This document shows, piece by piece, positions 1 to 64,000 of a stretch of 64,000 nt of DNA. The translations under genes were made by a program, and so were the position numbers. The stretch is from Microcella indica (lineage in GTDB: Bacteria; Actinomycetota; Actinomycetes; Actinomycetales; Microbacteriaceae), in the NCBI RefSeq assembly GCF_013414345.1, contig NZ_CP058670.1, forward strand, positions 1,054,001 to 1,118,000, read 5' to 3'. Every line of letters starts with the position of its first letter. Within the stretch, counting starts at the first letter, position 1. Below the pieces are notes generated by a model that worked only from the letters and a program-made list of their open reading frames with translations, made no database searches and had not been told where the DNA came from.

Positions 1-143
1 TCGGCGAGCAACTGTCGATTGCTGATGGTGCGGTGGTCGGCACCTACTTCAAGCGAGAGGGCCGCTTTGAGAACACGGTCGACCCTGCACGTGTGGTGCA
101 GTTGATGACGGCCGCCCGCGAATTCCGCGCCACCCTCGCCTAG
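1..143 (+). CDS. BtpA/SgcQ family protein, C-terminal fragment
   Basis: Only the last 46 codons are in the window, ending at TAG 141-143. The visible peptide contains ADGAVVGTYFKREGRFEN followed by a VDPARV stretch. This matches the C-terminal strand and helix of BtpA/SgcQ TIM-barrel proteins, where an 'ADGaivGty.K..G...N.vD..RV' pattern is typical. The family is named for a cyanobacterial photosystem I biogenesis factor, but actinobacterial members usually lie in sugar or nucleoside loci and their reaction is uncertain. The catalytic part is missing, so no substrate can be proposed. A 98-bp repeat begins 43 bases after the stop. Confidence 0.6.
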   Translation, partial: GEQLSIADGAVVGTYFKREGRFENTVDPARVVQLMTAAREFRATLA

Positions 144-185
144 CGGCGACAACGCGCTCTCGCGCTCGCCCCACTACAACTCCGT

Positions 186-283
186 CTCCACAATTCAGGA
201 GTTCGGGATGCTCGCACCCCGTCGACACGCCGTGCGAGCATCCCGAACCGCCGTCTCCGAGCAGGCACTCCTGAATTGTGGAG
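186..283 (+). repeat. 98-bp inverted-end repeat, copy 1
   Basis: Full copy. The left end CTCCACAATTCAGGAG (186-201) and right end CTCCTGAATTGTGGAG (268-283) are perfect inverted repeats, extended by GT outside the left end and AC outside the right. The core motif CGACACGCC is at 223-231, 37 bases from the left edge. This copy also has a second, internal 17-bp inverted repeat around the core, each arm containing GGGATGCTCGCAC or its complement, so the transcript could fold as a stem within a stem. It lies between the BtpA-like gene and the helicase gene. Confidence 0.9.
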
Positions 284-302
284 ACGAAGCCGGTGTCGGT
301 GA

Positions 303-318
303 GTCCTGAGCTGTGGAG
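303..318 (+). repeat. Degenerate half-site of the 98-bp repeat
   Basis: GTCCTGAGCTGTGGAG matches the right end CTCCTGAATTGTGGAG at 13 of 16 positions and lies 35 bases beyond the start of the intact right end of copy 1. No second core motif or matching left end is present, so it looks like a remnant of an adjacent unit. Confidence 0.55.
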
Positions 319-353
319 ACTGTGACCCGGGCGGGTGGGGGAGACTGGAGGCG

Positions 354-2924
354 ATGACCTCCTCGCTGCTAGACCGCATGCCCGCCCCCTACGAGGCCGG
401 TGCTGCCTTCGACGCGATCGAGAACTGGGCGACCGACGAAGGCCTCACGCTCTACCCCGCGCAGGAGGAGGCGATCTTCGAGCTCGTCGCCGGCGCGCAT
501 GTGATCCTCGCCACCCCGACCGGCAGCGGCAAGAGCCTCGTCGCGGTCGCCGCCCACGCGATCGCCCTCGCGCAGGGCCAGCGCAGCTACTACACCGCCC
601 CCATCAAGGCGCTCGTGAGCGAGAAGTTCTTCGCCCTCGTGGAGATCTTCGGCGCGGAGAACGTCGGCATGGTCACGGGCGACAGCAGCGTCAACGGGGA
701 TGCGCCCATCGTCTGCTGCACGGCCGAGATTCTCGCGAATCAGGCTCTGCGCCACGGGACTGATGTGGAGGCGGGGCTCGTCGTCATGGACGAGTTCCAC
801 TACTACGCGGACCCCGAGCGGGGCTGGGCGTGGCAAGTGCCGCTGCTGGAATTGACCCACGCGCGGTTCCTGCTCATGAGCGCGACGCTCGGCGACGTCA
901 CGCCCATCGCCGAGGACCTCGAGCGCCGCACGGGCCACCCGGTGAGCGAGGTGACGCACGCCGAGCGGCCGATTCCGCTCACGTTCGACTACGTGAAGAC
1001 TCCCGTGCACGAGACCGTGCAGACGCTGCTCGACGACGGGCAAGCGCCGATCTACGTCGTGCACTTCAGCCAGGCGGCCGCGATGGAGCGCGCGCAAGCG
1101 CTGTCGAGCATCCGCATCATCACGCGGGAGCAGCGCGACGAGATCGCTGAGGCGATCGGCGACTTCCGCTTCACCACCGGATTCGGCACGACGCTCAGCC
1201 GTCTCGTGCGCTCGGGCATCGGCGTGCACCACGCCGGCATGCTGCCCAAGTACCGCCGACTCGTGGAGGTGCTCGCGCAGCGCGGACTGCTGCGCGTCAT
1301 CTGCGGCACCGACACGCTCGGGGTGGGCATCAACGTGCCCATCCGCACGGTGCTGCTCACGGCGCTCAGCAAGTTCGACGGCGAGAAGATGCGGCAGCTG
1401 AGCGCGCGCGAATTCCACCAGATCACGGGGCGCGCCGGTCGCGCCGGGTACGACACCGCCGGGCTCGTCGTCGTGCAGGCTCCCGACCACGAGGTCGAGA
1501 ACCACGCCGCGACCACCAAGGCGGGCAGCGACCCGAAAAAGAAGAAGAAGATCGTGCGCAAGTCGGCACCCGCCGGCTTCGTGACGTGGAGCGAGACGAG
1601 CTTCGAGCGGCTCATCGGCGGAGCGCCCGAGCCGCTCGAGAGCCGCATGCAGGTGTCGGCGGCCATGCTCATCAACCTCATCGCGCGCGGGGGAGACGTC
1701 TTCGCAGGCGCCCGCGCACTGCTCACGCAGAACCACGAGCCGCCGCACCGGCAGCGCGAGCTCGTGCGCCGCGCGCTCGGCATCGCCAAGACCCTCGTGC
1801 GCGCGGGCGTCGTCGTCATCGAGCCCGTCGGGCGCATCACGCTCACCGTCGATCTGCAGCCGAACTTCGCACTCAATCAGCCGCTCAGCCCGTTCGCGCT
1901 TGCCGTGATCGAGTCGCTCGACCCGGAGGACGACACCGCGACGGTCGCGCCGCCCGCGCCCGGCGTCGTTGACGAGAACACGGTCCCCGGCGCCGAGCTC
2001 GAGGCCGCCCCGCACTACGCGCTCGACGTCGTGAGCGTCATCGAGGCCACGCTCGACGACCCGCGCCCGGTGCTGCGCCAGCAGGAGCACAAGGCGCGCG
2101 GCGAGGCGATCGGCCGCATGAAGGCGCAGGGCATGGAGTACGACGAGCGCATGGAGGCGCTCGACGACATCACGCATCCGCGCCCGCTCGCCGACCTGCT
2201 CGAGGCCATGTTCGAGACCTACGCGGCCACCCAGCCGTGGATCCGCGACGTCGAGCTGCGCCCCAAGGCGGTCGTGCGCGACATGTTCGAGAAGGCCATG
2301 AGCTTCACCGAGTACGTGAGCCACTACCAGCTGGCCCGCAGCGAGGGCCTCCTGCTGCGCTACCTGAGCGACGCCGACCGCGCGTTCCGCCAGACCATCC
2401 CCGACGACGCGAAGACGCCCGATGTTCTCGACATCATCGAGTGGTTGCGCGAGCTCGTGCGGCAGGTCGACTCGAGCCTGCAAGACGAGTGGGATGCCCT
2501 CACCAACCCCGTCGACGACCCGAGCACCCCGATCGCACCGCCGCCCCCGCCCGACGTCACGACGAACCGCCGCGCGTTCACCGTGCTCGTGCGCAACGAG
2601 CTGTTCCGCCGCGTGCAGCTCGCGGCGCTGCAGCGCGACGACGACCTCGTCGAGCTCGACCCGGAGGCGGGCTGGCCCGAGGCGCTCGACGCCTACTACG
2701 CCGAGCACGAGACCATGGGCACGGCGGGCGGCGCGCGCGCAGCATCCCTGGTTCAGATTTCGGAGAATGATCCGGATGCTGGGCCCGGCTTCTGGAGCGT
2801 GCGCCAGGTCATCGACGACCCGGCTGGCGACCACGACTGGGGCATCCACGCGACCGTCGACCTCGCGCAGAGCGCGGAGCGCGGCGAAGCGGTCGTGCGC
2901 GTGGAGGGCCTGAAGCGCCTGTAG
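354..2924 (+). CDS. DEAD/DEAH-box RNA helicase with C-terminal DUF3516
   Basis: 856 residues. It has a superfamily 2 helicase core: a Q-type LYPAQEEAIF motif near residue 33, Walker A ATPTGSGKS at 53-61, Walker B DEFH at 146-149, an LMSATLGD motif III, and helicase C motifs including HHAGMLPKYRR and QITGRAGRAGYD. The C-terminal half matches the DUF3516 extension found with Ski2/Mtr4-like helicases of actinobacteria. The likely role is ATP-driven RNA unwinding in RNA processing or turnover; this is inferred from the family. A lysine-rich insert (DPKKKKKIVRKS) lies near residue 390, before the DUF3516 part. The ATG at 354 is preceded by a GGAGGC ribosome-binding site. Confidence 0.88.
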   Translation: MTSSLLDRMPAPYEAGAAFDAIENWATDEGLTLYPAQEEAIFELVAGAHVILATPTGSGKSLVAVAAHAIALAQGQRSYYTAPIKALVSEKFFALVEIFGAENVGMVTGDSSVNGDAPIVCCTAEILANQALRHGTDVEAGLVVMDEFHYYADPERGWAWQVPLLELTHARFLLMSATLGDVTPIAEDLERRTGHPVSEVTHAERPIPLTFDYVKTPVHETVQTLLDDGQAPIYVVHFSQAAAMERAQALSSIRIITREQRDEIAEAIGDFRFTTGFGTTLSRLVRSGIGVHHAGMLPKYRRLVEVLAQRGLLRVICGTDTLGVGINVPIRTVLLTALSKFDGEKMRQLSAREFHQITGRAGRAGYDTAGLVVVQAPDHEVENHAATTKAGSDPKKKKKIVRKSAPAGFVTWSETSFERLIGGAPEPLESRMQVSAAMLINLIARGGDVFAGARALLTQNHEPPHRQRELVRRALGIAKTLVRAGVVVIEPVGRITLTVDLQPNFALNQPLSPFALAVIESLDPEDDTATVAPPAPGVVDENTVPGAELEAAPHYALDVVSVIEATLDDPRPVLRQQEHKARGEAIGRMKAQGMEYDERMEALDDITHPRPLADLLEAMFETYAATQPWIRDVELRPKAVVRDMFEKAMSFTEYVSHYQLARSEGLLLRYLSDADRAFRQTIPDDAKTPDVLDIIEWLRELVRQVDSSLQDEWDALTNPVDDPSTPIAPPPPPDVTTNRRAFTVLVRNELFRRVQLAALQRDDDLVELDPEAGWPEALDAYYAEHETMGTAGGARAASLVQISENDPDAGPGFWSVRQVIDDPAGDHDWGIHATVDLAQSAERGEAVVRVEGLKRL

Positions 2925-2939
2925 CCGGGGTGCCCCGCG

Positions 2940-3740
2940 CTACTGGATGGGCGTCATGAAGACGAGGAACAGGGCGGGGGTGAAGATGCCGAGGCTCACG
3001 AGCCCCGCGGTGAGCAGCAGGGTGACGATGAGCGGCCACCAGCCGCGGCCCGCTTGGCGCTGCACGACGATGCCTCGTGCCGCGAGATAGCCGACGTTGC
3101 CGAGAAGCGCCCACCATCCGGAGGCGCGCTCGAGGTGTCCCCACTCATGCAGCTTCTCGCGGTCGCGCCGCACCCAGACGATGATCCACATGATGGGCAG
3201 AAGGCTCGCGGCGAGCACCCAGAACCAGGGCGTCGACTCGATGCCGGTGAGCACCGTCACGGCGAGCTGGGCGAGGAAGGCCACGAGGGGAGTGGCAGCG
3301 AGCATCCACGCTGACACGGTCGTCGTGCGCTCGGGCGTGTAGTCCATGGACTGCGCCGTCGTGTTCCACAGGTCGCTGCGGGTCACCGAGCGCGTGCCGA
3401 AGGTGCCGAGCGGGGTGGATCGCGCCTCGCCGCCCTCGGTCGTGGTCGAGGGAGCCGAGGTCGGCGTGGCGGAGTAGGGCACGGAGTACGAGTACGGCTC
3501 TTCGCCGACGGGGGCCGCGACGGCTGCTCCGCTGAGGTCGGTGGTCGTCGTCGCGGACGCAGCCTCGGTGGCCGTGCCGCCCTGCGCGACCGCGGCGCCG
3601 GGGGAGGCGGGCTCGCCGTGCGCGATCGGCTTGGGTCGAGTGTGCTGGGTCCACCGGGCGCCGTCCCACCAGCGCAGCCGCAGCGCGATCTCAGGGTCGT
3701 CGTACCACCCGGCGACGGGGAGGGTCGAACCTTCGGTCAT
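2940..3740 (-). CDS. DUF2510 membrane protein (first of three)
   Basis: 266 residues from the ATG at 3740; an upstream in-frame start lacks a good ribosome-binding site, whereas AGGA precedes this one. The N-terminus carries a DUF2510 motif (AGWYDDPEIALRLRWWDGARWTQH spread over about residues 9-32), a tryptophan-rich module of actinobacterial membrane and cell-envelope proteins. A low-complexity Ser/Thr/Ala/Pro linker follows, then about four hydrophobic segments in the last 130 residues. The likely topology is a cytoplasmic N-terminus with a membrane anchor at the C-terminus. The function is unknown. Two further DUF2510 genes lie immediately upstream on the same strand. Confidence 0.75.
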   Translation of the reverse strand: MTEGSTLPVAGWYDDPEIALRLRWWDGARWTQHTRPKPIAHGEPASPGAAVAQGGTATEAASATTTTDLSGAAVAAPVGEEPYSYSVPYSATPTSAPSTTTEGGEARSTPLGTFGTRSVTRSDLWNTTAQSMDYTPERTTTVSAWMLAATPLVAFLAQLAVTVLTGIESTPWFWVLAASLLPIMWIIVWVRRDREKLHEWGHLERASGWWALLGNVGYLAARGIVVQRQAGRGWWPLIVTLLLTAGLVSLGIFTPALFLVFMTPIQ

Positions 3741-3941
3741 GGGGATCCTCGGGAAGGGCGGGAGCTCGGCGGGGGTGCGGGTGTCACGATGCGCTGCGCG
3801 GCGGGGGTGGCCGGGGGTGAACGCAAGGCTCGTTGACGGCAAGTCTAGGGCGCGGGTGCGCGCGAGCCTACGACCATACAGTCCCCAGTAAGGGGGACTC
3901 GATGGGGTACAGGCCGACAGGCTGCTCCGCCGCCGAACAGG

Positions 3942-4253
3942 TCAGCCCGCGTCGCGCTCCAGGGCGCCGAGCATGCGCCACACCGTCGTCGTGAGTGCCG
4001 GATGGTCGAGCGCGATCTGACGCAGCACGCGATAGTTGCGGGCCGGCGAGGGCAACCGGTCGTGGTCGGCGCGGATCGACTCGGCCCGGAGCATCCACAC
4101 CACCAGTTCATCGACGGTGGGGAGCTCCGTCATGAAGTCCCACGGGTCCTCGCCGTCACGGCAGCGAGCGAGGATGACCGTCTGCAGCTCGTCGTGTGCC
4201 TCGGCGCGCAGAACCTCGAGGCTCGCGCCTCGGGGCCGGTCGCGTTCGCTCAC
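3942..4253 (-). CDS. Hypothetical protein, 103 residues
   Basis: The protein begins MSERDRPRGASLEVLRAEAHDE and is rich in charged and helical residues, with no signal peptide or membrane segment. I do not recognise a family. It sits between two DUF2510 genes on the same strand, 36 bases from the end of the next upstream gene, so it may be cotranscribed with them. Amino-acid composition and third-position GC look like real coding sequence. A soluble small regulator or adaptor is possible, but nothing in the sequence shows it. Confidence 0.55.
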   Translation of the reverse strand: MSERDRPRGASLEVLRAEAHDELQTVILARCRDGEDPWDFMTELPTVDELVVWMLRAESIRADHDRLPSPARNYRVLRQIALDHPALTTTVWRMLGALERDAG

Positions 4254-4288
4254 CCTTCGACCCTACGTCGAGGGAGGTGGGCGAAGGG

Positions 4289-5149
4289 TCAGAGCAGAGG
4301 CTCGATGGTCGCGAGCACGCCGGCGGGGTCCAGAGCCCACCACGTGCCGATGACGGCCGCCTGGGCGACCAGCCACACGTACAGCGGCCACGCGATGGCG
4401 CCGGTCGTGCGACCGATGCGCACACTGCGCACGGCCAGGTACACCGGCGGCACGACCAGTGCGGTCAGCCAGGGCGCCGTGCGCAGGTGGCCGGCGAGGG
4501 CCATGAGACGCGTGTCCTGCCCCGCGAGCGCCGCGTAGAGGATGAACGGAAGGATGACGGTGAGCCCGCGGGTCCAGGCGGAGCTCTCGGGCGGCAGGCT
4601 CGTGAAGACGGCGAAGATCAGGAGGGCCTGGGGGATGGGCATCGTCGCCATGAGCCAGACGGAGGCGGTGTAGACGCGCTGGCGCGGCTCGAGGGGCTCG
4701 GAGATGACGGCGCTGTCGCTCTCGCGACGCCGACGGGGCCGTGCCGTCTCGAGGTCGACGGCGCTCACGGGCGTCCGTGCGGAGCGGCGACCCGTGGGGG
4801 CCGGGCTCGGGTACGCCACCGAGGGCACGCTCGCCGAAGAGCTGGAGTACGCGGAGTCGGTGCTGGGGGAGTGCAGCGACATGCGGTGCGCAGCGCGCGC
4901 GGAGTCGCGCGGCGTGAGCGTCACGGGCGCCGACCCTGCGGGTGTGTACACGCTCGGCGCCGCGACCTGGTCGTTGATCTCCTGCAGGGGCTCACGCGAG
5001 ACCGGCGCCTGCACGGGCGCGAGTGCCTCGACGTGCTCGGTCCACTGCGCGCCATCCCACCAGCGCCGGTGCGACGCCTCGCCGCCGTGGGCTGTGGCGA
5101 TCGGGTCCGGATACCAGCCTGCTGGCACCTGAATCGCGGTCGTCGTCAT
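4289..5149 (-). CDS. DUF2510 membrane protein (second of three)
   Basis: 286 residues. The ATG at 5149 is chosen because AGGGGGA lies just upstream and because the protein then starts MTTTAIQVPAGWYPDP, right at the DUF2510 motif; a longer frame back to 5251 adds a Pro/Gly-rich leader without a ribosome-binding site. The order is DUF2510 (about residues 8-40, with RRWWDGAQWTEHV), a disordered Ser/Pro-rich linker of about 90 residues, then several hydrophobic helices. Overall design is the same as the neighbouring DUF2510 proteins, which suggests local duplication. Function is unknown. Confidence 0.75.
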   Translation of the reverse strand: MTTTAIQVPAGWYPDPIATAHGGEASHRRWWDGAQWTEHVEALAPVQAPVSREPLQEINDQVAAPSVYTPAGSAPVTLTPRDSARAAHRMSLHSPSTDSAYSSSSASVPSVAYPSPAPTGRRSARTPVSAVDLETARPRRRRESDSAVISEPLEPRQRVYTASVWLMATMPIPQALLIFAVFTSLPPESSAWTRGLTVILPFILYAALAGQDTRLMALAGHLRTAPWLTALVVPPVYLAVRSVRIGRTTGAIAWPLYVWLVAQAAVIGTWWALDPAGVLATIEPLL

Positions 5150-5383
5150 GATGTGGTCCCCCTGTGTGCTCCCGGCCCCCCGGCCGGGTTGCGATGCTTC
5201 ACCCGCAGCGTTCGGTGCTGCGGGGCTGTCGCGAAGCTGTTCGGGTTCCACGCGACGTTCGGTGTGCGATCTTCAGTTGTGCGGTGCTGCTGGGTAGGTG
5301 GTGCGGTGGTACGTGTTCGGTTGTGAGTATGCCGGGCCCGCGAGGTCGGTGCAGGCGCGCCGTTCGCTTAGCGAACGACTGCG

Positions 5384-6958
5384 CTATCGAACAAACGAGA
5401 AGATGCCCCAATCGTCGACCTGCCAGGTGATCCAGCCGTTGGCGCGCTGCAGGCTCACGGTGACGACGAGGTTCTCGCCGGAGGAGTTGGTGGCGGGGCA
5501 CCGCAGCTGCTGGCCGATGAACAGGGGCGGTGATGCTGGACAGTCCACGTCGAGCATCGTGCCGATGGAGCGCGCATTCGCTTCGATCGTGGACGCAGCC
5601 TGGTCGGCGAAGACGCCGGGCATCGCGGCGATGATGAGGCCGGGAACAGCGAGAATGGATGCCCCCACCAGACCCGAGACGAGCAGCCACACCGCGACGG
5701 GGCCGAACCCGGCACCCGAGATGCGGCTCAGTCGCACGGCACGCGCGGCCAGGTACACGGGCGCGGTACCGAGGGCCCACAGCCAACTGGCGGGGGCGTC
5801 GATGCCGCGGCGGCGCAGGGTTCGGGCGTCGAAGTAGGCGAGTGCGGCCACGATCGGGTAGGGCACGATCCAGATGGCGGCCATGAAGATGAGGCTCGGG
5901 CCGGTCGTGAATGCGGCGACGACGAGCAGACTCAGCAGCAGCTGCATCATGGGCAGCAGCGCGATCGCCCAGGACTCGACGGTCTGCACGTTGCCGCTCG
6001 GGGCGCCGAGCGACTGGTGGGTGCCGGAGCGGCGCGTCTCGGACGCCGCGAGGGGCGACTCCTGCGAGTAGGGGGCGTACTGCGGTGCCCCGGGGGCCGA
6101 GGCGAACCCGGGTGCGGAGCCGTACTGCGGTGCGGAGCCGTACTGCGGCGCTGAGCCGTACTGCGGCGCTGAGCCGTACTGGGGTGCTGAGCCGTACTGC
6201 GGAGCGGAGCCGTACTGGGGCGCGCTCCCGTACTGGGGTGCCGAGCCGTACTGCGGCGCCGAACCCTGCTGGGGGGTGGAGCCGTAGTGCGGCGCGCTGC
6301 CCTGCTGCGGCGCGGAACCTGCGCCGAGATCCCACGGTGCGCTGCCGCTCGCCGAGACGGGGCCGGGCGTCGATCCTGGAGCGGAACCGGGCGCGCTGCC
6401 GCTGTCGCGCTGCAGCGGGACCCACGGCGAGGGCGCCGGGTCCTGCGGCGGCTTGAGCTCGGACTCGGCCTGAAGGTCGGCGAAGGCGGCTGCGGCGAAG
6501 GCCTCCGCCGCTGAGTTCGCGGGTCGCCCGCCCGCGGGAGCCGAGGAGGCGCTGCGGGGCGCGGCCGACTGCTGCGCCGCGGGCTGCTCGGCCTGGTCGC
6601 CGGGCTCGATGAGCTGCGGCACGGCGCCCGTCGTCGGCGGAGCGAGCTGGCGCAGGACGTTCGCCGTGGGCTGCTGCACGGCCGGCTGCTCGGGCTCGGA
6701 GCCCTCCCGTGCGGGGTCGTCGAGCGGAGCATCCTCGGGGGTCGACGCGGTACGGAGGTCTCGACGCCGGGGGAGGTCGTCGTCGGCGAACATCGTCGGA
6801 GCCGCGGGAGCGGTCGGTGCCTCCGTCGGCACCATCGGCTGGCGGGCGTCGGAGACGTGCTCGGTCCACGCGGTGTTGTCCCACCAGCGCAGCTGCGGCA
6901 GTCCGAGCGGGTCGGGATACCAGCCCGCCGGCACGCGACCGTAGTCGTCTTCTGCCAC
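5384..6958 (-). CDS. DUF2510 membrane protein with GSAPQY repeats and DUF4333-like tail
   Basis: 524 residues from a GTG at 6958. DUF2510 occupies about residues 9-36 (VPAGWYPDPLGLPQLRWWD). A long low-complexity region follows, including at least eleven hexapeptide repeats of the GSAPQY type near residues 216-281. About four transmembrane helices come next. The last 70 residues hold two cysteines (VDCPASPP and LRCPATNSSGE) and a GWITW motif, resembling the DUF4333 extracellular domain. The likely product is an envelope-anchored protein with a flexible stalk and an exported disulfide-bonded domain. The function is unknown. It is the first gene of the minus-strand DUF2510 group. Confidence 0.75.
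   Translation of the reverse strand: MAEDDYGRVPAGWYPDPLGLPQLRWWDNTAWTEHVSDARQPMVPTEAPTAPAAPTMFADDDLPRRRDLRTASTPEDAPLDDPAREGSEPEQPAVQQPTANVLRQLAPPTTGAVPQLIEPGDQAEQPAAQQSAAPRSASSAPAGGRPANSAAEAFAAAAFADLQAESELKPPQDPAPSPWVPLQRDSGSAPGSAPGSTPGPVSASGSAPWDLGAGSAPQQGSAPHYGSTPQQGSAPQYGSAPQYGSAPQYGSAPQYGSAPQYGSAPQYGSAPQYGSAPQYGSAPGFASAPGAPQYAPYSQESPLAASETRRSGTHQSLGAPSGNVQTVESWAIALLPMMQLLLSLLVVAAFTTGPSLIFMAAIWIVPYPIVAALAYFDARTLRRRGIDAPASWLWALGTAPVYLAARAVRLSRISGAGFGPVAVWLLVSGLVGASILAVPGLIIAAMPGVFADQAASTIEANARSIGTMLDVDCPASPPLFIGQQLRCPATNSSGENLVVTVSLQRANGWITWQVDDWGIFSFVR
6113..6312 (-). repeat. 18-bp tandem repeat encoding GSAPQY
   Basis: About eleven consecutive 18-bp units encode GSAPQQ, GSAPHY, GSTPQQ and eight GSAPQY hexapeptides within the large DUF2510 gene. 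Units differ mainly at third positions. Because the unit length is a multiple of three, copy-number change would alter stalk length without shifting the frame. Confidence 0.85.
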
Positions 6959-7042
6959 GATTATCGTTCCCCCTTGTTCGCCGGTTGTGGAACACCGGCC
7001 CCCGTCAGTGTACGGGGCGAGGGGCTCAGGAGCGATGATTCG

Positions 7043-7687
7043 TCATCCCCCCGTCGTGGTGTCCCCCGTCGTGGTGTCCCCCACTCGGGGGCCCCGCGCA
7101 GCCGCTCGTCGCATGCGCACCGCGTCGATCACGAGACCGACCGCGATGGCGACCACGATCGACACGACGACGGCGACCACGGGGTAGTCGCCGAGCCACG
7201 CGCCGAAGGCCGCACCCACCCCCACGTTGTAGACCGCCCAGGCCGAGCAGGCGAGCAGGCTCAGGGGCAGGTAGCGGCGGTACGGGAAGCCTGTGGCGCC
7301 CGCCACGAGGTTGACGGCGACGCGACCGAACGGAATGTAGCGGGCGATGAGGATGACGAGCGCCGCGCGCCGCTGCAGGTTCTCGCCCGCCCACGCGAAC
7401 ACGGCCCGCACACGGGCGTGCCGCACGCGGGCGAGGAGCGGGGTCCCGAGGCGGCTGCCGAGAAGGAAGGTGAGACTGTCGCCGACGACGGCCGCGAGGG
7501 CGGCGACGAGCACGAGCAGGAACGGGTTCGGGGTGCCCTCCGACACGGCGAGAGAACCGAGAGCCACGACGACCGTCTCGCTCGGCACGACCACGAGAAA
7601 CGCGTCGGCGACGGTGAGGAGAGCCGTGACGGGCAGCGCCCAGGGCGATGCGGCCGCGGCGACGACCCACTCGGTGAGGGCATCCAC
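7043..7687 (-). CDS. DedA/VTT-domain membrane protein
   Basis: 214 residues and about five hydrophobic helices. The segment FLVVVPSETVVVALGSLAV near residue 30, the GDSLTFLLGSRLG segment near residue 75 and the ARYIPFGRVAVNLVAGATG stretch near residue 120 follow the DedA (VTT/SNARE-associated) family pattern, including the conserved Arg and Gly residues of the re-entrant loop. DedA proteins are membrane proteins linked to lipid flipping and proton-dependent homeostasis. The C-terminus ends in a short repeat, GDTTTGDTTTGG, encoded by a 12-bp tandem duplication. The gene starts at ATG 7687 and is followed downstream by the large DUF2510 gene on the same strand. Confidence 0.8.
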   Translation of the reverse strand: MDALTEWVVAAAASPWALPVTALLTVADAFLVVVPSETVVVALGSLAVSEGTPNPFLLVLVAALAAVVGDSLTFLLGSRLGTPLLARVRHARVRAVFAWAGENLQRRAALVILIARYIPFGRVAVNLVAGATGFPYRRYLPLSLLACSAWAVYNVGVGAAFGAWLGDYPVVAVVVSIVVAIAVGLVIDAVRMRRAAARGPRVGDTTTGDTTTGG

Positions 7688-7764
7688 ATGCCCTGGTGTA
7701 CTCCGCTCAGGTGAACAGCGGGCGACGCGCAGCGCTCAGGGGAGCAGCGGTCGACGCGCGGCGC

Positions 7765-8562
7765 TCAGGGGAGCAGCGGTCGACGCGCAGCGTCGAGCCA
7801 CGCGCGCCCTCGCTCGGCGCGCCCCGGCTCGACGACGAGCCGCGGCCCCTGCACCCACTCGGTCGCGACCCGCAGGCCGTGCAGGGCGCTCAGCACCCAC
7901 AGCTCGGCCCCATCGAGGTCGCGCGGGTGCGCCTGCACCGCGCGCACCTCGACGCCCTCCGCCGTCGCCGCGTCGGTCACGATCCGCTCGGTGACGCTCG
8001 GGATGCGCGGCAGAGCGTCATCCACGCGATGCAGCACCCCATCCCGCCACCACACGAGCGAGCTGTACGCGCCCTCGACGACCTCCGCCGTGGGAGTGAG
8101 GATGATCGCCTCCTGCGCGCCGTGCGGCTGCACGAGCGTGCGCAGGCGCTGCAGAGACTCCAGGTCGGGGCCCTTGATGCGCGGCTGGATGCGAGGGTCG
8201 TGCGGTGCCGTGGCGACGACGGCCTCCGTGCTGGTCGGCGGGGTGGGGCGCACGCGCAGGGAGAGCTGCGCGCCCTCGCCGCGAGCCCGCAGCTCCACGC
8301 GGGGAAACCAGTCGCCCTCGCTCGGGATGAGGGCGAGCGCGGCGCTCCAGAACGCCTGCGGCTCGGTCGCCTCACCGAGCAGTGCGGCGACACTGCCGAG
8401 GAAGCGGTCGTGGTGATGGTGCAGGCCGCGCGTTGCGCCGTCGACGACGCGCCACGAGTCGGCCGCGAGCACGGCGCCCGCGTGCGGGTCGCACCAGTCG
8501 ACCGGCTGCCACGGGCCGTCGGTCGCGGAGGACCCGCGCCAGACCTGCAGTGCCTCACTCAT
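7765..8562 (-). CDS. pabC: Aminodeoxychorismate lyase-like class IV PLP enzyme
   Basis: 265 residues. It is a fold-type IV aminotransferase-like protein: an LAADSWRVVDGATRGLHHHHDRFLGSV segment (Arg and His of the N-terminal domain), a KGPDLESLQRLR stretch with the putative Schiff-base lysine near residue 130, and EVVEGAYSSLVWWRDGVLH, equivalent to the 'E..G...N' region. PabC cleaves aminodeoxychorismate to 4-aminobenzoate and pyruvate for folate synthesis. The divergent neighbour is pabB, which supports this role over a branched-chain aminotransferase. The start codon is only 12 bases from the pabB start. Confidence 0.75.
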   Translation of the reverse strand: MSEALQVWRGSSATDGPWQPVDWCDPHAGAVLAADSWRVVDGATRGLHHHHDRFLGSVAALLGEATEPQAFWSAALALIPSEGDWFPRVELRARGEGAQLSLRVRPTPPTSTEAVVATAPHDPRIQPRIKGPDLESLQRLRTLVQPHGAQEAIILTPTAEVVEGAYSSLVWWRDGVLHRVDDALPRIPSVTERIVTDAATAEGVEVRAVQAHPRDLDGAELWVLSALHGLRVATEWVQGPRLVVEPGRAERGRAWLDAARRPLLP

Positions 8563-8575
8563 AGGATTCAGCGTA
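8562..8575. promoter_or_regulatory. Back-to-back leaderless promoters for pabC and pabB
   Basis: On the plus strand TAGGAT (8562-8567) is followed by exactly 7 bases and the pabB ATG at 8575. On the minus strand TACGCT (8575 down to 8570) is followed by exactly 7 bases and the pabC ATG at 8562. Both fit the TANNNT -10 box placed 6-7 nt before the start codon, as known for leaderless actinobacterial mRNAs. The two -10 boxes and start codons overlap. Confidence 0.6.
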
Positions 8576-10023
8576 TGGGTCACGGTCTGCTCGTCGAGCC
8601 CCTCGGGCGCGTCGGCGCCGTCGATGGCGTGGATGACCTGCCCGCCCTCGACGCCGAGGCCCTGCTGCTGCGCCTCGACGCGGCACACCCCGACGCCGAC
8701 GGACTCGTGTGGCTCGACAGCGGTGTGGGGGCGCGCACCGGCCGCAGCCTCCTCGCCGTCGGCGAGCGCGTGCCCCTGCTGGAGGAGGAGCCCGTGCTGC
8801 CCGTGCTGCGGGCGGCGCTCGCCGCGATGCCCGCGCTCGGTCGGCAGCCCGACAGTGGCGGCGGCAGTGGCGGCGACAGCCTCGGCGACGACGCGGTGCC
8901 GCTCGGGCTCGTCGGCTGGTTCGGCTACGAGCTGCGGGGCGAGACCATGGGCATGCCCGTTCCGCCCGTGCCGGGTCACCACCGTGCGGCCTGGCTGCGC
9001 GTCGACCGCGGCGTGCTCATCGACCACGAGGCGGGCACCGTCAGTCTCGTGGCGCTCGACGATGCAGGTACGGGGCAGTGGAGCGGCGAGCTCGCCGACT
9101 GGCGGCACCGGATGCTCGAGCTCGTGCGCGGCGCGAGCGCAGCATCCCCGCCCCCCGTCGCCGACCCGCAGCCGGCCACCGCCGTGTGGCGCGATGACGA
9201 CGCCCACTACGCGGCGCTCGTGGCCCGCTGCCAGGAGGCGATCCGCGAAGGGGAGGCGTACCAGCTGTGCCTCACGACGCAGGCGAGCGTGACGGGCGCC
9301 CACGACGCGGACCACGACCCCGTGGAGGTGTACCGCCGGCTGCGGCGCGGCAGCCCCGCCCACCACGGCGCGCTGCTGCGCATCGGCGGCACGGCACTGC
9401 TGAGCGCGAGCCCCGAGACGTTCCTGCGCGTGAGCGACGGCACGGTGAGCACGCGCCCCATCAAGGGCACGCGGCCGCGCCACGCCGACCCCGTGCGGGA
9501 TGCGGCGCTCGCCGCGGAGCTGAAGGCGAGCGACAAGGAGCAGGCCGAGAACCTCATGATCGTCGACCTCATGCGCAACGACCTCTCCCGCGTGAGCGAC
9601 GTCGGCACGGTCGCCGTCACGGGGCTGCTCGAGGTGGAGAGCTACGCGCACGTGCACCAGCTCGTCTCCACCGTGCAGGGGCGGCTGCGGGAGGGCCTCG
9701 ACGCGCTCGACGCGGTCGCGGCGTGCCTGCCCGCCGGATCGATGACGGGCGCGCCCAAGCGGCGCGCGATCGAGCTGCTCGCCGAGTGGGAGGCGGGGCC
9801 GCGCGGCGTGTACTCCGGCGCCTTCGGCTACCTCGGGGCGGACGGCTCGGCAGACCTCGCGATGGTGATCCGCAGCATCCTGCTCGAGGGGCAGACAGCG
9901 ACGATCGGAGCGGGCGGCGGCGTGACCGCGCTGAGCGAACCGGAGGCCGAGACGGCCGAGATGCACCTCAAGGCAGCGGCCCTGCTGCGAGCGCTCGGCG
10001 CGCAGGCTCAGCCGGTACCCTGA
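8575..10023 (+). CDS. pabB: Aminodeoxychorismate synthase component I
   Basis: 482 residues of the chorismate-utilising (TrpE/PabB) fold. Visible motifs are [13 protein letters not shown] near residue 118, [12 protein letters not shown] near 225, [23 protein letters not shown] (the PIKGT motif, as expected in PabB), [32 protein letters not shown] and [11 protein letters not shown]. It aminates chorismate using ammonia from a PabA-type glutaminase to make aminodeoxychorismate. No glutaminase domain is fused here, so PabA must be encoded elsewhere. The frame is open upstream to 7696, but ATG 8575 gives the normal N-terminus and has a leaderless -10. Confidence 0.88.
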
Positions 10024-10103
10024 GAGTTCGCGCCCGCAGCGGTCATTCCCGCCTGCCGTTGTGCGAGCCCCCACCCCCCTGCACTACCGCGAGTGAGAGA
10101 ACT

Positions 10104-12677
<2,574 letters not shown>

Positions 12678-12726
12678 GGCTCTCCCCGGTTTGCCGCGGG
12701 GCGCTCGTGAGTGTCGGGGGTGCGCC

Positions 12727-12732
12727 TAGCCT
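12727..12732 (+). promoter_or_regulatory. Leaderless -10 box of comEA
   Basis: TAGCCT lies 6 bases before the GTG start of comEA, with no Shine-Dalgarno sequence in between. This fits a leaderless mRNA that starts at the GTG. Confidence 0.5.
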
Positions 12733-12738
12733 CCGTGC

Positions 12739-13434
12739 GTGAGCGACCTCGCCCCTGCGCAGCCCGGCGGGCCGCCGCGACGCGGCGTGCGTGTGCGGGC
12801 GGCCGTCACGGGCGTCCTCGTGCTCGCGCTGCTCGGGGTTGGGTCCGCGGTCGTCGCCGCGATCGTGACGCCCGGCGGCGAGGTCGTCGCGGTCGGCGAC
12901 GCGGGTTCCGCTGACGGCGGGTCGGCTGACGAGATCGGCCGGGATGCTGCGCTCGCGCCGCCCGGCGAGCCGGGCATCCTCGATCCGTCGACCCAGGCCG
13001 CGCGGCTCGTGCTGCACGTGCACGGCGCAGTCGTCGAGCCCGGCATCGTCGAACTGCCCGCAGGCTCCCGCGTCGTCGACGCGATCGCGGCCGCGCGCGG
13101 GCCCAGCGACGACGCCGACCTGGGCGGGGTGAACCTCGCGCGCGTCGTCGCCGACGGGGAGCAGCTGTACGTGCCGCGGGTCGGCGAGGTGCCGCCGCCG
13201 GGCGCTGGCGCGGCGAGCGGTGCCGGCGCGGGCACAGGGCCGGGGCTCGTGAACATCAACACCGCCGACGCGGCCGCGCTCGAGACCCTGCCCGGCATCG
13301 GTCCCGCGCTCGCGAGCCGCATCATCGCGTGGCGAGAGGCCAACGGAGGCTTTCGCGCCGTCGATGAGCTGCTCGCCGTCTCGGGCATCGGGGAGAAGAC
13401 CCTCGACGGATTCCGCGACCAGGTGACCGTGTGA
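12739..13434 (+). CDS. comEA: DNA-uptake protein ComEA
   Basis: 231 residues. A single transmembrane helix at about residues 20-45 is followed by an SLBB-like domain (VLHVHGAVVEPGIVELPAG near residue 95) and a Gly/Ala/Pro linker. The C-terminus has two helix-hairpin-helix motifs: LVNINTADAAALETLPGIG (about 172-190) and GFRAVDELLAVSGIGEKTL. ComEA binds double-stranded DNA outside the membrane and hands it to the ComEC channel. The gene overlaps comEC by 4 bp (GTGA), so the two are translationally coupled. Start at GTG 12739. Confidence 0.9.
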   Translation: MSDLAPAQPGGPPRRGVRVRAAVTGVLVLALLGVGSAVVAAIVTPGGEVVAVGDAGSADGGSADEIGRDAALAPPGEPGILDPSTQAARLVLHVHGAVVEPGIVELPAGSRVVDAIAAARGPSDDADLGGVNLARVVADGEQLYVPRVGEVPPPGAGAASGAGAGTGPGLVNINTADAAALETLPGIGPALASRIIAWREANGGFRAVDELLAVSGIGEKTLDGFRDQVTV

Positions 13435-15860
13435 CCGACGCGCGCCTCGCCGTGCCGGTGCTGCTCGGGTGGGTCGTCGTGATGGTGGTCATCGGGCTGC
13501 CCTGGGCGGGAGCGGTGGGGTTCGGGGTCGCCACGGCCGGGGTGCTCGGTGCGCTTGGGGTGGTCGTGCTCGTGCGGCGTGGGCGCAGTCGTGCCGGCGC
13601 GCCCGCCGGGCTCCGCGCCGCATCCCTCGTCGTGCCCGCGCTGCTCGTCATCGCCGCGCTCGGTGCCGCGGTGGGCGTCGCCGCGGGGTCGCGCGAGCCG
13701 GCGCCCGTGCGCGATGCCCTTGTCTCGGGGGAGCGGCTCGAGGTCGTCGTTGTGCTGGAGCAGACGATCGCCGGTGCCGTGGCCGGTGAGGTCGGGGGTG
13801 GGGCGGGCTGGCGCGGAGCATCCGTCGATGGCCGCCTGGATCGCGTGACCGATCGTGATGGCGCCACCTACGCGGTGAGCGTGCCGGTGCGCCTGCTCGG
13901 GGTCGAGGCGCAGGGGCGCTGGCCGCTCGGCCTGCGGCTCGAGGGGGCGGTGCGGCTCATCCCGGTGGAGCCGGGTGACGACCGGGTGGCGCTCGCGCGC
14001 GTGCTCGGCGAGCTGCAGCCGGTGCGGGGTGCGCCGCCGCTCCTCGGTGCGACGGATGCGCTGCGCGAGCGCTTCCTCGACCTCATGAAGTCCTTCGCGG
14101 GCGACGGAGCCGCGCTGCTGCCGGGTCTCGCGATCGGGGACACCTCGGCGGTGTCGGACGAGCTCGACGCCGCGATGAAGCGCAGCGCCCTCAGCCACCT
14201 CACGGCGGTGTCGGGGGCGAACTGCGCGATCGTGGTCGGCCTCGTGCTCGGGGTCGGCGCGCTGCTGCGGTGGCCGCGGCCCGTGCGCATCGGCGTCGCG
14301 CTCGCGGCGCTCGGCGGCTTCGTGCTGCTCGTGACGCCCGAGCCGAGCGTCGTGCGCGCCGCCGTCATGGCCGCCGTCGTGCTGCTCGCCCTCGCGAGCG
14401 GGCGGCCCGCGCAGGGTCTGCCGGTGCTCGCGGTCGCGGTCTTCGGCATCCTCGTGCTCGACCCGTGGATCGCGCGCTCGTACGGCTTCGTGCTCTCGGT
14501 GCTCGCGACGGCGGCGCTCCTCGTCCTGGCCGGGCCGCTCGCCGAGCGACTGCGCGCAGTGATGCCCGCCGGGCTCGCACTGTGGGTCGCCGTGCCGCTC
14601 GCCGCGCAGCTCGTGTGCCAGCCGGTGCTCATCCTGCTGGCCCCCGAGGTGCCGCTCACGGGCGTGCTCGCCAACGTGCTCGCGGCCCCCGCGGCTCCGG
14701 TCGCGACGATTCTCGGGATGATCGCGTGCCTGCTCGCGCCCCTCGTGCCGCCGCTCGCGACGGTCGTCGCGGCGGTCGCCTGGCTGCCCTCCGCGTGGAT
14801 CGCGGGCATCGCGACGGTCGCCTCCTCGCCGCCCGGGGCCGTGCTGCCGTGGCCGGAGGGCGGTCTGGGTGCCCTGCTTCTCGCGGTGCTGACGGCGGTG
14901 GGGCTGCTTGCCCTCGGCGTGCCCGCGCGGCTCGGCTCGGTGCGGCTGCGTCGACATCTTGCGCTCTCGGGCGCCGTGCTGCTCGTCGTCGTCGCAGGGT
15001 CGACCGCGGGCGCGCACGCACTCGCGATCCTGCAGCGCCCCGCCGACTGGCGCGTCGCGCAGTGCGACGTGGGGCAGGGCGACGCCCTCCTCGTGCGGCA
15101 CGGCGGGCAGGTCGCGCTCATCGATACGGGGCGGGATGCTGCGCTCCTGCAGCGCTGCCTGGACACCCTTGGCATCCAGCGCCTCGACCTGCTCGTGCTC
15201 ACCCACTTCGATGACGACCACGTCGGCGCTGTCGAGGTCGTGCACGGTCGCGCCGACCGTGTTCTCGTCGGGCCAGTGGGGCGGCCGGACGACGAGGCCG
15301 TGGTCGAGGGGCTTCTCGCCGCGGGTGCGACAGTGCACGAGGTCGCAGCCGGGGAGGTCGGGGCGCTCGGCGGCTACACCTGGCGGGTGCTCGCGCCACC
15401 CGACCACCGCGGGGTCGAGCCGGGCAACGACGCGAGCATCGTCCTCGAGTGGCGCCCCGGGCCGCAGTGCGCGGGCTGCCCGAGCCTGCTGACTCTCGGC
15501 GATGTGGGGGCGGCTGGCCAGCGCGCGCTGCTCGGTGCCGTGCATCCCGTCGATGCGATCACGGTCGCGCACCACGGCGCGGCCGACCAGGAGCCCGAGC
15601 TGTACGCCCGCGCCTCGCCCGCGCTCGCACTCATCGGGGTCGGCGCCGACAACGGCTACGGCCACCCGACGCCCGAGGCGCTCGACGCGGTCGCCGGGGC
15701 GGGGGCGCTCACGGCGCGCTCCGATCTCCACGGTCTCGTGCTGCTCGCGCCGGGGGAGCAACCCGGGTCGTGGTTGCTGTGGACGGAGCGCGGCGCTGTC
15801 GGCCGACATGCCATGGCCGGGGTGGCCGGTCAGGCGGCCGGCGTCGGCGGCGCTCAGTAG
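13431..15860 (+). CDS. comEC: DNA-uptake channel ComEC/Rec2
   Basis: 809 residues. The N-terminal part holds a helix pair and an OB-like DUF4131 region. The Competence domain (about residues 215-480) is polytopic and includes LSHLTAVSGANCAIVVGL, the family signature. The C-terminal domain is a metallo-beta-lactamase fold: QCDVGQGDALLVRHGG, LVLTHFDDDHVGAVE (HXDXDH-type metal site; His is followed by FDDDH) and ITVAHHGAADQ. ComEC forms the inner-membrane pore for transforming DNA; the MBL domain may degrade one strand. No type IV pilus genes are in the window. Confidence 0.92.
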   Translation: MTDARLAVPVLLGWVVVMVVIGLPWAGAVGFGVATAGVLGALGVVVLVRRGRSRAGAPAGLRAASLVVPALLVIAALGAAVGVAAGSREPAPVRDALVSGERLEVVVVLEQTIAGAVAGEVGGGAGWRGASVDGRLDRVTDRDGATYAVSVPVRLLGVEAQGRWPLGLRLEGAVRLIPVEPGDDRVALARVLGELQPVRGAPPLLGATDALRERFLDLMKSFAGDGAALLPGLAIGDTSAVSDELDAAMKRSALSHLTAVSGANCAIVVGLVLGVGALLRWPRPVRIGVALAALGGFVLLVTPEPSVVRAAVMAAVVLLALASGRPAQGLPVLAVAVFGILVLDPWIARSYGFVLSVLATAALLVLAGPLAERLRAVMPAGLALWVAVPLAAQLVCQPVLILLAPEVPLTGVLANVLAAPAAPVATILGMIACLLAPLVPPLATVVAAVAWLPSAWIAGIATVASSPPGAVLPWPEGGLGALLLAVLTAVGLLALGVPARLGSVRLRRHLALSGAVLLVVVAGSTAGAHALAILQRPADWRVAQCDVGQGDALLVRHGGQVALIDTGRDAALLQRCLDTLGIQRLDLLVLTHFDDDHVGAVEVVHGRADRVLVGPVGRPDDEAVVEGLLAAGATVHEVAAGEVGALGGYTWRVLAPPDHRGVEPGNDASIVLEWRPGPQCAGCPSLLTLGDVGAAGQRALLGAVHPVDAITVAHHGAADQEPELYARASPALALIGVGADNGYGHPTPEALDAVAGAGALTARSDLHGLVLLAPGEQPGSWLLWTERGAVGRHAMAGVAGQAAGVGGAQ

Positions 15861-15933
15861 GCTAAGGGGGTCGCAGGCGGCACCCCGCCTGCCTCTACCC
15901 GCATTGCCCGCACTCGAGCGCCGAAGGAGCGTG

Positions 15934-16965
15934 ATGGCCGCCACGAAGAGGTCGTCAGGCTCCGCTCGGGCCAAGGCGAGCATCCCGCAGATCGCGTGGC
16001 ATGAGATCAGGTCGGCGCCCGTCGTCCTCGTGACCGGCCCCGAGTCCTTCCTCGCCGACCGCGCGTCGACGATGCTACGGGATGCCCTGCGCACGCAGGA
16101 CCCGAGCCTCGAGGTGCACGACCTGGGCGCCGACACCTACGCGCCCGGCGAGCTGCTCACGCTGGCGAGCCCCTCCCTGTTCGGCGAACCGCGGCTGATC
16201 CGCGTGGCCAACGTCGAGAAATGCACCGACGCGTTCCTGGAGGACGCGCTGTCGTTCCTCGAGCAGCCTGCCGACGACACCGTCGTGCTGCTGCGCCACG
16301 GCGGGGGAGTGCGCGGCAAGAAGCTGCTCGACGCTATCCGCGGCGGTTCCGGCGGCGGCATCGAGGTCATCTGCGCGGAGCTCAAGCGCGACAACGACCG
16401 CGCCGACTTCGCGGCCGCCGAGTTTCGCCACGCGGGCCGCCCGATCGCGCCGCTCGCCCTGCGCGCGCTCGTCTCGGCGTTCGGCGACGACCTGAGCGAG
16501 CTCGCGGGGGCGTGCCAGCAGCTCATGGCCGACACCGAGGGCGAGATCACCGAGCAGACCGTCACGAAGTACTACGGCGGCCGTGTGGAGACCAACGCCT
16601 TCGCCGTCGCCGACGCCGCGATCGCTGGGCGCCACGGCGAGGCGTTGGGGCTGCTGCGGCACGCGCTCGACACGGGAGCGGACCCCGTGCCGATGGTCGC
16701 CGCGTTCGCCATGAAGCTGCGCACGATGGCGAAGGTCGGCGGCGCACGCGGGTCGGGGGGTCAGGTCGCCTCGCAGTTGGGGCTCGCACCCTGGCAGGTC
16801 GACCGCGCCCGCCGAGACCTGCAGGGCTGGGAGGAGGCGGGGCTCGGCCGCGCGATCCTCGCCGCCGCCGAGTGCGACGCGCAGGTCAAGGGCGCGGGCC
16901 GCGACCCCGTCTTCGCCCTCGAGACCCTCGTGCGCGTCGTCGCGACCCGCGGCGAGGGCCACTAG
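15934..16965 (+). CDS. holA: DNA polymerase III delta subunit
   Basis: 343 residues. The pattern VVLVTGPESFLADRASTMLRDAL near residue 29, FGEPRLIRVANVE, the E-x-x-x-x-x-L-x-x-F stretches and the final LETLVRVVATR region follow HolA. Delta is part of the clamp loader, which opens the beta clamp. The position after comEC and before rpsT is conserved in actinobacteria. An AAGGAGC ribosome-binding site precedes the ATG at 15934 (a GTG lies just upstream at 15931). It is 73 bases downstream of comEC. Confidence 0.9.
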   Translation: MAATKRSSGSARAKASIPQIAWHEIRSAPVVLVTGPESFLADRASTMLRDALRTQDPSLEVHDLGADTYAPGELLTLASPSLFGEPRLIRVANVEKCTDAFLEDALSFLEQPADDTVVLLRHGGGVRGKKLLDAIRGGSGGGIEVICAELKRDNDRADFAAAEFRHAGRPIAPLALRALVSAFGDDLSELAGACQQLMADTEGEITEQTVTKYYGGRVETNAFAVADAAIAGRHGEALGLLRHALDTGADPVPMVAAFAMKLRTMAKVGGARGSGGQVASQLGLAPWQVDRARRDLQGWEEAGLGRAILAAAECDAQVKGAGRDPVFALETLVRVVATRGEGH

Positions 16966-17066
16966 CGCGCGCGCTCGCCCCGAGCCGAGCATCCCGCCCC
17001 GCCGCCTGGCGCCCGGCGCCCACCGCCCACCCGCCCCGCGCCGGGCGTCAGCCCACGCCGCGCCGT

Positions 17067-17164
17067 CTCCGCAATTCAGGAGTTGCGATGCCGCAGGGCT
17101 CCTCGACACCCCGAAGCGCCCGCTTCCAGGGCGCTGGACGAGGGCGCGCTCCTGAATTGTGGAG
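17067..17164 (+). repeat. 98-bp inverted-end repeat, copy 2
   Basis: Left end CTCCGCAATTCAGGAG (one change from consensus) at 17067-17082, right end perfect at 17149-17164. The core motif is CGACACCCC at 17104, exactly 37 bases from the left edge as in copy 1. It lies in the convergent holA/rpsT gap. Confidence 0.88.
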
Positions 17165-17234
17165 ATGGCGTTCCCGGATAGAAACGAGCGTCGACATGCC
17201 CGTGAGCGAGCGCCGGTTCTCCACAATTCAGGAG
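17149..17234. repeat. Partial middle unit linking copies 2 and 3
   Basis: The segment between the right end of copy 2 and the left end of copy 3 contains CGACATGCC (17192-17200), one base from the core motif. The shared ends therefore flank a third, shorter unit of 86 bases, giving an alternating array end-core-end-core-end-core-end. Confidence 0.55.
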
Positions 17235-17316
17235 ATCGAGTCCATGCGGGCCCGCCGACACGCCGGTGGAGCGCTCTCACGCCCTGATGCAGCACACTGA
17301 CTCCTGAATTGTGGAG
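17219..17316 (+). repeat. 98-bp inverted-end repeat, copy 3
   Basis: Perfect left end at 17219-17234 and perfect right end at 17301-17316. CGACACGCC begins at 17256, 37 bases from the left edge. Length 98, same orientation as copy 2. Confidence 0.9.
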
Positions 17317-17320
17317 ATAG

Positions 17321-17365
17321 AGCGCCGGGCGGGCGAGCGCCGGGCGGGCGAGCGCCGGGCGGCGG
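17321..17365. repeat. 15-bp tandem repeat, three units
   Basis: AGCGCCGGGCGGGCG occurs at 17321-17335 and 17336-17350, with a slightly changed third unit at 17351-17365. It directly follows copy 3 of the 98-bp repeat. Confidence 0.85.
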
Positions 17366-17398
17366 TACGGGATGCTCCGCTCGAGCCGGTCGCAGACA

Positions 17399-17447
17399 GC
17401 ACGAGGCCCCGCCGACCCTGGTGGGTGCGGCGGGGCCTCGAGTGCTG
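17399..17447 (-). terminator. Probable rpsT terminator hairpin
   Basis: GAGGCCCCGCC (17403-17413) and GGCGGGGCCTC (17429-17439) form a perfect 11-bp stem with a 15-base loop, extended by AGCAC/GTGCT pairs. It lies 38 bases beyond the rpsT stop on the minus strand. There is no clear U-run, which is common in high-GC actinobacteria. Confidence 0.6.
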
Positions 17448-17484
17448 TGGTGCGGCGCGGAACGCGCGTGAGGCAGCGAGAGCG

Positions 17485-17745
17485 CTAGAGCGCGGCGACC
17501 TGCTTGGCGATCGCCGACTTGCGGTTCGCGGCCTGGTTCTCGTGGATGACGCCCTTGCTCGCGGCCTTGTCGAGCTTCTTCGTCGCGACGACGAGTGCCT
17601 CGGAAGCGGCGGCCTTGTCGCCGGAGGCGATCGCGGTGTGCGTGCGACGGATCGCCGTCTTGAGCTCGCTCTTGATGGCGCGGTTGCGCTCCTGAGCCTT
17701 GAGGTTGGTCTTGATGCGCTTGATCTGCGACTTGATGTTCGCCAT
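17485..17745 (-). CDS. rpsT: 30S ribosomal protein S20
   Basis: 86 residues, the standard S20 length. It begins [20 protein letters not shown] and continues through [14 protein letters not shown] and a C-terminal [22 protein letters not shown], all diagnostic for S20. It binds 16S rRNA in the body of the small subunit. The ATG at 17745 is chosen from homology; the frame is open further upstream. It is divergent from lepA, a common actinobacterial arrangement. Confidence 0.97.
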
Positions 17746-17984
17746 GTATCGACTTTCTGCGTAAGAGGATCGGTGTGAGTGAGCGGCCGGGGTGGGGGTT
17801 GCGCAGAGCTCGAGCGCGTGGTGCGCGCCGTGTGCTCCGTGACGAACTGTCCCAGCCGCGTTCCGTGTCGAAAGAGAGAGGGCTTTCTGACACGCAAGCC
17901 AACAGGCAACATTACCAGGGCACGACGCCGGGCGACAATCGCACGGTCTGTGAGGGGCCGTCCTGCATGGGAGAATGGCAGACA

Positions 17985-19859
<1,875 letters not shown>

Positions 19860-19861
19860 CC

Positions 19862-20536
19862 ATGAGCTCGCGGGATGCGGCCCGGGCCGAGCAGGCGGTC
19901 ACCTACGCGGCCGTCGGCGCGAGCCAGGCCCCCGACCTCCTGCGCTACCCGCCGACCGGCTACCGCCCGCTCGAGATGCGCGGCCGAGTCGGCCACGGCG
20001 ACGAGCGCTGGGAGTGGGCGGTCGACGCTCTGCTCACCGGCGGGGTGTATCGCGGCGCCGGCATGGGCGTGCGCATGCGTGCGGTCGACGCGGGGGAGGC
20101 CGAGCGGGTCTACCAGCCCGTGGAGTTCGACGACAGCGGCGAGCCTGTCGAGCCTGCCGAGGTGGGAGCCGTCGAAGAGGTCTACACGGCGGACGGCACG
20201 AGGCACCTGCGCCCCGGCGACATCATCATCGTCGGCCTCGCCGTGGGGGAACGGCTGTGGCTGCCGCTGCCGGGTCGCGTCGTGCTGCTCGAGCAGCAGG
20301 AGGCCCGCGTCATGTACGCCGTCGGCACGCTGCCGGGCCACGCCTTCTCGGGTGAGGAGTCGTTCACGCTCGAACGCGAGGAGAACGGCTCGGTGTGGCT
20401 CACGGTGCGCAGCTTCGCCCGCCCGGCCGCCTGGTGGGGCTGGCCCCTGCTGCCCGGGCTCCTGCTGGCCCGCACCCTCATCGCCCGACGGTTCCTGCGT
20501 GCCCTCACGGTGCCGCTCGCCACTCAGGATCGCTGA
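19862..20536 (+). CDS. DUF1990 family protein
   Basis: 224 residues. The N-terminal YAAVGASQAP segment, YRPLEMRGRVGHGDERWEWAVDALLTGGVYR and the MYAVGTLPGHAFSGEESFTLE stretch match DUF1990 (YndJ/UPF0548-like) proteins. No catalytic function is established for the family. It starts 2 bases after the lepA stop with no clear ribosome-binding site of its own, so it is probably translated by coupling. A C-terminal tryptophan-rich, hydrophobic stretch (AAWWGWPLLPGLLLAR) could touch the membrane. Confidence 0.8.
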   Translation: MSSRDAARAEQAVTYAAVGASQAPDLLRYPPTGYRPLEMRGRVGHGDERWEWAVDALLTGGVYRGAGMGVRMRAVDAGEAERVYQPVEFDDSGEPVEPAEVGAVEEVYTADGTRHLRPGDIIIVGLAVGERLWLPLPGRVVLLEQQEARVMYAVGTLPGHAFSGEESFTLEREENGSVWLTVRSFARPAAWWGWPLLPGLLLARTLIARRFLRALTVPLATQDR

Positions 20537-20538
20537 CA

Positions 20539-20544
20539 TACTCT
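20539..20544 (+). promoter_or_regulatory. Leaderless -10 box of the 20552 gene
   Basis: TACTCT sits exactly 7 bases before the ATG at 20552 and has no Shine-Dalgarno sequence behind it. Confidence 0.5.
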
Positions 20545-20551
20545 GAACGAG

Positions 20552-20995
20552 ATGAGCAGTGAAACCCGTGCCGTGCAGGCTGAGCCGCGGCCCACGAGCA
20601 GCGGCGCCGGTCGCGTGCTCGTCGCCGTCTACGCCATCCTCGCCCTCGCCGCGCTCGGCCGCTCGAGCTACCAGATCGCCACCAAGTTCGGCGAGGCGCC
20701 CCTCGCGTACAGCCTCTCCGGGCTCGCCGCGGTCGTCTACGTGCTCGCCACGGTCGCCCTCATCGCCCGGGGCCGCCGCTGGTTCCTCGTCGCCGTCGTC
20801 GCGATCACCGTGGAGCTCGCCGGTGTGCTCATCGTCGGCGTCGTGAGCCTCCTCGCCCCCGAGGTCTTCCCCGACGACACCGTGTGGTCGGTCTTCGGCC
20901 GGGGCTACGCGTTCATCCCGCTCCTCCTGCCCGTGCTGGGCCTGCTCTGGCTGCGGCGCATCGCCGCCGTGCGGCGCGCCGAGGTGGCCTCGTGA
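20552..20995 (+). CDS. Hypothetical four-helix membrane protein
   Basis: 147 residues with about four hydrophobic helices: residues 22-40, 53-72, 78-102 and 115-137. The last residues are basic (LRRIAAVRRAEVAS), suggesting a cytoplasmic C-terminus. No enzymatic motif is visible. The gene overlaps ribF by 4 bp and is therefore translationally coupled to flavin-nucleotide synthesis, although no flavin transport motif can be recognised. It has its own likely leaderless promoter. Confidence 0.7.
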   Translation: MSSETRAVQAEPRPTSSGAGRVLVAVYAILALAALGRSSYQIATKFGEAPLAYSLSGLAAVVYVLATVALIARGRRWFLVAVVAITVELAGVLIVGVVSLLAPEVFPDDTVWSVFGRGYAFIPLLLPVLGLLWLRRIAAVRRAEVAS

Positions 20996-21951
20996 GCCGC
21001 CCCGCCCAGGGACTCGTCGCGCGCGGGCTCGACGCGCTGCCCCAGCCGCCCGTGCCGTCGATCGTCACGATCGGCAAGTTCGACGGCGTGCACCGCGGGC
21101 ACCGCGCCATTCTCGACAGCCTGCGGGATGCCTCTGCCGGCCGCCGCACGGTCGTCGTCACCTTCGATCGGCACCCGCTCGCCGTTCTTCGGCCCGAGTC
21201 GGCGCCGACGCCTCTGCTGAGCGTCGACCAGAAGACCGAGGCGCTGCTCGCCGCCGGTATGGATCTCGTCGTCGTCCTCGACTTCACCCCCGAGTTCGCG
21301 GCCCTCAGTCCCGAGCAGTTCGTGCAGCGCGTCCTCGTCGACGGGCTCGGCGCCACCGAGGTGCTCGTCGGCGCCGACTTCCGCTACGGCGCGCGCGGCG
21401 CGGGCACGGTCGACACTCTGCGGCAGGCGGGGGAGCGCGACGGCTTCACGGTGAGCCTCGTCGACGACGTGTGCGAGGCGGACGGCCGCCGCGTGTCGTC
21501 CACGGGCATCCGCGCCGCGCTCGAGGCCGGCCATGTCGCGGAGGCGACGGAGGCTCTGGGGCGCGCCCCGCGCATCCGGTCCCTCGTCGTGCCCGGCCAT
21601 CAGCGCGGCCGCGACCTCGGCTACCCGACCGCGAACCTCGCCCCCGGAGCCGAGGGCTATATTCCGGCCGACGGCGTGTACGCGTGCTGGCTGCGCGTCG
21701 ACGGAGAGCGCTACGGGGCCGCCGTCTCGGTCGGCAACAACCCGACCTTCGGCGACGTGCTCGAGAAGACGGTGGAGGCGCACGCGATCGACGCGACGCT
21801 CGACCTGTACGGCTCGATCGTCGAGCTCGAGTTCGTCGAGTACATCCGGCCCATGCGCAAGTTCGAGTCGGGTGACGCCCTCGCCGTGCAGATGGGGCTC
21901 GACGAGCTGCGCATTCGCGAGGTGCTCGGCCTCGCCACCGAACCCGCGTAG
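20992..21951 (+). CDS. ribF: Bifunctional riboflavin kinase/FAD synthetase
   Basis: 319 residues. The FAD-synthetase half shows TIGKFDGVHRGHRAIL (about residues 24-39) and VGADFRYGARGAGTVDTL. The ISSTGIR-like element appears as RRVSSTGIRAAL. The riboflavin-kinase half contains GRDLGYPTANLAP (about 205-217), DGVYACWLRVDG and SVGNNPTFGD. It phosphorylates riboflavin to FMN and adenylates FMN to FAD. The GTG at 20992 overlaps the upstream stop. In many bacteria ribF follows truB; here truB is about 9.6 kb downstream. Confidence 0.95.
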   Translation: MSRPAQGLVARGLDALPQPPVPSIVTIGKFDGVHRGHRAILDSLRDASAGRRTVVVTFDRHPLAVLRPESAPTPLLSVDQKTEALLAAGMDLVVVLDFTPEFAALSPEQFVQRVLVDGLGATEVLVGADFRYGARGAGTVDTLRQAGERDGFTVSLVDDVCEADGRRVSSTGIRAALEAGHVAEATEALGRAPRIRSLVVPGHQRGRDLGYPTANLAPGAEGYIPADGVYACWLRVDGERYGAAVSVGNNPTFGDVLEKTVEAHAIDATLDLYGSIVELEFVEYIRPMRKFESGDALAVQMGLDELRIREVLGLATEPA

Positions 21952-21982
21952 CGCCCGGCGCCGCGCGCCTGCGTGACGCCGC

Positions 21983-22258
21983 CTACTTGTCGGCGATGAG
22001 CGACTTCAGCGGAACCTTCGCGCCGTTCTTGATGTTGTCGATGACCTCGTCGGGAACGTCCTTCACGAGCGGCACGTCGAGGTCTTTCGCCCAGGTGCCG
22101 ATCGTGTCGAGAATCTGGTCGGTGTCGAGGCCCGCGAGGGTCGGCTGAATCTGCTCCCAGAGGCCCTGCAGGGCATCCGGGTCGAAGCCCTTGCCGCTCA
22201 CGAGGTCTCCGACGACCTCGCCGATGTCACCGAGGTCGAATCCGTTGTTCTGAGCCAT
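21983..22258 (-). CDS. Hypothetical small acidic protein, 91 residues
   Basis: The protein (MAQNNGFDLGDIGEVVGD...) is acidic, with no membrane segment or cysteine. It contains a GFDPDALQGLWEQIQPTLAGLD stretch and ends in VPLKSLIADK. The pattern of short helices resembles small conserved actinobacterial proteins of unknown function. The ATG at 22258 follows a GGCAGGA ribosome-binding site; a longer reading to 22303 is less likely. It converges with ribF. I do not recognise a family. Confidence 0.6.
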   Translation of the reverse strand: MAQNNGFDLGDIGEVVGDLVSGKGFDPDALQGLWEQIQPTLAGLDTDQILDTIGTWAKDLDVPLVKDVPDEVIDNIKNGAKVPLKSLIADK

Positions 22259-22307
22259 GGCGTGTTCCTGCCTTCTCGGGAGCCCGGCGGGCTCGATGCT
22301 CATGAGC

Positions 22308-22940
22308 CTAAGGCTCGTCGACGCGCGGCGGAATACCTCCGCGACCGGCGAGGAAGAGCACGATCGAGGATGCCGTGGCCGGCAGAGCCGGCCCCGTGCC
22401 CACCTGCCACTCGCTGTCGACCGCGACGAGGGTGCGCGCCGAGAGGACGCTGCGGCGAGGCGTAGGCGCGCGCACGGCGAGGTCGAGGGCGACCGCGCCG
22501 CTCGCGAAGGGGTCGACGCCGAGATCCACCTCGAGCGCGGTGCCGAGGTCGAGGGCGGCGACGAGAATCTCGCCGAACTCGCGCACCGAGCATCGCGCCG
22601 TCGCGCCCGAGAGGGTCATAGCTTCCTCGCGCAGCGCGGGGGCGAGACGGTCGGCGTCGAGAGCGGCGACCTCGGGGCTGGGAACCTCGTGAGCGCCGAG
22701 GCGCGACGCGAACCGCTGCCACCCGCTCCACCGTCGCAGCGTGAGCAGCTCGCGCACGGCGTCGTCGACGCTCACGCCGGGTCGCAGCGTCTCGCGGGTG
22801 AGCGACTCGGGGCGCGTCTCGAGGAGGTTCGCGAGCGACAGCAGGAGCCCGCTCGCGGGTCGCGCCCAGTTGCGCGTGACCTCTCCGTCGTCGCCGCGCG
22901 GTCGGTTGCTCAGGGGCAGGAAGCGGCTCCAGTCGGTCAC
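22308..22940 (-). CDS. Hypothetical protein, DinB/maleylpyruvate-isomerase-like in outline
   Basis: 210 residues starting MTDWSRFLPLSNRPRGDDGE. The middle part is helical with TRETLRPGVSVDDAVRELLTLRRW. The C-terminal half has VREFGEILVAALDLGTALEVDLG, then a beta-rich LAVRAPTPRRSVLSARTLVAVDSEW. The layout faintly recalls actinobacterial proteins of the mycothiol-dependent/DinB group, but the metal-binding histidines are not evident, so the assignment is weak. The GTG at 22940 has a TACAGT box 6 bases upstream. It is divergent from the MFS gene. Confidence 0.5.
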   Translation of the reverse strand: MTDWSRFLPLSNRPRGDDGEVTRNWARPASGLLLSLANLLETRPESLTRETLRPGVSVDDAVRELLTLRRWSGWQRFASRLGAHEVPSPEVAALDADRLAPALREEAMTLSGATARCSVREFGEILVAALDLGTALEVDLGVDPFASGAVALDLAVRAPTPRRSVLSARTLVAVDSEWQVGTGPALPATASSIVLFLAGRGGIPPRVDEP

Positions 22941-22946
22941 GGCACC

Positions 22947-22952
22947 ACTGTA
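22947..22952 (-). promoter_or_regulatory. Leaderless -10 box of the 22940 gene
   Basis: On the minus strand TACAGT is followed by six bases and the GTG start. Confidence 0.45.
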
Positions 22953-22988
22953 CGGGGCCCCGTGACCGACATCGAGGTGACCGGCATC

Positions 22989-22994
22989 TAGGAT
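22989..22994 (+). promoter_or_regulatory. Leaderless -10 box of the MFS gene
   Basis: TAGGAT is followed by six bases and the GTG start at 23001, with no Shine-Dalgarno sequence. Confidence 0.5.
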
Positions 22995-23000
22995 TGTGCG

Positions 23001-24245
23001 GTGCCCTCCGACCCCGCAATCTCCCGTCGCGGGGCATCCCTCCTCGGCATCGCGGGCATCCTCCTCATCGCGGCGACGCTGCGACTGCCGGTCGGGGCGC
23101 TGTCGCCTCTCGCCGACCAGATCTCCGTCGACATCCCGCTCTCCGCCGCCGCGCTCGGGGTGCTCGGCATGATGCCGCCCATCGGCTTCGCGCTCTCCGG
23201 CCTCATCGCGCCCCTCGTCGCGCGCCGCGTCGGGCTCGAGACGACGCTGCTCCTCGCGGTCGTCATCATGATCCTCGGGCACGTCGCCCGCGCGCTCGCC
23301 GGCGGCTACCTCGTGCTCGTGCTCGGCAGCTTCATCGTGCTGCTCGGGGCGGGCTTCGGCAACGTGCTCATGCCGAGCGCCGTCAAGCGCTTCGCCCCCC
23401 ACGCACTCGGGCCCATGACGGCTGCCTACGCCATGATCATGGCCGTCGGCTCGGCGGTGCCGCCGACCCTCGCTGTCCCGCTCGCCGAGGAGACCGACTG
23501 GCGCTTCTCGCTCGGCTCGTGGGCGATTCTCGTCACCGCGGCGCTCGTGCCGTGGGTGCTTCTCGCGGTGCGCGGCGCGCGGCGCCGAGCGCGTGATCGT
23601 GCCGCCGACCCCGATGCCGCGATCCTCGAGCCCGACCCGCACCGCTTCGCGACCCTCGCCCGCTCGCGCACCGTGTGGGGCATCACGATCCCCTTCACCA
23701 TCTCGAGCATCTCTGCCTACGTGACCTTCGCGCTGCTGCCGGTGATCCTGCAGGACGTCGCGGGGGTCACGGCGACGGAGGCGGGCTCGCTCCTCGCAGT
23801 GTTCGCGATCACGGGACTGCCGCTCGCGTTCCTCGCGCCCGTGCTGACGGCCCGGCTGCGCACGCCCACGGTGATCCTCGCGGCCTCGATGGGGCTCTTC
23901 CTCGTCGGCTACGGCGGCCTCCTGCTCGCCCCGCAGCCTCTCGTGCTGCTGTGGGTCGTGCTCATCGGCCTCGGCCAGATCACCTTCCCGATGTGCCTGA
24001 CCCTCATGTCGCTCCGCACGCGCTCGTCGCAGTCGGCCGCGAGTGTCAGCGGGTTCGTGCAGACCATCGGCTACGCAGTCGCCGCGGTCGCCCCGCTCGC
24101 GCTCGGCGCGCTGCACGAGATCACCGGTTCGTGGGCACCGAGCCTCACGATCCTCGTCGTGCTCGCCGCGCTCACCGTCGTCGCGATGCCGATGCTCGCG
24201 GCGCGCGGCATCGTGGAGGACGAGGTCAGGGCACGAGCTCGCTGA
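23001..24245 (+). CDS. MFS transporter of the CynX/NimT type
   Basis: 414 residues and about 12 hydrophobic helices in two halves separated by a charged loop near residues 190-215. The first helices read LRLPVGALSPLADQI and GVLGMMPPIGFALSGLIAPLVARRVG, the pattern of CynX/NimT/YycB transporters, whose members export cyanate, 2-nitroimidazole or related small compounds. The substrate here cannot be told. The gene overlaps the 3' end of the convergent ROK kinase gene by 20 bp. Confidence 0.8.
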   Translation: MPSDPAISRRGASLLGIAGILLIAATLRLPVGALSPLADQISVDIPLSAAALGVLGMMPPIGFALSGLIAPLVARRVGLETTLLLAVVIMILGHVARALAGGYLVLVLGSFIVLLGAGFGNVLMPSAVKRFAPHALGPMTAAYAMIMAVGSAVPPTLAVPLAEETDWRFSLGSWAILVTAALVPWVLLAVRGARRRARDRAADPDAAILEPDPHRFATLARSRTVWGITIPFTISSISAYVTFALLPVILQDVAGVTATEAGSLLAVFAITGLPLAFLAPVLTARLRTPTVILAASMGLFLVGYGGLLLAPQPLVLLWVVLIGLGQITFPMCLTLMSLRTRSSQSAASVSGFVQTIGYAVAAVAPLALGALHEITGSWAPSLTILVVLAALTVVAMPMLAARGIVEDEVRARAR

Positions 24246-25155
24246 GGTGCACGAGGGCTGCGGCACCGACGAGCGGCCCTTCGCCGCTGAGCGATGAGGC
24301 CACGACGCGCGTTTTCGTGACGAAACCGAAGTCGCTGTGCTCGGCAACGGTGCGCCCGACGAGCGGAATGTACTGCTCGCTCACGTGACTGAAGCCCCCG
24401 CCGATCGCGACGATGTCGAGGTCGACGAGCGCGCTGGCGGAGGCGATGGCCCGGCCCACGGCCGTGGCCGACCGCTCGACCGCGGCGAGCGCGATCGGGT
24501 CATCCGTGCGCGCCGAGGCCGCGAGCTCCTCGCCCGTCGACCCGACCCAGCCCTGCTCGGTCGCCCACCGCACCGAGCGCGGGCCCGAGGCGATGCCCTC
24601 GAGGCAGCCGCGCGCGCCGCACGCGCACACGTCGTCGAACCCGCTCACGGCGACGTGCCCGATATGGCCGGCGTTGCCCGTGGGCCCCGCGATGACGCGC
24701 CCTCCGAGCATGAGCCCGCCGCCCACGCCGGTCGAAACGATCATGCCCATGACGTTCGTCTCGCCCTGCGCTGCACCCTTCCAGACCTCGGCGAGGGTGA
24801 TGCAGATGCCGTCCATGCGCAGCGTCACCGGGATGCCCGGCACGAGCTGCTCGACGAGTCCGCCGAGGGGATAGTCACGCCAGGCCGGGAGGTTGAGCGG
24901 CGAGACGTCACCGCTCGTACCCGCGATCGGCCCCGCCGAGCCGATGCCCGCGCCGACGAGCGTGTCGCTCGACGAGCGAGCCGCGAGCGTCGCCGTGACG
25001 GACTCGGTCACGGCGGTGGCGAGCTGCTCGGCAGTGGACGCGGAGCCGGTCGGTCGGCGATGACGCGACCCGTCGACGATAGTGCCGTCGGCCGCGACGA
25101 GCGCGGACTCGACTTTCGTGCCGCCGAGATCGATGGCGAGGGCGAGGTCGGTCAT
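24226..25155 (-). CDS. ROK-family sugar kinase
   Basis: 309 residues. The phosphate-1 motif is LAIDLGGTKVESALV (about residues 5-19). STGVGGGLMLGGRVIAG is the phosphate-2/adenosine region. The ROK zinc-binding site is GHVAVSGFDDVCACGARGCLEG, with the C-x-C-G-x-x-G-C-x-E signature. Such kinases phosphorylate glucose, N-acetylglucosamine or related sugars with ATP. The DNA-binding domain of ROK repressors is absent. The gene is divergent from the deoxyribose operon, and a shared control region lies between them, but a kinase role in deoxyribose use is only a guess. Confidence 0.85.
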   Translation of the reverse strand: MTDLALAIDLGGTKVESALVAADGTIVDGSRHRRPTGSASTAEQLATAVTESVTATLAARSSSDTLVGAGIGSAGPIAGTSGDVSPLNLPAWRDYPLGGLVEQLVPGIPVTLRMDGICITLAEVWKGAAQGETNVMGMIVSTGVGGGLMLGGRVIAGPTGNAGHIGHVAVSGFDDVCACGARGCLEGIASGPRSVRWATEQGWVGSTGEELAASARTDDPIALAAVERSATAVGRAIASASALVDLDIVAIGGGFSHVSEQYIPLVGRTVAEHSDFGFVTKTRVVASSLSGEGPLVGAAALVHLSELVP

Positions 25156-25223
25156 GGTGCTGCTTTCACGAGGAGGGGGAAGGGACTTCTCAGCGTATCG
25201 AGATCACGGCGCGTGCCAGGGTC

Positions 25224-25237
25224 TGCTCATCTGAGCA
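25224..25237. promoter_or_regulatory. Inverted repeat between ROK kinase and deo operon
   Basis: TGCTCA-TC-TGAGCA is a perfect 6-bp inverted repeat with a 2-bp spacer in the divergent intergenic region. It may be an operator for either gene; no matching regulator is known to me. Confidence 0.4.
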
Positions 25238-25244
25238 CAGACCG

Positions 25245-25256
25245 CAACAATTGTTG
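25245..25256. promoter_or_regulatory. Candidate operator of the SorC/DeoR-type regulator
   Basis: CAACAATTGTTG is a perfect 12-bp palindrome in an otherwise GC-rich gap. It overlaps the putative -35 box TTGTCC (25254-25259). A 17-bp spacer and the -10 box TACGCT (25277-25282) follow. The position fits autorepression of the deo operon. Confidence 0.55.
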
Positions 25257-25282
25257 TCCATCCCCGCTGCCCGTCCTACGCT
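25254..25282 (+). promoter_or_regulatory. Putative deo operon promoter
   Basis: TTGTCC and TACGCT are separated by 17 bases and precede the regulator gene start by 57 bases. Confidence 0.45.
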
Positions 25283-25338
25283 GAAGGGGTTCTTCGTGCC
25301 TCGTGCACGCCGGCACCGCGACACAGGGGGGAGGCTCC

Positions 25339-26360
25339 ATGGCAGCCACCGACACCGTCGCCGCCAACGAGCTGCTCGCCGTGCGCGCCGCCGAGCTGTA
25401 CTACGAGGAGAACAAGACGCAGGACGAGATCGGCGCGATCCTGCGTGTCACGCGCTGGAAGGTCGGCCGTCTCCTCCAGCAGGCGCGCGATCGCGGCATC
25501 ATCCGCATCGAGATCGTCCACCCGCGCGCCCGGCGGCTCTCGCTCGAGCGCGAGCTCACCGCACGATTCGGCCTGCGCGACGCGATCGTCGTGCCCGGGC
25601 CGCCCGATGACCGCGAGCTGCAGGCCCGCGTGGCCGAGGCGGCCGCCGACTTCCTCGTGAGCGTCCGCCCCATCCCTCGTCTCCTCGGCGTGAGCTGGGG
25701 CCGCACGCTGCACCAGGTCGCCGAGTGCCTGCCCGAAGGCTGGTCGACGGGCGTCAACGTCGTGCAGATCAACGGCGGCGTCAGCCTCTCCAAGCGCCCC
25801 GGCACGGCGGCGTCAGCCTCTCCAAGCGCCCCGGCACGGCGGCGAGCACCGCCGTCATGATTGCCCAGAAGGCCGGCGGGGAGGCGACCCTGCTGCCGAC
25901 CCCGGCCATCCTCGAACGACTCGAGACGAAGCGCGCGATCGAGGGCGACCGCACCGTGAGCGGCGTCGTGCAGCGGGCCCGCGGCGCTGCCGCGTACCTG
26001 TACAGCGCGGGAGTCGCCGACACGAGCTCGGTGCACGTCGACAGCGGGTACCTCACCCCCGACGACATGCGCAGCCTCGTCGAGAAGGGCGCCGTCGGCG
26101 ACGTCATCGGCCGGTACATCACGGCGGAGGGCACGATCGCCGACCCCGAACTGGATGCTCGTACCCTCGGCCTCGGGCTCGACGAGTTGCGCGACGCGGC
26201 CATGAGCATCCTCGTCATCGGCGGTGAGGCCAAGCATCCCATCGCCCACGCCATCGTGCAGCACGGGCTCTGCTCCGTGCTCGTGACCGACGAGCACACC
26301 GCCCGCTCCCTCCTGGATGCGGCCCCCGACTCGACCACCTCTGGAGAGGACCCCTCATGA
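25339..26360 (+). pseudogene. deoR: SorC/DeoR-type transcriptional regulator, frameshifted by a 32-bp duplication
   Basis: The ATG at 25339 follows GGGGGAGG. The first part encodes an N-terminal helix-turn-helix (YYEENKTQDEIGAILRVTRWKVGRLLQQA) and the start of the sugar-binding domain up to VVQINGGVSLSKRPGTAAS. A direct tandem duplication of 32 bp (25774-25805 and 25806-25837) then shifts the frame, and translation stops at 25858-25860. The other frame resumes GGVSLSKRPGTAASTAVMIAQKAGG and runs to 26360 with a normal effector domain. Removing one copy restores a full SorC-family protein of about 330 residues. As given, the protein is cut off after about 170 residues. The gene overlaps deoC by 4 bp and probably represses the operon in the absence of deoxyribose phosphate. 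Confidence 0.8.
25774..25837. repeat. 32-bp perfect tandem duplication inside the regulator gene
   Basis: Two identical adjacent 32-bp units begin with GGCGGCGTCAGCCTCTCC. Homology continues for 7 bp (GGCGGCG) after the second unit, so exact borders slide by several bases. 32 is not a multiple of three, hence the frameshift. Confidence 0.95.
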
Positions 26361-27370
26361 CGCTCGACCACCCGGTCGCCCTCGCTCCCGCCGATCGCGC
26401 GGTGCAGCTGCTCGGCGGCGACCTCACCGAGAAGGCCCTGCGGCTGCATCTCGACGGCCTCAGCGGTGTCGACGCCGTCGGCCTCGAGCAGCGCGCCGCG
26501 AGCCTCTCGACGCGCTCCATCAAGACGAGCTCGAAGGCGTGGGCACTCGACACGATCATCCGAACGTGCGACCTCACCACGCTCGAGGGCGCCGACACTC
26601 CTGGCACGATCCGCTCGCTCGTCGCGAAGGCCGTGACGCCCGACGCGACCGACCCCGAGACGCCGCGCGTCGCCGCCGTGTGCGTCTACGGCGACATGGT
26701 GCCCTACGCGATCGAGGCGCTCGGAAGCCTGCACGCGGCAGGAGGCGAGTCGGGCATCCAGGTCGCGGCGGTCGCGACGGCATTCCCCTCGGGGCGCGCG
26801 AGCCTCGCCATCAAGCTCGCCGACACGCGTGAGGCAGTCGCGGCGGGTGCCGACGAGATCGACATGGTCATCGACCGCGGGGCCTTCCTCTCCGGGAGCT
26901 TCGGAGTCGTCTTCGACCAGATCGTCGCCGTCAAGGAGGCCTGCCGGCGCACCGACGGCACCTACGCCCACCTCAAGGTGATCCTCGAGACGGGCGAGCT
27001 GCAGACCTACGACAACGTCAAGCGCGCCTCGTGGCTCGCGATCCTCGCCGGCGCCGACTTCATCAAGACGTCGACCGGCAAGGTGAGCCCCGCTGCGACC
27101 CTGCCGGTGACACTCCTCATGCTCGAGGTCATCCGCGACTGGCACCGCCTCACGGGCGAGAAGATCGGTATGAAGCCCGCCGGCGGCATCCGCGCGTCCA
27201 AGGACGCCGTGCGCTACCTCGTGACCGTCGCCGAGACCGTCGGCGAGGACTGGCTCACCCCGCAGCTGTGGCGCTTCGGCGCCTCGAGCCTGCTCAACGA
27301 CGTGCTCCTGCAGCGTCAGAAGCTCCGAACCGGTCACTACAGTGGCCCCGACTACGTGACGGTGAACTAG
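26357..27370 (+). CDS. deoC: Deoxyribose-phosphate aldolase
   Basis: 337 residues, the long (class II) DeoC form. The Schiff-base lysine is in GADFIKTSTGKVSP (about residue 235) and the second active-site lysine in KIGMKPAGGIRASKDA. An aspartate lies in TCDLTTLEGADTPGT. The enzyme cleaves 2-deoxyribose 5-phosphate to acetaldehyde and glyceraldehyde 3-phosphate. Its start overlaps the regulator stop (ATGA), and the aldehyde dehydrogenase genes follow after 3 bases, so acetaldehyde is probably oxidised by them. Confidence 0.93.
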   Translation: MTLDHPVALAPADRAVQLLGGDLTEKALRLHLDGLSGVDAVGLEQRAASLSTRSIKTSSKAWALDTIIRTCDLTTLEGADTPGTIRSLVAKAVTPDATDPETPRVAAVCVYGDMVPYAIEALGSLHAAGGESGIQVAAVATAFPSGRASLAIKLADTREAVAAGADEIDMVIDRGAFLSGSFGVVFDQIVAVKEACRRTDGTYAHLKVILETGELQTYDNVKRASWLAILAGADFIKTSTGKVSPAATLPVTLLMLEVIRDWHRLTGEKIGMKPAGGIRASKDAVRYLVTVAETVGEDWLTPQLWRFGASSLLNDVLLQRQKLRTGHYSGPDYVTVN

Positions 27371-27373
27371 ATC

Positions 27374-28891
27374 ATGGGTTTCCTCGAATACGCACCCGCC
27401 CCCGAGTCGGCGGCGATCCTCAACCTCAAGGCCGAGTACGGGCTCTTCATCGACGGCGAGTTCGTCGACGGCCACGGCGAGGTCTTCGACACGATCTCGC
27501 CAGCGACCGAGAAGGTCATCGCGCGTATCGCGCAGGCCGACGAGAAGGACGTGGATCGCGCTGTCGCGGCTGCCCGCCGCTCCTACGAGAAGGTCTGGTC
27601 GCGCATGAGCGGCAGCGACCGCGGCAAGTACCTCTTCCGCATCGCGCGTCTCGTCCAGGAGCGCAGCCGCGAGCTCGCCGTCGCCGAGGCGCTCGACAAC
27701 GGCAAGCCGATCCGCGAGACGCGCGACGTCGACGTGCCGCTCGTCGCCGCCTGGTTCTTCTACTACGCGGGCTGGGCCGACAAGCTCGAGTACGCCGGAC
27801 TCGGGCCGAACCCGCGCGCTCTCGGCGTCGCCGCGCAGGTGATCCCGTGGAACTTCCCGCTGCTCATGCTCGCGTGGAAGATCGCGCCAGCCCTCGCCGC
27901 GGGCAACACCGTCGTCATCAAGCCGGCCGAGACGACGTCGCTCACGGCCATGCTGTTCGCCGAGATCCTCCAGCAGGCCGAGCTGCCCGCCGGTGTCGTC
28001 AACATCGTCACGGGCCCCGGCTCCACCGGTCAGGCTCTCGTCACGCACGACGACGTCAACAAGGTCGCCTTCACGGGGTCGACGGGCGTCGGGCGGATGA
28101 TCGCGCGCTCGGTCGCCGGAACCGACAAGAAGCTCACGCTCGAGCTCGGCGGCAAGGCCGCCAACATCGTCTTCGACGACGCGCCCATGGACCAGGCGAT
28201 CGAGGGCATCGTCAACGGCATCTTCTTCAACCAGGGCCACGTGTGCTGCGCCGGTTCGCGCCTGCTCGTGCAGGAGAACGTGCACGACGAGGTCATCGAC
28301 CGGCTCAAGCAGCGCCTGTCGACGCTGCGCATGGGCGACCCGCTCGACAAGAACACCGACATCGGCGCGATCAACTCGGCCGCGCAGCTCGAGCGCATCC
28401 GCACGCTCAGCGACGTCGGCGAGGAGGAGGGCGCCGAGCGCTGGACCGCCGACTGCGTGATCCCCGACACGGGCTTCTGGTTCGCGCCGACGATCTTCAC
28501 CCAGGTCTCGCCCGCGCACCGCATCGCGCGCGAAGAGATCTTCGGCCCCGTGCTCTCGGTCATCACCTTCCGCACGCCGGCGGAGGCGATCGCGAAGGCC
28601 AACAACACCCCATACGGCCTCTCGGCCGGCATCTGGACGGAGAAGGGCAGCCGCATGCTCGCCCTCGCCGACCAGCTGCGCGCTGGCGTCATCTGGGCCA
28701 ACACCTTCAACCGCTTCGACCCGAGCTCGCCCTTCGGCGGCTACAAGGAGTCGGGCTACGGCCGCGAGGGAGGCCGGCACGGCCTCGCCGCGTACCTGGT
28801 CTCGACGGGGTGGGAGGCATCGGGCTCGAGCTCAGCATCCCGGCCCGTCACGAAAGACCGCAAGACGACCAAGAAGGCGGTGGCGAAGTGA
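27374..28891 (+). CDS. Aldehyde dehydrogenase, full length
   Basis: 505 residues. It has the NAD-binding PWNFPLLMLAWKIAPALAAGNTV stretch (about residue 157), FTGSTGVG, catalytic glutamate in TLELGGKAANIV and catalytic cysteine in NQGHVCCAGSRL (about residue 296), and the late FGPVLSVITF and PFGGYKESGYGREGG motifs. It oxidises an aldehyde to the acid with NAD(P). The position after deoC points to acetaldehyde from deoxyribose catabolism. The C-terminal tail is Ser/Lys-rich. The stop overlaps the next gene's GTG by 4 bp. Confidence 0.92.
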   Translation: MGFLEYAPAPESAAILNLKAEYGLFIDGEFVDGHGEVFDTISPATEKVIARIAQADEKDVDRAVAAARRSYEKVWSRMSGSDRGKYLFRIARLVQERSRELAVAEALDNGKPIRETRDVDVPLVAAWFFYYAGWADKLEYAGLGPNPRALGVAAQVIPWNFPLLMLAWKIAPALAAGNTVVIKPAETTSLTAMLFAEILQQAELPAGVVNIVTGPGSTGQALVTHDDVNKVAFTGSTGVGRMIARSVAGTDKKLTLELGGKAANIVFDDAPMDQAIEGIVNGIFFNQGHVCCAGSRLLVQENVHDEVIDRLKQRLSTLRMGDPLDKNTDIGAINSAAQLERIRTLSDVGEEEGAERWTADCVIPDTGFWFAPTIFTQVSPAHRIAREEIFGPVLSVITFRTPAEAIAKANNTPYGLSAGIWTEKGSRMLALADQLRAGVIWANTFNRFDPSSPFGGYKESGYGREGGRHGLAAYLVSTGWEASGSSSASRPVTKDRKTTKKAVAK

Positions 28892-29751
28892 GTCGGCTCA
28901 CCGTGCCCAAGACGTACAAGCTCTACGTGGGCGGCAAGTTTCCGCGCAGTGAGAGCGGCCGCACCTACGAGGTGACGACGCCGAAGGGCGCGTTCCTCGC
29001 CAACGCCGCGCAGGCCTCGCGCAAGGACGCCCGCGATGCGGTCGTCGCCGCGCGCAGCGCGGTGGGCGGCTGGGCCGGAGCGACCGGGTACAACCGCGGA
29101 CAGGTGCTCTACCGCATCGCCGAGCTGCTCGAGGGGCGTCACGCCCAGTTCGTCGACGAGATCGTGCAGTCGGAGGGCGTCTCGGCGGCCGCCGCGGGCG
29201 CGCAGGTCGACGCGGCGATCGATGTCTGGGTCTGGTACGCGGGCTGGGCCGACAAGTACGCGCAGGTCGCGGGCAACGCCAACCCCGTCGCCGGCCCGTA
29301 CTTCAACATCTCGGTGCCCGAACCGACCGGTGTCGTCGCGATCATCGCGCCGCAGCAGGCTACGGGAGCCTCGCTCCTCGGCCTCGCCGCGGTCGTCGCT
29401 CCCGCGATCCTCACGGGCAACACGGTCGTCGTCGTCGCCCACGAGCGCGCGCCGCTCTCGGCGATCTCGCTCGGGGAGGTGCTCGCGACCTCCGACGTTC
29501 CCGGGGGAGTCGTCAACATCCTCACCGGGTCGCCTGCCGAGATCGCGCCGTGGCTCGCGGCGCACGCCGACGTCAACGCGCTCGACCTGGCCGGTGCGGG
29601 CGACCTCGAGTGGGTCGACCTGCAGATCGCCGCGGCGGAGACGCTCACGCGCGTGCTGCAGCCCGAGCCGGGCATCCCGGCGCCGTCGCTCGACCGTATC
29701 GGCGCCTTCGTCGAGATCAAGACGGTCTGGCACACGAAGGCGATGCGCTAG
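28888..29751 (+). CDS. Short aldehyde dehydrogenase-like protein without catalytic cysteine
   Basis: 287 residues, about 60% of a normal ALDH. It has the N-terminal strand region (KLYVGGKFPRSESGRTYEV), the segment GVVAIIAPQQATGASLLGLAAVVAPAILTGN that aligns with the cofactor-binding PWN region (QQ replaces WN), and GVVNILTGSPAEIAPWLA. The ELGGK glutamate and the whole C-terminal domain with the catalytic Cys are missing. It is not broken by an in-window mutation: the frame is clean and coupled to the upstream ALDH. Such short partners are seen next to full ALDHs in deoC operons of actinobacteria, so it may be a non-catalytic partner subunit; that role is inference. Confidence 0.8.
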   Translation: MSRLTVPKTYKLYVGGKFPRSESGRTYEVTTPKGAFLANAAQASRKDARDAVVAARSAVGGWAGATGYNRGQVLYRIAELLEGRHAQFVDEIVQSEGVSAAAAGAQVDAAIDVWVWYAGWADKYAQVAGNANPVAGPYFNISVPEPTGVVAIIAPQQATGASLLGLAAVVAPAILTGNTVVVVAHERAPLSAISLGEVLATSDVPGGVVNILTGSPAEIAPWLAAHADVNALDLAGAGDLEWVDLQIAAAETLTRVLQPEPGIPAPSLDRIGAFVEIKTVWHTKAMR

Positions 29752-29797
29752 CTAGCCGCGCCACCCGCCTGCGCCACCCGCCCCTCACCCGGTTCGT

Positions 29798-29894
29798 CTC
29801 CACAATTCAGGAGTCGGCGCCGGCTGAGGGGCCGTTCGGGGTCAGGTACGGCGTGTCGGAAAGCTTCTGCCGCACGATCTCCTGAGTTGTGGAG
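29798..29894 (-). repeat. 98-bp inverted-end repeat, copy 4 (reversed)
   Basis: Left end perfect at 29798-29813, right end CTCCTGAGTTGTGGAG at 29879-29894. The core motif is on the minus strand (GGCGTGTCG at 29850-29858), 36 bases from the right edge, so this copy is inverted relative to copies 1-3. Length 97. It lies after the deo operon. Confidence 0.9.
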
Positions 29895-30029
29895 GCGCGA
29901 GCTGCTCAAGGCAGGCGCCCGCTCCGCCGGGAGGCGGAGAAGCCGCTCCGTCGGGCGGGGGACGTCGGTCGGCGCCCCCGTCGATAGCGTGGGAGCGATA
30001 CTCGAATCGACCCACCGAGAAGGATGCGC

Positions 30030-30500
30030 ATGCTCGCCGACCTGCAGGACAACACCGCCACCGTCGCCCCGATCTGGCAGTGGCTCGTGATCATGCCCGC
30101 GGCGGCCGTGCCGTTCATCGAGTCGTACTTCGCGGCGCCGATCGGCATCCTCGCCGGTGCGTCGCCCCTCGTGGCGATCCCCGCAGCGATCCTCGGCAAT
30201 GTGATCTCGATGGTGCTCGTCGTGCTGCTCGCCGGCCGAGTGCGGGGAGCGGCGGGAGCCCACGAGCAGCCGCTCTCACCGCGGCGGGAGCGTTTCAAGC
30301 GGCGCTTCGATGCGTGGGGCGTGCCCGGGGTGAGCCTGCTCGGCCAGACCCTGCTGCCGAGCCAGATCACGTCGGGCCTCATGGTCGGCTTCGGGGCGTC
30401 GCGCCAGCGCGTCATCCTGTGGCAGATCGTGTCGATCACGCTGTGGGGCCTCGGCTTCGGGCTGCTCGGACTCGGCTTCGTGGCGGCCGTCGTCGGTTGA
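30030..30500 (+). CDS. Small multidrug-export family membrane protein
   Basis: 156 residues. The ATG at 30030 is preferred over 30024 because GAGAAGG (30017-30023) then has a 6-base spacing. About four hydrophobic segments are present. PAAAVPFIESYFAAPIGILAG near residue 25 resembles the conserved 'E..GA..IG' element of the Sm_multidrug_ex family. A positively charged loop (RRERFKRRFDAWG) is followed by LLGQTLLPSQITSGLMVGFG. Transport substrates are not known for this family despite its name. Confidence 0.7.
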   Translation: MLADLQDNTATVAPIWQWLVIMPAAAVPFIESYFAAPIGILAGASPLVAIPAAILGNVISMVLVVLLAGRVRGAAGAHEQPLSPRRERFKRRFDAWGVPGVSLLGQTLLPSQITSGLMVGFGASRQRVILWQIVSITLWGLGFGLLGLGFVAAVVG

Positions 30501-30507
30501 TCGCCCG

Positions 30508-31509
30508 CTAGTCCTGAGCCGGTGACGCGGAGAGCCGGGCGAGAACGGCGGCGGGGTCGAGGAACTCGCCCGTGCGCTCGACCTCGTGCACGAGCTCGAC
30601 CATGAGCGCGTTCACGGGCGTCGCGACGCCGCCCTCGGCCCCGGCAGCCACGACGACACCGTTGAGGGCGTCGATCTCGGTGGCGCGCCCCCGACGGATG
30701 CTCTGCAACGTCGATGCCGGATTCGGCACGTCCCCCATCCTGGCGGCGAGAGCCCGCGGCACCGCCTCGCCCGCGGCAGGGTCGTCGCTCAACAGCAGCG
30801 CGACCTCGTCCGGCCCGACGGCTCCGATGCGTGCCAGGTGCAGACCCTTCGCCCGCGCGACGGTCGCCGTCTCCCGCATGCCGCGCGTGAGAACCGCGCG
30901 CAGTCCGTCGTGCGCGACGACCTCCTGCACGCTCAGCCGGGTGACCGCCGGCAGGGCGTTGACCTGGTTGACGAGCAGCTTCGTCCACTGCGCGCCCACG
31001 ATGTCGTCGACCACGCTGACCTCTGCGGGGAGAGCCGAGCGCAGCGCGGGCAGCGCGACGGCGACCGCGGCAGGGTCACCACCCAGCACGAGCGGGTTCG
31101 GGCCCGTCACGTCGACGCGCCCTGGCTCGAGGAGGCTCGCGGCGAAGAGCGCCAGGCCGATCGCGACGGGGGAGTGCGGCAGAGCATCCCGCACCGCGGC
31201 CTCGCCCCCGAGGCCGTTCTGCACGACGAGCGCGGGCGTGCCGTCCAGGCGCGCCGCGGCCGCGAGAGCCGCCGTCGTGTCGTGCACCTTCGTCGTGACG
31301 ACCAGGAGGTCGAGCGGGGCCGCGAGAGCCTCCACGACCCGAATACGGGCCAGGTGGTCGCCCCAGCCGCCGGTGAGCAGCAGCCCGTCGCGCGCGAGAG
31401 AGGCGCCGTGCTCGCCGCGCGCTGTCACGACCACGTCGTGCCCCGCGCGGTGGAGGAGCGCCGCGAGGGTGCCGCCGACGGCCCCGGCTCCGAGAACGGC
31501 GATGCGCAT
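30508..31509 (-). CDS. panE: 2-dehydropantoate 2-reductase (ketopantoate reductase) family
   Basis: 333 residues. The N-terminal Rossmann motif is MRIAVLGAGAVGGTLAALLHRAG. TTKVHDTTAAL holds the conserved lysine of the LVTTK motif, followed by VVQNGLGGEAAV. The C-terminal helical domain has WTKLLVNQVNALPAVTRLS with the catalytic lysine and Asn. It reduces ketopantoate to pantoate with NADPH on the way to coenzyme A, although paralogues act on other 2-oxo acids. The gene is divergent from truB by 45 bases. Confidence 0.82.
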   Translation of the reverse strand: MRIAVLGAGAVGGTLAALLHRAGHDVVVTARGEHGASLARDGLLLTGGWGDHLARIRVVEALAAPLDLLVVTTKVHDTTAALAAAARLDGTPALVVQNGLGGEAAVRDALPHSPVAIGLALFAASLLEPGRVDVTGPNPLVLGGDPAAVAVALPALRSALPAEVSVVDDIVGAQWTKLLVNQVNALPAVTRLSVQEVVAHDGLRAVLTRGMRETATVARAKGLHLARIGAVGPDEVALLLSDDPAAGEAVPRALAARMGDVPNPASTLQSIRRGRATEIDALNGVVVAAGAEGGVATPVNALMVELVHEVERTGEFLDPAAVLARLSASPAQD

Positions 31510-31541
31510 GCTCGGCATCCTACGCACTGCGCGCCGAGCGG

Positions 31542-31547
31542 TAGCGT
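31542..31547 (+). promoter_or_regulatory. Leaderless -10 box of truB
   Basis: TAGCGT is followed by seven bases and the GTG start of truB at 31555. Confidence 0.5.
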
Positions 31548-31554
31548 GGATGCC

Positions 31555-32445
31555 GTGACTGCCGGGATGCTCTTCGTCGACAAGCCGCAGGGCCTCACGA
31601 GCCACGACGTCGTCGCCCGCGCGCGCCGTGCCCTCGACACGCGCAAGGTCGGGCACGCCGGCACCCTCGACCCGATGGCGACCGGTCTGCTGACGCTCGG
31701 CGTCGGCCCGGCTACGCGCCTGCTCACCTACCTCGTGGGCCTCGACAAGACGTACGAGACGACCATGAGGCTCGGGGTGGCGACGACGACCGACGACGCC
31801 GAGGGTGAGCCGATCGGTGCTGCCGACCCGGCGGCGCTCGAGGCGGTCACGCTGGAGAGGCTCGAGCAGGGCATCCGGAGCCTGACCGGCCAGATCGAGC
31901 AGGTGCCGAGCGCGGTGAGCGCCATCAAGGTCGACGGTCGGCGCGCCTACGATCGCGTGCGCGCCGGCGAGGAGGTCGAGCTCGCAGCGCGACGCGTGAC
32001 GGTGAGCGCCTTCGAGGTGCTGGCCGTGCGTCGGCAGGCCGACGGCATCGAGGTGGATGCTCGCATCGACTGCTCGTCGGGCACCTACATTCGCGCGCTC
32101 GCGCGCGACCTCGGCGCCGATCTGGGTGTCGGCGGGCACCTCACGGCGCTCCGCCGCACGCGCGTGGGCCCGTTCGCCACGTCACGCGCCGTCGCGGTCG
32201 ACGACATCACACCGGAGGTTCTCGTGTCGCCCGCCGAGGTGGCCGCACAGCTCTTCCCGGTCCTGACCGTGAGCGGCGACCAGGCGCGCGATCTCGGCCA
32301 CGGCAAGACGCTCGCCCTGCCCGACGCGGCCGACGCCGAGCCCATGGCCGCGGTCGACGCGCGGGGGCGGCTCATCGCCCTCGTCGCCGTGCGGGCGGGC
32401 GTCGGCCGTACGCTGGTGGGATTCCCTCAGGAGGCAGCCGAATGA
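31555..32445 (+). CDS. truB: tRNA pseudouridine(55) synthase
   Basis: 296 residues. It starts MTAGMLFVDKPQGLTSHDVV; the catalytic motif is KVGHAGTLDPMATGLL (catalytic Asp near residue 41). YETTMRLGVATTTDDAEGE, the QIEQVPSAVSAIKVDGRRAY stretch and CSSGTYIRALARDLG follow, as in TruB. It makes pseudouridine 55 in the T-loop of tRNAs. The GTG at 31555 has a leaderless -10 box; the frame is open far upstream but without coding character. The stop overlaps the next gene by 4 bp. Confidence 0.96.
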   Translation: MTAGMLFVDKPQGLTSHDVVARARRALDTRKVGHAGTLDPMATGLLTLGVGPATRLLTYLVGLDKTYETTMRLGVATTTDDAEGEPIGAADPAALEAVTLERLEQGIRSLTGQIEQVPSAVSAIKVDGRRAYDRVRAGEEVELAARRVTVSAFEVLAVRRQADGIEVDARIDCSSGTYIRALARDLGADLGVGGHLTALRRTRVGPFATSRAVAVDDITPEVLVSPAEVAAQLFPVLTVSGDQARDLGHGKTLALPDAADAEPMAAVDARGRLIALVAVRAGVGRTLVGFPQEAAE

Positions 32446-32822
32446 TCGAGTGGTTCACCATCGCACAGATCGTCGTCGCGCTGCTCGTCGGGCTCGTGTG
32501 CCTCGTGCTCGGCGGCATCGGCACGCGCCCCAACGACGTCTCCGTGCTCGGCTCGGCGCTCGTCGCGGTGCTGCTGCTCGCCCAGATCGTCGTCTCCATC
32601 GTCGCGCCGTTCGCGGGCAACGCGCCCACGGGAGACCCGGTCGAGTACTGGATCTATCTCGTCACGGCGCTCCTGCTGCCGGTGCTCGCCATCATCTGGG
32701 CGCTCATCGACCGCTCCCGATGGGCGACCGTCATCCTCGGGGTCGCCGCGATCACGGTGGCGGTCATGCTCTACCGCATGCAGCAGATCTGGTTCGTGCA
32801 GATCTACACGCCCGTCGTGTAG
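32442..32822 (+). CDS. Hypothetical four-helix membrane protein
   Basis: 126 residues with hydrophobic helices at about 7-27, 36-58, 67-87 and 93-110. It has short loops and the ending WFVQIYTPVV. No known motif is visible. It overlaps truB by 4 bp, so it is cotranslated with it. The pattern resembles small conserved membrane proteins found beside truB in related genomes, but I cannot name a family. Confidence 0.7.
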   Translation: MIEWFTIAQIVVALLVGLVCLVLGGIGTRPNDVSVLGSALVAVLLLAQIVVSIVAPFAGNAPTGDPVEYWIYLVTALLLPVLAIIWALIDRSRWATVILGVAAITVAVMLYRMQQIWFVQIYTPVV

Positions 32823-32859
32823 GCGCGGCGGCGGTCGGGCGGCGTGTCAGGCGCGACCG

Positions 32860-33564
32860 TCAGGCGGCGTTGCGGGGCGTGGGCAGCGCGGCGATGGTGG
32901 CGAGCACCTCGTCGAGCCCGGCCACGAGATCGGGCACGACGAGAATCGCCTCGGTGCGCCGCAGCTCGTCGACCGTGAACGCCCCCGTCGCGACGGCGAT
33001 GAACGGGATGCCCGCGGCCCGAGCCGCCTCGTCGTCGCGCGGGGTGTCGCCGATGATGACGAGGGTGTCGTCGGGGAGGGCCGCGCGGGCTGCCGCGGTG
33101 ATCTCGCTGCGGTCGCGCGCCGTCGCGCCGAAGTACGAGCGCTCCCAGTCGAACGCCGCATCGCCGAGCGCCGCGGCGGTGAGCCCGGCGCCCTCGAGCT
33201 TGACCCGCGAGCGCGTGAGCGAGTTGCCCGTGAGGAGGGCGTTGCGCCACCCGCGGGCGGCGCACGCGCGCAGAGCATCCTCGACTCCCGGTGCGGTCTC
33301 GCGACGGTCGCCGCGCTCGGCGCGCTCCACCGAGAGCTCGTCGAGCACGGTGCGGGCGCGCTCGTGCCAGTCGTCCCCGTAGCCGAAGTGGGTGAGGATC
33401 TCGCTGAGGATGAGCCCGTCAGGCTTGCCGTGCGTGCGGGGCAGGGCCGGGCCGAGCTCGCGCTCCACGGCGCGCTCGACCGCCGAGTGGTACAGCTCAC
33501 CGCCGCCGGAGTATGCGTTCAGCAGGAGGGTTCCGTCGACGTCCCAGAGGATGGTGGTGGTCAC
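32860..33564 (-). CDS. HAD-superfamily hydrolase
   Basis: 234 residues. Motif I is ILWDVDGTLLLNAYSGG (nucleophile Asp near residue 8), motif II LLTGNSLTRSRVKLEG, motif III lysine within the same stretch, and motif IV VIIGDTPRDDEAARAAG. The alpha-helical cap is of the phosphoglycolate phosphatase/beta-phosphoglucomutase type. It probably dephosphorylates a small phosphorylated metabolite; the substrate is not known. The GTG start at 33564 overlaps the upstream monooxygenase stop by 4 bp. Confidence 0.82.
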   Translation of the reverse strand: MTTTILWDVDGTLLLNAYSGGGELYHSAVERAVERELGPALPRTHGKPDGLILSEILTHFGYGDDWHERARTVLDELSVERAERGDRRETAPGVEDALRACAARGWRNALLTGNSLTRSRVKLEGAGLTAAALGDAAFDWERSYFGATARDRSEITAAARAALPDDTLVIIGDTPRDDEAARAAGIPFIAVATGAFTVDELRRTEAILVVPDLVAGLDEVLATIAALPTPRNAA

Positions 33565-34670
33565 CCCTCCAGCCTGCCAGAGCGGCGCACGTGGCTCTGC
33601 ACGGCCTCGGCGAGCTCGCGCGAGTCGGCGGCGATGCCGTGGATGATCGAGGAGTCGAGTCGGCGCTGCCAGGGCAGGCCGATCCAGTACAGGCCGTCGA
33701 CGGGGGAGACGCCGCGGTCGTGGCGGGGTGCGCCGTGGTCGGTCAGGGCTCCGTCGACCTGCACGAAGGGGTAGTGGGCGCGGAATCCGGTGCCCCACAG
33801 CACGCCATCCACCTCGACCCGCGTGCCGTCCTGCAGCTCGAGCTCTCGACCGGCGGCGCCGACCACGCGGCTCGTGAGCAGCCGCAGGCGCCCTGCGCGG
33901 ATGGCGCGCTTCGCCTGCGTGCCGAGGATGCCGTCCCCCCGCGAGTGGATGTACTCGCTGATGCGGCTGTCGGCGGGCGAGCTGAGGACGCCGAAGAGCT
34001 TCAGAGGCCAGTAGACGGTCACCCCGAGGATCCGTTCGGGAATGAACCACGGCTTCTGCGGCGCGATCATCGTCACCTCGTGCGTCGCCGACAGCTCGTC
34101 GGCGAGCTGCGCGGCCGAGTTGCCGCCGCCCACGACCGCGATGCGCCCGGGTAATAGATCCTCCGGGCCCTCGTACGCGGTCGAGTGCACCTGCACGACC
34201 TCGGGGTGCAGGCCCGCGGCGACTCGGGGCACGCGCGGGTACTGGAACGGACCCGTCGCGATGACGACAGCGCGCGCGTGCACGGTGCCGCGCGTCGTGT
34301 CGGCGACGAATCCGCCGCCGTCGCCGTCGCGCGCGATCGCCGTCACGCGAGTCTGCGCCACGACGGGCAGCGCGTTCTTCTCTGCGTACGCCTCGAGGTA
34401 GTCGGCGATCTCGTCCTTGGTGGGGTAGTAGCCCGCCGAGTCGGGCAGGGGCAGCCCCGGCAGCGCCGAGAACCGCCGCGGGGTGAAGAGCACGAGGCTG
34501 CGCCAGCGCGCCCGCCAGACATCGCCGACGCGCTCACGATCGTCGACGATCACGAAGGGCACGCCCGCCTCGCGCAGCCGGTAGCCCATACCGAGGCCGG
34601 CTTGCCCGCCGCCGACGATGAGCACGTCGGTGCTCTCGGGCAGCGCGCCGTCGTCAGGTGTCGTCGTCAT
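33561..34670 (-). CDS. Flavin-dependent monooxygenase / NAD(P)-binding oxidoreductase
   Basis: 369 residues. FAD-binding motif DVLIVGGGQAGLGMGYRL (about residues 15-32), NADPH-binding motif RIAVVGGGNSAAQLADEL, and ATGPFQYPRVP, similar to the linker of class B flavoprotein monooxygenases. RWRSLVLFTPRRFSALPGLPLP is typical of YUCCA/CzcO-like members. It likely oxidises a small molecule, but the substrate is not visible. The ATG at 34670 follows GGAG with 8-base spacing; a longer frame would begin inside the 98-bp repeat and is rejected. Confidence 0.85.
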   Translation of the reverse strand: MTTTPDDGALPESTDVLIVGGGQAGLGMGYRLREAGVPFVIVDDRERVGDVWRARWRSLVLFTPRRFSALPGLPLPDSAGYYPTKDEIADYLEAYAEKNALPVVAQTRVTAIARDGDGGGFVADTTRGTVHARAVVIATGPFQYPRVPRVAAGLHPEVVQVHSTAYEGPEDLLPGRIAVVGGGNSAAQLADELSATHEVTMIAPQKPWFIPERILGVTVYWPLKLFGVLSSPADSRISEYIHSRGDGILGTQAKRAIRAGRLRLLTSRVVGAAGRELELQDGTRVEVDGVLWGTGFRAHYPFVQVDGALTDHGAPRHDRGVSPVDGLYWIGLPWQRRLDSSIIHGIAADSRELAEAVQSHVRRSGRLEG

Positions 34671-34727
34671 GGCATGCACTCCACTCGCGTAGTTCGGCGT
34701 CGACGCCCCGACCGACGGGCGCGGCGC

Positions 34728-34824
34728 CTCCACAATTCAGGAGATCGGGATGCTCGCACCGCGCGACACGCCCGGCAGAGCATCCCGGCCCTCGTTCTGC
34801 AGTGTCGCCTCCTGAATTGTGGAG
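34728..34824 (+). repeat. 98-bp inverted-end repeat, copy 5
   Basis: Perfect ends at 34728-34743 and 34809-34824, core CGACACGCC at 34764-34772 (offset 36). Length 97. Like copy 1 it carries internal arms CGGGATGCTC and GAGCATCCCG around the core. It lies in the divergent gap between the monooxygenase gene and hemW. Confidence 0.9.
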
Positions 34825-34885
34825 ATGCCGCACGGCAGGCGGCGCCGCGCAGGTCGAGCGAGCGCGGGGCTGGGAGGATGGACCC

Positions 34886-36112
34886 GTGCCCAGTGCCCTG
34901 CCGATCGCCGACCCGGCCCCCGAGGACGGGATGCTGCCGCCGACTGTCGCGGAGGGCGCCGAGCAGCGCGACCTCGGCGTGTACCTGCACGTGCCCTACT
35001 GCCGCGTGCGGTGCGGCTACTGCGACTTCAACACGTATACGGCCGACGAGGTGCGCGGGGTGAAGCGCAGCGACTTCGCCGACCAGGCGATCGCCGAGCT
35101 GGACCTCGCCGCGCGCGTGCTCGATGCCGCCGGCCTGTCGCCGCGGCCCGCGAGCACGGTCTTCCTCGGCGGGGGGACGCCCACGATCCTGCCGCCCGCC
35201 GATCTTGCCCGCATGATCGGCGCTGTGCGCGACCGCTTCGGTCTCGCGCCCGACGCCGAGGTGACGACCGAGTCGAACCCCGACTCGATCGACGCCGCGG
35301 GCCTCGCCGCGCTCGCGGAGGCCGGCGTGACGCGCGTCTCGTTCGGCATGCAGTCGGCGGTGCCGCACGTGCTGCGCACGCTCGAGCGCACCCACGACCC
35401 CGAGAACGTGGCGCGCCGCGTCGCCGAGGCGCGCGCAGCCGGGCTCGCGGTGAGCCTCGACCTCATCTACGGCACGCCGGGCGAGTCGCCCGCCGACTGG
35501 GAGGCGAGCCTCGCGGCCGCGCTCGCCGAGCGGCCCGATCATGTCAGCGCATACGCCCTCATCGTCGAGGAAGGCACGAAGCTCGCCCGCCAGATCGCTC
35601 GAGGCGAGGTGGCTCCCGTGGACGACGACCTGCACGCGGCGGCCTACGAGGCGGCGGATGCTCGGCTCACGGCGGCCGGATACCACTGGTACGAGGTCAG
35701 CAACTGGGCGGCGTCACCCGAGCAGCGCTCGCGGCACAACCGCGCGTACTGGACGGGGCAGGACTGGTGGGGTGTGGGCCCCGGGGCGCACAGCCACGTC
35801 GGCGGGGTGCGCTGGTGGAACGTCAAGCACCCTCACGCCTACGCGCAGCGGGTCGGGGCAGGAGTGAGCCCCGCCACCGGTCGCGAGACGCTCGACGCCG
35901 AGACGCGGCGCGTCGAGCGCGTTCTGCTCGAGACGCGACTGCGCGAGGGGCTGGACCGCGAGCTGCTGACGCCTTCGGGGCGGCACGCAGTCGCGGGCCT
36001 GCTCGCCGACGAACTCATCGAGCCGGCCGCCGCCTTCGCGGGTCGCGTCGTGCTGACCCTGCGCGGGCGGCTACTGGCCGACGCTGTCGTGCGACGACTG
36101 CTGCCGGACTGA
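34886..36112 (+). CDS. hemW: Radical SAM heme chaperone HemW
   Basis: 408 residues. The radical SAM cluster site is YLHVPYCRVRCGYCDFNTY, a C-x3-C-x2-C motif near residue 39, with YLHVPYC typical of HemW/HemN. FLGGGTPTILPP, SFGMQSAVPHVLRTLERTH and DLIYGTPGESPADWEASL follow. HemW delivers heme and does not act as a coproporphyrinogen oxidase. GTG at 34886 is preceded by GGGAGGA. It usually follows lepA in actinobacteria; here about 15 kb separates them. Confidence 0.92.
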   Translation: MPSALPIADPAPEDGMLPPTVAEGAEQRDLGVYLHVPYCRVRCGYCDFNTYTADEVRGVKRSDFADQAIAELDLAARVLDAAGLSPRPASTVFLGGGTPTILPPADLARMIGAVRDRFGLAPDAEVTTESNPDSIDAAGLAALAEAGVTRVSFGMQSAVPHVLRTLERTHDPENVARRVAEARAAGLAVSLDLIYGTPGESPADWEASLAAALAERPDHVSAYALIVEEGTKLARQIARGEVAPVDDDLHAAAYEAADARLTAAGYHWYEVSNWAASPEQRSRHNRAYWTGQDWWGVGPGAHSHVGGVRWWNVKHPHAYAQRVGAGVSPATGRETLDAETRRVERVLLETRLREGLDRELLTPSGRHAVAGLLADELIEPAAAFAGRVVLTLRGRLLADAVVRRLLPD

Positions 36113-36125
36113 GCGAGCGGGTGAG

Positions 36126-36497
36126 CTAGGTGAGGAACTTGATCGCGACGGGGTAGTAGTACTCCTCGCCCCGGTTGGCCGCGATCGCGGCGATGATGCC
36201 GAACACGAGCACGAGGATGCCCACGGCGAGCAGCACGAGGAACCCGATGAAGACGAACACCGTGACGAAGCCGACGACGTAGCCGATGAGCATGGTGAGC
36301 TGGAAGTTGAGCGCCGTCGTGGAGTGCCCGCGGATGAACGGCCCGCGTTCCTTGAGCACGAGGTAGCCGATGAGGGCGGGCACGAAGCCGAAGAAGATGC
36401 CACCGACGTGGATGAGGGTCGCCCACAGCTTCTCTTCCTCGGGCCGCAGGGGAGCGGGTGCTGTGGCGTACGGGTTGACGGGCGGCTGCTGGCTCAT
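36126..36497 (-). CDS. DUF4870 membrane protein (first)
   Basis: 123 residues. A Pro/Ala-rich N-terminus (MSQQPPVNPYATAPAP) precedes the DUF4870 pattern: LWATLIHVGGIFFGFVPALIGYLVLKERGPFIRGHSTTALNFQLT, then two long hydrophobic segments. The end ANRGEEYYYPVAIKFLT is also typical. The family is formed of small membrane proteins of unknown function. A related gene lies directly upstream on the same strand. Confidence 0.82.
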   Translation of the reverse strand: MSQQPPVNPYATAPAPLRPEEEKLWATLIHVGGIFFGFVPALIGYLVLKERGPFIRGHSTTALNFQLTMLIGYVVGFVTVFVFIGFLVLLAVGILVLVFGIIAAIAANRGEEYYYPVAIKFLT

Positions 36498-36515
36498 GGG
36501 GCCATTAAACACCGA

Positions 36516-36548
36516 ACGGGGCCCGGCGCGGTAGCGCGCGGGCCCCGT
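36516..36548 (-). terminator. Terminator hairpin between the two DUF4870 genes
   Basis: ACGGGGCCCGGCGCG (36516-36530) pairs perfectly with its complement at 36534-36548 around a 3-base loop. On the minus strand it follows the stop of the 36566-36964 gene by 17 bases, with a short TGTTTAAT stretch after the stem. Confidence 0.7.
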
Positions 36549-36565
36549 GGGCCGAAAGCGATGAC

Positions 36566-36964
36566 CTACTTGATGAGGCGGATCGACACGGCGTAGCGGT
36601 ACGCGGTGCCGTCCTTGGCCTTCGTGAAGCCCATGATCGAGAAGATCACGGCGAACACCCACACGGCGAGCGGGAAGATCCAGCCGATGAGCGCCCAGAG
36701 GCCGAGCGTCACGGCGCCGAGGATGGCGTTCAGGATGAAGATGACGACCTGCGCGATCGCCACCGTGATCTGGAAGTTCAGAGCCTCCTTGGCCTCCTGG
36801 TTCGTGAACGAACCACGGTCCTTGAAGACGAGCCAGATGATGAGAGCGGGCAGGAAGCCCAGGATTCCGCCGAGGTGGGCGAAGGAGGCCCACTGGCGGT
36901 CCTCGGTCTCGCTGAGGGGCTGGGCGGGCTGAGGAGCTGCGGGGGGCGGAGTGGACTCAGTCAT
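36566..36964 (-). CDS. DUF4870 membrane protein (second)
   Basis: 132 residues from ATG 36964 (the frame continues upstream to 37105 without support). After a Pro-rich start come RQWASFAHLGGILGFLPALIIWLVFKDRGSFTNQEAKEALNFQIT and hydrophobic helices, then AYRYAVSIRLIK. It aligns along its length with the neighbouring DUF4870 protein, so the pair probably arose by duplication. Function unknown. Confidence 0.82.
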   Translation of the reverse strand: MTESTPPPAAPQPAQPLSETEDRQWASFAHLGGILGFLPALIIWLVFKDRGSFTNQEAKEALNFQITVAIAQVVIFILNAILGAVTLGLWALIGWIFPLAVWVFAVIFSIMGFTKAKDGTAYRYAVSIRLIK

Positions 36965-37129
36965 GTGGGTGCTGCCTTTCAATCGTCCGAACAAGAGGGA
37001 CCCGGGGTGGAGCCTGACGTGTGACTCGCATCGTTGCGGTGTACATAACTGCTCCGCGCGGTGCGAGCACATCAACACCGTAGTGCGCACCTTCGCCTGA
37101 GGCAACGATGCGCTCAGGGTGTGGCGGGG

Positions 37130-37135
37130 TAGAAT
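37130..37135 (+). promoter_or_regulatory. -10 box of the hrcA-dnaJ promoter
   Basis: TAGAAT, close to the consensus, lies directly upstream of and adjoining the CIRCE operator. No convincing -35 was found. Confidence 0.55.
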
Positions 37136-37161
37136 TGGCAGTCAGTGGAATCGAGTGCCAG
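37135..37161. promoter_or_regulatory. CIRCE operator
   Basis: TTGGCAGTC (37135-37143), a 9-base spacer and GAGTGCCAG (37153-37161). The right arm is a perfect actinobacterial CIRCE half; the left differs from CTGGCACTC at two positions. HrcA, encoded directly downstream, is the known CIRCE-binding repressor. Confidence 0.85.
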
Positions 37162-37216
37162 CGGCACGGCCACGACGACGGCCACGACATCGAGTACGAC
37201 GAGGAGAGGGGTGACG

Positions 37217-38236
37217 ATGGTTTCCGACCGCGCTCTGCACGTCTTGCGGGCCATCGTGCAGGACTACGTCGCCTCGCGCGAACCCGTCGGGTCGAAGGCC
37301 ATCGTCGACCGTCACCAGTTCGGCGTCTCCGCCGCGACGATCCGCAACGACATGGCCATCCTCGAAGAGGAGGAGCTCATCTCGGCGCCCCACACCTCGT
37401 CGGGTCGGGTGCCGACCGACAAGGGCTATCGGGTCTTCGTCGACCAGCTCGCCGACCTGCGGCCGCTGAGCGCGGGTCAGCGCCAGGCGATCGCCGCCTT
37501 CCTCGATCAGTCGGTCGACCTCGACGACGTCTTCGCGCGCACCGTGCGCCTCCTCTCCTCGCTCACCAACCAGGTCGCGCTCGTGCAGTACCCGACGCTG
37601 GGCAACGCCCGGGTGCGGCACATCGAGCTCGTGCCCATGAGCCCTACGCGCCTCATGACGGTGTTCATCACCGACGGCGGTCGTGTCGACCAGCGCATGA
37701 TCGAGCTGCCGGTCGAGGCCGACGAGGTCTTCGTGGGGGAGCTGAGGGCGAAGCTCAACGCCGCGCTCTCCGGCCGCGCACTCGCCGAGGTCGGCACCGT
37801 CGCCGGCACGCTCGACGGCCAGTTCGCCCCCGACCGGCGGGAAGCCGTGCGCGTCGTCGCGGATGCCCTGCTCGGGCACGTCGACGAGCACCGCTCCGAC
37901 CGGCTCGTCATGGCGGGCGCCGCGAACCTCGTGCGCACCGAGCAGGACTTCGCCGGCAGCGTCTACCCCGTCCTCGAGGCGATCGAGGAGCAGGTGACGC
38001 TCCTGAAGCTGTTCAGCGAGATGCAGCTCGACAGCCAGGGGGTGTCGGCCCGCATCGGCCGCGAGAACGATGCGGCGCTGCACGAGGCCGCCGTCGTCAC
38101 GAGCGCGTACAGCATGGGCCGCGACTCGAGCGCGAAACTCGGGGTGCTCGGCCCCACCCGTATGGACTACTCGAACAACATGGCAGCGGTCCGCGCCGTG
38201 GCGCGCTACGTGTCGCGACTGCTCGGTGAGGAATAA
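37217..38236 (+). CDS. hrcA: Heat-inducible transcription repressor HrcA
   Basis: 339 residues. The N-terminal winged helix reads LHVLRAIVQDYVASREPVGSKAI and FGVSAATIRNDMAILEEEELI, then HTSSGRVPTDKGYRVFVDQL, which is diagnostic of HrcA. It represses chaperone genes by binding CIRCE, and its activity depends on GroE. The ATG at 37217 has GGAGAGGGG upstream; an earlier GTG at 37145 would lie inside CIRCE. dnaJ starts at the next base after the stop. Confidence 0.95.
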   Translation: MVSDRALHVLRAIVQDYVASREPVGSKAIVDRHQFGVSAATIRNDMAILEEEELISAPHTSSGRVPTDKGYRVFVDQLADLRPLSAGQRQAIAAFLDQSVDLDDVFARTVRLLSSLTNQVALVQYPTLGNARVRHIELVPMSPTRLMTVFITDGGRVDQRMIELPVEADEVFVGELRAKLNAALSGRALAEVGTVAGTLDGQFAPDRREAVRVVADALLGHVDEHRSDRLVMAGAANLVRTEQDFAGSVYPVLEAIEEQVTLLKLFSEMQLDSQGVSARIGRENDAALHEAAVVTSAYSMGRDSSAKLGVLGPTRMDYSNNMAAVRAVARYVSRLLGEE

Positions 38237-39340
38237 GTGGCAGACCACTACGAAGTGCTCGGAATCGATCGCGGTGCGAGCGCCGATGAGGTGAAGAAGG
38301 CGTACCGACGCTTGGCGCGCGAGCTGCACCCCGACGTCAACCCGAGCGGGGAGGCGGCTGAGCGGTTCAAGCAGGTCACGCACGCCTACGACGTGCTGAG
38401 CGACCCGCAGCAGCGCCAGCAGTACGACATGGGCGGCAGCGGCGGCATGGGCGGAGCATCCGGATTCGGAGGCTTCGGCGACATCTTCGAGACGTTCTTC
38501 GGCGGCGGCCAGTCGCAGCGCGGCCCCCGGTCGCGCCGCGAGCGCGGCCAGGATGCCCTCCTGCGCGTCGAGGTCGAGCTCGACGAGATCATCTTCGGCA
38601 CCCACCGCGAGATCGAGGTCGACACGGCCGTGCTCTGCGAGACCTGCAACGGCTCCTGCTGCTCGCCCGGCACCGAGCCTGCCACGTGCGACATCTGCCG
38701 CGGCTCCGGCCAGATTCAGCGCACCGTGCGCAGCCTCCTCGGCAACGTGCTCACCTCGTCGCCGTGCGGCACCTGCCGCGGCTACGGCACCGTGATTCCG
38801 AGCCCGTGCCCCACGTGCGCCGGCCAGGGCCGCGTGCGCGCGCGCCGCACGGTCGCCGTCGACATTCCCGCGGGAGTCGATACGGGCCTGCGCATCCAGC
38901 TGCCCGGCCAGGGCGAGGTCGGCCCGGCCGGTGGCCCCAACGGCGACCTGTACCTCGAGATGAAGGTCAAGACGCACGAGACGTTCAGCCGCAACGGCGA
39001 CGACCTGCTCGCGACCGTCGAGGTGCAGATGGCCGACGCGATCCTCGGCACGACGGTGACGCTCCCGGGTCTCGACGGCGATGTGAGCGTCGAGCTCAAG
39101 GCCGGCACGCAGAGCGCCGAGATCATCACGATCAAGGATCGGGGCATCACGCGACTGCGCGGCTCCGGCCGCGGTGATCTCAAGATCGGCGTGCAGGTCG
39201 TCACCCCGGCCCGTCTCAACAGCAAGGAGACCGAGCTCATCAAGCAGTTCGCCGCGAGCCGTCGGCCCGTGCCGCCGCAGTTCGCGACGTTCCAGCAGGG
39301 GCTCTTCTCCAAGCTGCGCGACCGGTTCCTCAACCTGTAG
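38237..39340 (+). CDS. dnaJ: Chaperone DnaJ
   Basis: 367 residues, GTG start. The J-domain has the HPD motif at 31-33 and the PYD-like DPQQRQQYD stretch. A Gly-rich region ([17 protein letters not shown]) follows. The zinc-finger region has four C-x2-C-x-G-x-G-type repeats: CETCNGSC (unusual last residue, Cys for Gly), [16 protein letters not shown] and CPTCAGQG. The C-terminal substrate-binding domains complete it. It stimulates DnaK and, being coupled to hrcA, is the DnaJ2 type regulated by CIRCE rather than HspR. Confidence 0.95.
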
Positions 39341-39348
39341 CCGAGCGC

Positions 39349-40104
39349 ATGGCGCACTTCTACCTCGACGAGAGCCTCGCAGCGCAGCTGAGTGCGGCGG
39401 GCGAGGAGACCGGGGCGGTCGTCGCGCTGCAGGGCGCGGATGCCCGGCACGCCGTCACCGTCGCACGCGTGCGCTCCGGCGAGAGCCTGCGGCTCGGCGA
39501 CGGCGCCGGACTCGTGCTGCACGGCACGGTGACCGAGGCGGACCCGGCCGCCGTCGCACTGCGGGTCGAGCGCGTCGAGCGCCACGAGCGGCCTGCGCCG
39601 CGCATCCTGCTCGCGCAGGCGCTCGCCAAAGGCGACCGGGACGAGCTCGCCGTGCAGGCCGCGACAGAGCTGGGCGTCGGCGGTGTCATCCCCTGGCAGG
39701 CCGCGCGCAGCGTGTCGCGGTGGGAGGGGCCCAAGGTCGCGAAGGGCGTCGCGCGCTGGCAGTCGATCGTGCGCGAGGCGAGCAAGCAGTCGTTGCGGCC
39801 GTGGCTGCCCGAGGTCGAGCAGCTCGCCTCGACTCGGGAGCTTGCGGCGCGAGCATCCGGTGCCGTCATGTTCGTGCTCGACACCGCGGGCGAGCGCCCG
39901 CTCACCGCCCTGACCGCGGCCGACCTGGGGGAGCGCGACCTCGTGCTCGTCGTCGGGCCGGAGGGAGGCATCACCGACGCCGAGCTCGCCGAGCTGGAGG
40001 CGGCGGGGGCCCACCGTGTGCGGCTCGGGGACACCGTGCTGCGCACGTCGACCGCGGGGCCTGCGGCGATCGCGCTGCTCAACGCCGCGCTCGGCCGCTG
40101 GTGA
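39349..40104 (+). CDS. rsmE: 16S rRNA (uracil(1498)-N(3))-methyltransferase
   Basis: 251 residues. Diagnostic parts are DARHAVTVARVRSGESLRLGDG near residue 30, LLAQALAKGDRDELAVQAATELGV, SKQSLRPWLPEV, and VVGPEGGITDAELAELEAAGA with LGDTVLRTSTAGPAAI, the SPOUT-class knot. It methylates U1498 of 16S rRNA using S-adenosylmethionine. Location after dnaJ is conserved in actinobacteria. Confidence 0.94.
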   Translation: MAHFYLDESLAAQLSAAGEETGAVVALQGADARHAVTVARVRSGESLRLGDGAGLVLHGTVTEADPAAVALRVERVERHERPAPRILLAQALAKGDRDELAVQAATELGVGGVIPWQAARSVSRWEGPKVAKGVARWQSIVREASKQSLRPWLPEVEQLASTRELAARASGAVMFVLDTAGERPLTALTAADLGERDLVLVVGPEGGITDAELAELEAAGAHRVRLGDTVLRTSTAGPAAIALLNAALGRW

Positions 40105-40164
40105 CGGCGGCGGCGCGGCTTCTGCCCCTCGGCCGCCTCTCCGGCACCTGTCGGCTCCGCGCTC

Positions 40165-40170
40165 TAGACT
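40165..40170 (+). promoter_or_regulatory. Leaderless -10 box of the HIT gene
   Basis: TAGACT is followed by seven bases and the ATG at 40178; there is no Shine-Dalgarno sequence. Confidence 0.55.
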
Positions 40171-40177
40171 GGACACC

Positions 40178-40531
40178 ATGACGACGAGCGAGCCGACGAT
40201 ATTCGAGCGCATCATCGCGCGCGAGATTCCCGCCGACATCGTGCACGAGACCGACACGGTCATCGCCTTCCGCGACATCGCTCCGAAGGCGCCCGTGCAT
40301 CTCCTCGTCGTGCCCAAGACCGCGCAGTACCGCACCGTCGCCGAGCTCGCCGCGGGAGACCCCGGCCTGCTCGCCGAGGTCGTCGCCGTCGCACAGGAAC
40401 TCGCGCAGGAGCACGCCGACGGAGAGTTTCGCCTCGTGTTCAACACCGGCCCGAACGCGGGCCAGACCGTCTTCCACGTTCACGCCCACGTCCTGGCGGG
40501 CGGCCTAGCCGAAGGAACCCTTGCCGACTGA
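40178..40531 (+). CDS. HIT-domain nucleotide hydrolase
   Basis: 117 residues. The N-terminal TIFERIIAREIPADIVHETDTVIAF and the histidine triad QTVFHVHAHVLAGG (H-x-H-x-H, about residues 97-105) place it in the HINT/PKCI branch, which hydrolyses AMP-lysine and other nucleoside phosphoramidates. The HIT gene lies between rsmE and phoH in many actinobacteria. It overlaps phoH by 11 bp. Confidence 0.9.
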   Translation: MTTSEPTIFERIIAREIPADIVHETDTVIAFRDIAPKAPVHLLVVPKTAQYRTVAELAAGDPGLLAEVVAVAQELAQEHADGEFRLVFNTGPNAGQTVFHVHAHVLAGGLAEGTLAD

Positions 40532-41714
40532 CGATCTCGCGGCGAACAACTCCTCCGCCGCTGACGCGCCCAGCGCCCCTGCGACTCCTGCCCCCGCGAC
40601 CGCGCGGCGATCTCTCGAGGTCGACGGTGTCGCGATGGTGCGGCTGCTCGGCCCGCAGGACCGCCTGCTCACCACGCTAGAAGCCCAGTACCCGCTCGTC
40701 GACGTGCACGTGCGCGGCAACCAGGTGACGCTCGACGGCGACGCCGACCAGGTCGACGCCGCCTATCGTCTCGTCGACGAGCTCATCACGATGGTGCGGC
40801 AGGGCCAGGAGCTCGGGCCGGCCGAGGTGACCTCGTCGAAGCGCATCCTCGATGCCGGCGCTGGCAGCCCCGCAGAGGTGCTGAGCCAGGCGATCCTCAC
40901 GAGCCGCGGCAAGAGCATCCGCCCCAAGACTCTCGGCCAGAAGGCCTACGTCGACGCGATCGATCTCAACACGATCGTCTTCGGCATCGGCCCCGCCGGT
41001 ACCGGCAAGACGTACCTCGCCATGGCGAAGGCCGTGCAGGCGCTGCAGCGCAAGGAGGTCGAGCGCATCATCCTGACCCGCCCGGCCGTCGAGGCTGGTG
41101 AGAGGCTCGGGTTCCTGCCCGGCACGCTCACCGACAAGATCGACCCATACCTGCGGCCGCTCTACGACGCGCTCAACGAGATGATGGACCCGGAGCTCGT
41201 GCCCAAGCTGCTCACGACGGGCGTCGTCGAGGTGGCACCTCTCGCGTACATGCGCGGGCGCACGCTCAACAACTCGTTCATCGTCCTCGATGAGGCGCAG
41301 AACACGAGCCCCGAGCAGATGAAGATGTTCCTCACGCGGCTCGGCTTCGGCTCGAAGATGGTCGTGACCGGCGACATCACGCAGGTCGACCTGCCTGTCG
41401 GTGCCAGCGGGCTGCAGCTCGTGACGCGCGTGCTCGGTGAGATCGACGACATCCACTTCGCCCGCCTGACCTCCGACGATGTCGTGCGCCACTCGCTCGT
41501 CGGCCGCATCGTCGACGCCTACACGAAGTACGACGCGCAGAAGCAGGCGCAGCAGTACGAGCGCGAGCACGGCCGTGGTGCCGACGGTGGCGCGGATGCT
41601 CCCGGCGGCAACCGCGCAGAGCGTCGCGCCGGGCTCGGCGGCGCCCGAGGCGGCGGCGCGCAGCCCCGCGACCGGTTCCCCCGCCGGCCGCGACCCGAGA
41701 CCGGAGGGCGCTGA
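40521..41714 (+). CDS. phoH: PhoH-like ATPase
   Basis: 397 residues. N-terminal KH-like segment (VDVHVRGNQVTLDGD), Walker A FGIGPAGTGKTYLAMAKAV (near residue 155), ILTRPAVEAGERLGFLPG, and Walker B FIVLDEAQNTSPEQMKMFLTRLG, all typical of PhoH. The C-terminus is a low-complexity Arg/Gly/Pro tail. It is an ATPase, often linked to RNA metabolism through ybeY and era synteny. The TTG start at 40521 is supported by GAAGGA upstream and overlap with the HIT gene. Confidence 0.9.
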   Translation: MPTDDLAANNSSAADAPSAPATPAPATARRSLEVDGVAMVRLLGPQDRLLTTLEAQYPLVDVHVRGNQVTLDGDADQVDAAYRLVDELITMVRQGQELGPAEVTSSKRILDAGAGSPAEVLSQAILTSRGKSIRPKTLGQKAYVDAIDLNTIVFGIGPAGTGKTYLAMAKAVQALQRKEVERIILTRPAVEAGERLGFLPGTLTDKIDPYLRPLYDALNEMMDPELVPKLLTTGVVEVAPLAYMRGRTLNNSFIVLDEAQNTSPEQMKMFLTRLGFGSKMVVTGDITQVDLPVGASGLQLVTRVLGEIDDIHFARLTSDDVVRHSLVGRIVDAYTKYDAQKQAQQYEREHGRGADGGADAPGGNRAERRAGLGGARGGGAQPRDRFPRRPRPETGGR

Positions 41715-41715
41715 C

Positions 41716-42183
41716 GTGTCGATCGAGATCAACAACGAGTCGGGCTTCGACGTCGACGAGTCTGCCCTGCAGCGCCTCGTGCTGCACGCCTTCGACGCGT
41801 TGAGAGTGCACCGCGACGCCGAGCTCGCGATTCAGCTCGTCGACGAGGGCGCCATGGAGCGCCTGCACATCGAGTGGATGGACGAGCCTGGCCCGACCGA
41901 CGTGCTGAGCTTCCCCATGGACGAGCTGCGCCCCGGCAGCGATGAGGAGCCCACGCCGCCCGGCCTGCTCGGCGACATCGTGCTGTGCCCGCAGGTCGCG
42001 GTCGGGCAGGCCGAGGCCGCGGGCCACTCGACGCTCGACGAGCTTCTGCTGCTGACCACGCACGGGCTGCTGCACCTGCTCGGATTCGACCACGCGGAAC
42101 CCGAGGAGGAGCGCGAGATGTTCGGGCTGCAGCGCGACATCCTCGTGAGCTTCGCCCTCGACGAGCGGAAGCGCCGGCCGTGA
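41716..42183 (+). CDS. ybeY: Endoribonuclease YbeY
   Basis: 155 residues. The zinc site is THGLLHLLGFDHAEPEE (H-G-x-L-H-L-x-G-x-D-H, residues 115-130), and WMDEPGPTDVLSFPMDE precedes it. YbeY is a metal-dependent RNase needed for 16S rRNA 3'-end maturation and ribosome quality control. GTG at 41716 begins one base after the phoH stop. The stop overlaps the next gene by 4 bp. Confidence 0.94.
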   Translation: MSIEINNESGFDVDESALQRLVLHAFDALRVHRDAELAIQLVDEGAMERLHIEWMDEPGPTDVLSFPMDELRPGSDEEPTPPGLLGDIVLCPQVAVGQAEAAGHSTLDELLLLTTHGLLHLLGFDHAEPEEEREMFGLQRDILVSFALDERKRRP

Positions 42184-43532
42184 CCCTCGCGGTCGTCTTC
42201 TTCATCGTCGCCTTCGGGCTCGTCGCCTTCGGCGGTCTGCTCGCCGCGATCGACGCAGCCCTGAGCGTCGTGAGCCGCAACGACCTGCTCGACCTTGCGC
42301 CGGCGCGTCCGCGCCCGAAGCGGCTCTACGCCGTGGCGGGCGATATCGGCGCGCACGTCAACGCGCTCAACTTCCTCCGCATCGTCGCCGAGACATTCGC
42401 CGCGGTGCTCGTGACCCTCGCGCTCGCCTCCCTCTTCGAGGAGTGGTGGACAGCCCTCGCGCTGAGTGCCGCGATCATGATCATCGTCTCGTTCATCCTC
42501 GTCGGCTCGAGCCCGCGCAGCGTCGGCCGCGCGAACCCTCGCGGGATGCTCCGCTACACCGATTGGCTCATCCGAGGCGTCCGGCTCATCACGGGGCCCA
42601 TCGCGGACGCCCTCGTCGCGGTCGGCAACCGTGTGACGCCTGGCCGCCCGAAGAGTGCCACCTTCTCGAGCGAGGAGCAGCTGCTGAGCATGGTCGACGA
42701 GGCCACCGACCTCGACGTGCTCGACGCCGACGACCGCGACCTCATCCGCTCCATCTTCGACTTCAACGAGACGATCGTGCGCGAGACGATGCTGCCGCGC
42801 ACCGACATGGTGACGATCGAGCAGGGGTCGACCGTGACCGACGCCATGGCGCTCTTCCTCGCGAAAGGCGTGTCGCGCATCCCCGTCATCGGGGAGAGCA
42901 GCGATGACGTGCTCGGCATCATCTACCTGCGCGACGCCGCGCGGCTCGCCTACGAGCAGCCCGCAGCGTGCGCGACGACGAGCGTCGAGGAGCTCGCCAA
43001 GCCGGCCCTGTTCATCCCCGAATCCAAGAAGGCCGACGACGCCCTGCGCGAGATGCAGCTCGCCTCCAACCACATGGCGCTCGTCGTCGACGAGTACGGC
43101 GGCATCGCCGGCCTCGTCACGATGGAGGATCTCATCGAGGAGCTCGTCGGCGAGATCAGCGACGAGTACGACCGCGACGTCGCCATGTCTGAGCAGCTGA
43201 GCGACAACGAGTTCCGCGTGAGCGCGCGCATGCCCGTCGACGAACTCGGCGACCTGTTCGGCATCGAGCTCGACGACGACGAGGTCGACACGGTCGGCGG
43301 CCTCCTCGCGAAGCATGTCGGCCGCCTTCCCGTCGTGGGGTCGACGACCGAGGTCGACGGCCTGCACCTCACGGCCGAGCGCACCGAGGGTCGACGCAAG
43401 CGCGTGGTCACGGTGCTCGTCTCGGCCGACCAGGCCCTCATCGACGCGAAGCTCGCCTTCGCGAACTCGGCCGACACCGGGTCGACCCCGAACCAGGATG
43501 CTCGGCTCGAGCAGCACGGCAGCCCCTCGTGA
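42180..43532 (+). CDS. CorC/HlyC-type CBS-domain membrane protein
   Basis: 450 residues. A DUF21/CNNM transmembrane domain (about residues 1-135, with AIDAALSVVSRNDLL) is followed by two CBS domains (IVRETMLPRTDMVTIEQ and LFIPESKKADDALREMQ, with HMALVVDEYGGIAGLVTMEDLIEELVGEI) and a CorC_HlyC C-terminal domain (FRVSARMPVDELGDLFG). It is probably a magnesium or metal exporter of the inner membrane. Its place between ybeY and era is conserved. Confidence 0.9.
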   Translation: MTLAVVFFIVAFGLVAFGGLLAAIDAALSVVSRNDLLDLAPARPRPKRLYAVAGDIGAHVNALNFLRIVAETFAAVLVTLALASLFEEWWTALALSAAIMIIVSFILVGSSPRSVGRANPRGMLRYTDWLIRGVRLITGPIADALVAVGNRVTPGRPKSATFSSEEQLLSMVDEATDLDVLDADDRDLIRSIFDFNETIVRETMLPRTDMVTIEQGSTVTDAMALFLAKGVSRIPVIGESSDDVLGIIYLRDAARLAYEQPAACATTSVEELAKPALFIPESKKADDALREMQLASNHMALVVDEYGGIAGLVTMEDLIEELVGEISDEYDRDVAMSEQLSDNEFRVSARMPVDELGDLFGIELDDDEVDTVGGLLAKHVGRLPVVGSTTEVDGLHLTAERTEGRRKRVVTVLVSADQALIDAKLAFANSADTGSTPNQDARLEQHGSPS

Positions 43533-44443
43533 CCGCTCCAGGGCAGGAGGGCGCCGGCGAGCACCGCGCCGGCTTCGTGACCTTCGTCGGCCGCCCCAAC
43601 GTCGGCAAGTCGACCCTCACGAACGCGCTCGTCGGCGAGAAGGTCGCCATCACGAGCTCGAAGCCGCAGACCACGCGGCGGGCGATCCGGGGGATCGTGC
43701 ACCGGGCATCCGGCCAGTTGATCGTCGTCGACACGCCCGGCATGCACCGCCCGCGCACGCTCCTCGGCGAGCGGCTCAACGCCGTCGTGCAGGACACTCT
43801 CGGCGACGTCGACGTCATCGGGTTCTGCGTGCCGGCGGGGGAACCGATCGGGCCAGGCGACCGGTTCATCAACGAGCAGCTCGACAGCTTCGCGCGCACG
43901 CGCAAGATCGCGATCGTGACGAAGACCGACGACGCGTCGCGCGCGCGGGTCGCCGAGCAGCTGCTCGCCGTGTCGCAGCTGCGCGAGTGGGACGCGGTGA
44001 TCCCGCTCTCGGCCGTTACGGGCGACCAGGTCGACCTGCTCGCCGACGAGCTCATCGCCCTCATGCCCGTCTCGCCGCCCCTGTACGAGGCGGATGCCGT
44101 GACCGAGGAGACCGCGATCGACCGGGTCGCCGAGCTCATCCGCGAGGCCGCGCTCGAGGGCGTGAGCGACGAGCTGCCCCACTCGCTCGCCGTGACCGTC
44201 GACGAGATGACCGAGCGCTCGGGCTCGGCCGTGCTCGACATCTTCGCCAACGTCTGGGTCGAGCGCGACAGCCAGAAGGGCATCATCATCGGGCACCGCG
44301 GTGCGCGCCTCACCGAGGTCGGCACGCGCGCCCGCCACTCGATCGAGGCGCTGCTCGGCCGCCGCGTGTACCTCAAGCTGCACGTCAAGGTCGCCAAGGA
44401 GTGGCAGCGCGACCCCAAGCAGCTCGGCAAGCTCGGCTTCTAG
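43529..44443 (+). CDS. era: GTPase Era
   Basis: 304 residues. G1 GRPNVGKSTLTNAL, G2 SSKPQTTRRAI, G3 VVDTPGM and G4 TKTD. The KH domain contains ERDSQKGIIIGHRGARL near residue 246. Era binds the 3' end of 16S rRNA and helps assemble the 30S subunit. GTG at 43529 overlaps the upstream stop by 4 bp. The next gene in the usual actinobacterial order would be leuA or recO; here a two-component system intervenes. Confidence 0.95.
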   Translation: MTAPGQEGAGEHRAGFVTFVGRPNVGKSTLTNALVGEKVAITSSKPQTTRRAIRGIVHRASGQLIVVDTPGMHRPRTLLGERLNAVVQDTLGDVDVIGFCVPAGEPIGPGDRFINEQLDSFARTRKIAIVTKTDDASRARVAEQLLAVSQLREWDAVIPLSAVTGDQVDLLADELIALMPVSPPLYEADAVTEETAIDRVAELIREAALEGVSDELPHSLAVTVDEMTERSGSAVLDIFANVWVERDSQKGIIIGHRGARLTEVGTRARHSIEALLGRRVYLKLHVKVAKEWQRDPKQLGKLGF

Positions 44444-44472
44444 GGTCGCGCGGGTGCGCCCCGCTCCCGAGT

Positions 44473-44555
44473 GCGGCAGATTCGCCTCGAAAGTGGCGAA
44501 CCTCGTTGGTCAAGCGCCCATTCGCGCCAGATCTGGCCCAGAATGCGGGATGCTG
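44473..44555 (+). repeat. Second repeat family, copy 1 (CAGATCTG repeat)
   Basis: About 83 bases. It contains CAGATTCGCCTCGAAAG from 44477 and, 51 bases later, GCCAGATCTGGCCCAG (44526-44541), whose GCCAGATCTGGC is a perfect 12-bp palindrome. It lies between era and the response-regulator gene. The matching copy at 46733-46815 has the same 51-base spacing. Confidence 0.75.
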
Positions 44556-44564
44556 CGCTCGGGC

Positions 44565-45257
44565 TCAGCGGCGTGGCAGCAGGCCGTGGTCGTGCGCGTA
44601 GAGCACGACCTGCACGCGGTCGCGCAGCCCGAGCTTGGCGAGGATGCGCCCCACGTGCGACTTCACGGTCGCCTCGGAGACGAACTCGCGCGCGGCGATC
44701 TCGGCATTGCTCAGCCCCTGTGCGACGGCCGCGAAGATCTCGCGCTCCCGCTTGCTGAGGGCGCCGAGCTCGCGCTCGTGGGCCGCGGCGACTGCGGTGG
44801 CGTCGGGCCGCGGTCGAGCATCCACGTGGGCGAGCAAATCGCCGATCGCCCCGGGGGCGACGACCGCGTGACCGCCGTGCACGGCGCGGATGGCGGCGAG
44901 CAGGAACTCGGGCTCGGCATCCTTGAGCAGGAACCCGCTCGCGCCCGCGCGGATCGCCCGCAGCGCCGCATCGTCGAGGTCGAAGGTCGTGAGCACGATG
45001 ACGCGCGGCGGGGTGCGGCCCGACTCCTCGGCACTGCGCAGAATGCCCGCCGTGCCGGCGATGCCGTCGGCCCGGGGCATCCGGATGTCGATAAGCACGA
45101 CGTCGGGGCGCTGCTCGGTGGCGACGACCACTGCCTCCGCGCCGTCACCGGCCTCGCCCACCACGGTCAAGTCGGGCTGCGAGTCGATGAGCATGCGCAC
45201 CCCGCGCCGGAACAGCGGCTGGTCGTCGACGAGCAAGACGCGGATGGGGGTGCTCAC
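44565..45257 (-). CDS. NarL/FixJ-family response regulator
   Basis: 230 residues. Receiver domain: RVLLVDDQPLFRRGVRMLID (acidic pair), phospho-acceptor Asp in VVLIDIRMPRADG (about residue 55), VLTTFDLDDAAL and the conserved Lys in GFLLKDAEPE. The DNA-binding LuxR-type domain is LGALSKREREIFAAVAQGLSNAEIAAREFVSEATVKSHVGRILAKLGL. GTG 45257 is chosen because GGAG lies 9 bases before it. It is transcribed after the histidine kinase gene and probably is its partner; the regulon is not known. Confidence 0.92.
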   Translation of the reverse strand: MSTPIRVLLVDDQPLFRRGVRMLIDSQPDLTVVGEAGDGAEAVVVATEQRPDVVLIDIRMPRADGIAGTAGILRSAEESGRTPPRVIVLTTFDLDDAALRAIRAGASGFLLKDAEPEFLLAAIRAVHGGHAVVAPGAIGDLLAHVDARPRPDATAVAAAHERELGALSKREREIFAAVAQGLSNAEIAAREFVSEATVKSHVGRILAKLGLRDRVQVVLYAHDHGLLPRR

Positions 45258-45357
45258 GAGCGCAGGCTCCACGGCAGGGCCGTCGCGAGGTCGGTAGTGC
45301 GGGGGATCGAGACGAAGGTGAGCTGCACGACGATGGGCGCGGGAGGAGGCGGGGTCG

Positions 45358-46611
45358 TCACGCGCTCACCTCCGCCGACTCGCTGACGTGGGCCGACCGA
45401 GTGACCTCTCCCGGCTCCGCAGGCTCAGGGCTCGGCTCGAGGGGCAGGCGCAGCCGCACGCGAAACGTCTCGCCCTCGTGCACGCTCAGCACGCCGCCGG
45501 CGAGGGTCGCGCGCTCGCGCATCCCGTCGATGCCGTGGCCGCGGTGCGGCGGCTCGGCAGACTCGGTGTGCTCGGCGGCTGCGCTGGCCGGTGCGGCGTT
45601 CGTCACGACGAGGTCGACGGCGTCGGCGCCCCACTCGAGCTCGACGACGGTCGGCTCGTCGCGCGCGCCGTGCCGCAGCGCGTTCGTGAGCGCCTCCTGC
45701 AGGATGCGGTAGAGCGCGAGCGCACGAGCCTCGGTCAGGTGGCCGCGGTCGCCGAACTCTCGCTCGGCGAGGGTCAAGCCTGCCTCGCGCATCGAGTCGA
45801 GCAGGGCGCCGAGGTCGTCGACTCCCGGTTGCGGGCCGTCTTCCTGCGTGTGGCGCAGGCCCGTGAGCAGCACGCGCACGTCGGCGAGGGCATCCCGTGC
45901 CGTCTGCGCGATCGTCTCGAAGGCATCGGCGGCCTGCTCGTCACGCTGCGCCGTCGCATATCGGGCGCCGTCGGCCTGCGCGATCACGACGGTGAGGGAG
46001 TGCGCCACGACATCGTGCACATCGCGCGCCACGCGTGTTCGCTCGGCTTCGAGGTCGGCGCGGGTGAGGGCGGCGTCGCGCTGGGTGGCGGTCTGCTCCA
46101 CCTCGGTCGTCAGGGTCCGGCGTGCTCGTGCGCTGCGCAGCAGCTCGCCCCCGAACCAGGCGAGCGCTGGCATGAGCAGGACGAGGAGACTCAGCGGGCC
46201 GAGACCATAGCCGACGTACCCGATACCGCCTGCGATGAACGCGACGGTCAGCGCGAGGGCGAAAGAGCGCCCCAGCCAGCGGACCTGATCGGAACCGTAG
46301 GCGACGGCACCGAAGACGGCGATGTAGATCGGGAACCATAGGGCTCCGTTGGGCGTGCCTCCTGACCACCCGGCGAGGGAGACGACCACGATGGGGGCCG
46401 CTGAGATGAGGAGGCCCCACAACGGGCGGATGCGATGCAGGGCGACTCCGGCGCCGAGTGGAAGGAGGAGTACGCCGACGAGGTAGTTGCCGGTGACGCT
46501 CGTCGCGTAGTACGCGGCCGTGAACGAGAACAGCACTCCCACCGAGATCTCTGAGATGAGTCGCAGTCGAGTGGCGTGGCGAGAGAGGCGGTCGAGCACT
46601 GAGTCGATCAT
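45358..46611 (-). CDS. HisKA_3-type sensor histidine kinase
   Basis: 417 residues. About six transmembrane helices span residues 18-165. A coiled region and the HisKA_3 phospho-acceptor ERTRVARDVHDVVAHSLTVVIAQ (His near residue 215) follow, then the HATPase_c domain with LYRILQEALTNALRHG and GHGIDGMRERATLAGG. The sensing part is the membrane domain, without an extracellular domain, as in DesK-like kinases. ATG 46611 has the leaderless box TAGCGT 7 bases upstream. It pairs with the response regulator 100 bases downstream. Confidence 0.92.
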   Translation of the reverse strand: MIDSVLDRLSRHATRLRLISEISVGVLFSFTAAYYATSVTGNYLVGVLLLPLGAGVALHRIRPLWGLLISAAPIVVVSLAGWSGGTPNGALWFPIYIAVFGAVAYGSDQVRWLGRSFALALTVAFIAGGIGYVGYGLGPLSLLVLLMPALAWFGGELLRSARARRTLTTEVEQTATQRDAALTRADLEAERTRVARDVHDVVAHSLTVVIAQADGARYATAQRDEQAADAFETIAQTARDALADVRVLLTGLRHTQEDGPQPGVDDLGALLDSMREAGLTLAEREFGDRGHLTEARALALYRILQEALTNALRHGARDEPTVVELEWGADAVDLVVTNAAPASAAAEHTESAEPPHRGHGIDGMRERATLAGGVLSVHEGETFRVRLRLPLEPSPEPAEPGEVTRSAHVSESAEVSA

Positions 46612-46618
46612 GTCCGCC

Positions 46619-46624
46619 ACGCTA
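46619..46624 (-). promoter_or_regulatory. Leaderless -10 box of the histidine kinase gene
   Basis: TAGCGT on the minus strand is followed by seven bases and the ATG at 46611. Confidence 0.5.
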
Positions 46625-46732
46625 GGGCCCGCGCGGCTCGCGGTCGCCCGAAACGCGCGCCGGTCACCCCTGCGGGGGAGCAGTTTCATCCGAAAGGCTG
46701 AGGTCGAGCATCCCGTCGCCGCCATGTGGCGC

Positions 46733-49691
<2,959 letters not shown>

Positions 49692-49717
49692 ACTCGAATT
49701 CTGTCGCAGTCGAGCGG

Positions 49718-50548
49718 CTACCCGTGCGGCCGGCTCGCCCCGGGGATGGGGGAGCGACGCCGCACGCGGGCCGCGGAGCTGACGACCGGGATCGACGAGG
49801 TCGTCGGGTGCAGGTGGATCACGCCGGTGGATGTCGTGACCGTGCGGCTGCCGTCGTCCGGCGCAGGGTCGTCGTCGCGCCTTCCGCGCCGGGGGATGGA
49901 GGGCAGCCTGGGCAGGCGCGTGATCGCGCGCTGCTCGGGCAGGCTCCAGCCGAACAGCACCGACGCCATGCGCACCCCGAAGGTGATCGCGACGCCGGCC
50001 GCGCCCGCCACGAAGACGTCGACGTCGAACGCCAGGAGAACGGCGATGGTGCCCGAACCGGCCGCGGCAGCGACCGCGTAGAGCGAGCCGACGTGCATGA
50101 GCGCGATGGGCAGGTTCAGTAGCAGGTCGCGCAGAATCGAGCCGCCGACCGCCGCGAGAACTCCGACGAAGATGGCGGCGACCTCGGGCAGCCCGAGAGC
50201 GAGCGCCTTGGTCGTGCCGATGGCGCCGAAGAGGCCGATCGTGAGCGCGTCGAGCGCGGTGATGAGCGGGTTGACCCGTGCGAGCACGCGCTCGAGCAGC
50301 ATGCCGAGGAGCGCCGCGCCGGTCGCGACGACGACGTACCAGTTGGTCTGCAGGGTCGCGAGCGGAACGTTGAGCAGCAGGTCGCGCAGCAGACCGCCAC
50401 CGAAGCCGACGACGAGGCCGATGATGGCGACCCCGAGCCAGTCGAGCCTGCGGTCGCGGAACTGCGCCGCGAACAGCGCCCCCTGCAGTGCCCCGATGCC
50501 GACGGCGAGCAGGTCGGCCCACAGCGGGATCACGAAGAGGTCGTCCAC
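49718..50548 (-). CDS. UPF0126/TRIC-type membrane channel family protein
   Basis: 276 residues. Two homologous halves: GLVVGFGGGLLRDLLLNVPLA and GVLAAVGGSILRDLLLNLPIA carry the GG-x-L/I-R-D signature, and DALTIGLFGAIGTTKAL is the D-A-x-x-L-G-x-F-x-x-x-G motif. About seven transmembrane helices fit prokaryotic TRIC cation channels. The C-terminal 70 residues are an Arg/Pro/Ser-rich cytoplasmic tail. The GTG at 50548 has CAGAAT six bases upstream, a -10-like box. It precedes the SDR gene on the same strand by 26 bases. Confidence 0.85.
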   Translation of the reverse strand: MDDLFVIPLWADLLAVGIGALQGALFAAQFRDRRLDWLGVAIIGLVVGFGGGLLRDLLLNVPLATLQTNWYVVVATGAALLGMLLERVLARVNPLITALDALTIGLFGAIGTTKALALGLPEVAAIFVGVLAAVGGSILRDLLLNLPIALMHVGSLYAVAAAAGSGTIAVLLAFDVDVFVAGAAGVAITFGVRMASVLFGWSLPEQRAITRLPRLPSIPRRGRRDDDPAPDDGSRTVTTSTGVIHLHPTTSSIPVVSSAARVRRRSPIPGASRPHG

Positions 50549-50665
50549 GTGACCATTCTGTCGCTCTGCGCTGACTGCGCACCGCCCGCGAGCATGCTGA
50601 CCACGTGCCGGGAAGGGCTCACGCGTGTTCGTGTGTCTCTGACCTGAACTGGTAGACTCTGTTCT

Positions 50666-50678
50666 AGTCACAGTGACT
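50666..50678. promoter_or_regulatory. Candidate NrtR operator of the NAD operon
   Basis: AGTCACAGTGACT is a perfect palindrome with a central A. It lies upstream of the -10 box TAGGAT (50684-50689) and upstream of nrtR. The placement between putative -35 and -10 regions fits repression by the Nudix-type regulator encoded next. Confidence 0.6.
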
Positions 50679-50683
50679 CTAAG

Positions 50684-50689
50684 TAGGAT
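50684..50689 (+). promoter_or_regulatory. -10 box of the nrtR-nad operon
   Basis: TAGGAT lies 29 bases before the ATG at 50719, which has GAGAGGGG upstream as ribosome-binding site. Confidence 0.5.
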
Positions 50690-50718
50690 CACGGGCCGCG
50701 AACGAGAGGGGAATCAGG

Positions 50719-51429
50719 ATGTCCGCCACCGCATCCGACATCGCCCTCGCGGTGTCGACCGTCATCTTCGCGCTCCGCCCCGACGATCAGGGCGGCGACG
50801 AGAGCCCCGCGCCCGGAGTGTGGCTGCCGCTCGTGCGGCGCATCCGCGAACCGCACCTGGGTCGGTGGGCGCTGCCCGGCGGATCCGTCGTCGTCGACGA
50901 GAGCCTCGAAGCCGCGGCGCGGCGCACTCTCGCCGAGACCACGCAGCTCGAGCCCACCTACCTCGAGCAGCTGTACGCCTTCGGTGACGTCGACCGTTCG
51001 CCCGACCGGCGCATGGTCTCGATCGTGTACTGGGCGCTCGTGCGGCCCGACGAGGCCGAGAAGGTCAGCCTGGGGGAGAACGTGCGGTGGTTCGCCGCCG
51101 ACGACCTGCCCGAGCTCGCCTTCGACCACAACCTCATCGTCGACTACGCCCTGTGGCGCCTGCGCACGAAGATGGAGTACTCGCGCATCGCGCACGCCTT
51201 CCTCGGCCCCATGTTCACGCTCGCCGAGCTGCGCAGCGTGCACGAGGCCGTGCTGCAGAGGCCGCTCGACTCCGCGAACTTCCGACGCCAGATGGAGTCG
51301 TCGGGCGCGATCGTCCCCACCGACCAGGTCGTCACGGGAGGCCGCCACCGGCCCCCGAGGCTGTACCGCTACAACTCCGACATCGAGCTCGTCGATGTCG
51401 GGCCGCTCACCCTCAGGAGCCCGCAGTGA
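50719..51429 (+). CDS. nrtR: NrtR-type transcriptional regulator (Nudix plus winged helix)
   Basis: 236 residues. The N-terminal Nudix domain has GRWALPGGSVVVDESLEAAARRTLAET, in which the REXXEE catalytic core is degraded (RTLAETT), as expected for NrtR that binds ADP-ribose without hydrolysis. The C-terminal winged helix contains FLGPMFTLAELRSVHEAVLQ and NFRRQMESSGAIV. NrtR represses NAD biosynthesis genes, and ADP-ribose relieves it. The gene is first in the nadABC operon and overlaps nadA by 4 bp. Confidence 0.88.
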   Translation: MSATASDIALAVSTVIFALRPDDQGGDESPAPGVWLPLVRRIREPHLGRWALPGGSVVVDESLEAAARRTLAETTQLEPTYLEQLYAFGDVDRSPDRRMVSIVYWALVRPDEAEKVSLGENVRWFAADDLPELAFDHNLIVDYALWRLRTKMEYSRIAHAFLGPMFTLAELRSVHEAVLQRPLDSANFRRQMESSGAIVPTDQVVTGGRHRPPRLYRYNSDIELVDVGPLTLRSPQ

Positions 51430-52703
51430 CCACCACTCTCGACACGACCATCCGCGCGATCACGAACGGCCAGGCGCCGGGCGAGACGTGCACTCCCGAG
51501 CTCGCGAAGGGGCCGTGGGAGTTCGACGCGACCCCAGGCTACGGCCCCGGCTCGTCGATGTTCGACGTGATCCCGACGGGGTCGCCACGGCAGGGGGCGC
51601 TGCCGGCCGCCTACCAGGACGCGTCGCCGGGGGACCTGCACCGGCGCATCCACGAGGCGAAGGATGCTCTCGGCGACCGCCTCGTCATCCTCGGGCACTT
51701 CTACCAGCGCGATGAGGTCGTGCAGCACGCCGACTTCCTCGGCGACTCCTTCCAGCTCGCCAACGCCGCCCTCACGAAGCCCGACGCCGAGTACATCGTG
51801 TTCTGCGGTGTGCACTTCATGGCCGAGACGGCCGACATCCTCGCCCGGCCCGACCAGACGGTGATCCTGCCGAATCTCGCCGCCGGCTGCTCGATGGCCG
51901 ACATGGCCGACGAGGACTCGGTCGAGGCGGCGTGGGAGGAGCTGCTCTCGGTGTACGGCGACGAGCCCGACGCCGACGGTCGCGTGCCCGTCATCCCCGT
52001 GACCTACATGAACTCGTCGGCCGCGCTCAAGGCGTTCTGCGGCAAGCACGGCGGCATCGTCTGCACGTCGTCGAACGCGGCCACCGTGCTCGAGTGGGCG
52101 TTCGAGCGCGGGCAGCGCGTGCTGTTCTTTCCCGACCAGCACCTCGGGCGCAACACGGCGAAGGCCATGGGCGTGCCGCTGGAGCAGATGCCGATGTGGA
52201 ACCCGCGCAAGCCGTTCGGCGGTTCGACGCGCGATGAGCTGCTCGACGCCCGCGTGATCCTGTGGCACGGCTTCTGCAGCGTGCACAAGCGCTTCACGGT
52301 CGACCAGGTGGCGGCGGCGCGCGAGTCGCACCCGGGGGTGCGCGTGATCGTGCATCCCGAATGCCCCATGCCCGTCGTGGACGCGGCCGACGAAGCCGGC
52401 TCGACCGACTACATTCGGCGCGCCGTCGCCGACGCGACCGAGCCCACGACGTTCGCGATCGGCACCGAGATCAACATGGTCAACCGGCTCGCGGCCGAGT
52501 ACCCGCAGCACACGATTTTCTGCCTCGACCCCGTCATCTGCCCGTGCTCGACCATGTACCGCATTCACCCCGGGTACCTCGCGTGGGTGCTCGAGGAGCT
52601 CGTGGCCGGACGCGTCGTGAACGAGATCGCGGTCGCGTCCACAATTCAGGACGACGCGCGCGTCGCGCTCGAGCGGATGCTCGCCGCCAAGCCGCGGAGC
52701 TGA
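51426..52703 (+). CDS. nadA: Quinolinate synthase
   Basis: 425 residues. The three iron-sulfur cysteines are in VFCGVHFMAETADIL, VIVHPECPMPVVD and DPVICPCSTMYRIHP. GHFYQRDEVVQHADFLGDSFQL is the N-terminal signature. NadA condenses iminoaspartate and dihydroxyacetone phosphate to quinolinate. Near the C-terminus ASTIQDD (52634-52654) is encoded by a half-site of the 98-bp repeat, replacing the usual linker before RVALERMLA. GTG at 51426 overlaps nrtR by 4 bp. Confidence 0.95.
   Translation: MTTTLDTTIRAITNGQAPGETCTPELAKGPWEFDATPGYGPGSSMFDVIPTGSPRQGALPAAYQDASPGDLHRRIHEAKDALGDRLVILGHFYQRDEVVQHADFLGDSFQLANAALTKPDAEYIVFCGVHFMAETADILARPDQTVILPNLAAGCSMADMADEDSVEAAWEELLSVYGDEPDADGRVPVIPVTYMNSSAALKAFCGKHGGIVCTSSNAATVLEWAFERGQRVLFFPDQHLGRNTAKAMGVPLEQMPMWNPRKPFGGSTRDELLDARVILWHGFCSVHKRFTVDQVAAARESHPGVRVIVHPECPMPVVDAADEAGSTDYIRRAVADATEPTTFAIGTEINMVNRLAAEYPQHTIFCLDPVICPCSTMYRIHPGYLAWVLEELVAGRVVNEIAVASTIQDDARVALERMLAAKPRS
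52637..52652 (+). repeat. Half-site of the 98-bp repeat inside nadA
   Basis: GTCCACAATTCAGGAC matches the left end except for the outer base on each side, and thus keeps the outer complementarity. It is in frame and encodes STIQD. No right end follows at the expected distance. Confidence 0.7.
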
Positions 52704-52710
52704 CCCCGCC

Positions 52711-54423
52711 ATGGCGCACATCCTCGTCATCGGCAGCGGCATGGCCGGTCTCATCACGGCGATCCGGGCCGCGCGGCACCACGATGTGACGATCGTCACG
52801 AAAGACGTGCTGACCGCGGGTTCGACGTCGTGGGCGCAGGGCGGCATCGCCGCCGCCGTGTTCGGCGACGATAGCCCTGCGCTGCACGCGCGCGACACGC
52901 TCGACGCCGGCGCGGGGCTGTGCGACCCCGAGGCCGTGCGGGTGCTCACGCAGGAGGGGCCAGGGCGCATCCTCGACCTCGTCTCGCTCGGCGTGGCCTT
53001 CGACGCGGCGGACGGAGCCGTGCCGCCGCTCGAGCCCGTGCGTGATTGGGCGCGCGGCCTGGAGGCGGCGCACTCGGTCGCGCGCATCCTGCACGCCGGC
53101 GGAGACGCGACCGGTCGCCTCATCGAGGCCGCTCTCGCCGACGCGGTGGGCACCGGGCGCATCCGGGCGCGGGAGTTCGCGCGCGCAACCAGGCTCATCG
53201 TCGAGGGCGGGGCCGTGACGGGCGCGGTTGTCGAGTCGCACGCCGCTGGGGTGCGCGGTGCGCGCCCAACCGAGCACGGCGCCGTCAGCGAGACGATCTC
53301 GGCCGACGCTGTCGTGCTCGCCACCGGTGGTAGCGGGCGCCTCTACCGGCACACGACGAACCCGCCGGTGTCGACGGGCGACGGCGTCGTGCTCGCCTAC
53401 GAGGCCGGTGCCGCCCTCGCGGATCTCGAGTTCGTGCAGTTCCACCCCACTGTGCTCGCGGGGGGAGGGCTCGTCTCGGAGGCAGTGCGCGGCGAGGGCG
53501 CGACGCTGCTCGACGCTTCCGGGCGTCGCTTCATGCTCGACATTGACCCCCGCGGAGAGCTCGCGCCGCGCGACATCGTGGCGCGCGCGATCGCCCGGCA
53601 GATGCGCCTGCAGGATGGCCGGCCGGTGCTGCTCGACGCCACGATGCTCGGCGCCTCGGTGCTGCGCGAGCGATTCCCGACGATCGACGCGCTCGTGCGC
53701 GCGACGGGGGTCGACTGGACGCGCACGCCCGTACCGGTGACCCCTGCGGCGCACTACGCCATGGGCGGCGTGCTCACCGACATGGATGGTCGCACGACGC
53801 TCCCGGGCCTGTTCGCTGTGGGCGAAACCTCGTCGACGGGCGTGCACGGGGCCAACCGCCTCGCGTCCAACTCGCTGCTCGAGGCCATCGTCGTCGGCTG
53901 GCGCGCGGGCGACGCCGTCTCGGCACCGCACGAGCCGCCCGCGCTCGCGCTGGCAACCTCCACCATTCAGGAGTCGCGGGGCGCCGCTACCGTCTCCACA
54001 ATTCAGGAGTCGGCGTCGAACGGCATCACCTCCGGCGCCGTGCCACTCGAGCTCGCGATCGCGCCCGACGCCCTGCGAAACGGGGGGCGCGCGTGGACGG
54101 CCTCGGACATCCGCGACCGCGCCTGGCAGTCGCTCGGGCTCGAGCGCGACGGTGCATCTTTGGCCGTGCTGGCCCAGGAACTCGCGGATGCCCGGCCCGC
54201 CGACGACGAAGCGCACAGTCTTCTGCCGCTCGCGCGCCTGACCTGCGCGGCCGCTGCCGCTCGCACCGAATCGCGCGGCGCGCACGCCCGCACCGACTAC
54301 CCGCAGCTCGACCCTGCGCAGCGCGTGCGGCGTGTCGTCGTGCGCCCCACGACAGAATCTCCTGAATTGTGGAGATCTGCCGCGCGAGTCGCGGCACCCG
54401 CGCCCTCGGAGGTTCACGCATGA
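52711..54423 (+). CDS. nadB: L-aspartate oxidase with two repeat-derived insertions
   Basis: 570 residues. FAD motif ILVIGSGMAGLITAIRA, TSWAQGGIAAAVFGDDS, LATGGSGRLYRHTTNP, FVQFHPTVL, RGEGATLLD and HYAMGGVLTDMDGRT are as in NadB. It oxidises aspartate to iminoaspartate for NadA. The linker after VGWRAGDAVSAPH carries two in-frame copies of the repeat left end (STIQES twice). The C-terminal tail after RTDYPQLDP carries the repeat's reversed core and right end (TTESPELWRS). Both lie outside the catalytic domains, so function may be kept. The stop overlaps nadC. Confidence 0.93.
   Translation: MAHILVIGSGMAGLITAIRAARHHDVTIVTKDVLTAGSTSWAQGGIAAAVFGDDSPALHARDTLDAGAGLCDPEAVRVLTQEGPGRILDLVSLGVAFDAADGAVPPLEPVRDWARGLEAAHSVARILHAGGDATGRLIEAALADAVGTGRIRAREFARATRLIVEGGAVTGAVVESHAAGVRGARPTEHGAVSETISADAVVLATGGSGRLYRHTTNPPVSTGDGVVLAYEAGAALADLEFVQFHPTVLAGGGLVSEAVRGEGATLLDASGRRFMLDIDPRGELAPRDIVARAIARQMRLQDGRPVLLDATMLGASVLRERFPTIDALVRATGVDWTRTPVPVTPAAHYAMGGVLTDMDGRTTLPGLFAVGETSSTGVHGANRLASNSLLEAIVVGWRAGDAVSAPHEPPALALATSTIQESRGAATVSTIQESASNGITSGAVPLELAIAPDALRNGGRAWTASDIRDRAWQSLGLERDGASLAVLAQELADARPADDEAHSLLPLARLTCAAAAARTESRGAHARTDYPQLDPAQRVRRVVVRPTTESPELWRSAARVAAPAPSEVHA
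53958..54009 (+). repeat. Two left half-sites of the 98-bp repeat inside nadB
   Basis: CTCCACCATTCAGGAG (53958-53973) and CTCCACAATTCAGGAG (53994-54009), both translated as STIQES, 36 bases apart, which keeps the reading frame. Confidence 0.8.
54329..54374 (-). repeat. Right half of the 98-bp repeat in the nadB 3' end
   Basis: A perfect right end at 54359-54374 and the reversed core GGCGTGTCG at 54329-54337, with the normal 37-base spacing. The matching left end is absent at its expected place (about 54277), so this is a truncated, reversed copy. Confidence 0.75.
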
Positions 54424-55340
54424 GCGGACACGACGACTCTCGCCAGCGGGCCGCCGGCACGGCCGTCGATCCGCCTCGGGCCGCCGTGCTCGCGGTCATC
54501 GACGCGGCCCTCGCCGAGGACGCTCCCTGGGGCGATGCGACGAGCGAGGCGGCCATCCCGGCCGAGGCACGGGCCACGGCGACGGTGGTGAGCCGCGTCG
54601 ACGGCGTGTTCGCGGGCGGTCTCGCACTCGAGCTCGCCTTCCTGCATGCCGACGCGAGCATCGAGGTCGTGCGGCACCTCGACGACGGCGCCGCACTCGA
54701 GCCCGGCGCGCTCGTCGCGACGGTGCGCGGCTCGGCCCGGGGCATCCTTCTCGGGGAGCGAGTCGCGCTCAACCTCGCCCAGCGTCTCAGCGGCATCGCC
54801 ACGCTCACGCGGCGGTATGTCGATGCCGTCACCGGCACGGGCGCCCGCGTCGCCGACACCCGCAAGACCACGCCGGGGCTCCGGATACTCGAAAAGGCCG
54901 CCGTGCGCGCCGGCGGCGCCCACAATCATCGGTTCTCGCTCTCGGACGCAGTGATGCTGAAGGACAACCATCTCGCCGTCCTGGCGGCGCAGGGGCTCGA
55001 TCTGACGGAGGCGATCCGCACCGTGCGCGCGCGCATCCCGCACACGTCGCATCTCGAGGTGGAGGTCGACCGGCTCGACCAGCTGCCCGCCGTGCTCGCC
55101 GCCGAGCCCGACACGATCATGCTCGACAATTTCAGCCTCGCCGACCTGCGCGACGGTGTTGCGCTCATCGCCGGCCGCGCGATCGTCGAGGCGAGCGGCG
55201 GGGTGACGCTCGAGACCGTGCGCGCGATCGCCGAGACGGGCGTCGACGTCATCTCGGTCGGCGCGCTCACGCACAGTGCCCCCGCCCTGGACCTGGGCCT
55301 CGACATCGCGATCGACACCGACACCGCCCGAACGCCGTGA
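54420..55340 (+). CDS. nadC: Nicotinate-nucleotide diphosphorylase (carboxylating)
   Basis: 306 residues. QPRTase motifs: LAEDAPWGDATSEAAI near the N-terminus, LNLAQRLSGIATLTRRYVDAV, VADTRKTTPGLRILEKAAVRAGGAHNHRFSLSDAVMLKDNHL, and IMLDNFSLADLRDGV, EASGGVTLETVRAIAETGVDVISVGALTHS. It converts quinolinate and PRPP to nicotinate mononucleotide. Start ATG 54420 overlaps nadB by 4 bp; a frame extension upstream reads through the repeat and is not used. Confidence 0.95.
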   Translation: MSGHDDSRQRAAGTAVDPPRAAVLAVIDAALAEDAPWGDATSEAAIPAEARATATVVSRVDGVFAGGLALELAFLHADASIEVVRHLDDGAALEPGALVATVRGSARGILLGERVALNLAQRLSGIATLTRRYVDAVTGTGARVADTRKTTPGLRILEKAAVRAGGAHNHRFSLSDAVMLKDNHLAVLAAQGLDLTEAIRTVRARIPHTSHLEVEVDRLDQLPAVLAAEPDTIMLDNFSLADLRDGVALIAGRAIVEASGGVTLETVRAIAETGVDVISVGALTHSAPALDLGLDIAIDTDTARTP

Positions 55341-56542
55341 GCCTCATCGACCTCGACCAGGCCGCGACGGGCGCCGTGCGCCGCGAGGTGCTCGAGGCGA
55401 TGTGGCCGTACCTCACCGGCGACTACGGCAACCCGTCGAGCACGCACTCTCTGGGGCGCAGCGCGGCGGAAGGTCTCGACCGAGCTCGCGCACTGATCGC
55501 TCGTGCGACCGGCGTGCGCCCACCCCAGGTCGTGCTCACCGGCGGCGGCACCGAGGCCGACAACCTCGCCGTGATCGGCTTGACCCTGGGCGCGATCGCG
55601 AGCGGCCGAGGTCGACATGTGATTGTGAGCGCCGTCGAGCACGAGGCGGTGCTCGCCGCGGCCGACTACCTGGAGCGCTGGCACGACGTCGAGGTCACGC
55701 GCCTGCCCGTCGACAATGCAGGACGAACGGATGCCGCGCTCCTGCGCACCGCCCTCCGAGACGACACCGCCCTCGTGAGCGTGCAGCACGCCAACAACGA
55801 GGTCGGCACGGTGCAACCCGTGCGGGCGCTGGGCGAGGAGGCTCATGCGCGTGGCGCGCTCTTCCACGTCGACGCCGTGCAGACCGCGGGGTGGATGTCG
55901 CTCGACCTGGCAGAGAGTCCTGAGCTGTCGACGGGAGCGCTCGCGCAGGCTGGCCTGTCGAGCGCTGACGCCGTGAGCATCTCGGCCCACAAGCTCGGCG
56001 GGCCCAAGGGCGTCGGCGCGCTCATCCTGCACAGCCGCGCGCGGCTCGAGCCGATCATCCACGGCGGTGGTCAGGAGGGCGACCGTCGCAGCGGCACCGA
56101 GAACGTGGCGGGGGCCGTGGGGCTCGCCGTCGCGCTGCAGCTCGCGGGGGAGGAGCGCGAGGCGCATCCCGACCGGTGGAGTGCGGAAGCGCAGCGACGC
56201 GACGCGCTCATCGCCGCCGTCGTCGAGGCGGTGCCCGGCGCCCAGCTCACCGGCCACGCGGTCGAGCGGCTGCCCGCACACGCGTCGTTCGTCGTGCCGG
56301 GGCTCGGCGGCGAGCCGCTGCTGCAGGCTCTCGACGACCGCGGCATCCTCGCCTCGAGCGGCTCGGCGTGCGCCGCCGGGCGCGACGACCCCTCGCCCGT
56401 GCTGCTCGCGATGGGCTACGACCCCGACACGGCGCGCACGGCGATCCGCTTCACCTGGGGCGCCTCCACAAATCAGGAGTCGCTCGACGCCGCCGTGCGC
56501 ACTCTCGCGGAATCAGCGGCGATTCTGCGCGGCGAACGCTGA
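55337..56542 (+). CDS. Cysteine desulfurase of the NAD operon
   Basis: 401 residues of the NifS/IscS type. The PLP lysine is in SISAHKLGGPKGVGAL, the active Cys in SSGSACAAGRDDPSPVLLAMG, and GGTEADNLAV and VQHANNEVGTVQPV are conserved. It probably supplies sulfur for the NadA iron-sulfur cluster, as nifS-like genes often accompany nadABC. Two odd points: an insertion LAESPELSTGALAQAG before SSADAVSISAHK, encoded by a sequence like a degenerate right end; and TWGASTNQESLDAA near the C-terminus, encoded by a left-end-like sequence. Confidence 0.9.
   Translation: MSLIDLDQAATGAVRREVLEAMWPYLTGDYGNPSSTHSLGRSAAEGLDRARALIARATGVRPPQVVLTGGGTEADNLAVIGLTLGAIASGRGRHVIVSAVEHEAVLAAADYLERWHDVEVTRLPVDNAGRTDAALLRTALRDDTALVSVQHANNEVGTVQPVRALGEEAHARGALFHVDAVQTAGWMSLDLAESPELSTGALAQAGLSSADAVSISAHKLGGPKGVGALILHSRARLEPIIHGGGQEGDRRSGTENVAGAVGLAVALQLAGEEREAHPDRWSAEAQRRDALIAAVVEAVPGAQLTGHAVERLPAHASFVVPGLGGEPLLQALDDRGILASSGSACAAGRDDPSPVLLAMGYDPDTARTAIRFTWGASTNQESLDAAVRTLAESAAILRGER
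55917..55932 (+). repeat. Degenerate right half-site inside the desulfurase gene
   Basis: GTCCTGAGCTGTCGAC shares its first twelve bases with the half-site at 303-318. It encodes SPELS in a segment absent from usual IscS proteins. Confidence 0.4.
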
Positions 56543-56571
56543 CGAGCAGCGCGATCTCCTGAATTGTTGAG
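56464..56571 (+). repeat. Imperfect pair of repeat ends around the desulfurase stop
   Basis: CTCCACAAATCAGGAG (56464-56479) in the coding region and CTCCTGAATTGTTGAG (56556-56571) after the stop, 108 bases overall. No CGACACGCC core lies between them, so this is an aberrant copy or ends that moved separately. Confidence 0.6.
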
Positions 56572-56622
56572 GCGCGGGCGGGGGAGCGCCCACGGCGCAG
56601 GCGCACGCGCGATACTGGGGCG

Positions 56623-57435
56623 GTGCCGACCTACCGAGATGAAGCCGTCGTGCTGCGCACCCACAAGCTGGGCGAAGCCGACCGCATCATCACGATGCTC
56701 GGCCGGCAGCACGGCAAGATCCGCGCGGTCGCGAAGGGCGTGCGCCGCACGGCGAGCCGCTTCGGCAGCCGCCTCGAGCCGTTCATGGTCGCCGACCTGC
56801 AGCTGTACCGCGGCCGCAGCCTCGACATCATCCAGCAGGCGGTGAGCCTCGGCTCGTACGGCGACGAGATCAGCGCCGACTACGCCCGATACACGGCCGC
56901 GAGCGCGATGGTCGAGACGGCCGACAAGGTCACGGGCGACGACGGCGGCGGCCCCCAGCAGTACCTCCTCCTCGTGGGAGCCCTGCGCTCTCTCTCGCGC
57001 GGCGAGCACCACGCGAGCCTCACGCTCGACTCGTACCTGCTGCGCGCGCTGTCGATCGCGGGCTGGGCGCCGACCTTCGCCGACTGCGCGGTGACGGGCG
57101 CGCCAGGCCCGCACAGCGCGTTCGTCGTGCAACTGGGCGGCATGGTGGCGGATGGCGTGGCGCCTCCCGGCGCCCCGCGCCTGAGCCCGGCCACGCTCGA
57201 GCTGCTCGGCGCCCTCCTGACCGGCGACTGGCCGACCGCGGACGCCGCCGACGAGCGCACCCGTGCGCAGGCGAGCGGGCTCATCGCCGCCTACACGCAG
57301 TTCCACCTCGAGCGCGGGCTGCGCTCGCTGCCCCATGTCGACCGCACCCTGCACGTCGAGCCCGCGCTGCACCTCGCCGCCGAGGAACGCCCTCGCCCCG
57401 CGCCGGTGACCTCCACAACTCAGGAGTTTGCGTGA
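56623..57435 (+). CDS. recO: DNA repair protein RecO
   Basis: 270 residues. The N-terminal OB fold reads [51 protein letters not shown], the RecO signature. The C-terminal helical region follows; actinobacterial RecO often lacks a full zinc finger, as here. It loads RecA with RecR in gap repair. The last residues STTQEFA come from the left end of repeat copy 7. The GTG at 56623 has GATACT six bases upstream, a possible leaderless -10. It overlaps the longer uppS start by 4 bp. Confidence 0.92.
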
Positions 57436-57508
57436 GCAGAGCATCCCGACACGCCGAACCGCTGCGCCCTCTCGACTGGACGGGCGAGCATCCTCCTGAA
57501 TTGCGGAG
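57411..57508 (+). repeat. 98-bp inverted-end repeat, copy 7, spanning the recO/uppS junction
   Basis: Left end CTCCACAACTCAGGAG (57411-57426), core CGACACGCC (57447-57455, offset 36), right end CTCCTGAATTGCGGAG (57493-57508); length 98. The left end gives the last recO codons and an AGGAG before GTG 57432. The right end gives GGAG before GTG 57516. Both candidate uppS starts therefore use ribosome-binding sites from the repeat. Confidence 0.9.
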
Positions 57509-58229
57509 AGAAGTCGTGCCGCAGCACGTCGCCATCGTCATGGACGGCAACGGCCGCTGGGCCAACCGCCAGGGCCTCACGCGCGTCGAGGGCCACCGCG
57601 CGGGCGAGGCGAGCCTGCTCGATGTCGTCGCGGGCGCCGTGCAGATCGGCGTGAAGCACTTGAGCGTCTACGCGTTCAGCACCGAGAACTGGAACCGCAG
57701 CCCCGACGAGGTGCGCTTCCTCATGGGCTTCAACCGGGAGGTGCTGCGCCGCCGTCGCGACCAGCTCGACGCCTGGAACGTGCGCATCCGCTGGGCGGGG
57801 CGTCGCCCTCGACTGTGGCGCAGCGTCATCAGCGAGCTCGAGGAGGCGCAGGCCCGCACGGCCGGGAACACGGGCCTCACGCTGACGATGTGCGTCAACT
57901 ACGGCGGCCGCGTCGAGATCGTGGATGCTGTGCGCGCGATCGGCGAGGAGGTCGCCGCCGGGCGGCTCACGCCGAGCCGCATCACCGAGCGCACGATCGC
58001 CCGCCACCTCTACGAGCCCGACCAGCCCGACGTCGACCTGTTCGTGCGCTCGAGCGGCGAGCAGCGCACGAGCAACTTCCTGCCGTGGCAGAGCGCCTAC
58101 GCCGAGATGGTGTTCCTCGACACTCTGTGGCCCGACTTCCGGCGCCGCCACCTGTGGGATGCGATCGCCGACTACGCCTCGCGCGACCGCCGCTTCGGTG
58201 GCGCGGTCGACGCGCCCGCCGGCCAGTAG
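57432..58229 (+). CDS. uppS: Isoprenyl (undecaprenyl) diphosphate synthase
   Basis: 265 residues from GTG 57432, or 237 from GTG 57516. The catalytic motif is [17 protein letters not shown] with the metal-binding Asp; [29 protein letters not shown] and [26 protein letters not shown] are conserved. It makes the Z-polyprenyl carrier for cell-wall synthesis. The first 28 residues of the long form are encoded by repeat copy 7 ([25 protein letters not shown]), so the native start is uncertain. Both candidate starts have good spacing to a GGAG-type site. Confidence 0.93.
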
Positions 58230-58323
58230 CGCGCAGCGAGGCGACACCCGCATCGCGCCGACATGAGCATCTGAGCAGTCGAGGATGCTCGACTCGCGCC
58301 CCTCGCGGGTGAATGCTGTCGGC

Positions 58324-59388
58324 ATGACCATCAGTCTGAACGACGCCCGCGAGCGCTTCGGCGACACGAGCGGGTACCTCGCCGTCGCCTCGATGGGGCT
58401 GCCCACAAGGCAGACCGTCGACGCGATCACGCACGACCTCGACCGGTGGTTCGCCGCCGATCGCGACCCGCAAGGGTACGACCGCCATGTCGAGGCGACG
58501 CGCATCCACTACGCCCGCATCGTCGGCGTCGACCCTGCCCGCGTCGCGATCGGCGCTCAGACGAGCGTCATGGTGAGCTTGCTCGCCGCCGACCTGGCGC
58601 CCGGCGCGGAGGTGCTCGGCGTCGAAGGTGATTTCAGCTCCGTGCTGTTCCCGTTCTTGACGCGTGGCGACCTGAGTGTGCGCACGGTGCCGCTCGAGGC
58701 TCTGGCTGACAGTGTGCAGCCGACGACGACGCTCGTGGTGTTCTCGCTCATCCAGTCGGCGCGCGGGCAGGTCGCGGATGCCGCGGCCGTCGTCGAGGCG
58801 GCCCGCGCCGTGGGTGCGCGCACGCTGTGCGACGTCACGCAGGCTGCGGGCGTGCATCCGGTCGATGCGTCACTGTTCGACGCCACCGTGTGTCACGCAT
58901 ACAAGTGGTTGTGCTCTCCCCGCGGCGTCGCGTTCATGACCGTCAGCGAGCCGTGGGGCCGCACGCTGCGGCCCCTGCAGGCCGGGTGGTACGCGGGCGA
59001 GGACGTCTGGACGTCGGTCTACGGGCCCGCGATGACGCTCGCTCAGGATGCCCGACGCTTCGACGTCTCGCCCGCCTGGCAGGCCTGGATCGGCGCCGAG
59101 CCGGCGATCGAGCTATTCGCCGGCCTCGATATCACCGAGGTATGGGCGCACGACGCCGGCCTCGGCGCGCAGCTCACGGCCGAGCTCGGGCTGCCCGAGC
59201 AGCGGCAGGCGATCGTCTCGATTCCGGATGCCTCGGGCGCGCTCGTGGCGGCGGCGATGGGGGCGGGCATCCGGGTCAGTGGGCGCGCCGGGCGCCTGCG
59301 CGCGTCGTTCCACCTCTGGAACACTGACGAGGATGTCGCGGCTCTCGTGCGGGTGATCCGCGAGGTCGGCGTGCCCGAGCGGGGCTGA
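58324..59388 (+). CDS. Class V aminotransferase-like PLP enzyme
   Basis: 354 residues. The fold-type I pattern is seen in [72 protein letters not shown], and the PLP lysine in [17 protein letters not shown]. It resembles the kynureninase/isopenicillin N epimerase/cysteine-desulfurase-like group of class V proteins, with no clear substrate clue. The active Cys of a desulfurase is not seen. The ATG at 58324 is chosen; 13 extra codons upstream look non-coding. It stands alone between uppS and glyS. Confidence 0.75.
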
Positions 59389-59427
59389 CGGGTCGGGCGG
59401 CCGCGCGCGGCTCACTAGGCGGCTCAC

Positions 59428-59433
59428 TAGACT
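59428..59433 (+). promoter_or_regulatory. -10 box upstream of glyS
   Basis: TAGACT lies within the repeated phrase GGCTCACTAG (two copies at 59409-59430) and 46 bases before the glyS start. No T-box leader was seen. Confidence 0.4.
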
Positions 59434-59479
59434 AGGCCCTCGTGCCGCGCACCCAGCTCGGCAGAAGAGGGAGACCTAC

Positions 59480-60865
59480 GTGGCATCCACCAGTCGACTC
59501 GATGCGGTCATCGCGCTCGCCAAGCGGCGCGGTTTCGTGTTCCAGGCGGGCGAGATCTACGGGGGTTCTCGGTCTGCGTGGGACTACGGGCCCCTCGGCG
59601 TCGAGCTCAAGGAGAACATCAAGCGCCAGTGGTGGCGCTCGATGGTCACGCGCCGCGACGACGTCGTCGGGCTCGACTCGAGCGTCATCCTGCCGCGCAA
59701 GGTGTGGGAGGCGTCCGGCCACGTCGACGTCTTCAGTGACCCCCTCGTCGAGTGCCTGAACTGCCACAAGCGGTACCGCGCCGACCACCTCGAGGAGGAG
59801 TTCGAGGAGAAGAAGGGCCGCGCGCCCGAGGGCGGGCTCGCCGAGGTCGTGTGCGTCAACTGCGGCACGCGCGGGCAGTGGACCGAGCCGAAGGAGTTCT
59901 CGGGCCTGCTCAAGACCTACCTGGGCCCCGTCGAGGAGGAGTCGGGCCTGCACTACCTGCGCCCCGAGACCGCGCAGGGCATCTTCGTGAACTTCGTCAA
60001 CGTGCTCAACGCCGCGCGCGTCAAGCCGCCGTTCGGCATCGGGCAGATCGGCAAGTCGTTCCGCAACGAGATCACTCCCGGAAACTTCATCTTCCGCACG
60101 CGCGAGTTCGAGCAGATGGAGATGGAGTTCTTCGTCGAGCCGGGCAGTGACGAGGAGTGGCACCAGTACTGGATCGACGCGCGCATGGCGTGGTACACCG
60201 ATCTCGGCATCAACCCCGAGAACCTGCGGCTGTACGAGCACCCGGCCGAGAAGCTCTCGCACTACTCCAAGCGCACGGTCGACATCGAGTACCGCTTCGG
60301 CTTCTCCGGCTCGGAGTTCGGCGAGCTCGAGGGCGTCGCCAACCGCACCGACTTCGACCTCTCGACGCACGCTGCGGCCTCTGGAGTCGACCTGTCGTAC
60401 TTCGACCAGGGCAAGAACGAGCGCTGGACGCCATACGTCATCGAGCCCGCGGCTGGCCTTACGCGCTCGCTCATGGCGTTCCTCGTGGACGCCTACGCCG
60501 AGGACGAGGCGCCCAACACGAAGGGCGGCGTCGACGTGCGGACCGTGCTGCGCCTCGACCGCAGGCTGGCCCCCGTCAAGGCCGCGGTGCTGCCGCTGTC
60601 GCGCAACGAGAAGCTGTCTCCCGTCGCGCGCGAGCTCGCCGACACGCTGCGCCAGCACTGGAACGTCGACTTCGACGACGCGGGCGCGATCGGTCGTCGC
60701 TACCGCCGTCAGGACGAGATCGGCACGCCGTTCGCCATCACGGTCGACTTCGACACCCTCGACGACCAGGCCGTGACGGTGCGCGAGCGCGACACCATGC
60801 AGCAGGAGCGCATCCCGCTGGCCAAGCTCGAGGGGTACCTCGCGGCAGAGCTGCTCGGCGCGTAG
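59480..60865 (+). CDS. glyS: Glycine--tRNA ligase (class II, dimeric type)
   Basis: 461 residues. Motif 1/2 region [17 protein letters not shown], a zinc-binding segment ([13 protein letters not shown] and [12 protein letters not shown]), [25 protein letters not shown] (motif 2) and the motif 3 element [20 protein letters not shown]. It charges tRNA-Gly. The GTG at 59480 is preceded by GAAGAGGGAGA. It is the alpha2 type typical of actinobacteria, not the alpha/beta type. Confidence 0.95.
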
Positions 60866-60945
60866 CCGCGCCCCCGCGGCGCGAGCCCGCGCGGCCTCCC
60901 GTACCGAGCGACGCGTGCCGCCGAGCACGCCCCCGCGAGTTCGGT

Positions 60946-61042
60946 CTCCACAATTCAGGAGTCGCGGCGTGAGACAGGGCATCCTGGGGCCATTGTCGGC
61001 GTGTCGCGCGCGGGCGGCGACGCGAACTCCTGAGTTGTGGAG
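60946..61042 (-). repeat. 98-bp inverted-end repeat, copy 8 (reversed)
   Basis: Perfect left end 60946-60961, right end CTCCTGAGTTGTGGAG 61027-61042, core on the minus strand (GGCGTGTCG, 60998-61006, 36 bases from the right edge). Length 97. Orientation as in copy 4, and the same right-end variant. It lies between glyS and the DUF559 gene. Confidence 0.9.
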
Positions 61043-61147
61043 GCGCGTGGTGCGCGACGAGTCCTCCCCAGCGAGCACGGGTGGCGTGACATTCCGACAT
61101 CGTGCGGAGCGCCGGTCACCGGCTGTGGGGGCGGGCATCCTGCCGCC

Positions 61148-62107
61148 ATGGATGCCCGAGCTCTCGTCGTCGCGCACGGCGGCGCACTCGACCGGCGTCG
61201 GTTGGTCGAGCTGGGCGCGACGGATCACGATCTGCGCGTTGCGCTGAAGCAAGGCGGGCTCAACCGGCCTCGGCGCGGCTGGCACTCGAGCTGGGCCGAA
61301 GACGACCCGCGGTTCCGGGCGATGCGCGTGGGCGGGCGGCTCACCGGACTGAGCGCGATCGCCGCACTGGGCGGCTGGGTGCTCGGCACGCATCCGCTCC
61401 ACGTCGCGGTGCCGACCAACGCGGCGCGATTGCGCAGTCAGTGGCGGCGTGAGGTTCCCTGGGCGGATGCCCGGCCCGACGGCGTCGTCGTGCACTGGGT
61501 CGCGGCATCCCACGATCGGGGTGAGTCGACCGGTGTCGTGCCGCTCCTCGAGGCGCTCGAACTCGTGTGCAGGGTCGAGCCGCTCGAGGAGGCATTAGCG
61601 GTGATCGACTGGGCGCTCACCTCGGGCCGGATCGACCGCATTGATGGTGCCGTGCTGGCCGAACGGCTGGGGCCGCTCAGCGCGCTCGTGGAGCTCGCTG
61701 ACGAGCGCTGCGAGTCATTGCCCGAGAGTCTCGCCCGCACTCGATTGCGCGCCGCGGGACTGCAGGTGACCTCGCAGGTGCACTGGAGGGGAGGGCTTGA
61801 GCGCATCGACCTGGTGGTCGAGGGAGTCGTCGCGCTCGAGGTCGATGGCGAGGAGTTTCACCTGCACACGTTCGAGAAAGACCGGTGGCGCGACCTCGAA
61901 CTGACCGATGCGGGGTACCACGCGCTGCGTCCGAGCGCCCGGCAGGTGTTCGGCCAGTGGCCCGTGGTGCAGGCTGCGGTGGAGCGCGCGCTGCAGGCGC
62001 GCGGCATCCATGTGCATCTCCACAATTCAGGAGTCGAGGCCCTCCAGCACCCCGCGACACGCCGGTGGGCGGCCCAGCACGCCGCTCCACCTGTACCCGA
62101 CTCCTGA
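61148..62107 (+). CDS. AbiEi-like N-terminal domain plus DUF559 nuclease-fold protein, repeat-terminated
   Basis: 319 residues. The N-terminal 40 residues (GGALDRRRLVELGATDHDLRVALKQGGLNRPRRGWH) match the winged-helix domain of AbiEi-type proteins. The C-terminal part has GLERIDLVVEGVVALEVDGEEFHLHTFEKDRWRDLELTDAGYHALRP, a DUF559/Vsr-like nuclease fold with the conserved Asp, Glu and His. Such proteins are abundant in actinobacteria and their role is unknown; no toxin partner lies nearby. The natural end near ALQARGI is followed by repeat copy 9: LHNSG comes from its left end and the TGA stop lies in its right end. Confidence 0.75.
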   Translation: MDARALVVAHGGALDRRRLVELGATDHDLRVALKQGGLNRPRRGWHSSWAEDDPRFRAMRVGGRLTGLSAIAALGGWVLGTHPLHVAVPTNAARLRSQWRREVPWADARPDGVVVHWVAASHDRGESTGVVPLLEALELVCRVEPLEEALAVIDWALTSGRIDRIDGAVLAERLGPLSALVELADERCESLPESLARTRLRAAGLQVTSQVHWRGGLERIDLVVEGVVALEVDGEEFHLHTFEKDRWRDLELTDAGYHALRPSARQVFGQWPVVQAAVERALQARGIHVHLHNSGVEALQHPATRRWAAQHAAPPVPDS

Positions 62108-62116
62108 ATTGTGGAG
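62018..62116 (+). repeat. 98-bp inverted-end repeat, copy 9
   Basis: Perfect ends at 62018-62033 and 62101-62116, core CGACACGCC at 62055-62063 (offset 37), length 99. It forms the 3' end of the DUF559 gene and lies 44 bases before the DsbA-family gene. Confidence 0.9.
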
Positions 62117-62160
62117 GTGACCGAAGGGAATACGCCCGCGGCGGTCGCGTTGACTCCAGC

Positions 62161-62832
62161 ATGAGCGAGCCGCTGAGTGTGCAGATATGGTCGGACGTGC
62201 AGTGCCCCTGGTGCTACATCGGCAAGCGCAAGTTCGAGGCCGCGCTGGCCGAGCTCGCGGCCGACCCCGAGGCCCCGCAGGTCGAGGTCGTGTACCGCTC
62301 CTTCGAGCTCGCACCCGACACGCCCGTCGACTTCGAGGGGACCCCCGTCGACTACCTCAGCCAGCGCAAGGGCATCGCCCCCGAGCAGGCGCACGCGATG
62401 ATCGACCGCGTCACGGGCATCGCCGAGTCGGTCGGGCTCGAGTACCGCTACGACGACATCCACCAGACCAACACGGTGCTCGCGCACGAGCTGCTGCACT
62501 TCGCGAAGGCGCACGGCAAGCAGCTCGAGCTCAAGGAGCGCCTGCTGCGCGCCTACTTCACCGAAGGTCGTCACATCGGCCGCGCTAATGACCTCGCCGA
62601 GCTCGCCGCCGAGGTGGGGCTCGACCACGACGAGGCGCAGGCCGCACTCACCGAGCACACCTATCTGGCCGACGTGAAGGCCGACATGGCGCAGGCGGTG
62701 GCGTACGGCATCCAGGGCGTGCCGTTCTTTGTGATCGATGACCGATACGGCATATCGGGAGCCCAGGAGACCGCCCATTTCGTCGCCGCCCTGAAGCAGG
62801 CGGCGGCGGAGCGCACCGAGGCGCCAGCATGA
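62161..62832 (+). CDS. DsbA-family oxidoreductase (FrnE type)
   Basis: 223 residues. The thioredoxin-fold DsbA family active site is IWSDVQCPWCYIGKRKFE (CPWC, residues 13-16). RSFELAPDTPVDFEGTPVDYLSQRKGI and the GIQGVPFFVIDDRYGISGAQ cis-Pro loop identify the FrnE/2-hydroxychromene-2-carboxylate isomerase-like branch. There is no signal peptide, so it acts in the cytoplasm, perhaps as a disulfide oxidoreductase in stress response. Its stop overlaps a small ORF by 4 bp. Confidence 0.88.
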   Translation: MSEPLSVQIWSDVQCPWCYIGKRKFEAALAELAADPEAPQVEVVYRSFELAPDTPVDFEGTPVDYLSQRKGIAPEQAHAMIDRVTGIAESVGLEYRYDDIHQTNTVLAHELLHFAKAHGKQLELKERLLRAYFTEGRHIGRANDLAELAAEVGLDHDEAQAALTEHTYLADVKADMAQAVAYGIQGVPFFVIDDRYGISGAQETAHFVAALKQAAAERTEAPA

Positions 62833-62999
62833 ACGAGGATGCTCGGCCGCAGCCCCTCACCCTCCTGACCTCCACGGCTCCGGGCGCCGAGCTCGCCGCC
62901 TGCGAGGGCGATTCCTGCCTCGTCCCGTCGAGCATCGCCGCGAACCTGCCCCTCCCGGCAGGCGGCCGTCTCCACAACTCAGGAGATCGCGCACGCTGA
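62829..62999 (+). CDS. Small protein, 56 residues, ending in the repeat
   Basis: Starts with an ATGA overlap with the DsbA-family gene: MNEDARPQPLTLLTSTAPGA, then LAACEGDSCLVPSSIAANL. Two cysteines in CEGDSC could be a redox partner or metal site for the upstream protein. The last ten residues (LHNSGDRAR after GGR) are read from the left end and core-proximal part of repeat copy 10, so the original C-terminus is probably lost. I do not recognise a family. The coupling and codon pattern make it a likely real gene. Confidence 0.5.
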   Translation: MNEDARPQPLTLLTSTAPGAELAACEGDSCLVPSSIAANLPLPAGGRLHNSGDRAR

Positions 63000-63066
63000 G
63001 CCGTGCGACACGCCGACATCGCCCCGCGGATGCTCTGCCTCGGGCCGTGACTCCTGAATTGTGGAG
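62970..63066 (+). repeat. 98-bp inverted-end repeat, copy 10
   Basis: Left end CTCCACAACTCAGGAG (62970-62985), core CGACACGCC (63006-63014, offset 36), perfect right end 63051-63066; length 97. Same left-end variant as copy 7. It lies in the convergent gap before the YbaK gene. Confidence 0.9.
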
Positions 63067-63089
63067 GTGCGGGCACCGGTGGGGAGGCT

Positions 63090-63126
<37 letters not shown>

Positions 63127-63134
63127 TCGCGGCG

Positions 63135-63623
63135 CTACAGCGCCGGCAGCGGCTCGGTGATGTCGGCGACGGTCGCCGACATCGAGGTGAGCAGCTCATC
63201 CGCCGCGACGAAGAGCGACGCGCCGTGCGACCCCGCGCCGAGCGACACCCGCCGACCTTGCAGCGACACGTCGGCATAGACGGGCCACGCGGTCGTCGAG
63301 CCCAGCGGCGTGATGGTGCCGCGCTCGAACCCGGTGGCCGCGAGCGCCTCCGCGGCGTCGGGCAGCCGCAGCTTGTTGACCCCGACGAGGGCCCGCAGCT
63401 TGGGCCACGCGAGCTGCCGGTCGCCGGGCACGAGCGCGAAGAGGAAGTTGCCGTCGCTGCGCGCGACGACGAGCGTCTTGACGATCGACGACGGGGCGAT
63501 GCCGAGCAGCTCGGCGGCCTCCTCGAGCGAGCGGGCGCGCATCCTCTCGACGAACTCGATGTCGAGTCCGCGCGCGGCGGCGTCAGCGGCGACCCTGTCG
63601 CGGCCGGCTGCTGCATCGGTCAT
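63135..63623 (-). CDS. YbaK/ProX-type aminoacyl-tRNA deacylase
   Basis: 162 residues. The YbaK/EbsC domain pattern is visible in GIAPSSIVKTLVVARSDGNFLFALVPGDRQLAWPKLRALVG, with the catalytic Lys of the family, and in GTITPLGSTTAWPVYADVSLQG with the GxxxP loop. These proteins hydrolyse mischarged aminoacyl-tRNAs such as Cys-tRNA(Pro). ATG at 63623 follows AAGGAG with a good spacing. Confidence 0.88.
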   Translation of the reverse strand: MTDAAAGRDRVAADAAARGLDIEFVERMRARSLEEAAELLGIAPSSIVKTLVVARSDGNFLFALVPGDRQLAWPKLRALVGVNKLRLPDAAEALAATGFERGTITPLGSTTAWPVYADVSLQGRRVSLGAGSHGASLFVAADELLTSMSATVADITEPLPAL

Positions 63624-63641
63624 GGCGCTCCTTCCGCGCTC

Positions 63642-63647
63642 TAGGCT
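63642..63647 (+). promoter_or_regulatory. Leaderless -10 box of the Gfo/Idh/MocA gene
   Basis: TAGGCT is followed by six bases and the ATG at 63654, with no Shine-Dalgarno sequence. Confidence 0.5.
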
Positions 63648-63653
63648 GAGTCC

Positions 63654-64000
63654 ATGAGCAACGGCGCACCGATCAGAACCGGCATCATCGGCTTCGGACT
63701 CGCGGGTCGAGTCTTTCACGCCCCTTTCCTCGCGACGAATCCCGCGTTCACGATCGCGGCGATCGCGACGAGCAGCGAGGAGAGGGCCGCGCAGGCTACC
63801 GCGGCTCACCCGGGTGCGCAGATCATGTCGACGGATGCCCTGCTCGCGCTCGCATCGGCCGGCGACCTCGACCTCGTGGTGCTGGCCTCCCCTCCGCACG
63901 TGCATCGCGAGCAGGCGATCACCGCGCTCGAGGGCGGGGCCGCGGTCGTCATCGACAAGCCGTTCGCGCCGAGTGTCGCCGACGCCGAGGCGATCATCGC
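63654..64000 (+). CDS. Gfo/Idh/MocA-family oxidoreductase, N-terminal part
   Basis: The window ends inside this gene. The visible 115 residues give the Rossmann motif TGIIGFGLAGRVFHAPFL, IATSSEERAAQATAAHPGA, LDLVVLASPPHVHREQAITALEGGAAVVIDKPFAPSVADAEAI. The D-K-P motif (the usual EKP with Asp for Glu) binds NAD(P) and holds the catalytic lysine. The substrate is not determined; family members oxidise sugars and inositols. It is divergent from the YbaK-type gene by 30 bases. Confidence 0.88.
   Translation, partial: MSNGAPIRTGIIGFGLAGRVFHAPFLATNPAFTIAAIATSSEERAAQATAAHPGAQIMSTDALLALASAGDLDLVVLASPPHVHREQAITALEGGAAVVIDKPFAPSVADAEAII

Follow-up and report, generated by a model that had tools for sequence, protein, structure and literature searches.

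The dispersed repeats studied here are probably the paired recognition sites of the product of a linked gene (61148-62107), a predicted AbiEi-like DNA-binding protein that also has a Vsr-type nuclease domain. The window, by which we mean the whole 64,000-bp stretch of Microcella indica DNA that was analysed, covers positions 1,054,001-1,118,000 of the source genome (G000), a single contig of 2,585,348 bp. It contains 11 pairs and 26 end matches, while 0 and 0 were found in each of 10 Markov-simulated windows, which excludes chance.

Paired ends, cores and spacing

As shown in Table 1, the elements are distributed along the window in genes and in the gaps between them. The preliminary description listed ten copies of 97-99 bp with 16-bp inverted ends and a core 36-37 bases from one edge, eight of them forward and two (29798 and 60946) reversed. 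All of this was confirmed, but the list was incomplete, as the 108-bp pair, the 381-bp pair and the extra single end had been left out. Among the 20 ends of the ten copies, 14 were exact and six had one mismatch, namely CTCCGC at 17067 and 57493 and AACT for AATT at 29879, 57411, 61027 and 62970. The window also carries a tandem array of 18-bp repeats in 11 registers (6057-6344) inside a minus-strand ORF (5384-6958), and two neighbouring DUF2510 proteins are encoded on the minus strand (2940-5149). The other proteins of the window, examined with 50 NCBIfam/Pfam queries (some repeated), have mostly housekeeping functions; the regulators among them are a response regulator, an NrtR-like protein and a sugar-binding regulator.

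Table 1. Elements and partner gene in the window, numbered from its first base.
Feature	Position	Strand	Remarks
Element, 98 bp	186..283	+	Shares 81% of its interior with the element at 1,045,710 in the genome
Element, 98 bp	17067..17164	+	Core CGACACCCC
Element, 98 bp	17219..17316	+	holA-rpsT gap
Element, 97 bp	29798..29894	-	
Element, 97 bp	34728..34824	+	Gap between divergent genes, hemW to the right
Element, 98 bp	48823..48920	+	Directly after leuA; inside the 3' part of a predicted minus-strand ORF (48759-49691)
Extra single end	53958..53973	+	36 bp outside the next end
Long element, 381 bp	53994..54374	-	Within nadB; core at normal spacing from the right end
Pair, 108 bp	56464..56571	.	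Over the stop codon of a nifS-like gene; best core match has 3 mismatches
Element, 98 bp	57411..57508	+	Spans the end of recO and the start of uppS; substitutions in coding sequence
Element, 97 bp	60946..61042	-	Left bracket, upstream of the partner gene's probable start
Partner gene, 319-aa protein	61148-62107	+	Between elements 60946 and 62018
Element	62018..62116	+	Right bracket, covers the 3' end of the partner gene
Element, 97 bp	62970..63066	+	

A search of the complete genome and of related Microbacteriaceae for paired ends gave 23 elements in the source genome and facing pairs elsewhere too. There were 50 end matches with 0-2 mismatches in the source genome. Forty-seven of these belong to the 23 elements (46 paired ends and the extra end at 53958), and the other three are lone matches with two mismatches. 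Sixteen of the 23 elements lie between 1,045,710 and 1,160,005, a stretch of about 114 kb. Directly after a 122-bp element at 1,159,884 there is a small ORF (L105:2091-2471, G000 about 1,160.1 kb), in which a nuclease-type domain was recognised by eye and which had no Pfam match.

With a loose pattern, pairs were found in 24 of 26 Microcella genomes, and the end word varies by Microcella species, the forms being CTCCACAAYTCAGGAG, a GGAA variant, GTCGACAACTCAGGAC and GTCAACAACTCAGGAC. The strict CTCC pattern was found in Microcella only (3 of 398 genomes, 1 of 85 genera) and had no match in viral contigs. A second end class, TTCGGAAAYTCAGGA, forms facing pairs, mostly clustered, in 12 of 199 Microbacteriaceae genomes representing 10 of 78 genera. 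A pair of the GTCGAC class, a word typical of other Microcella species, is present in two CTCC-class genomes (G000 2,451,073-2,451,168 and G009:C7:27033-27128).

The spacing of the ends is quantised. All 158 pairs with a start-to-start spacing of 56-112 fall at 59-60, 69-71, 80-83, 90-95 or 103-106, with a best period of 11.0-11.3 bp, in a set whose loci were picked for holding elements and in which a few pairs were counted twice at overlapping loci. Steps of about 11 bp point to two bound proteins that meet on one face of the DNA. A helical repeat of 11 bp is described for bacterial DNA loops in vivo (PMC8501960). The core is nearly invariant in the CTCC class; the GTC and TTCGG classes have a weak core or none. 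Inspection gave no clear rule linking the orientation of the core to the side of the gene. Extra ends were also seen about 33-36 bp outside a pair or in tandem with it (L008:1466-1795, L136:805-957 and L128:9736-9901), which suggests higher-order binding.

The gene at the centre of the array

Two of the copies in the preliminary description bracket the partner gene. Its open frame runs from 61037, and in the close orthologue L022 a stop precedes the Met at 61148. Residues 1-185 of the protein were modelled as an AbiEi-like two-domain fold with an N-terminal winged helix (match to 6y8q), and residues 186-290 as a nuclease fold of the Vsr/EDxHD type, like that of I-Bth0305I (structure matches 3r3p and 1vsr); the pLDDT of the model was 84.6. 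Pfam matches of the nuclease part to the MTES_1575 and DUF559 REase-like families were below the cut-off. E193, D221, E231, H238, D245, R246 and D249 were invariant in 11 aligned sequences, and E193, D221, E231, H238 and D245 are putative active-site residues. The gene is located next to glyS and a DsbA-like gene, a position that recurs in several other genera, and no AbiEii-type toxin was seen among the neighbouring genes scanned. A homologue at E 1e-5 or better was present in 137 of 199 Microbacteriaceae genomes.

The elements are centred on this gene. From the TTCGG elements alone, its site was predicted at about 1664.4-1665.4 kb in G046 and about 1793.8-1794.8 kb in G191, and tblastn confirmed both. 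The gene also has brackets on both sides in G062 and G138, and on a single strict side in G073 and G054; in G108 it is 0.6 kb from an element, and two elements lie within 2.3 kb of a second copy of the gene in G046. The pooled element density fell about 800-fold, from 0.50/kb within 2 kb of the gene to 0.0006/kb beyond 320 kb (8 genomes, 100 elements of which 98 were binned, with 15 of the 16 elements of G191 listed). When each of the eight genomes was taken singly, a random centre matched the centring of the elements on the gene in 0.1-2.3% of draws.

A two-sided bracket score for pairs of the same motif was determined for 63 distinct genes. Forty of these reached at least 37, and the best of 800 controls with shuffled flanks scored 36. 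The genes that passed were 30 of the 40 at 43% identity or more and 10 of the 22 below; the 23 that failed comprised 10 of 40, 12 of 22 and one not classed. The window's own gene is among the failures because the search region was narrow. At least 40 of the 63 genes have a pair upstream, and at least 40 have one at their 3' end.

Homologues with about 30-40% identity elsewhere in the genomes often had a bracket of facing pairs with a word of their own. In 12 paralogue stretches of 20 kb each (L172-L183), six passed the bracket score, L175, L179 and L181 were bracketed by eye, and L173, L177 and L183 were not; these stretches showed brackets, one with a third pair, and no array. That third pair adjoins a paralogue of the source genome itself (L172:9130-10420, G000 about 2,149-2,150 kb), which is bracketed by its own CGTGTTCGCAATTCAG-type pairs.

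Presence, loss and origin of the sites

Elements and gene occur together. Of the 26 Microcella genomes, 23 had both elements and a close orthologue (at least 219 bits, against 117 for the next match), and G018 and G019 had neither (Fisher p 0.009, genomes counted as independent); G021, which is 71% complete, had two elements and no orthologue was found in it. Outside Microcella, an orthologue of at least 190 bits was found in 11 of the 12 genomes that have strict TTCGG pairs and in 5 of the 183 that lack them (p 1.8e-13, genomes counted as independent), where the 190-bit line was set by us, scores are continuous below it, and the ten best candidates were scored in many genomes. The five gene-positive genomes without strict pairs (G219, G106, G069, G242 and G135) had brackets with variant words. 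The exception was G066, with two strict TTCGG pairs (C3:668162 and C4:527665) and no close orthologue; these pairs may be relics, or may belong to another paralogue. The single strict pair of G166 lies 253 kb away from the gene, which is bracketed by variant pairs.

Among the recO loci that could be read past glyS, strict pairs were present in 9 of 10 with the orthologue and in 0 of 13 without it; the tenth orthologue-bearing locus, L027, had a bracket with a variant word. This count leaves out L061, L076 and L089, whose homologue has less than 41% identity, as well as L078 and the loci ending before or at glyS. L078 is cut off inside the gene and has a pair, L076 has a bracket with a word of its own, and L061 and L089 are without a clear bracket.

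G019 (locus L025) is nested in Microcella as the sister of L033 with 100% support. Since it is nested in the genus, and since the gene is found at glyS-dsbA in several other genera, gene loss in G019 is the simplest reading. Its gene-free glyS-dsbA gap contains no pair. At uppS, the differences between L025 and L033 amount to 12 of 32 positions in the ends, 3 of 9 in the core, 5 of 57 elsewhere in the interior and 7 of 62 in the flanks, compared with 0 of 32, 1 of 9, 13 of 57 and 12 of 62, respectively, between L033 and the more distant L030. The ends and core of this one element have thus changed about four times as much in G019 as the bases between them. Where the gene is lost, the sites seem to fade.

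The same relative reveals how elements arise. At uppS, the alignment with element-free L025 is gap-free across the two ends and the core. At nifS, the protein of element-free L025 aligns without a gap, its sequence is plainly unlike the end word, and the site-bearing residues read STNQES versus TTTAEQ. The gap-free alignments mean that the ends are substitutions within coding DNA, and at both loci tested, uppS and nifS, the repeat arises by point mutation in place. In nadB, the left end falls in a variable linker whose alignment contains gaps and therefore decides nothing. In other Microcella the elements are at orthologous places, most with the same odd lengths (381 bp at nadB, 108 bp at the nifS-like gene and 98 bp at recO/uppS). 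The preliminary description had offered a mobile element or a regulatory or protein-binding element, and had named identical placement in relatives as an argument against mobility. The orthologous placement does count against mobility, and with gap-free, element-free alleles at uppS and nifS the mobile reading (MITE or REP) fails where it is testable, while the protein-binding form of the other proposal fits. The remark that no transposase lies in the window was not contradicted.

Mechanism, alternatives and known systems

The protein that binds the pairs is very likely the product of gene 61148-62107, and the geometry of the sites makes it likely that binding works by looping. Proteins on two facing ends would touch on one helix face across a small DNA loop, and the clade-specific core would lie between them. 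Two pairs bracket the gene, and many diverged paralogues are likewise bracketed by pairs with a word of their own. Within this subfamily, additional pairs have been written into the surrounding 100 kb or so, by point mutation at the two testable loci, and they seem to persist only while the gene is present.

How the sites accumulate can be answered tentatively. The nuclease may bias repair or recombination toward the chromosome that bears the sites and is linked to the gene, a homing-like drive without insertion. This bias is favoured because the sites arise in place, go together with altered residues, thin with distance and are accompanied by a nuclease fold of the homing and mismatch-repair kind. 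In its general form, which we regard as possible rather than probable, a single non-inserting chromosomal gene might rewrite the DNA around it base by base by biasing repair or recombination, more weakly at greater linkage distance, and each diverged paralogue would have its own word; such a gene could be selfish or self-preserving. Against drive, more than 20 sites per genome would be a hazard if the protein cut freely. Furthermore, the identity between G000 and G009 was 90.1-93.6% in the window bins, 91.1-96.0% in four stretches 0.26-1.36 Mb away, and 97.5-97.8% in two nearer stretches (62-82 kb on one side and 22-42 kb on the other), which are not centred on the gene. As identity is not highest at the gene, there is no sign of extra exchange there, and this counts against drive.

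The leading alternative, which we consider unlikely, is that the protein is only an autoregulator and its nuclease part incidental, the distal pairs being auxiliary operators that loop to raise the local concentration or soak up excess protein. AbiEi-family proteins do autoregulate at paired inverted repeats, one bracket is upstream of the gene start, and element density is roughly inverse to distance, a falloff that would resemble a contact probability. However, the second bracket at the 3' end and the invariance of the putative active-site residues speak against it, and a pair 80 kb away should hardly touch the promoter. Less likely still is a self-marking or anti-replacement defence, in which the nuclease would attack incoming homologous DNA without pairs and so shield the gene and its neighbourhood. 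The Vsr/EDxHD fold and a gene-centred array that decays after gene loss would suit such a defence, but no modification enzyme or partner gene was found among the scanned neighbours. The partner protein had no match in phage records and one weak match in plasmids, which says little about targets.

It is very improbable that the pairs serve to organise the chromosome as centromere-like or domain-like sites, in the way that parS or matS do. The clustering within one domain of about 115 kb is compatible with this, as is the location of the gene in the terminus half: wherever the gene and the best dif match share a contig (15 genomes), the two are 0.10-0.44 Mb apart. This steady distance can also stem from the conserved glyS-dsbA gene order, and the sites follow the gene, as in its second copy in G046 and in the bracketed paralogues elsewhere. 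Matches to dif-like and parS-like sequences were present in 16 of 16 genomes searched, some with several, and GC skew from sampled stretches was too noisy to use.

A MITE or REP would account for dispersed copies with inverted ends and a roughly constant length, and can be given almost no weight. Insertion into empty sites (MITE, REP or REPIN) was not what uppS and nifS, the two loci tested, showed. Interiors shared by descent were not found either: mean interior identity was 0.36 (153 pairs of 18 source-genome elements), where composition alone predicts 0.29. The earlier statement that the interior is not conserved is thus right on average but wrong for two pairs of copies, the elements at 186 and 1,045,710 (46 of 57 bases alike, 0.81) and those at 60946 and 62970 (35 of 56, 0.62), which favour a mobile reading and indicate that element duplication or conversion also occurs. 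The first two (186-283 and genome 1,045,710-1,045,807) are 8.5 kb apart and have an internal hairpin, and G020 also has similar neighbouring copies, at 377,599 and 377,984. In six elements compared between the window and L022, 189 of 192 end positions were identical, versus 594 of 688 in the interiors and 745 of 913 in the flanks, and the ends at orthologous places are species-specific. A structured RNA with the two ends paired as a stem, for which their complementarity speaks, can likewise be given almost no weight: the window gave no Rfam match at the gathering threshold, five of the ten copies have unlike ends, copies lie between convergent genes and over start and stop codons, and the spacing goes in helical-turn steps.

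The titles and abstracts returned by open-licence PMC full-text searches contained no description of such a repeat-nuclease system. A broad family of uncharacterised genes is tied to specific DNA sites, which makes their function testable, as a site, a likely partner, a spacing rule and a natural gene-loss control can now be named. Long, strict paired sites arise by point mutation in housekeeping coding sequence and seem to decay once the gene is gone, and we know of no precedent for paired sites that arise in this way near one gene and decay after its loss. If the drive reading were true, it would amount to homing without insertion.

Residues 1-185 of the partner protein have a fold like that of AbiEi and its mycobacterial relative Rv2827c (6y8q), members of a winged-helix family that binds inverted repeats at promoters. 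AbiEi is described as binding cooperatively to two 23-bp inverted repeats that are separated by 3 bp at its own promoter and as bending the DNA, and Rv2827c as binding without positive cooperativity (PMC7319586). In contrast, the partner protein has a C-terminal nuclease domain and is encoded beside glyS and a DsbA-like gene, and the pairs described here are about 82 bp start to start, flank the gene on both sides and spread over about 100 kb. MTES_1575 and DUF559, which match in the nuclease part, have been described at the level of domain families, and MTES_1575 has been called a novel Vsr REase (PMC3710099).

The fold of residues 186-290 is common to Vsr and I-Bth0305I. Unlike for I-Bth0305I, no intron or intein was seen here, the sites are not an insertion target, and many of them lie near the gene, made by point mutation where tested. 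A gene inserted in its own target, the trait of a homing endonuclease, was not found, as the gene is located between two whole pairs. For MTES_1575 and DUF559 we know of no target sites. Finally, parS, matS and DNA uptake sequences are short words enriched in chromosomes, some of which evolve in place, whereas the pairs described here are spaced in helical turns, contain a core and are centred on one nuclease-like gene.
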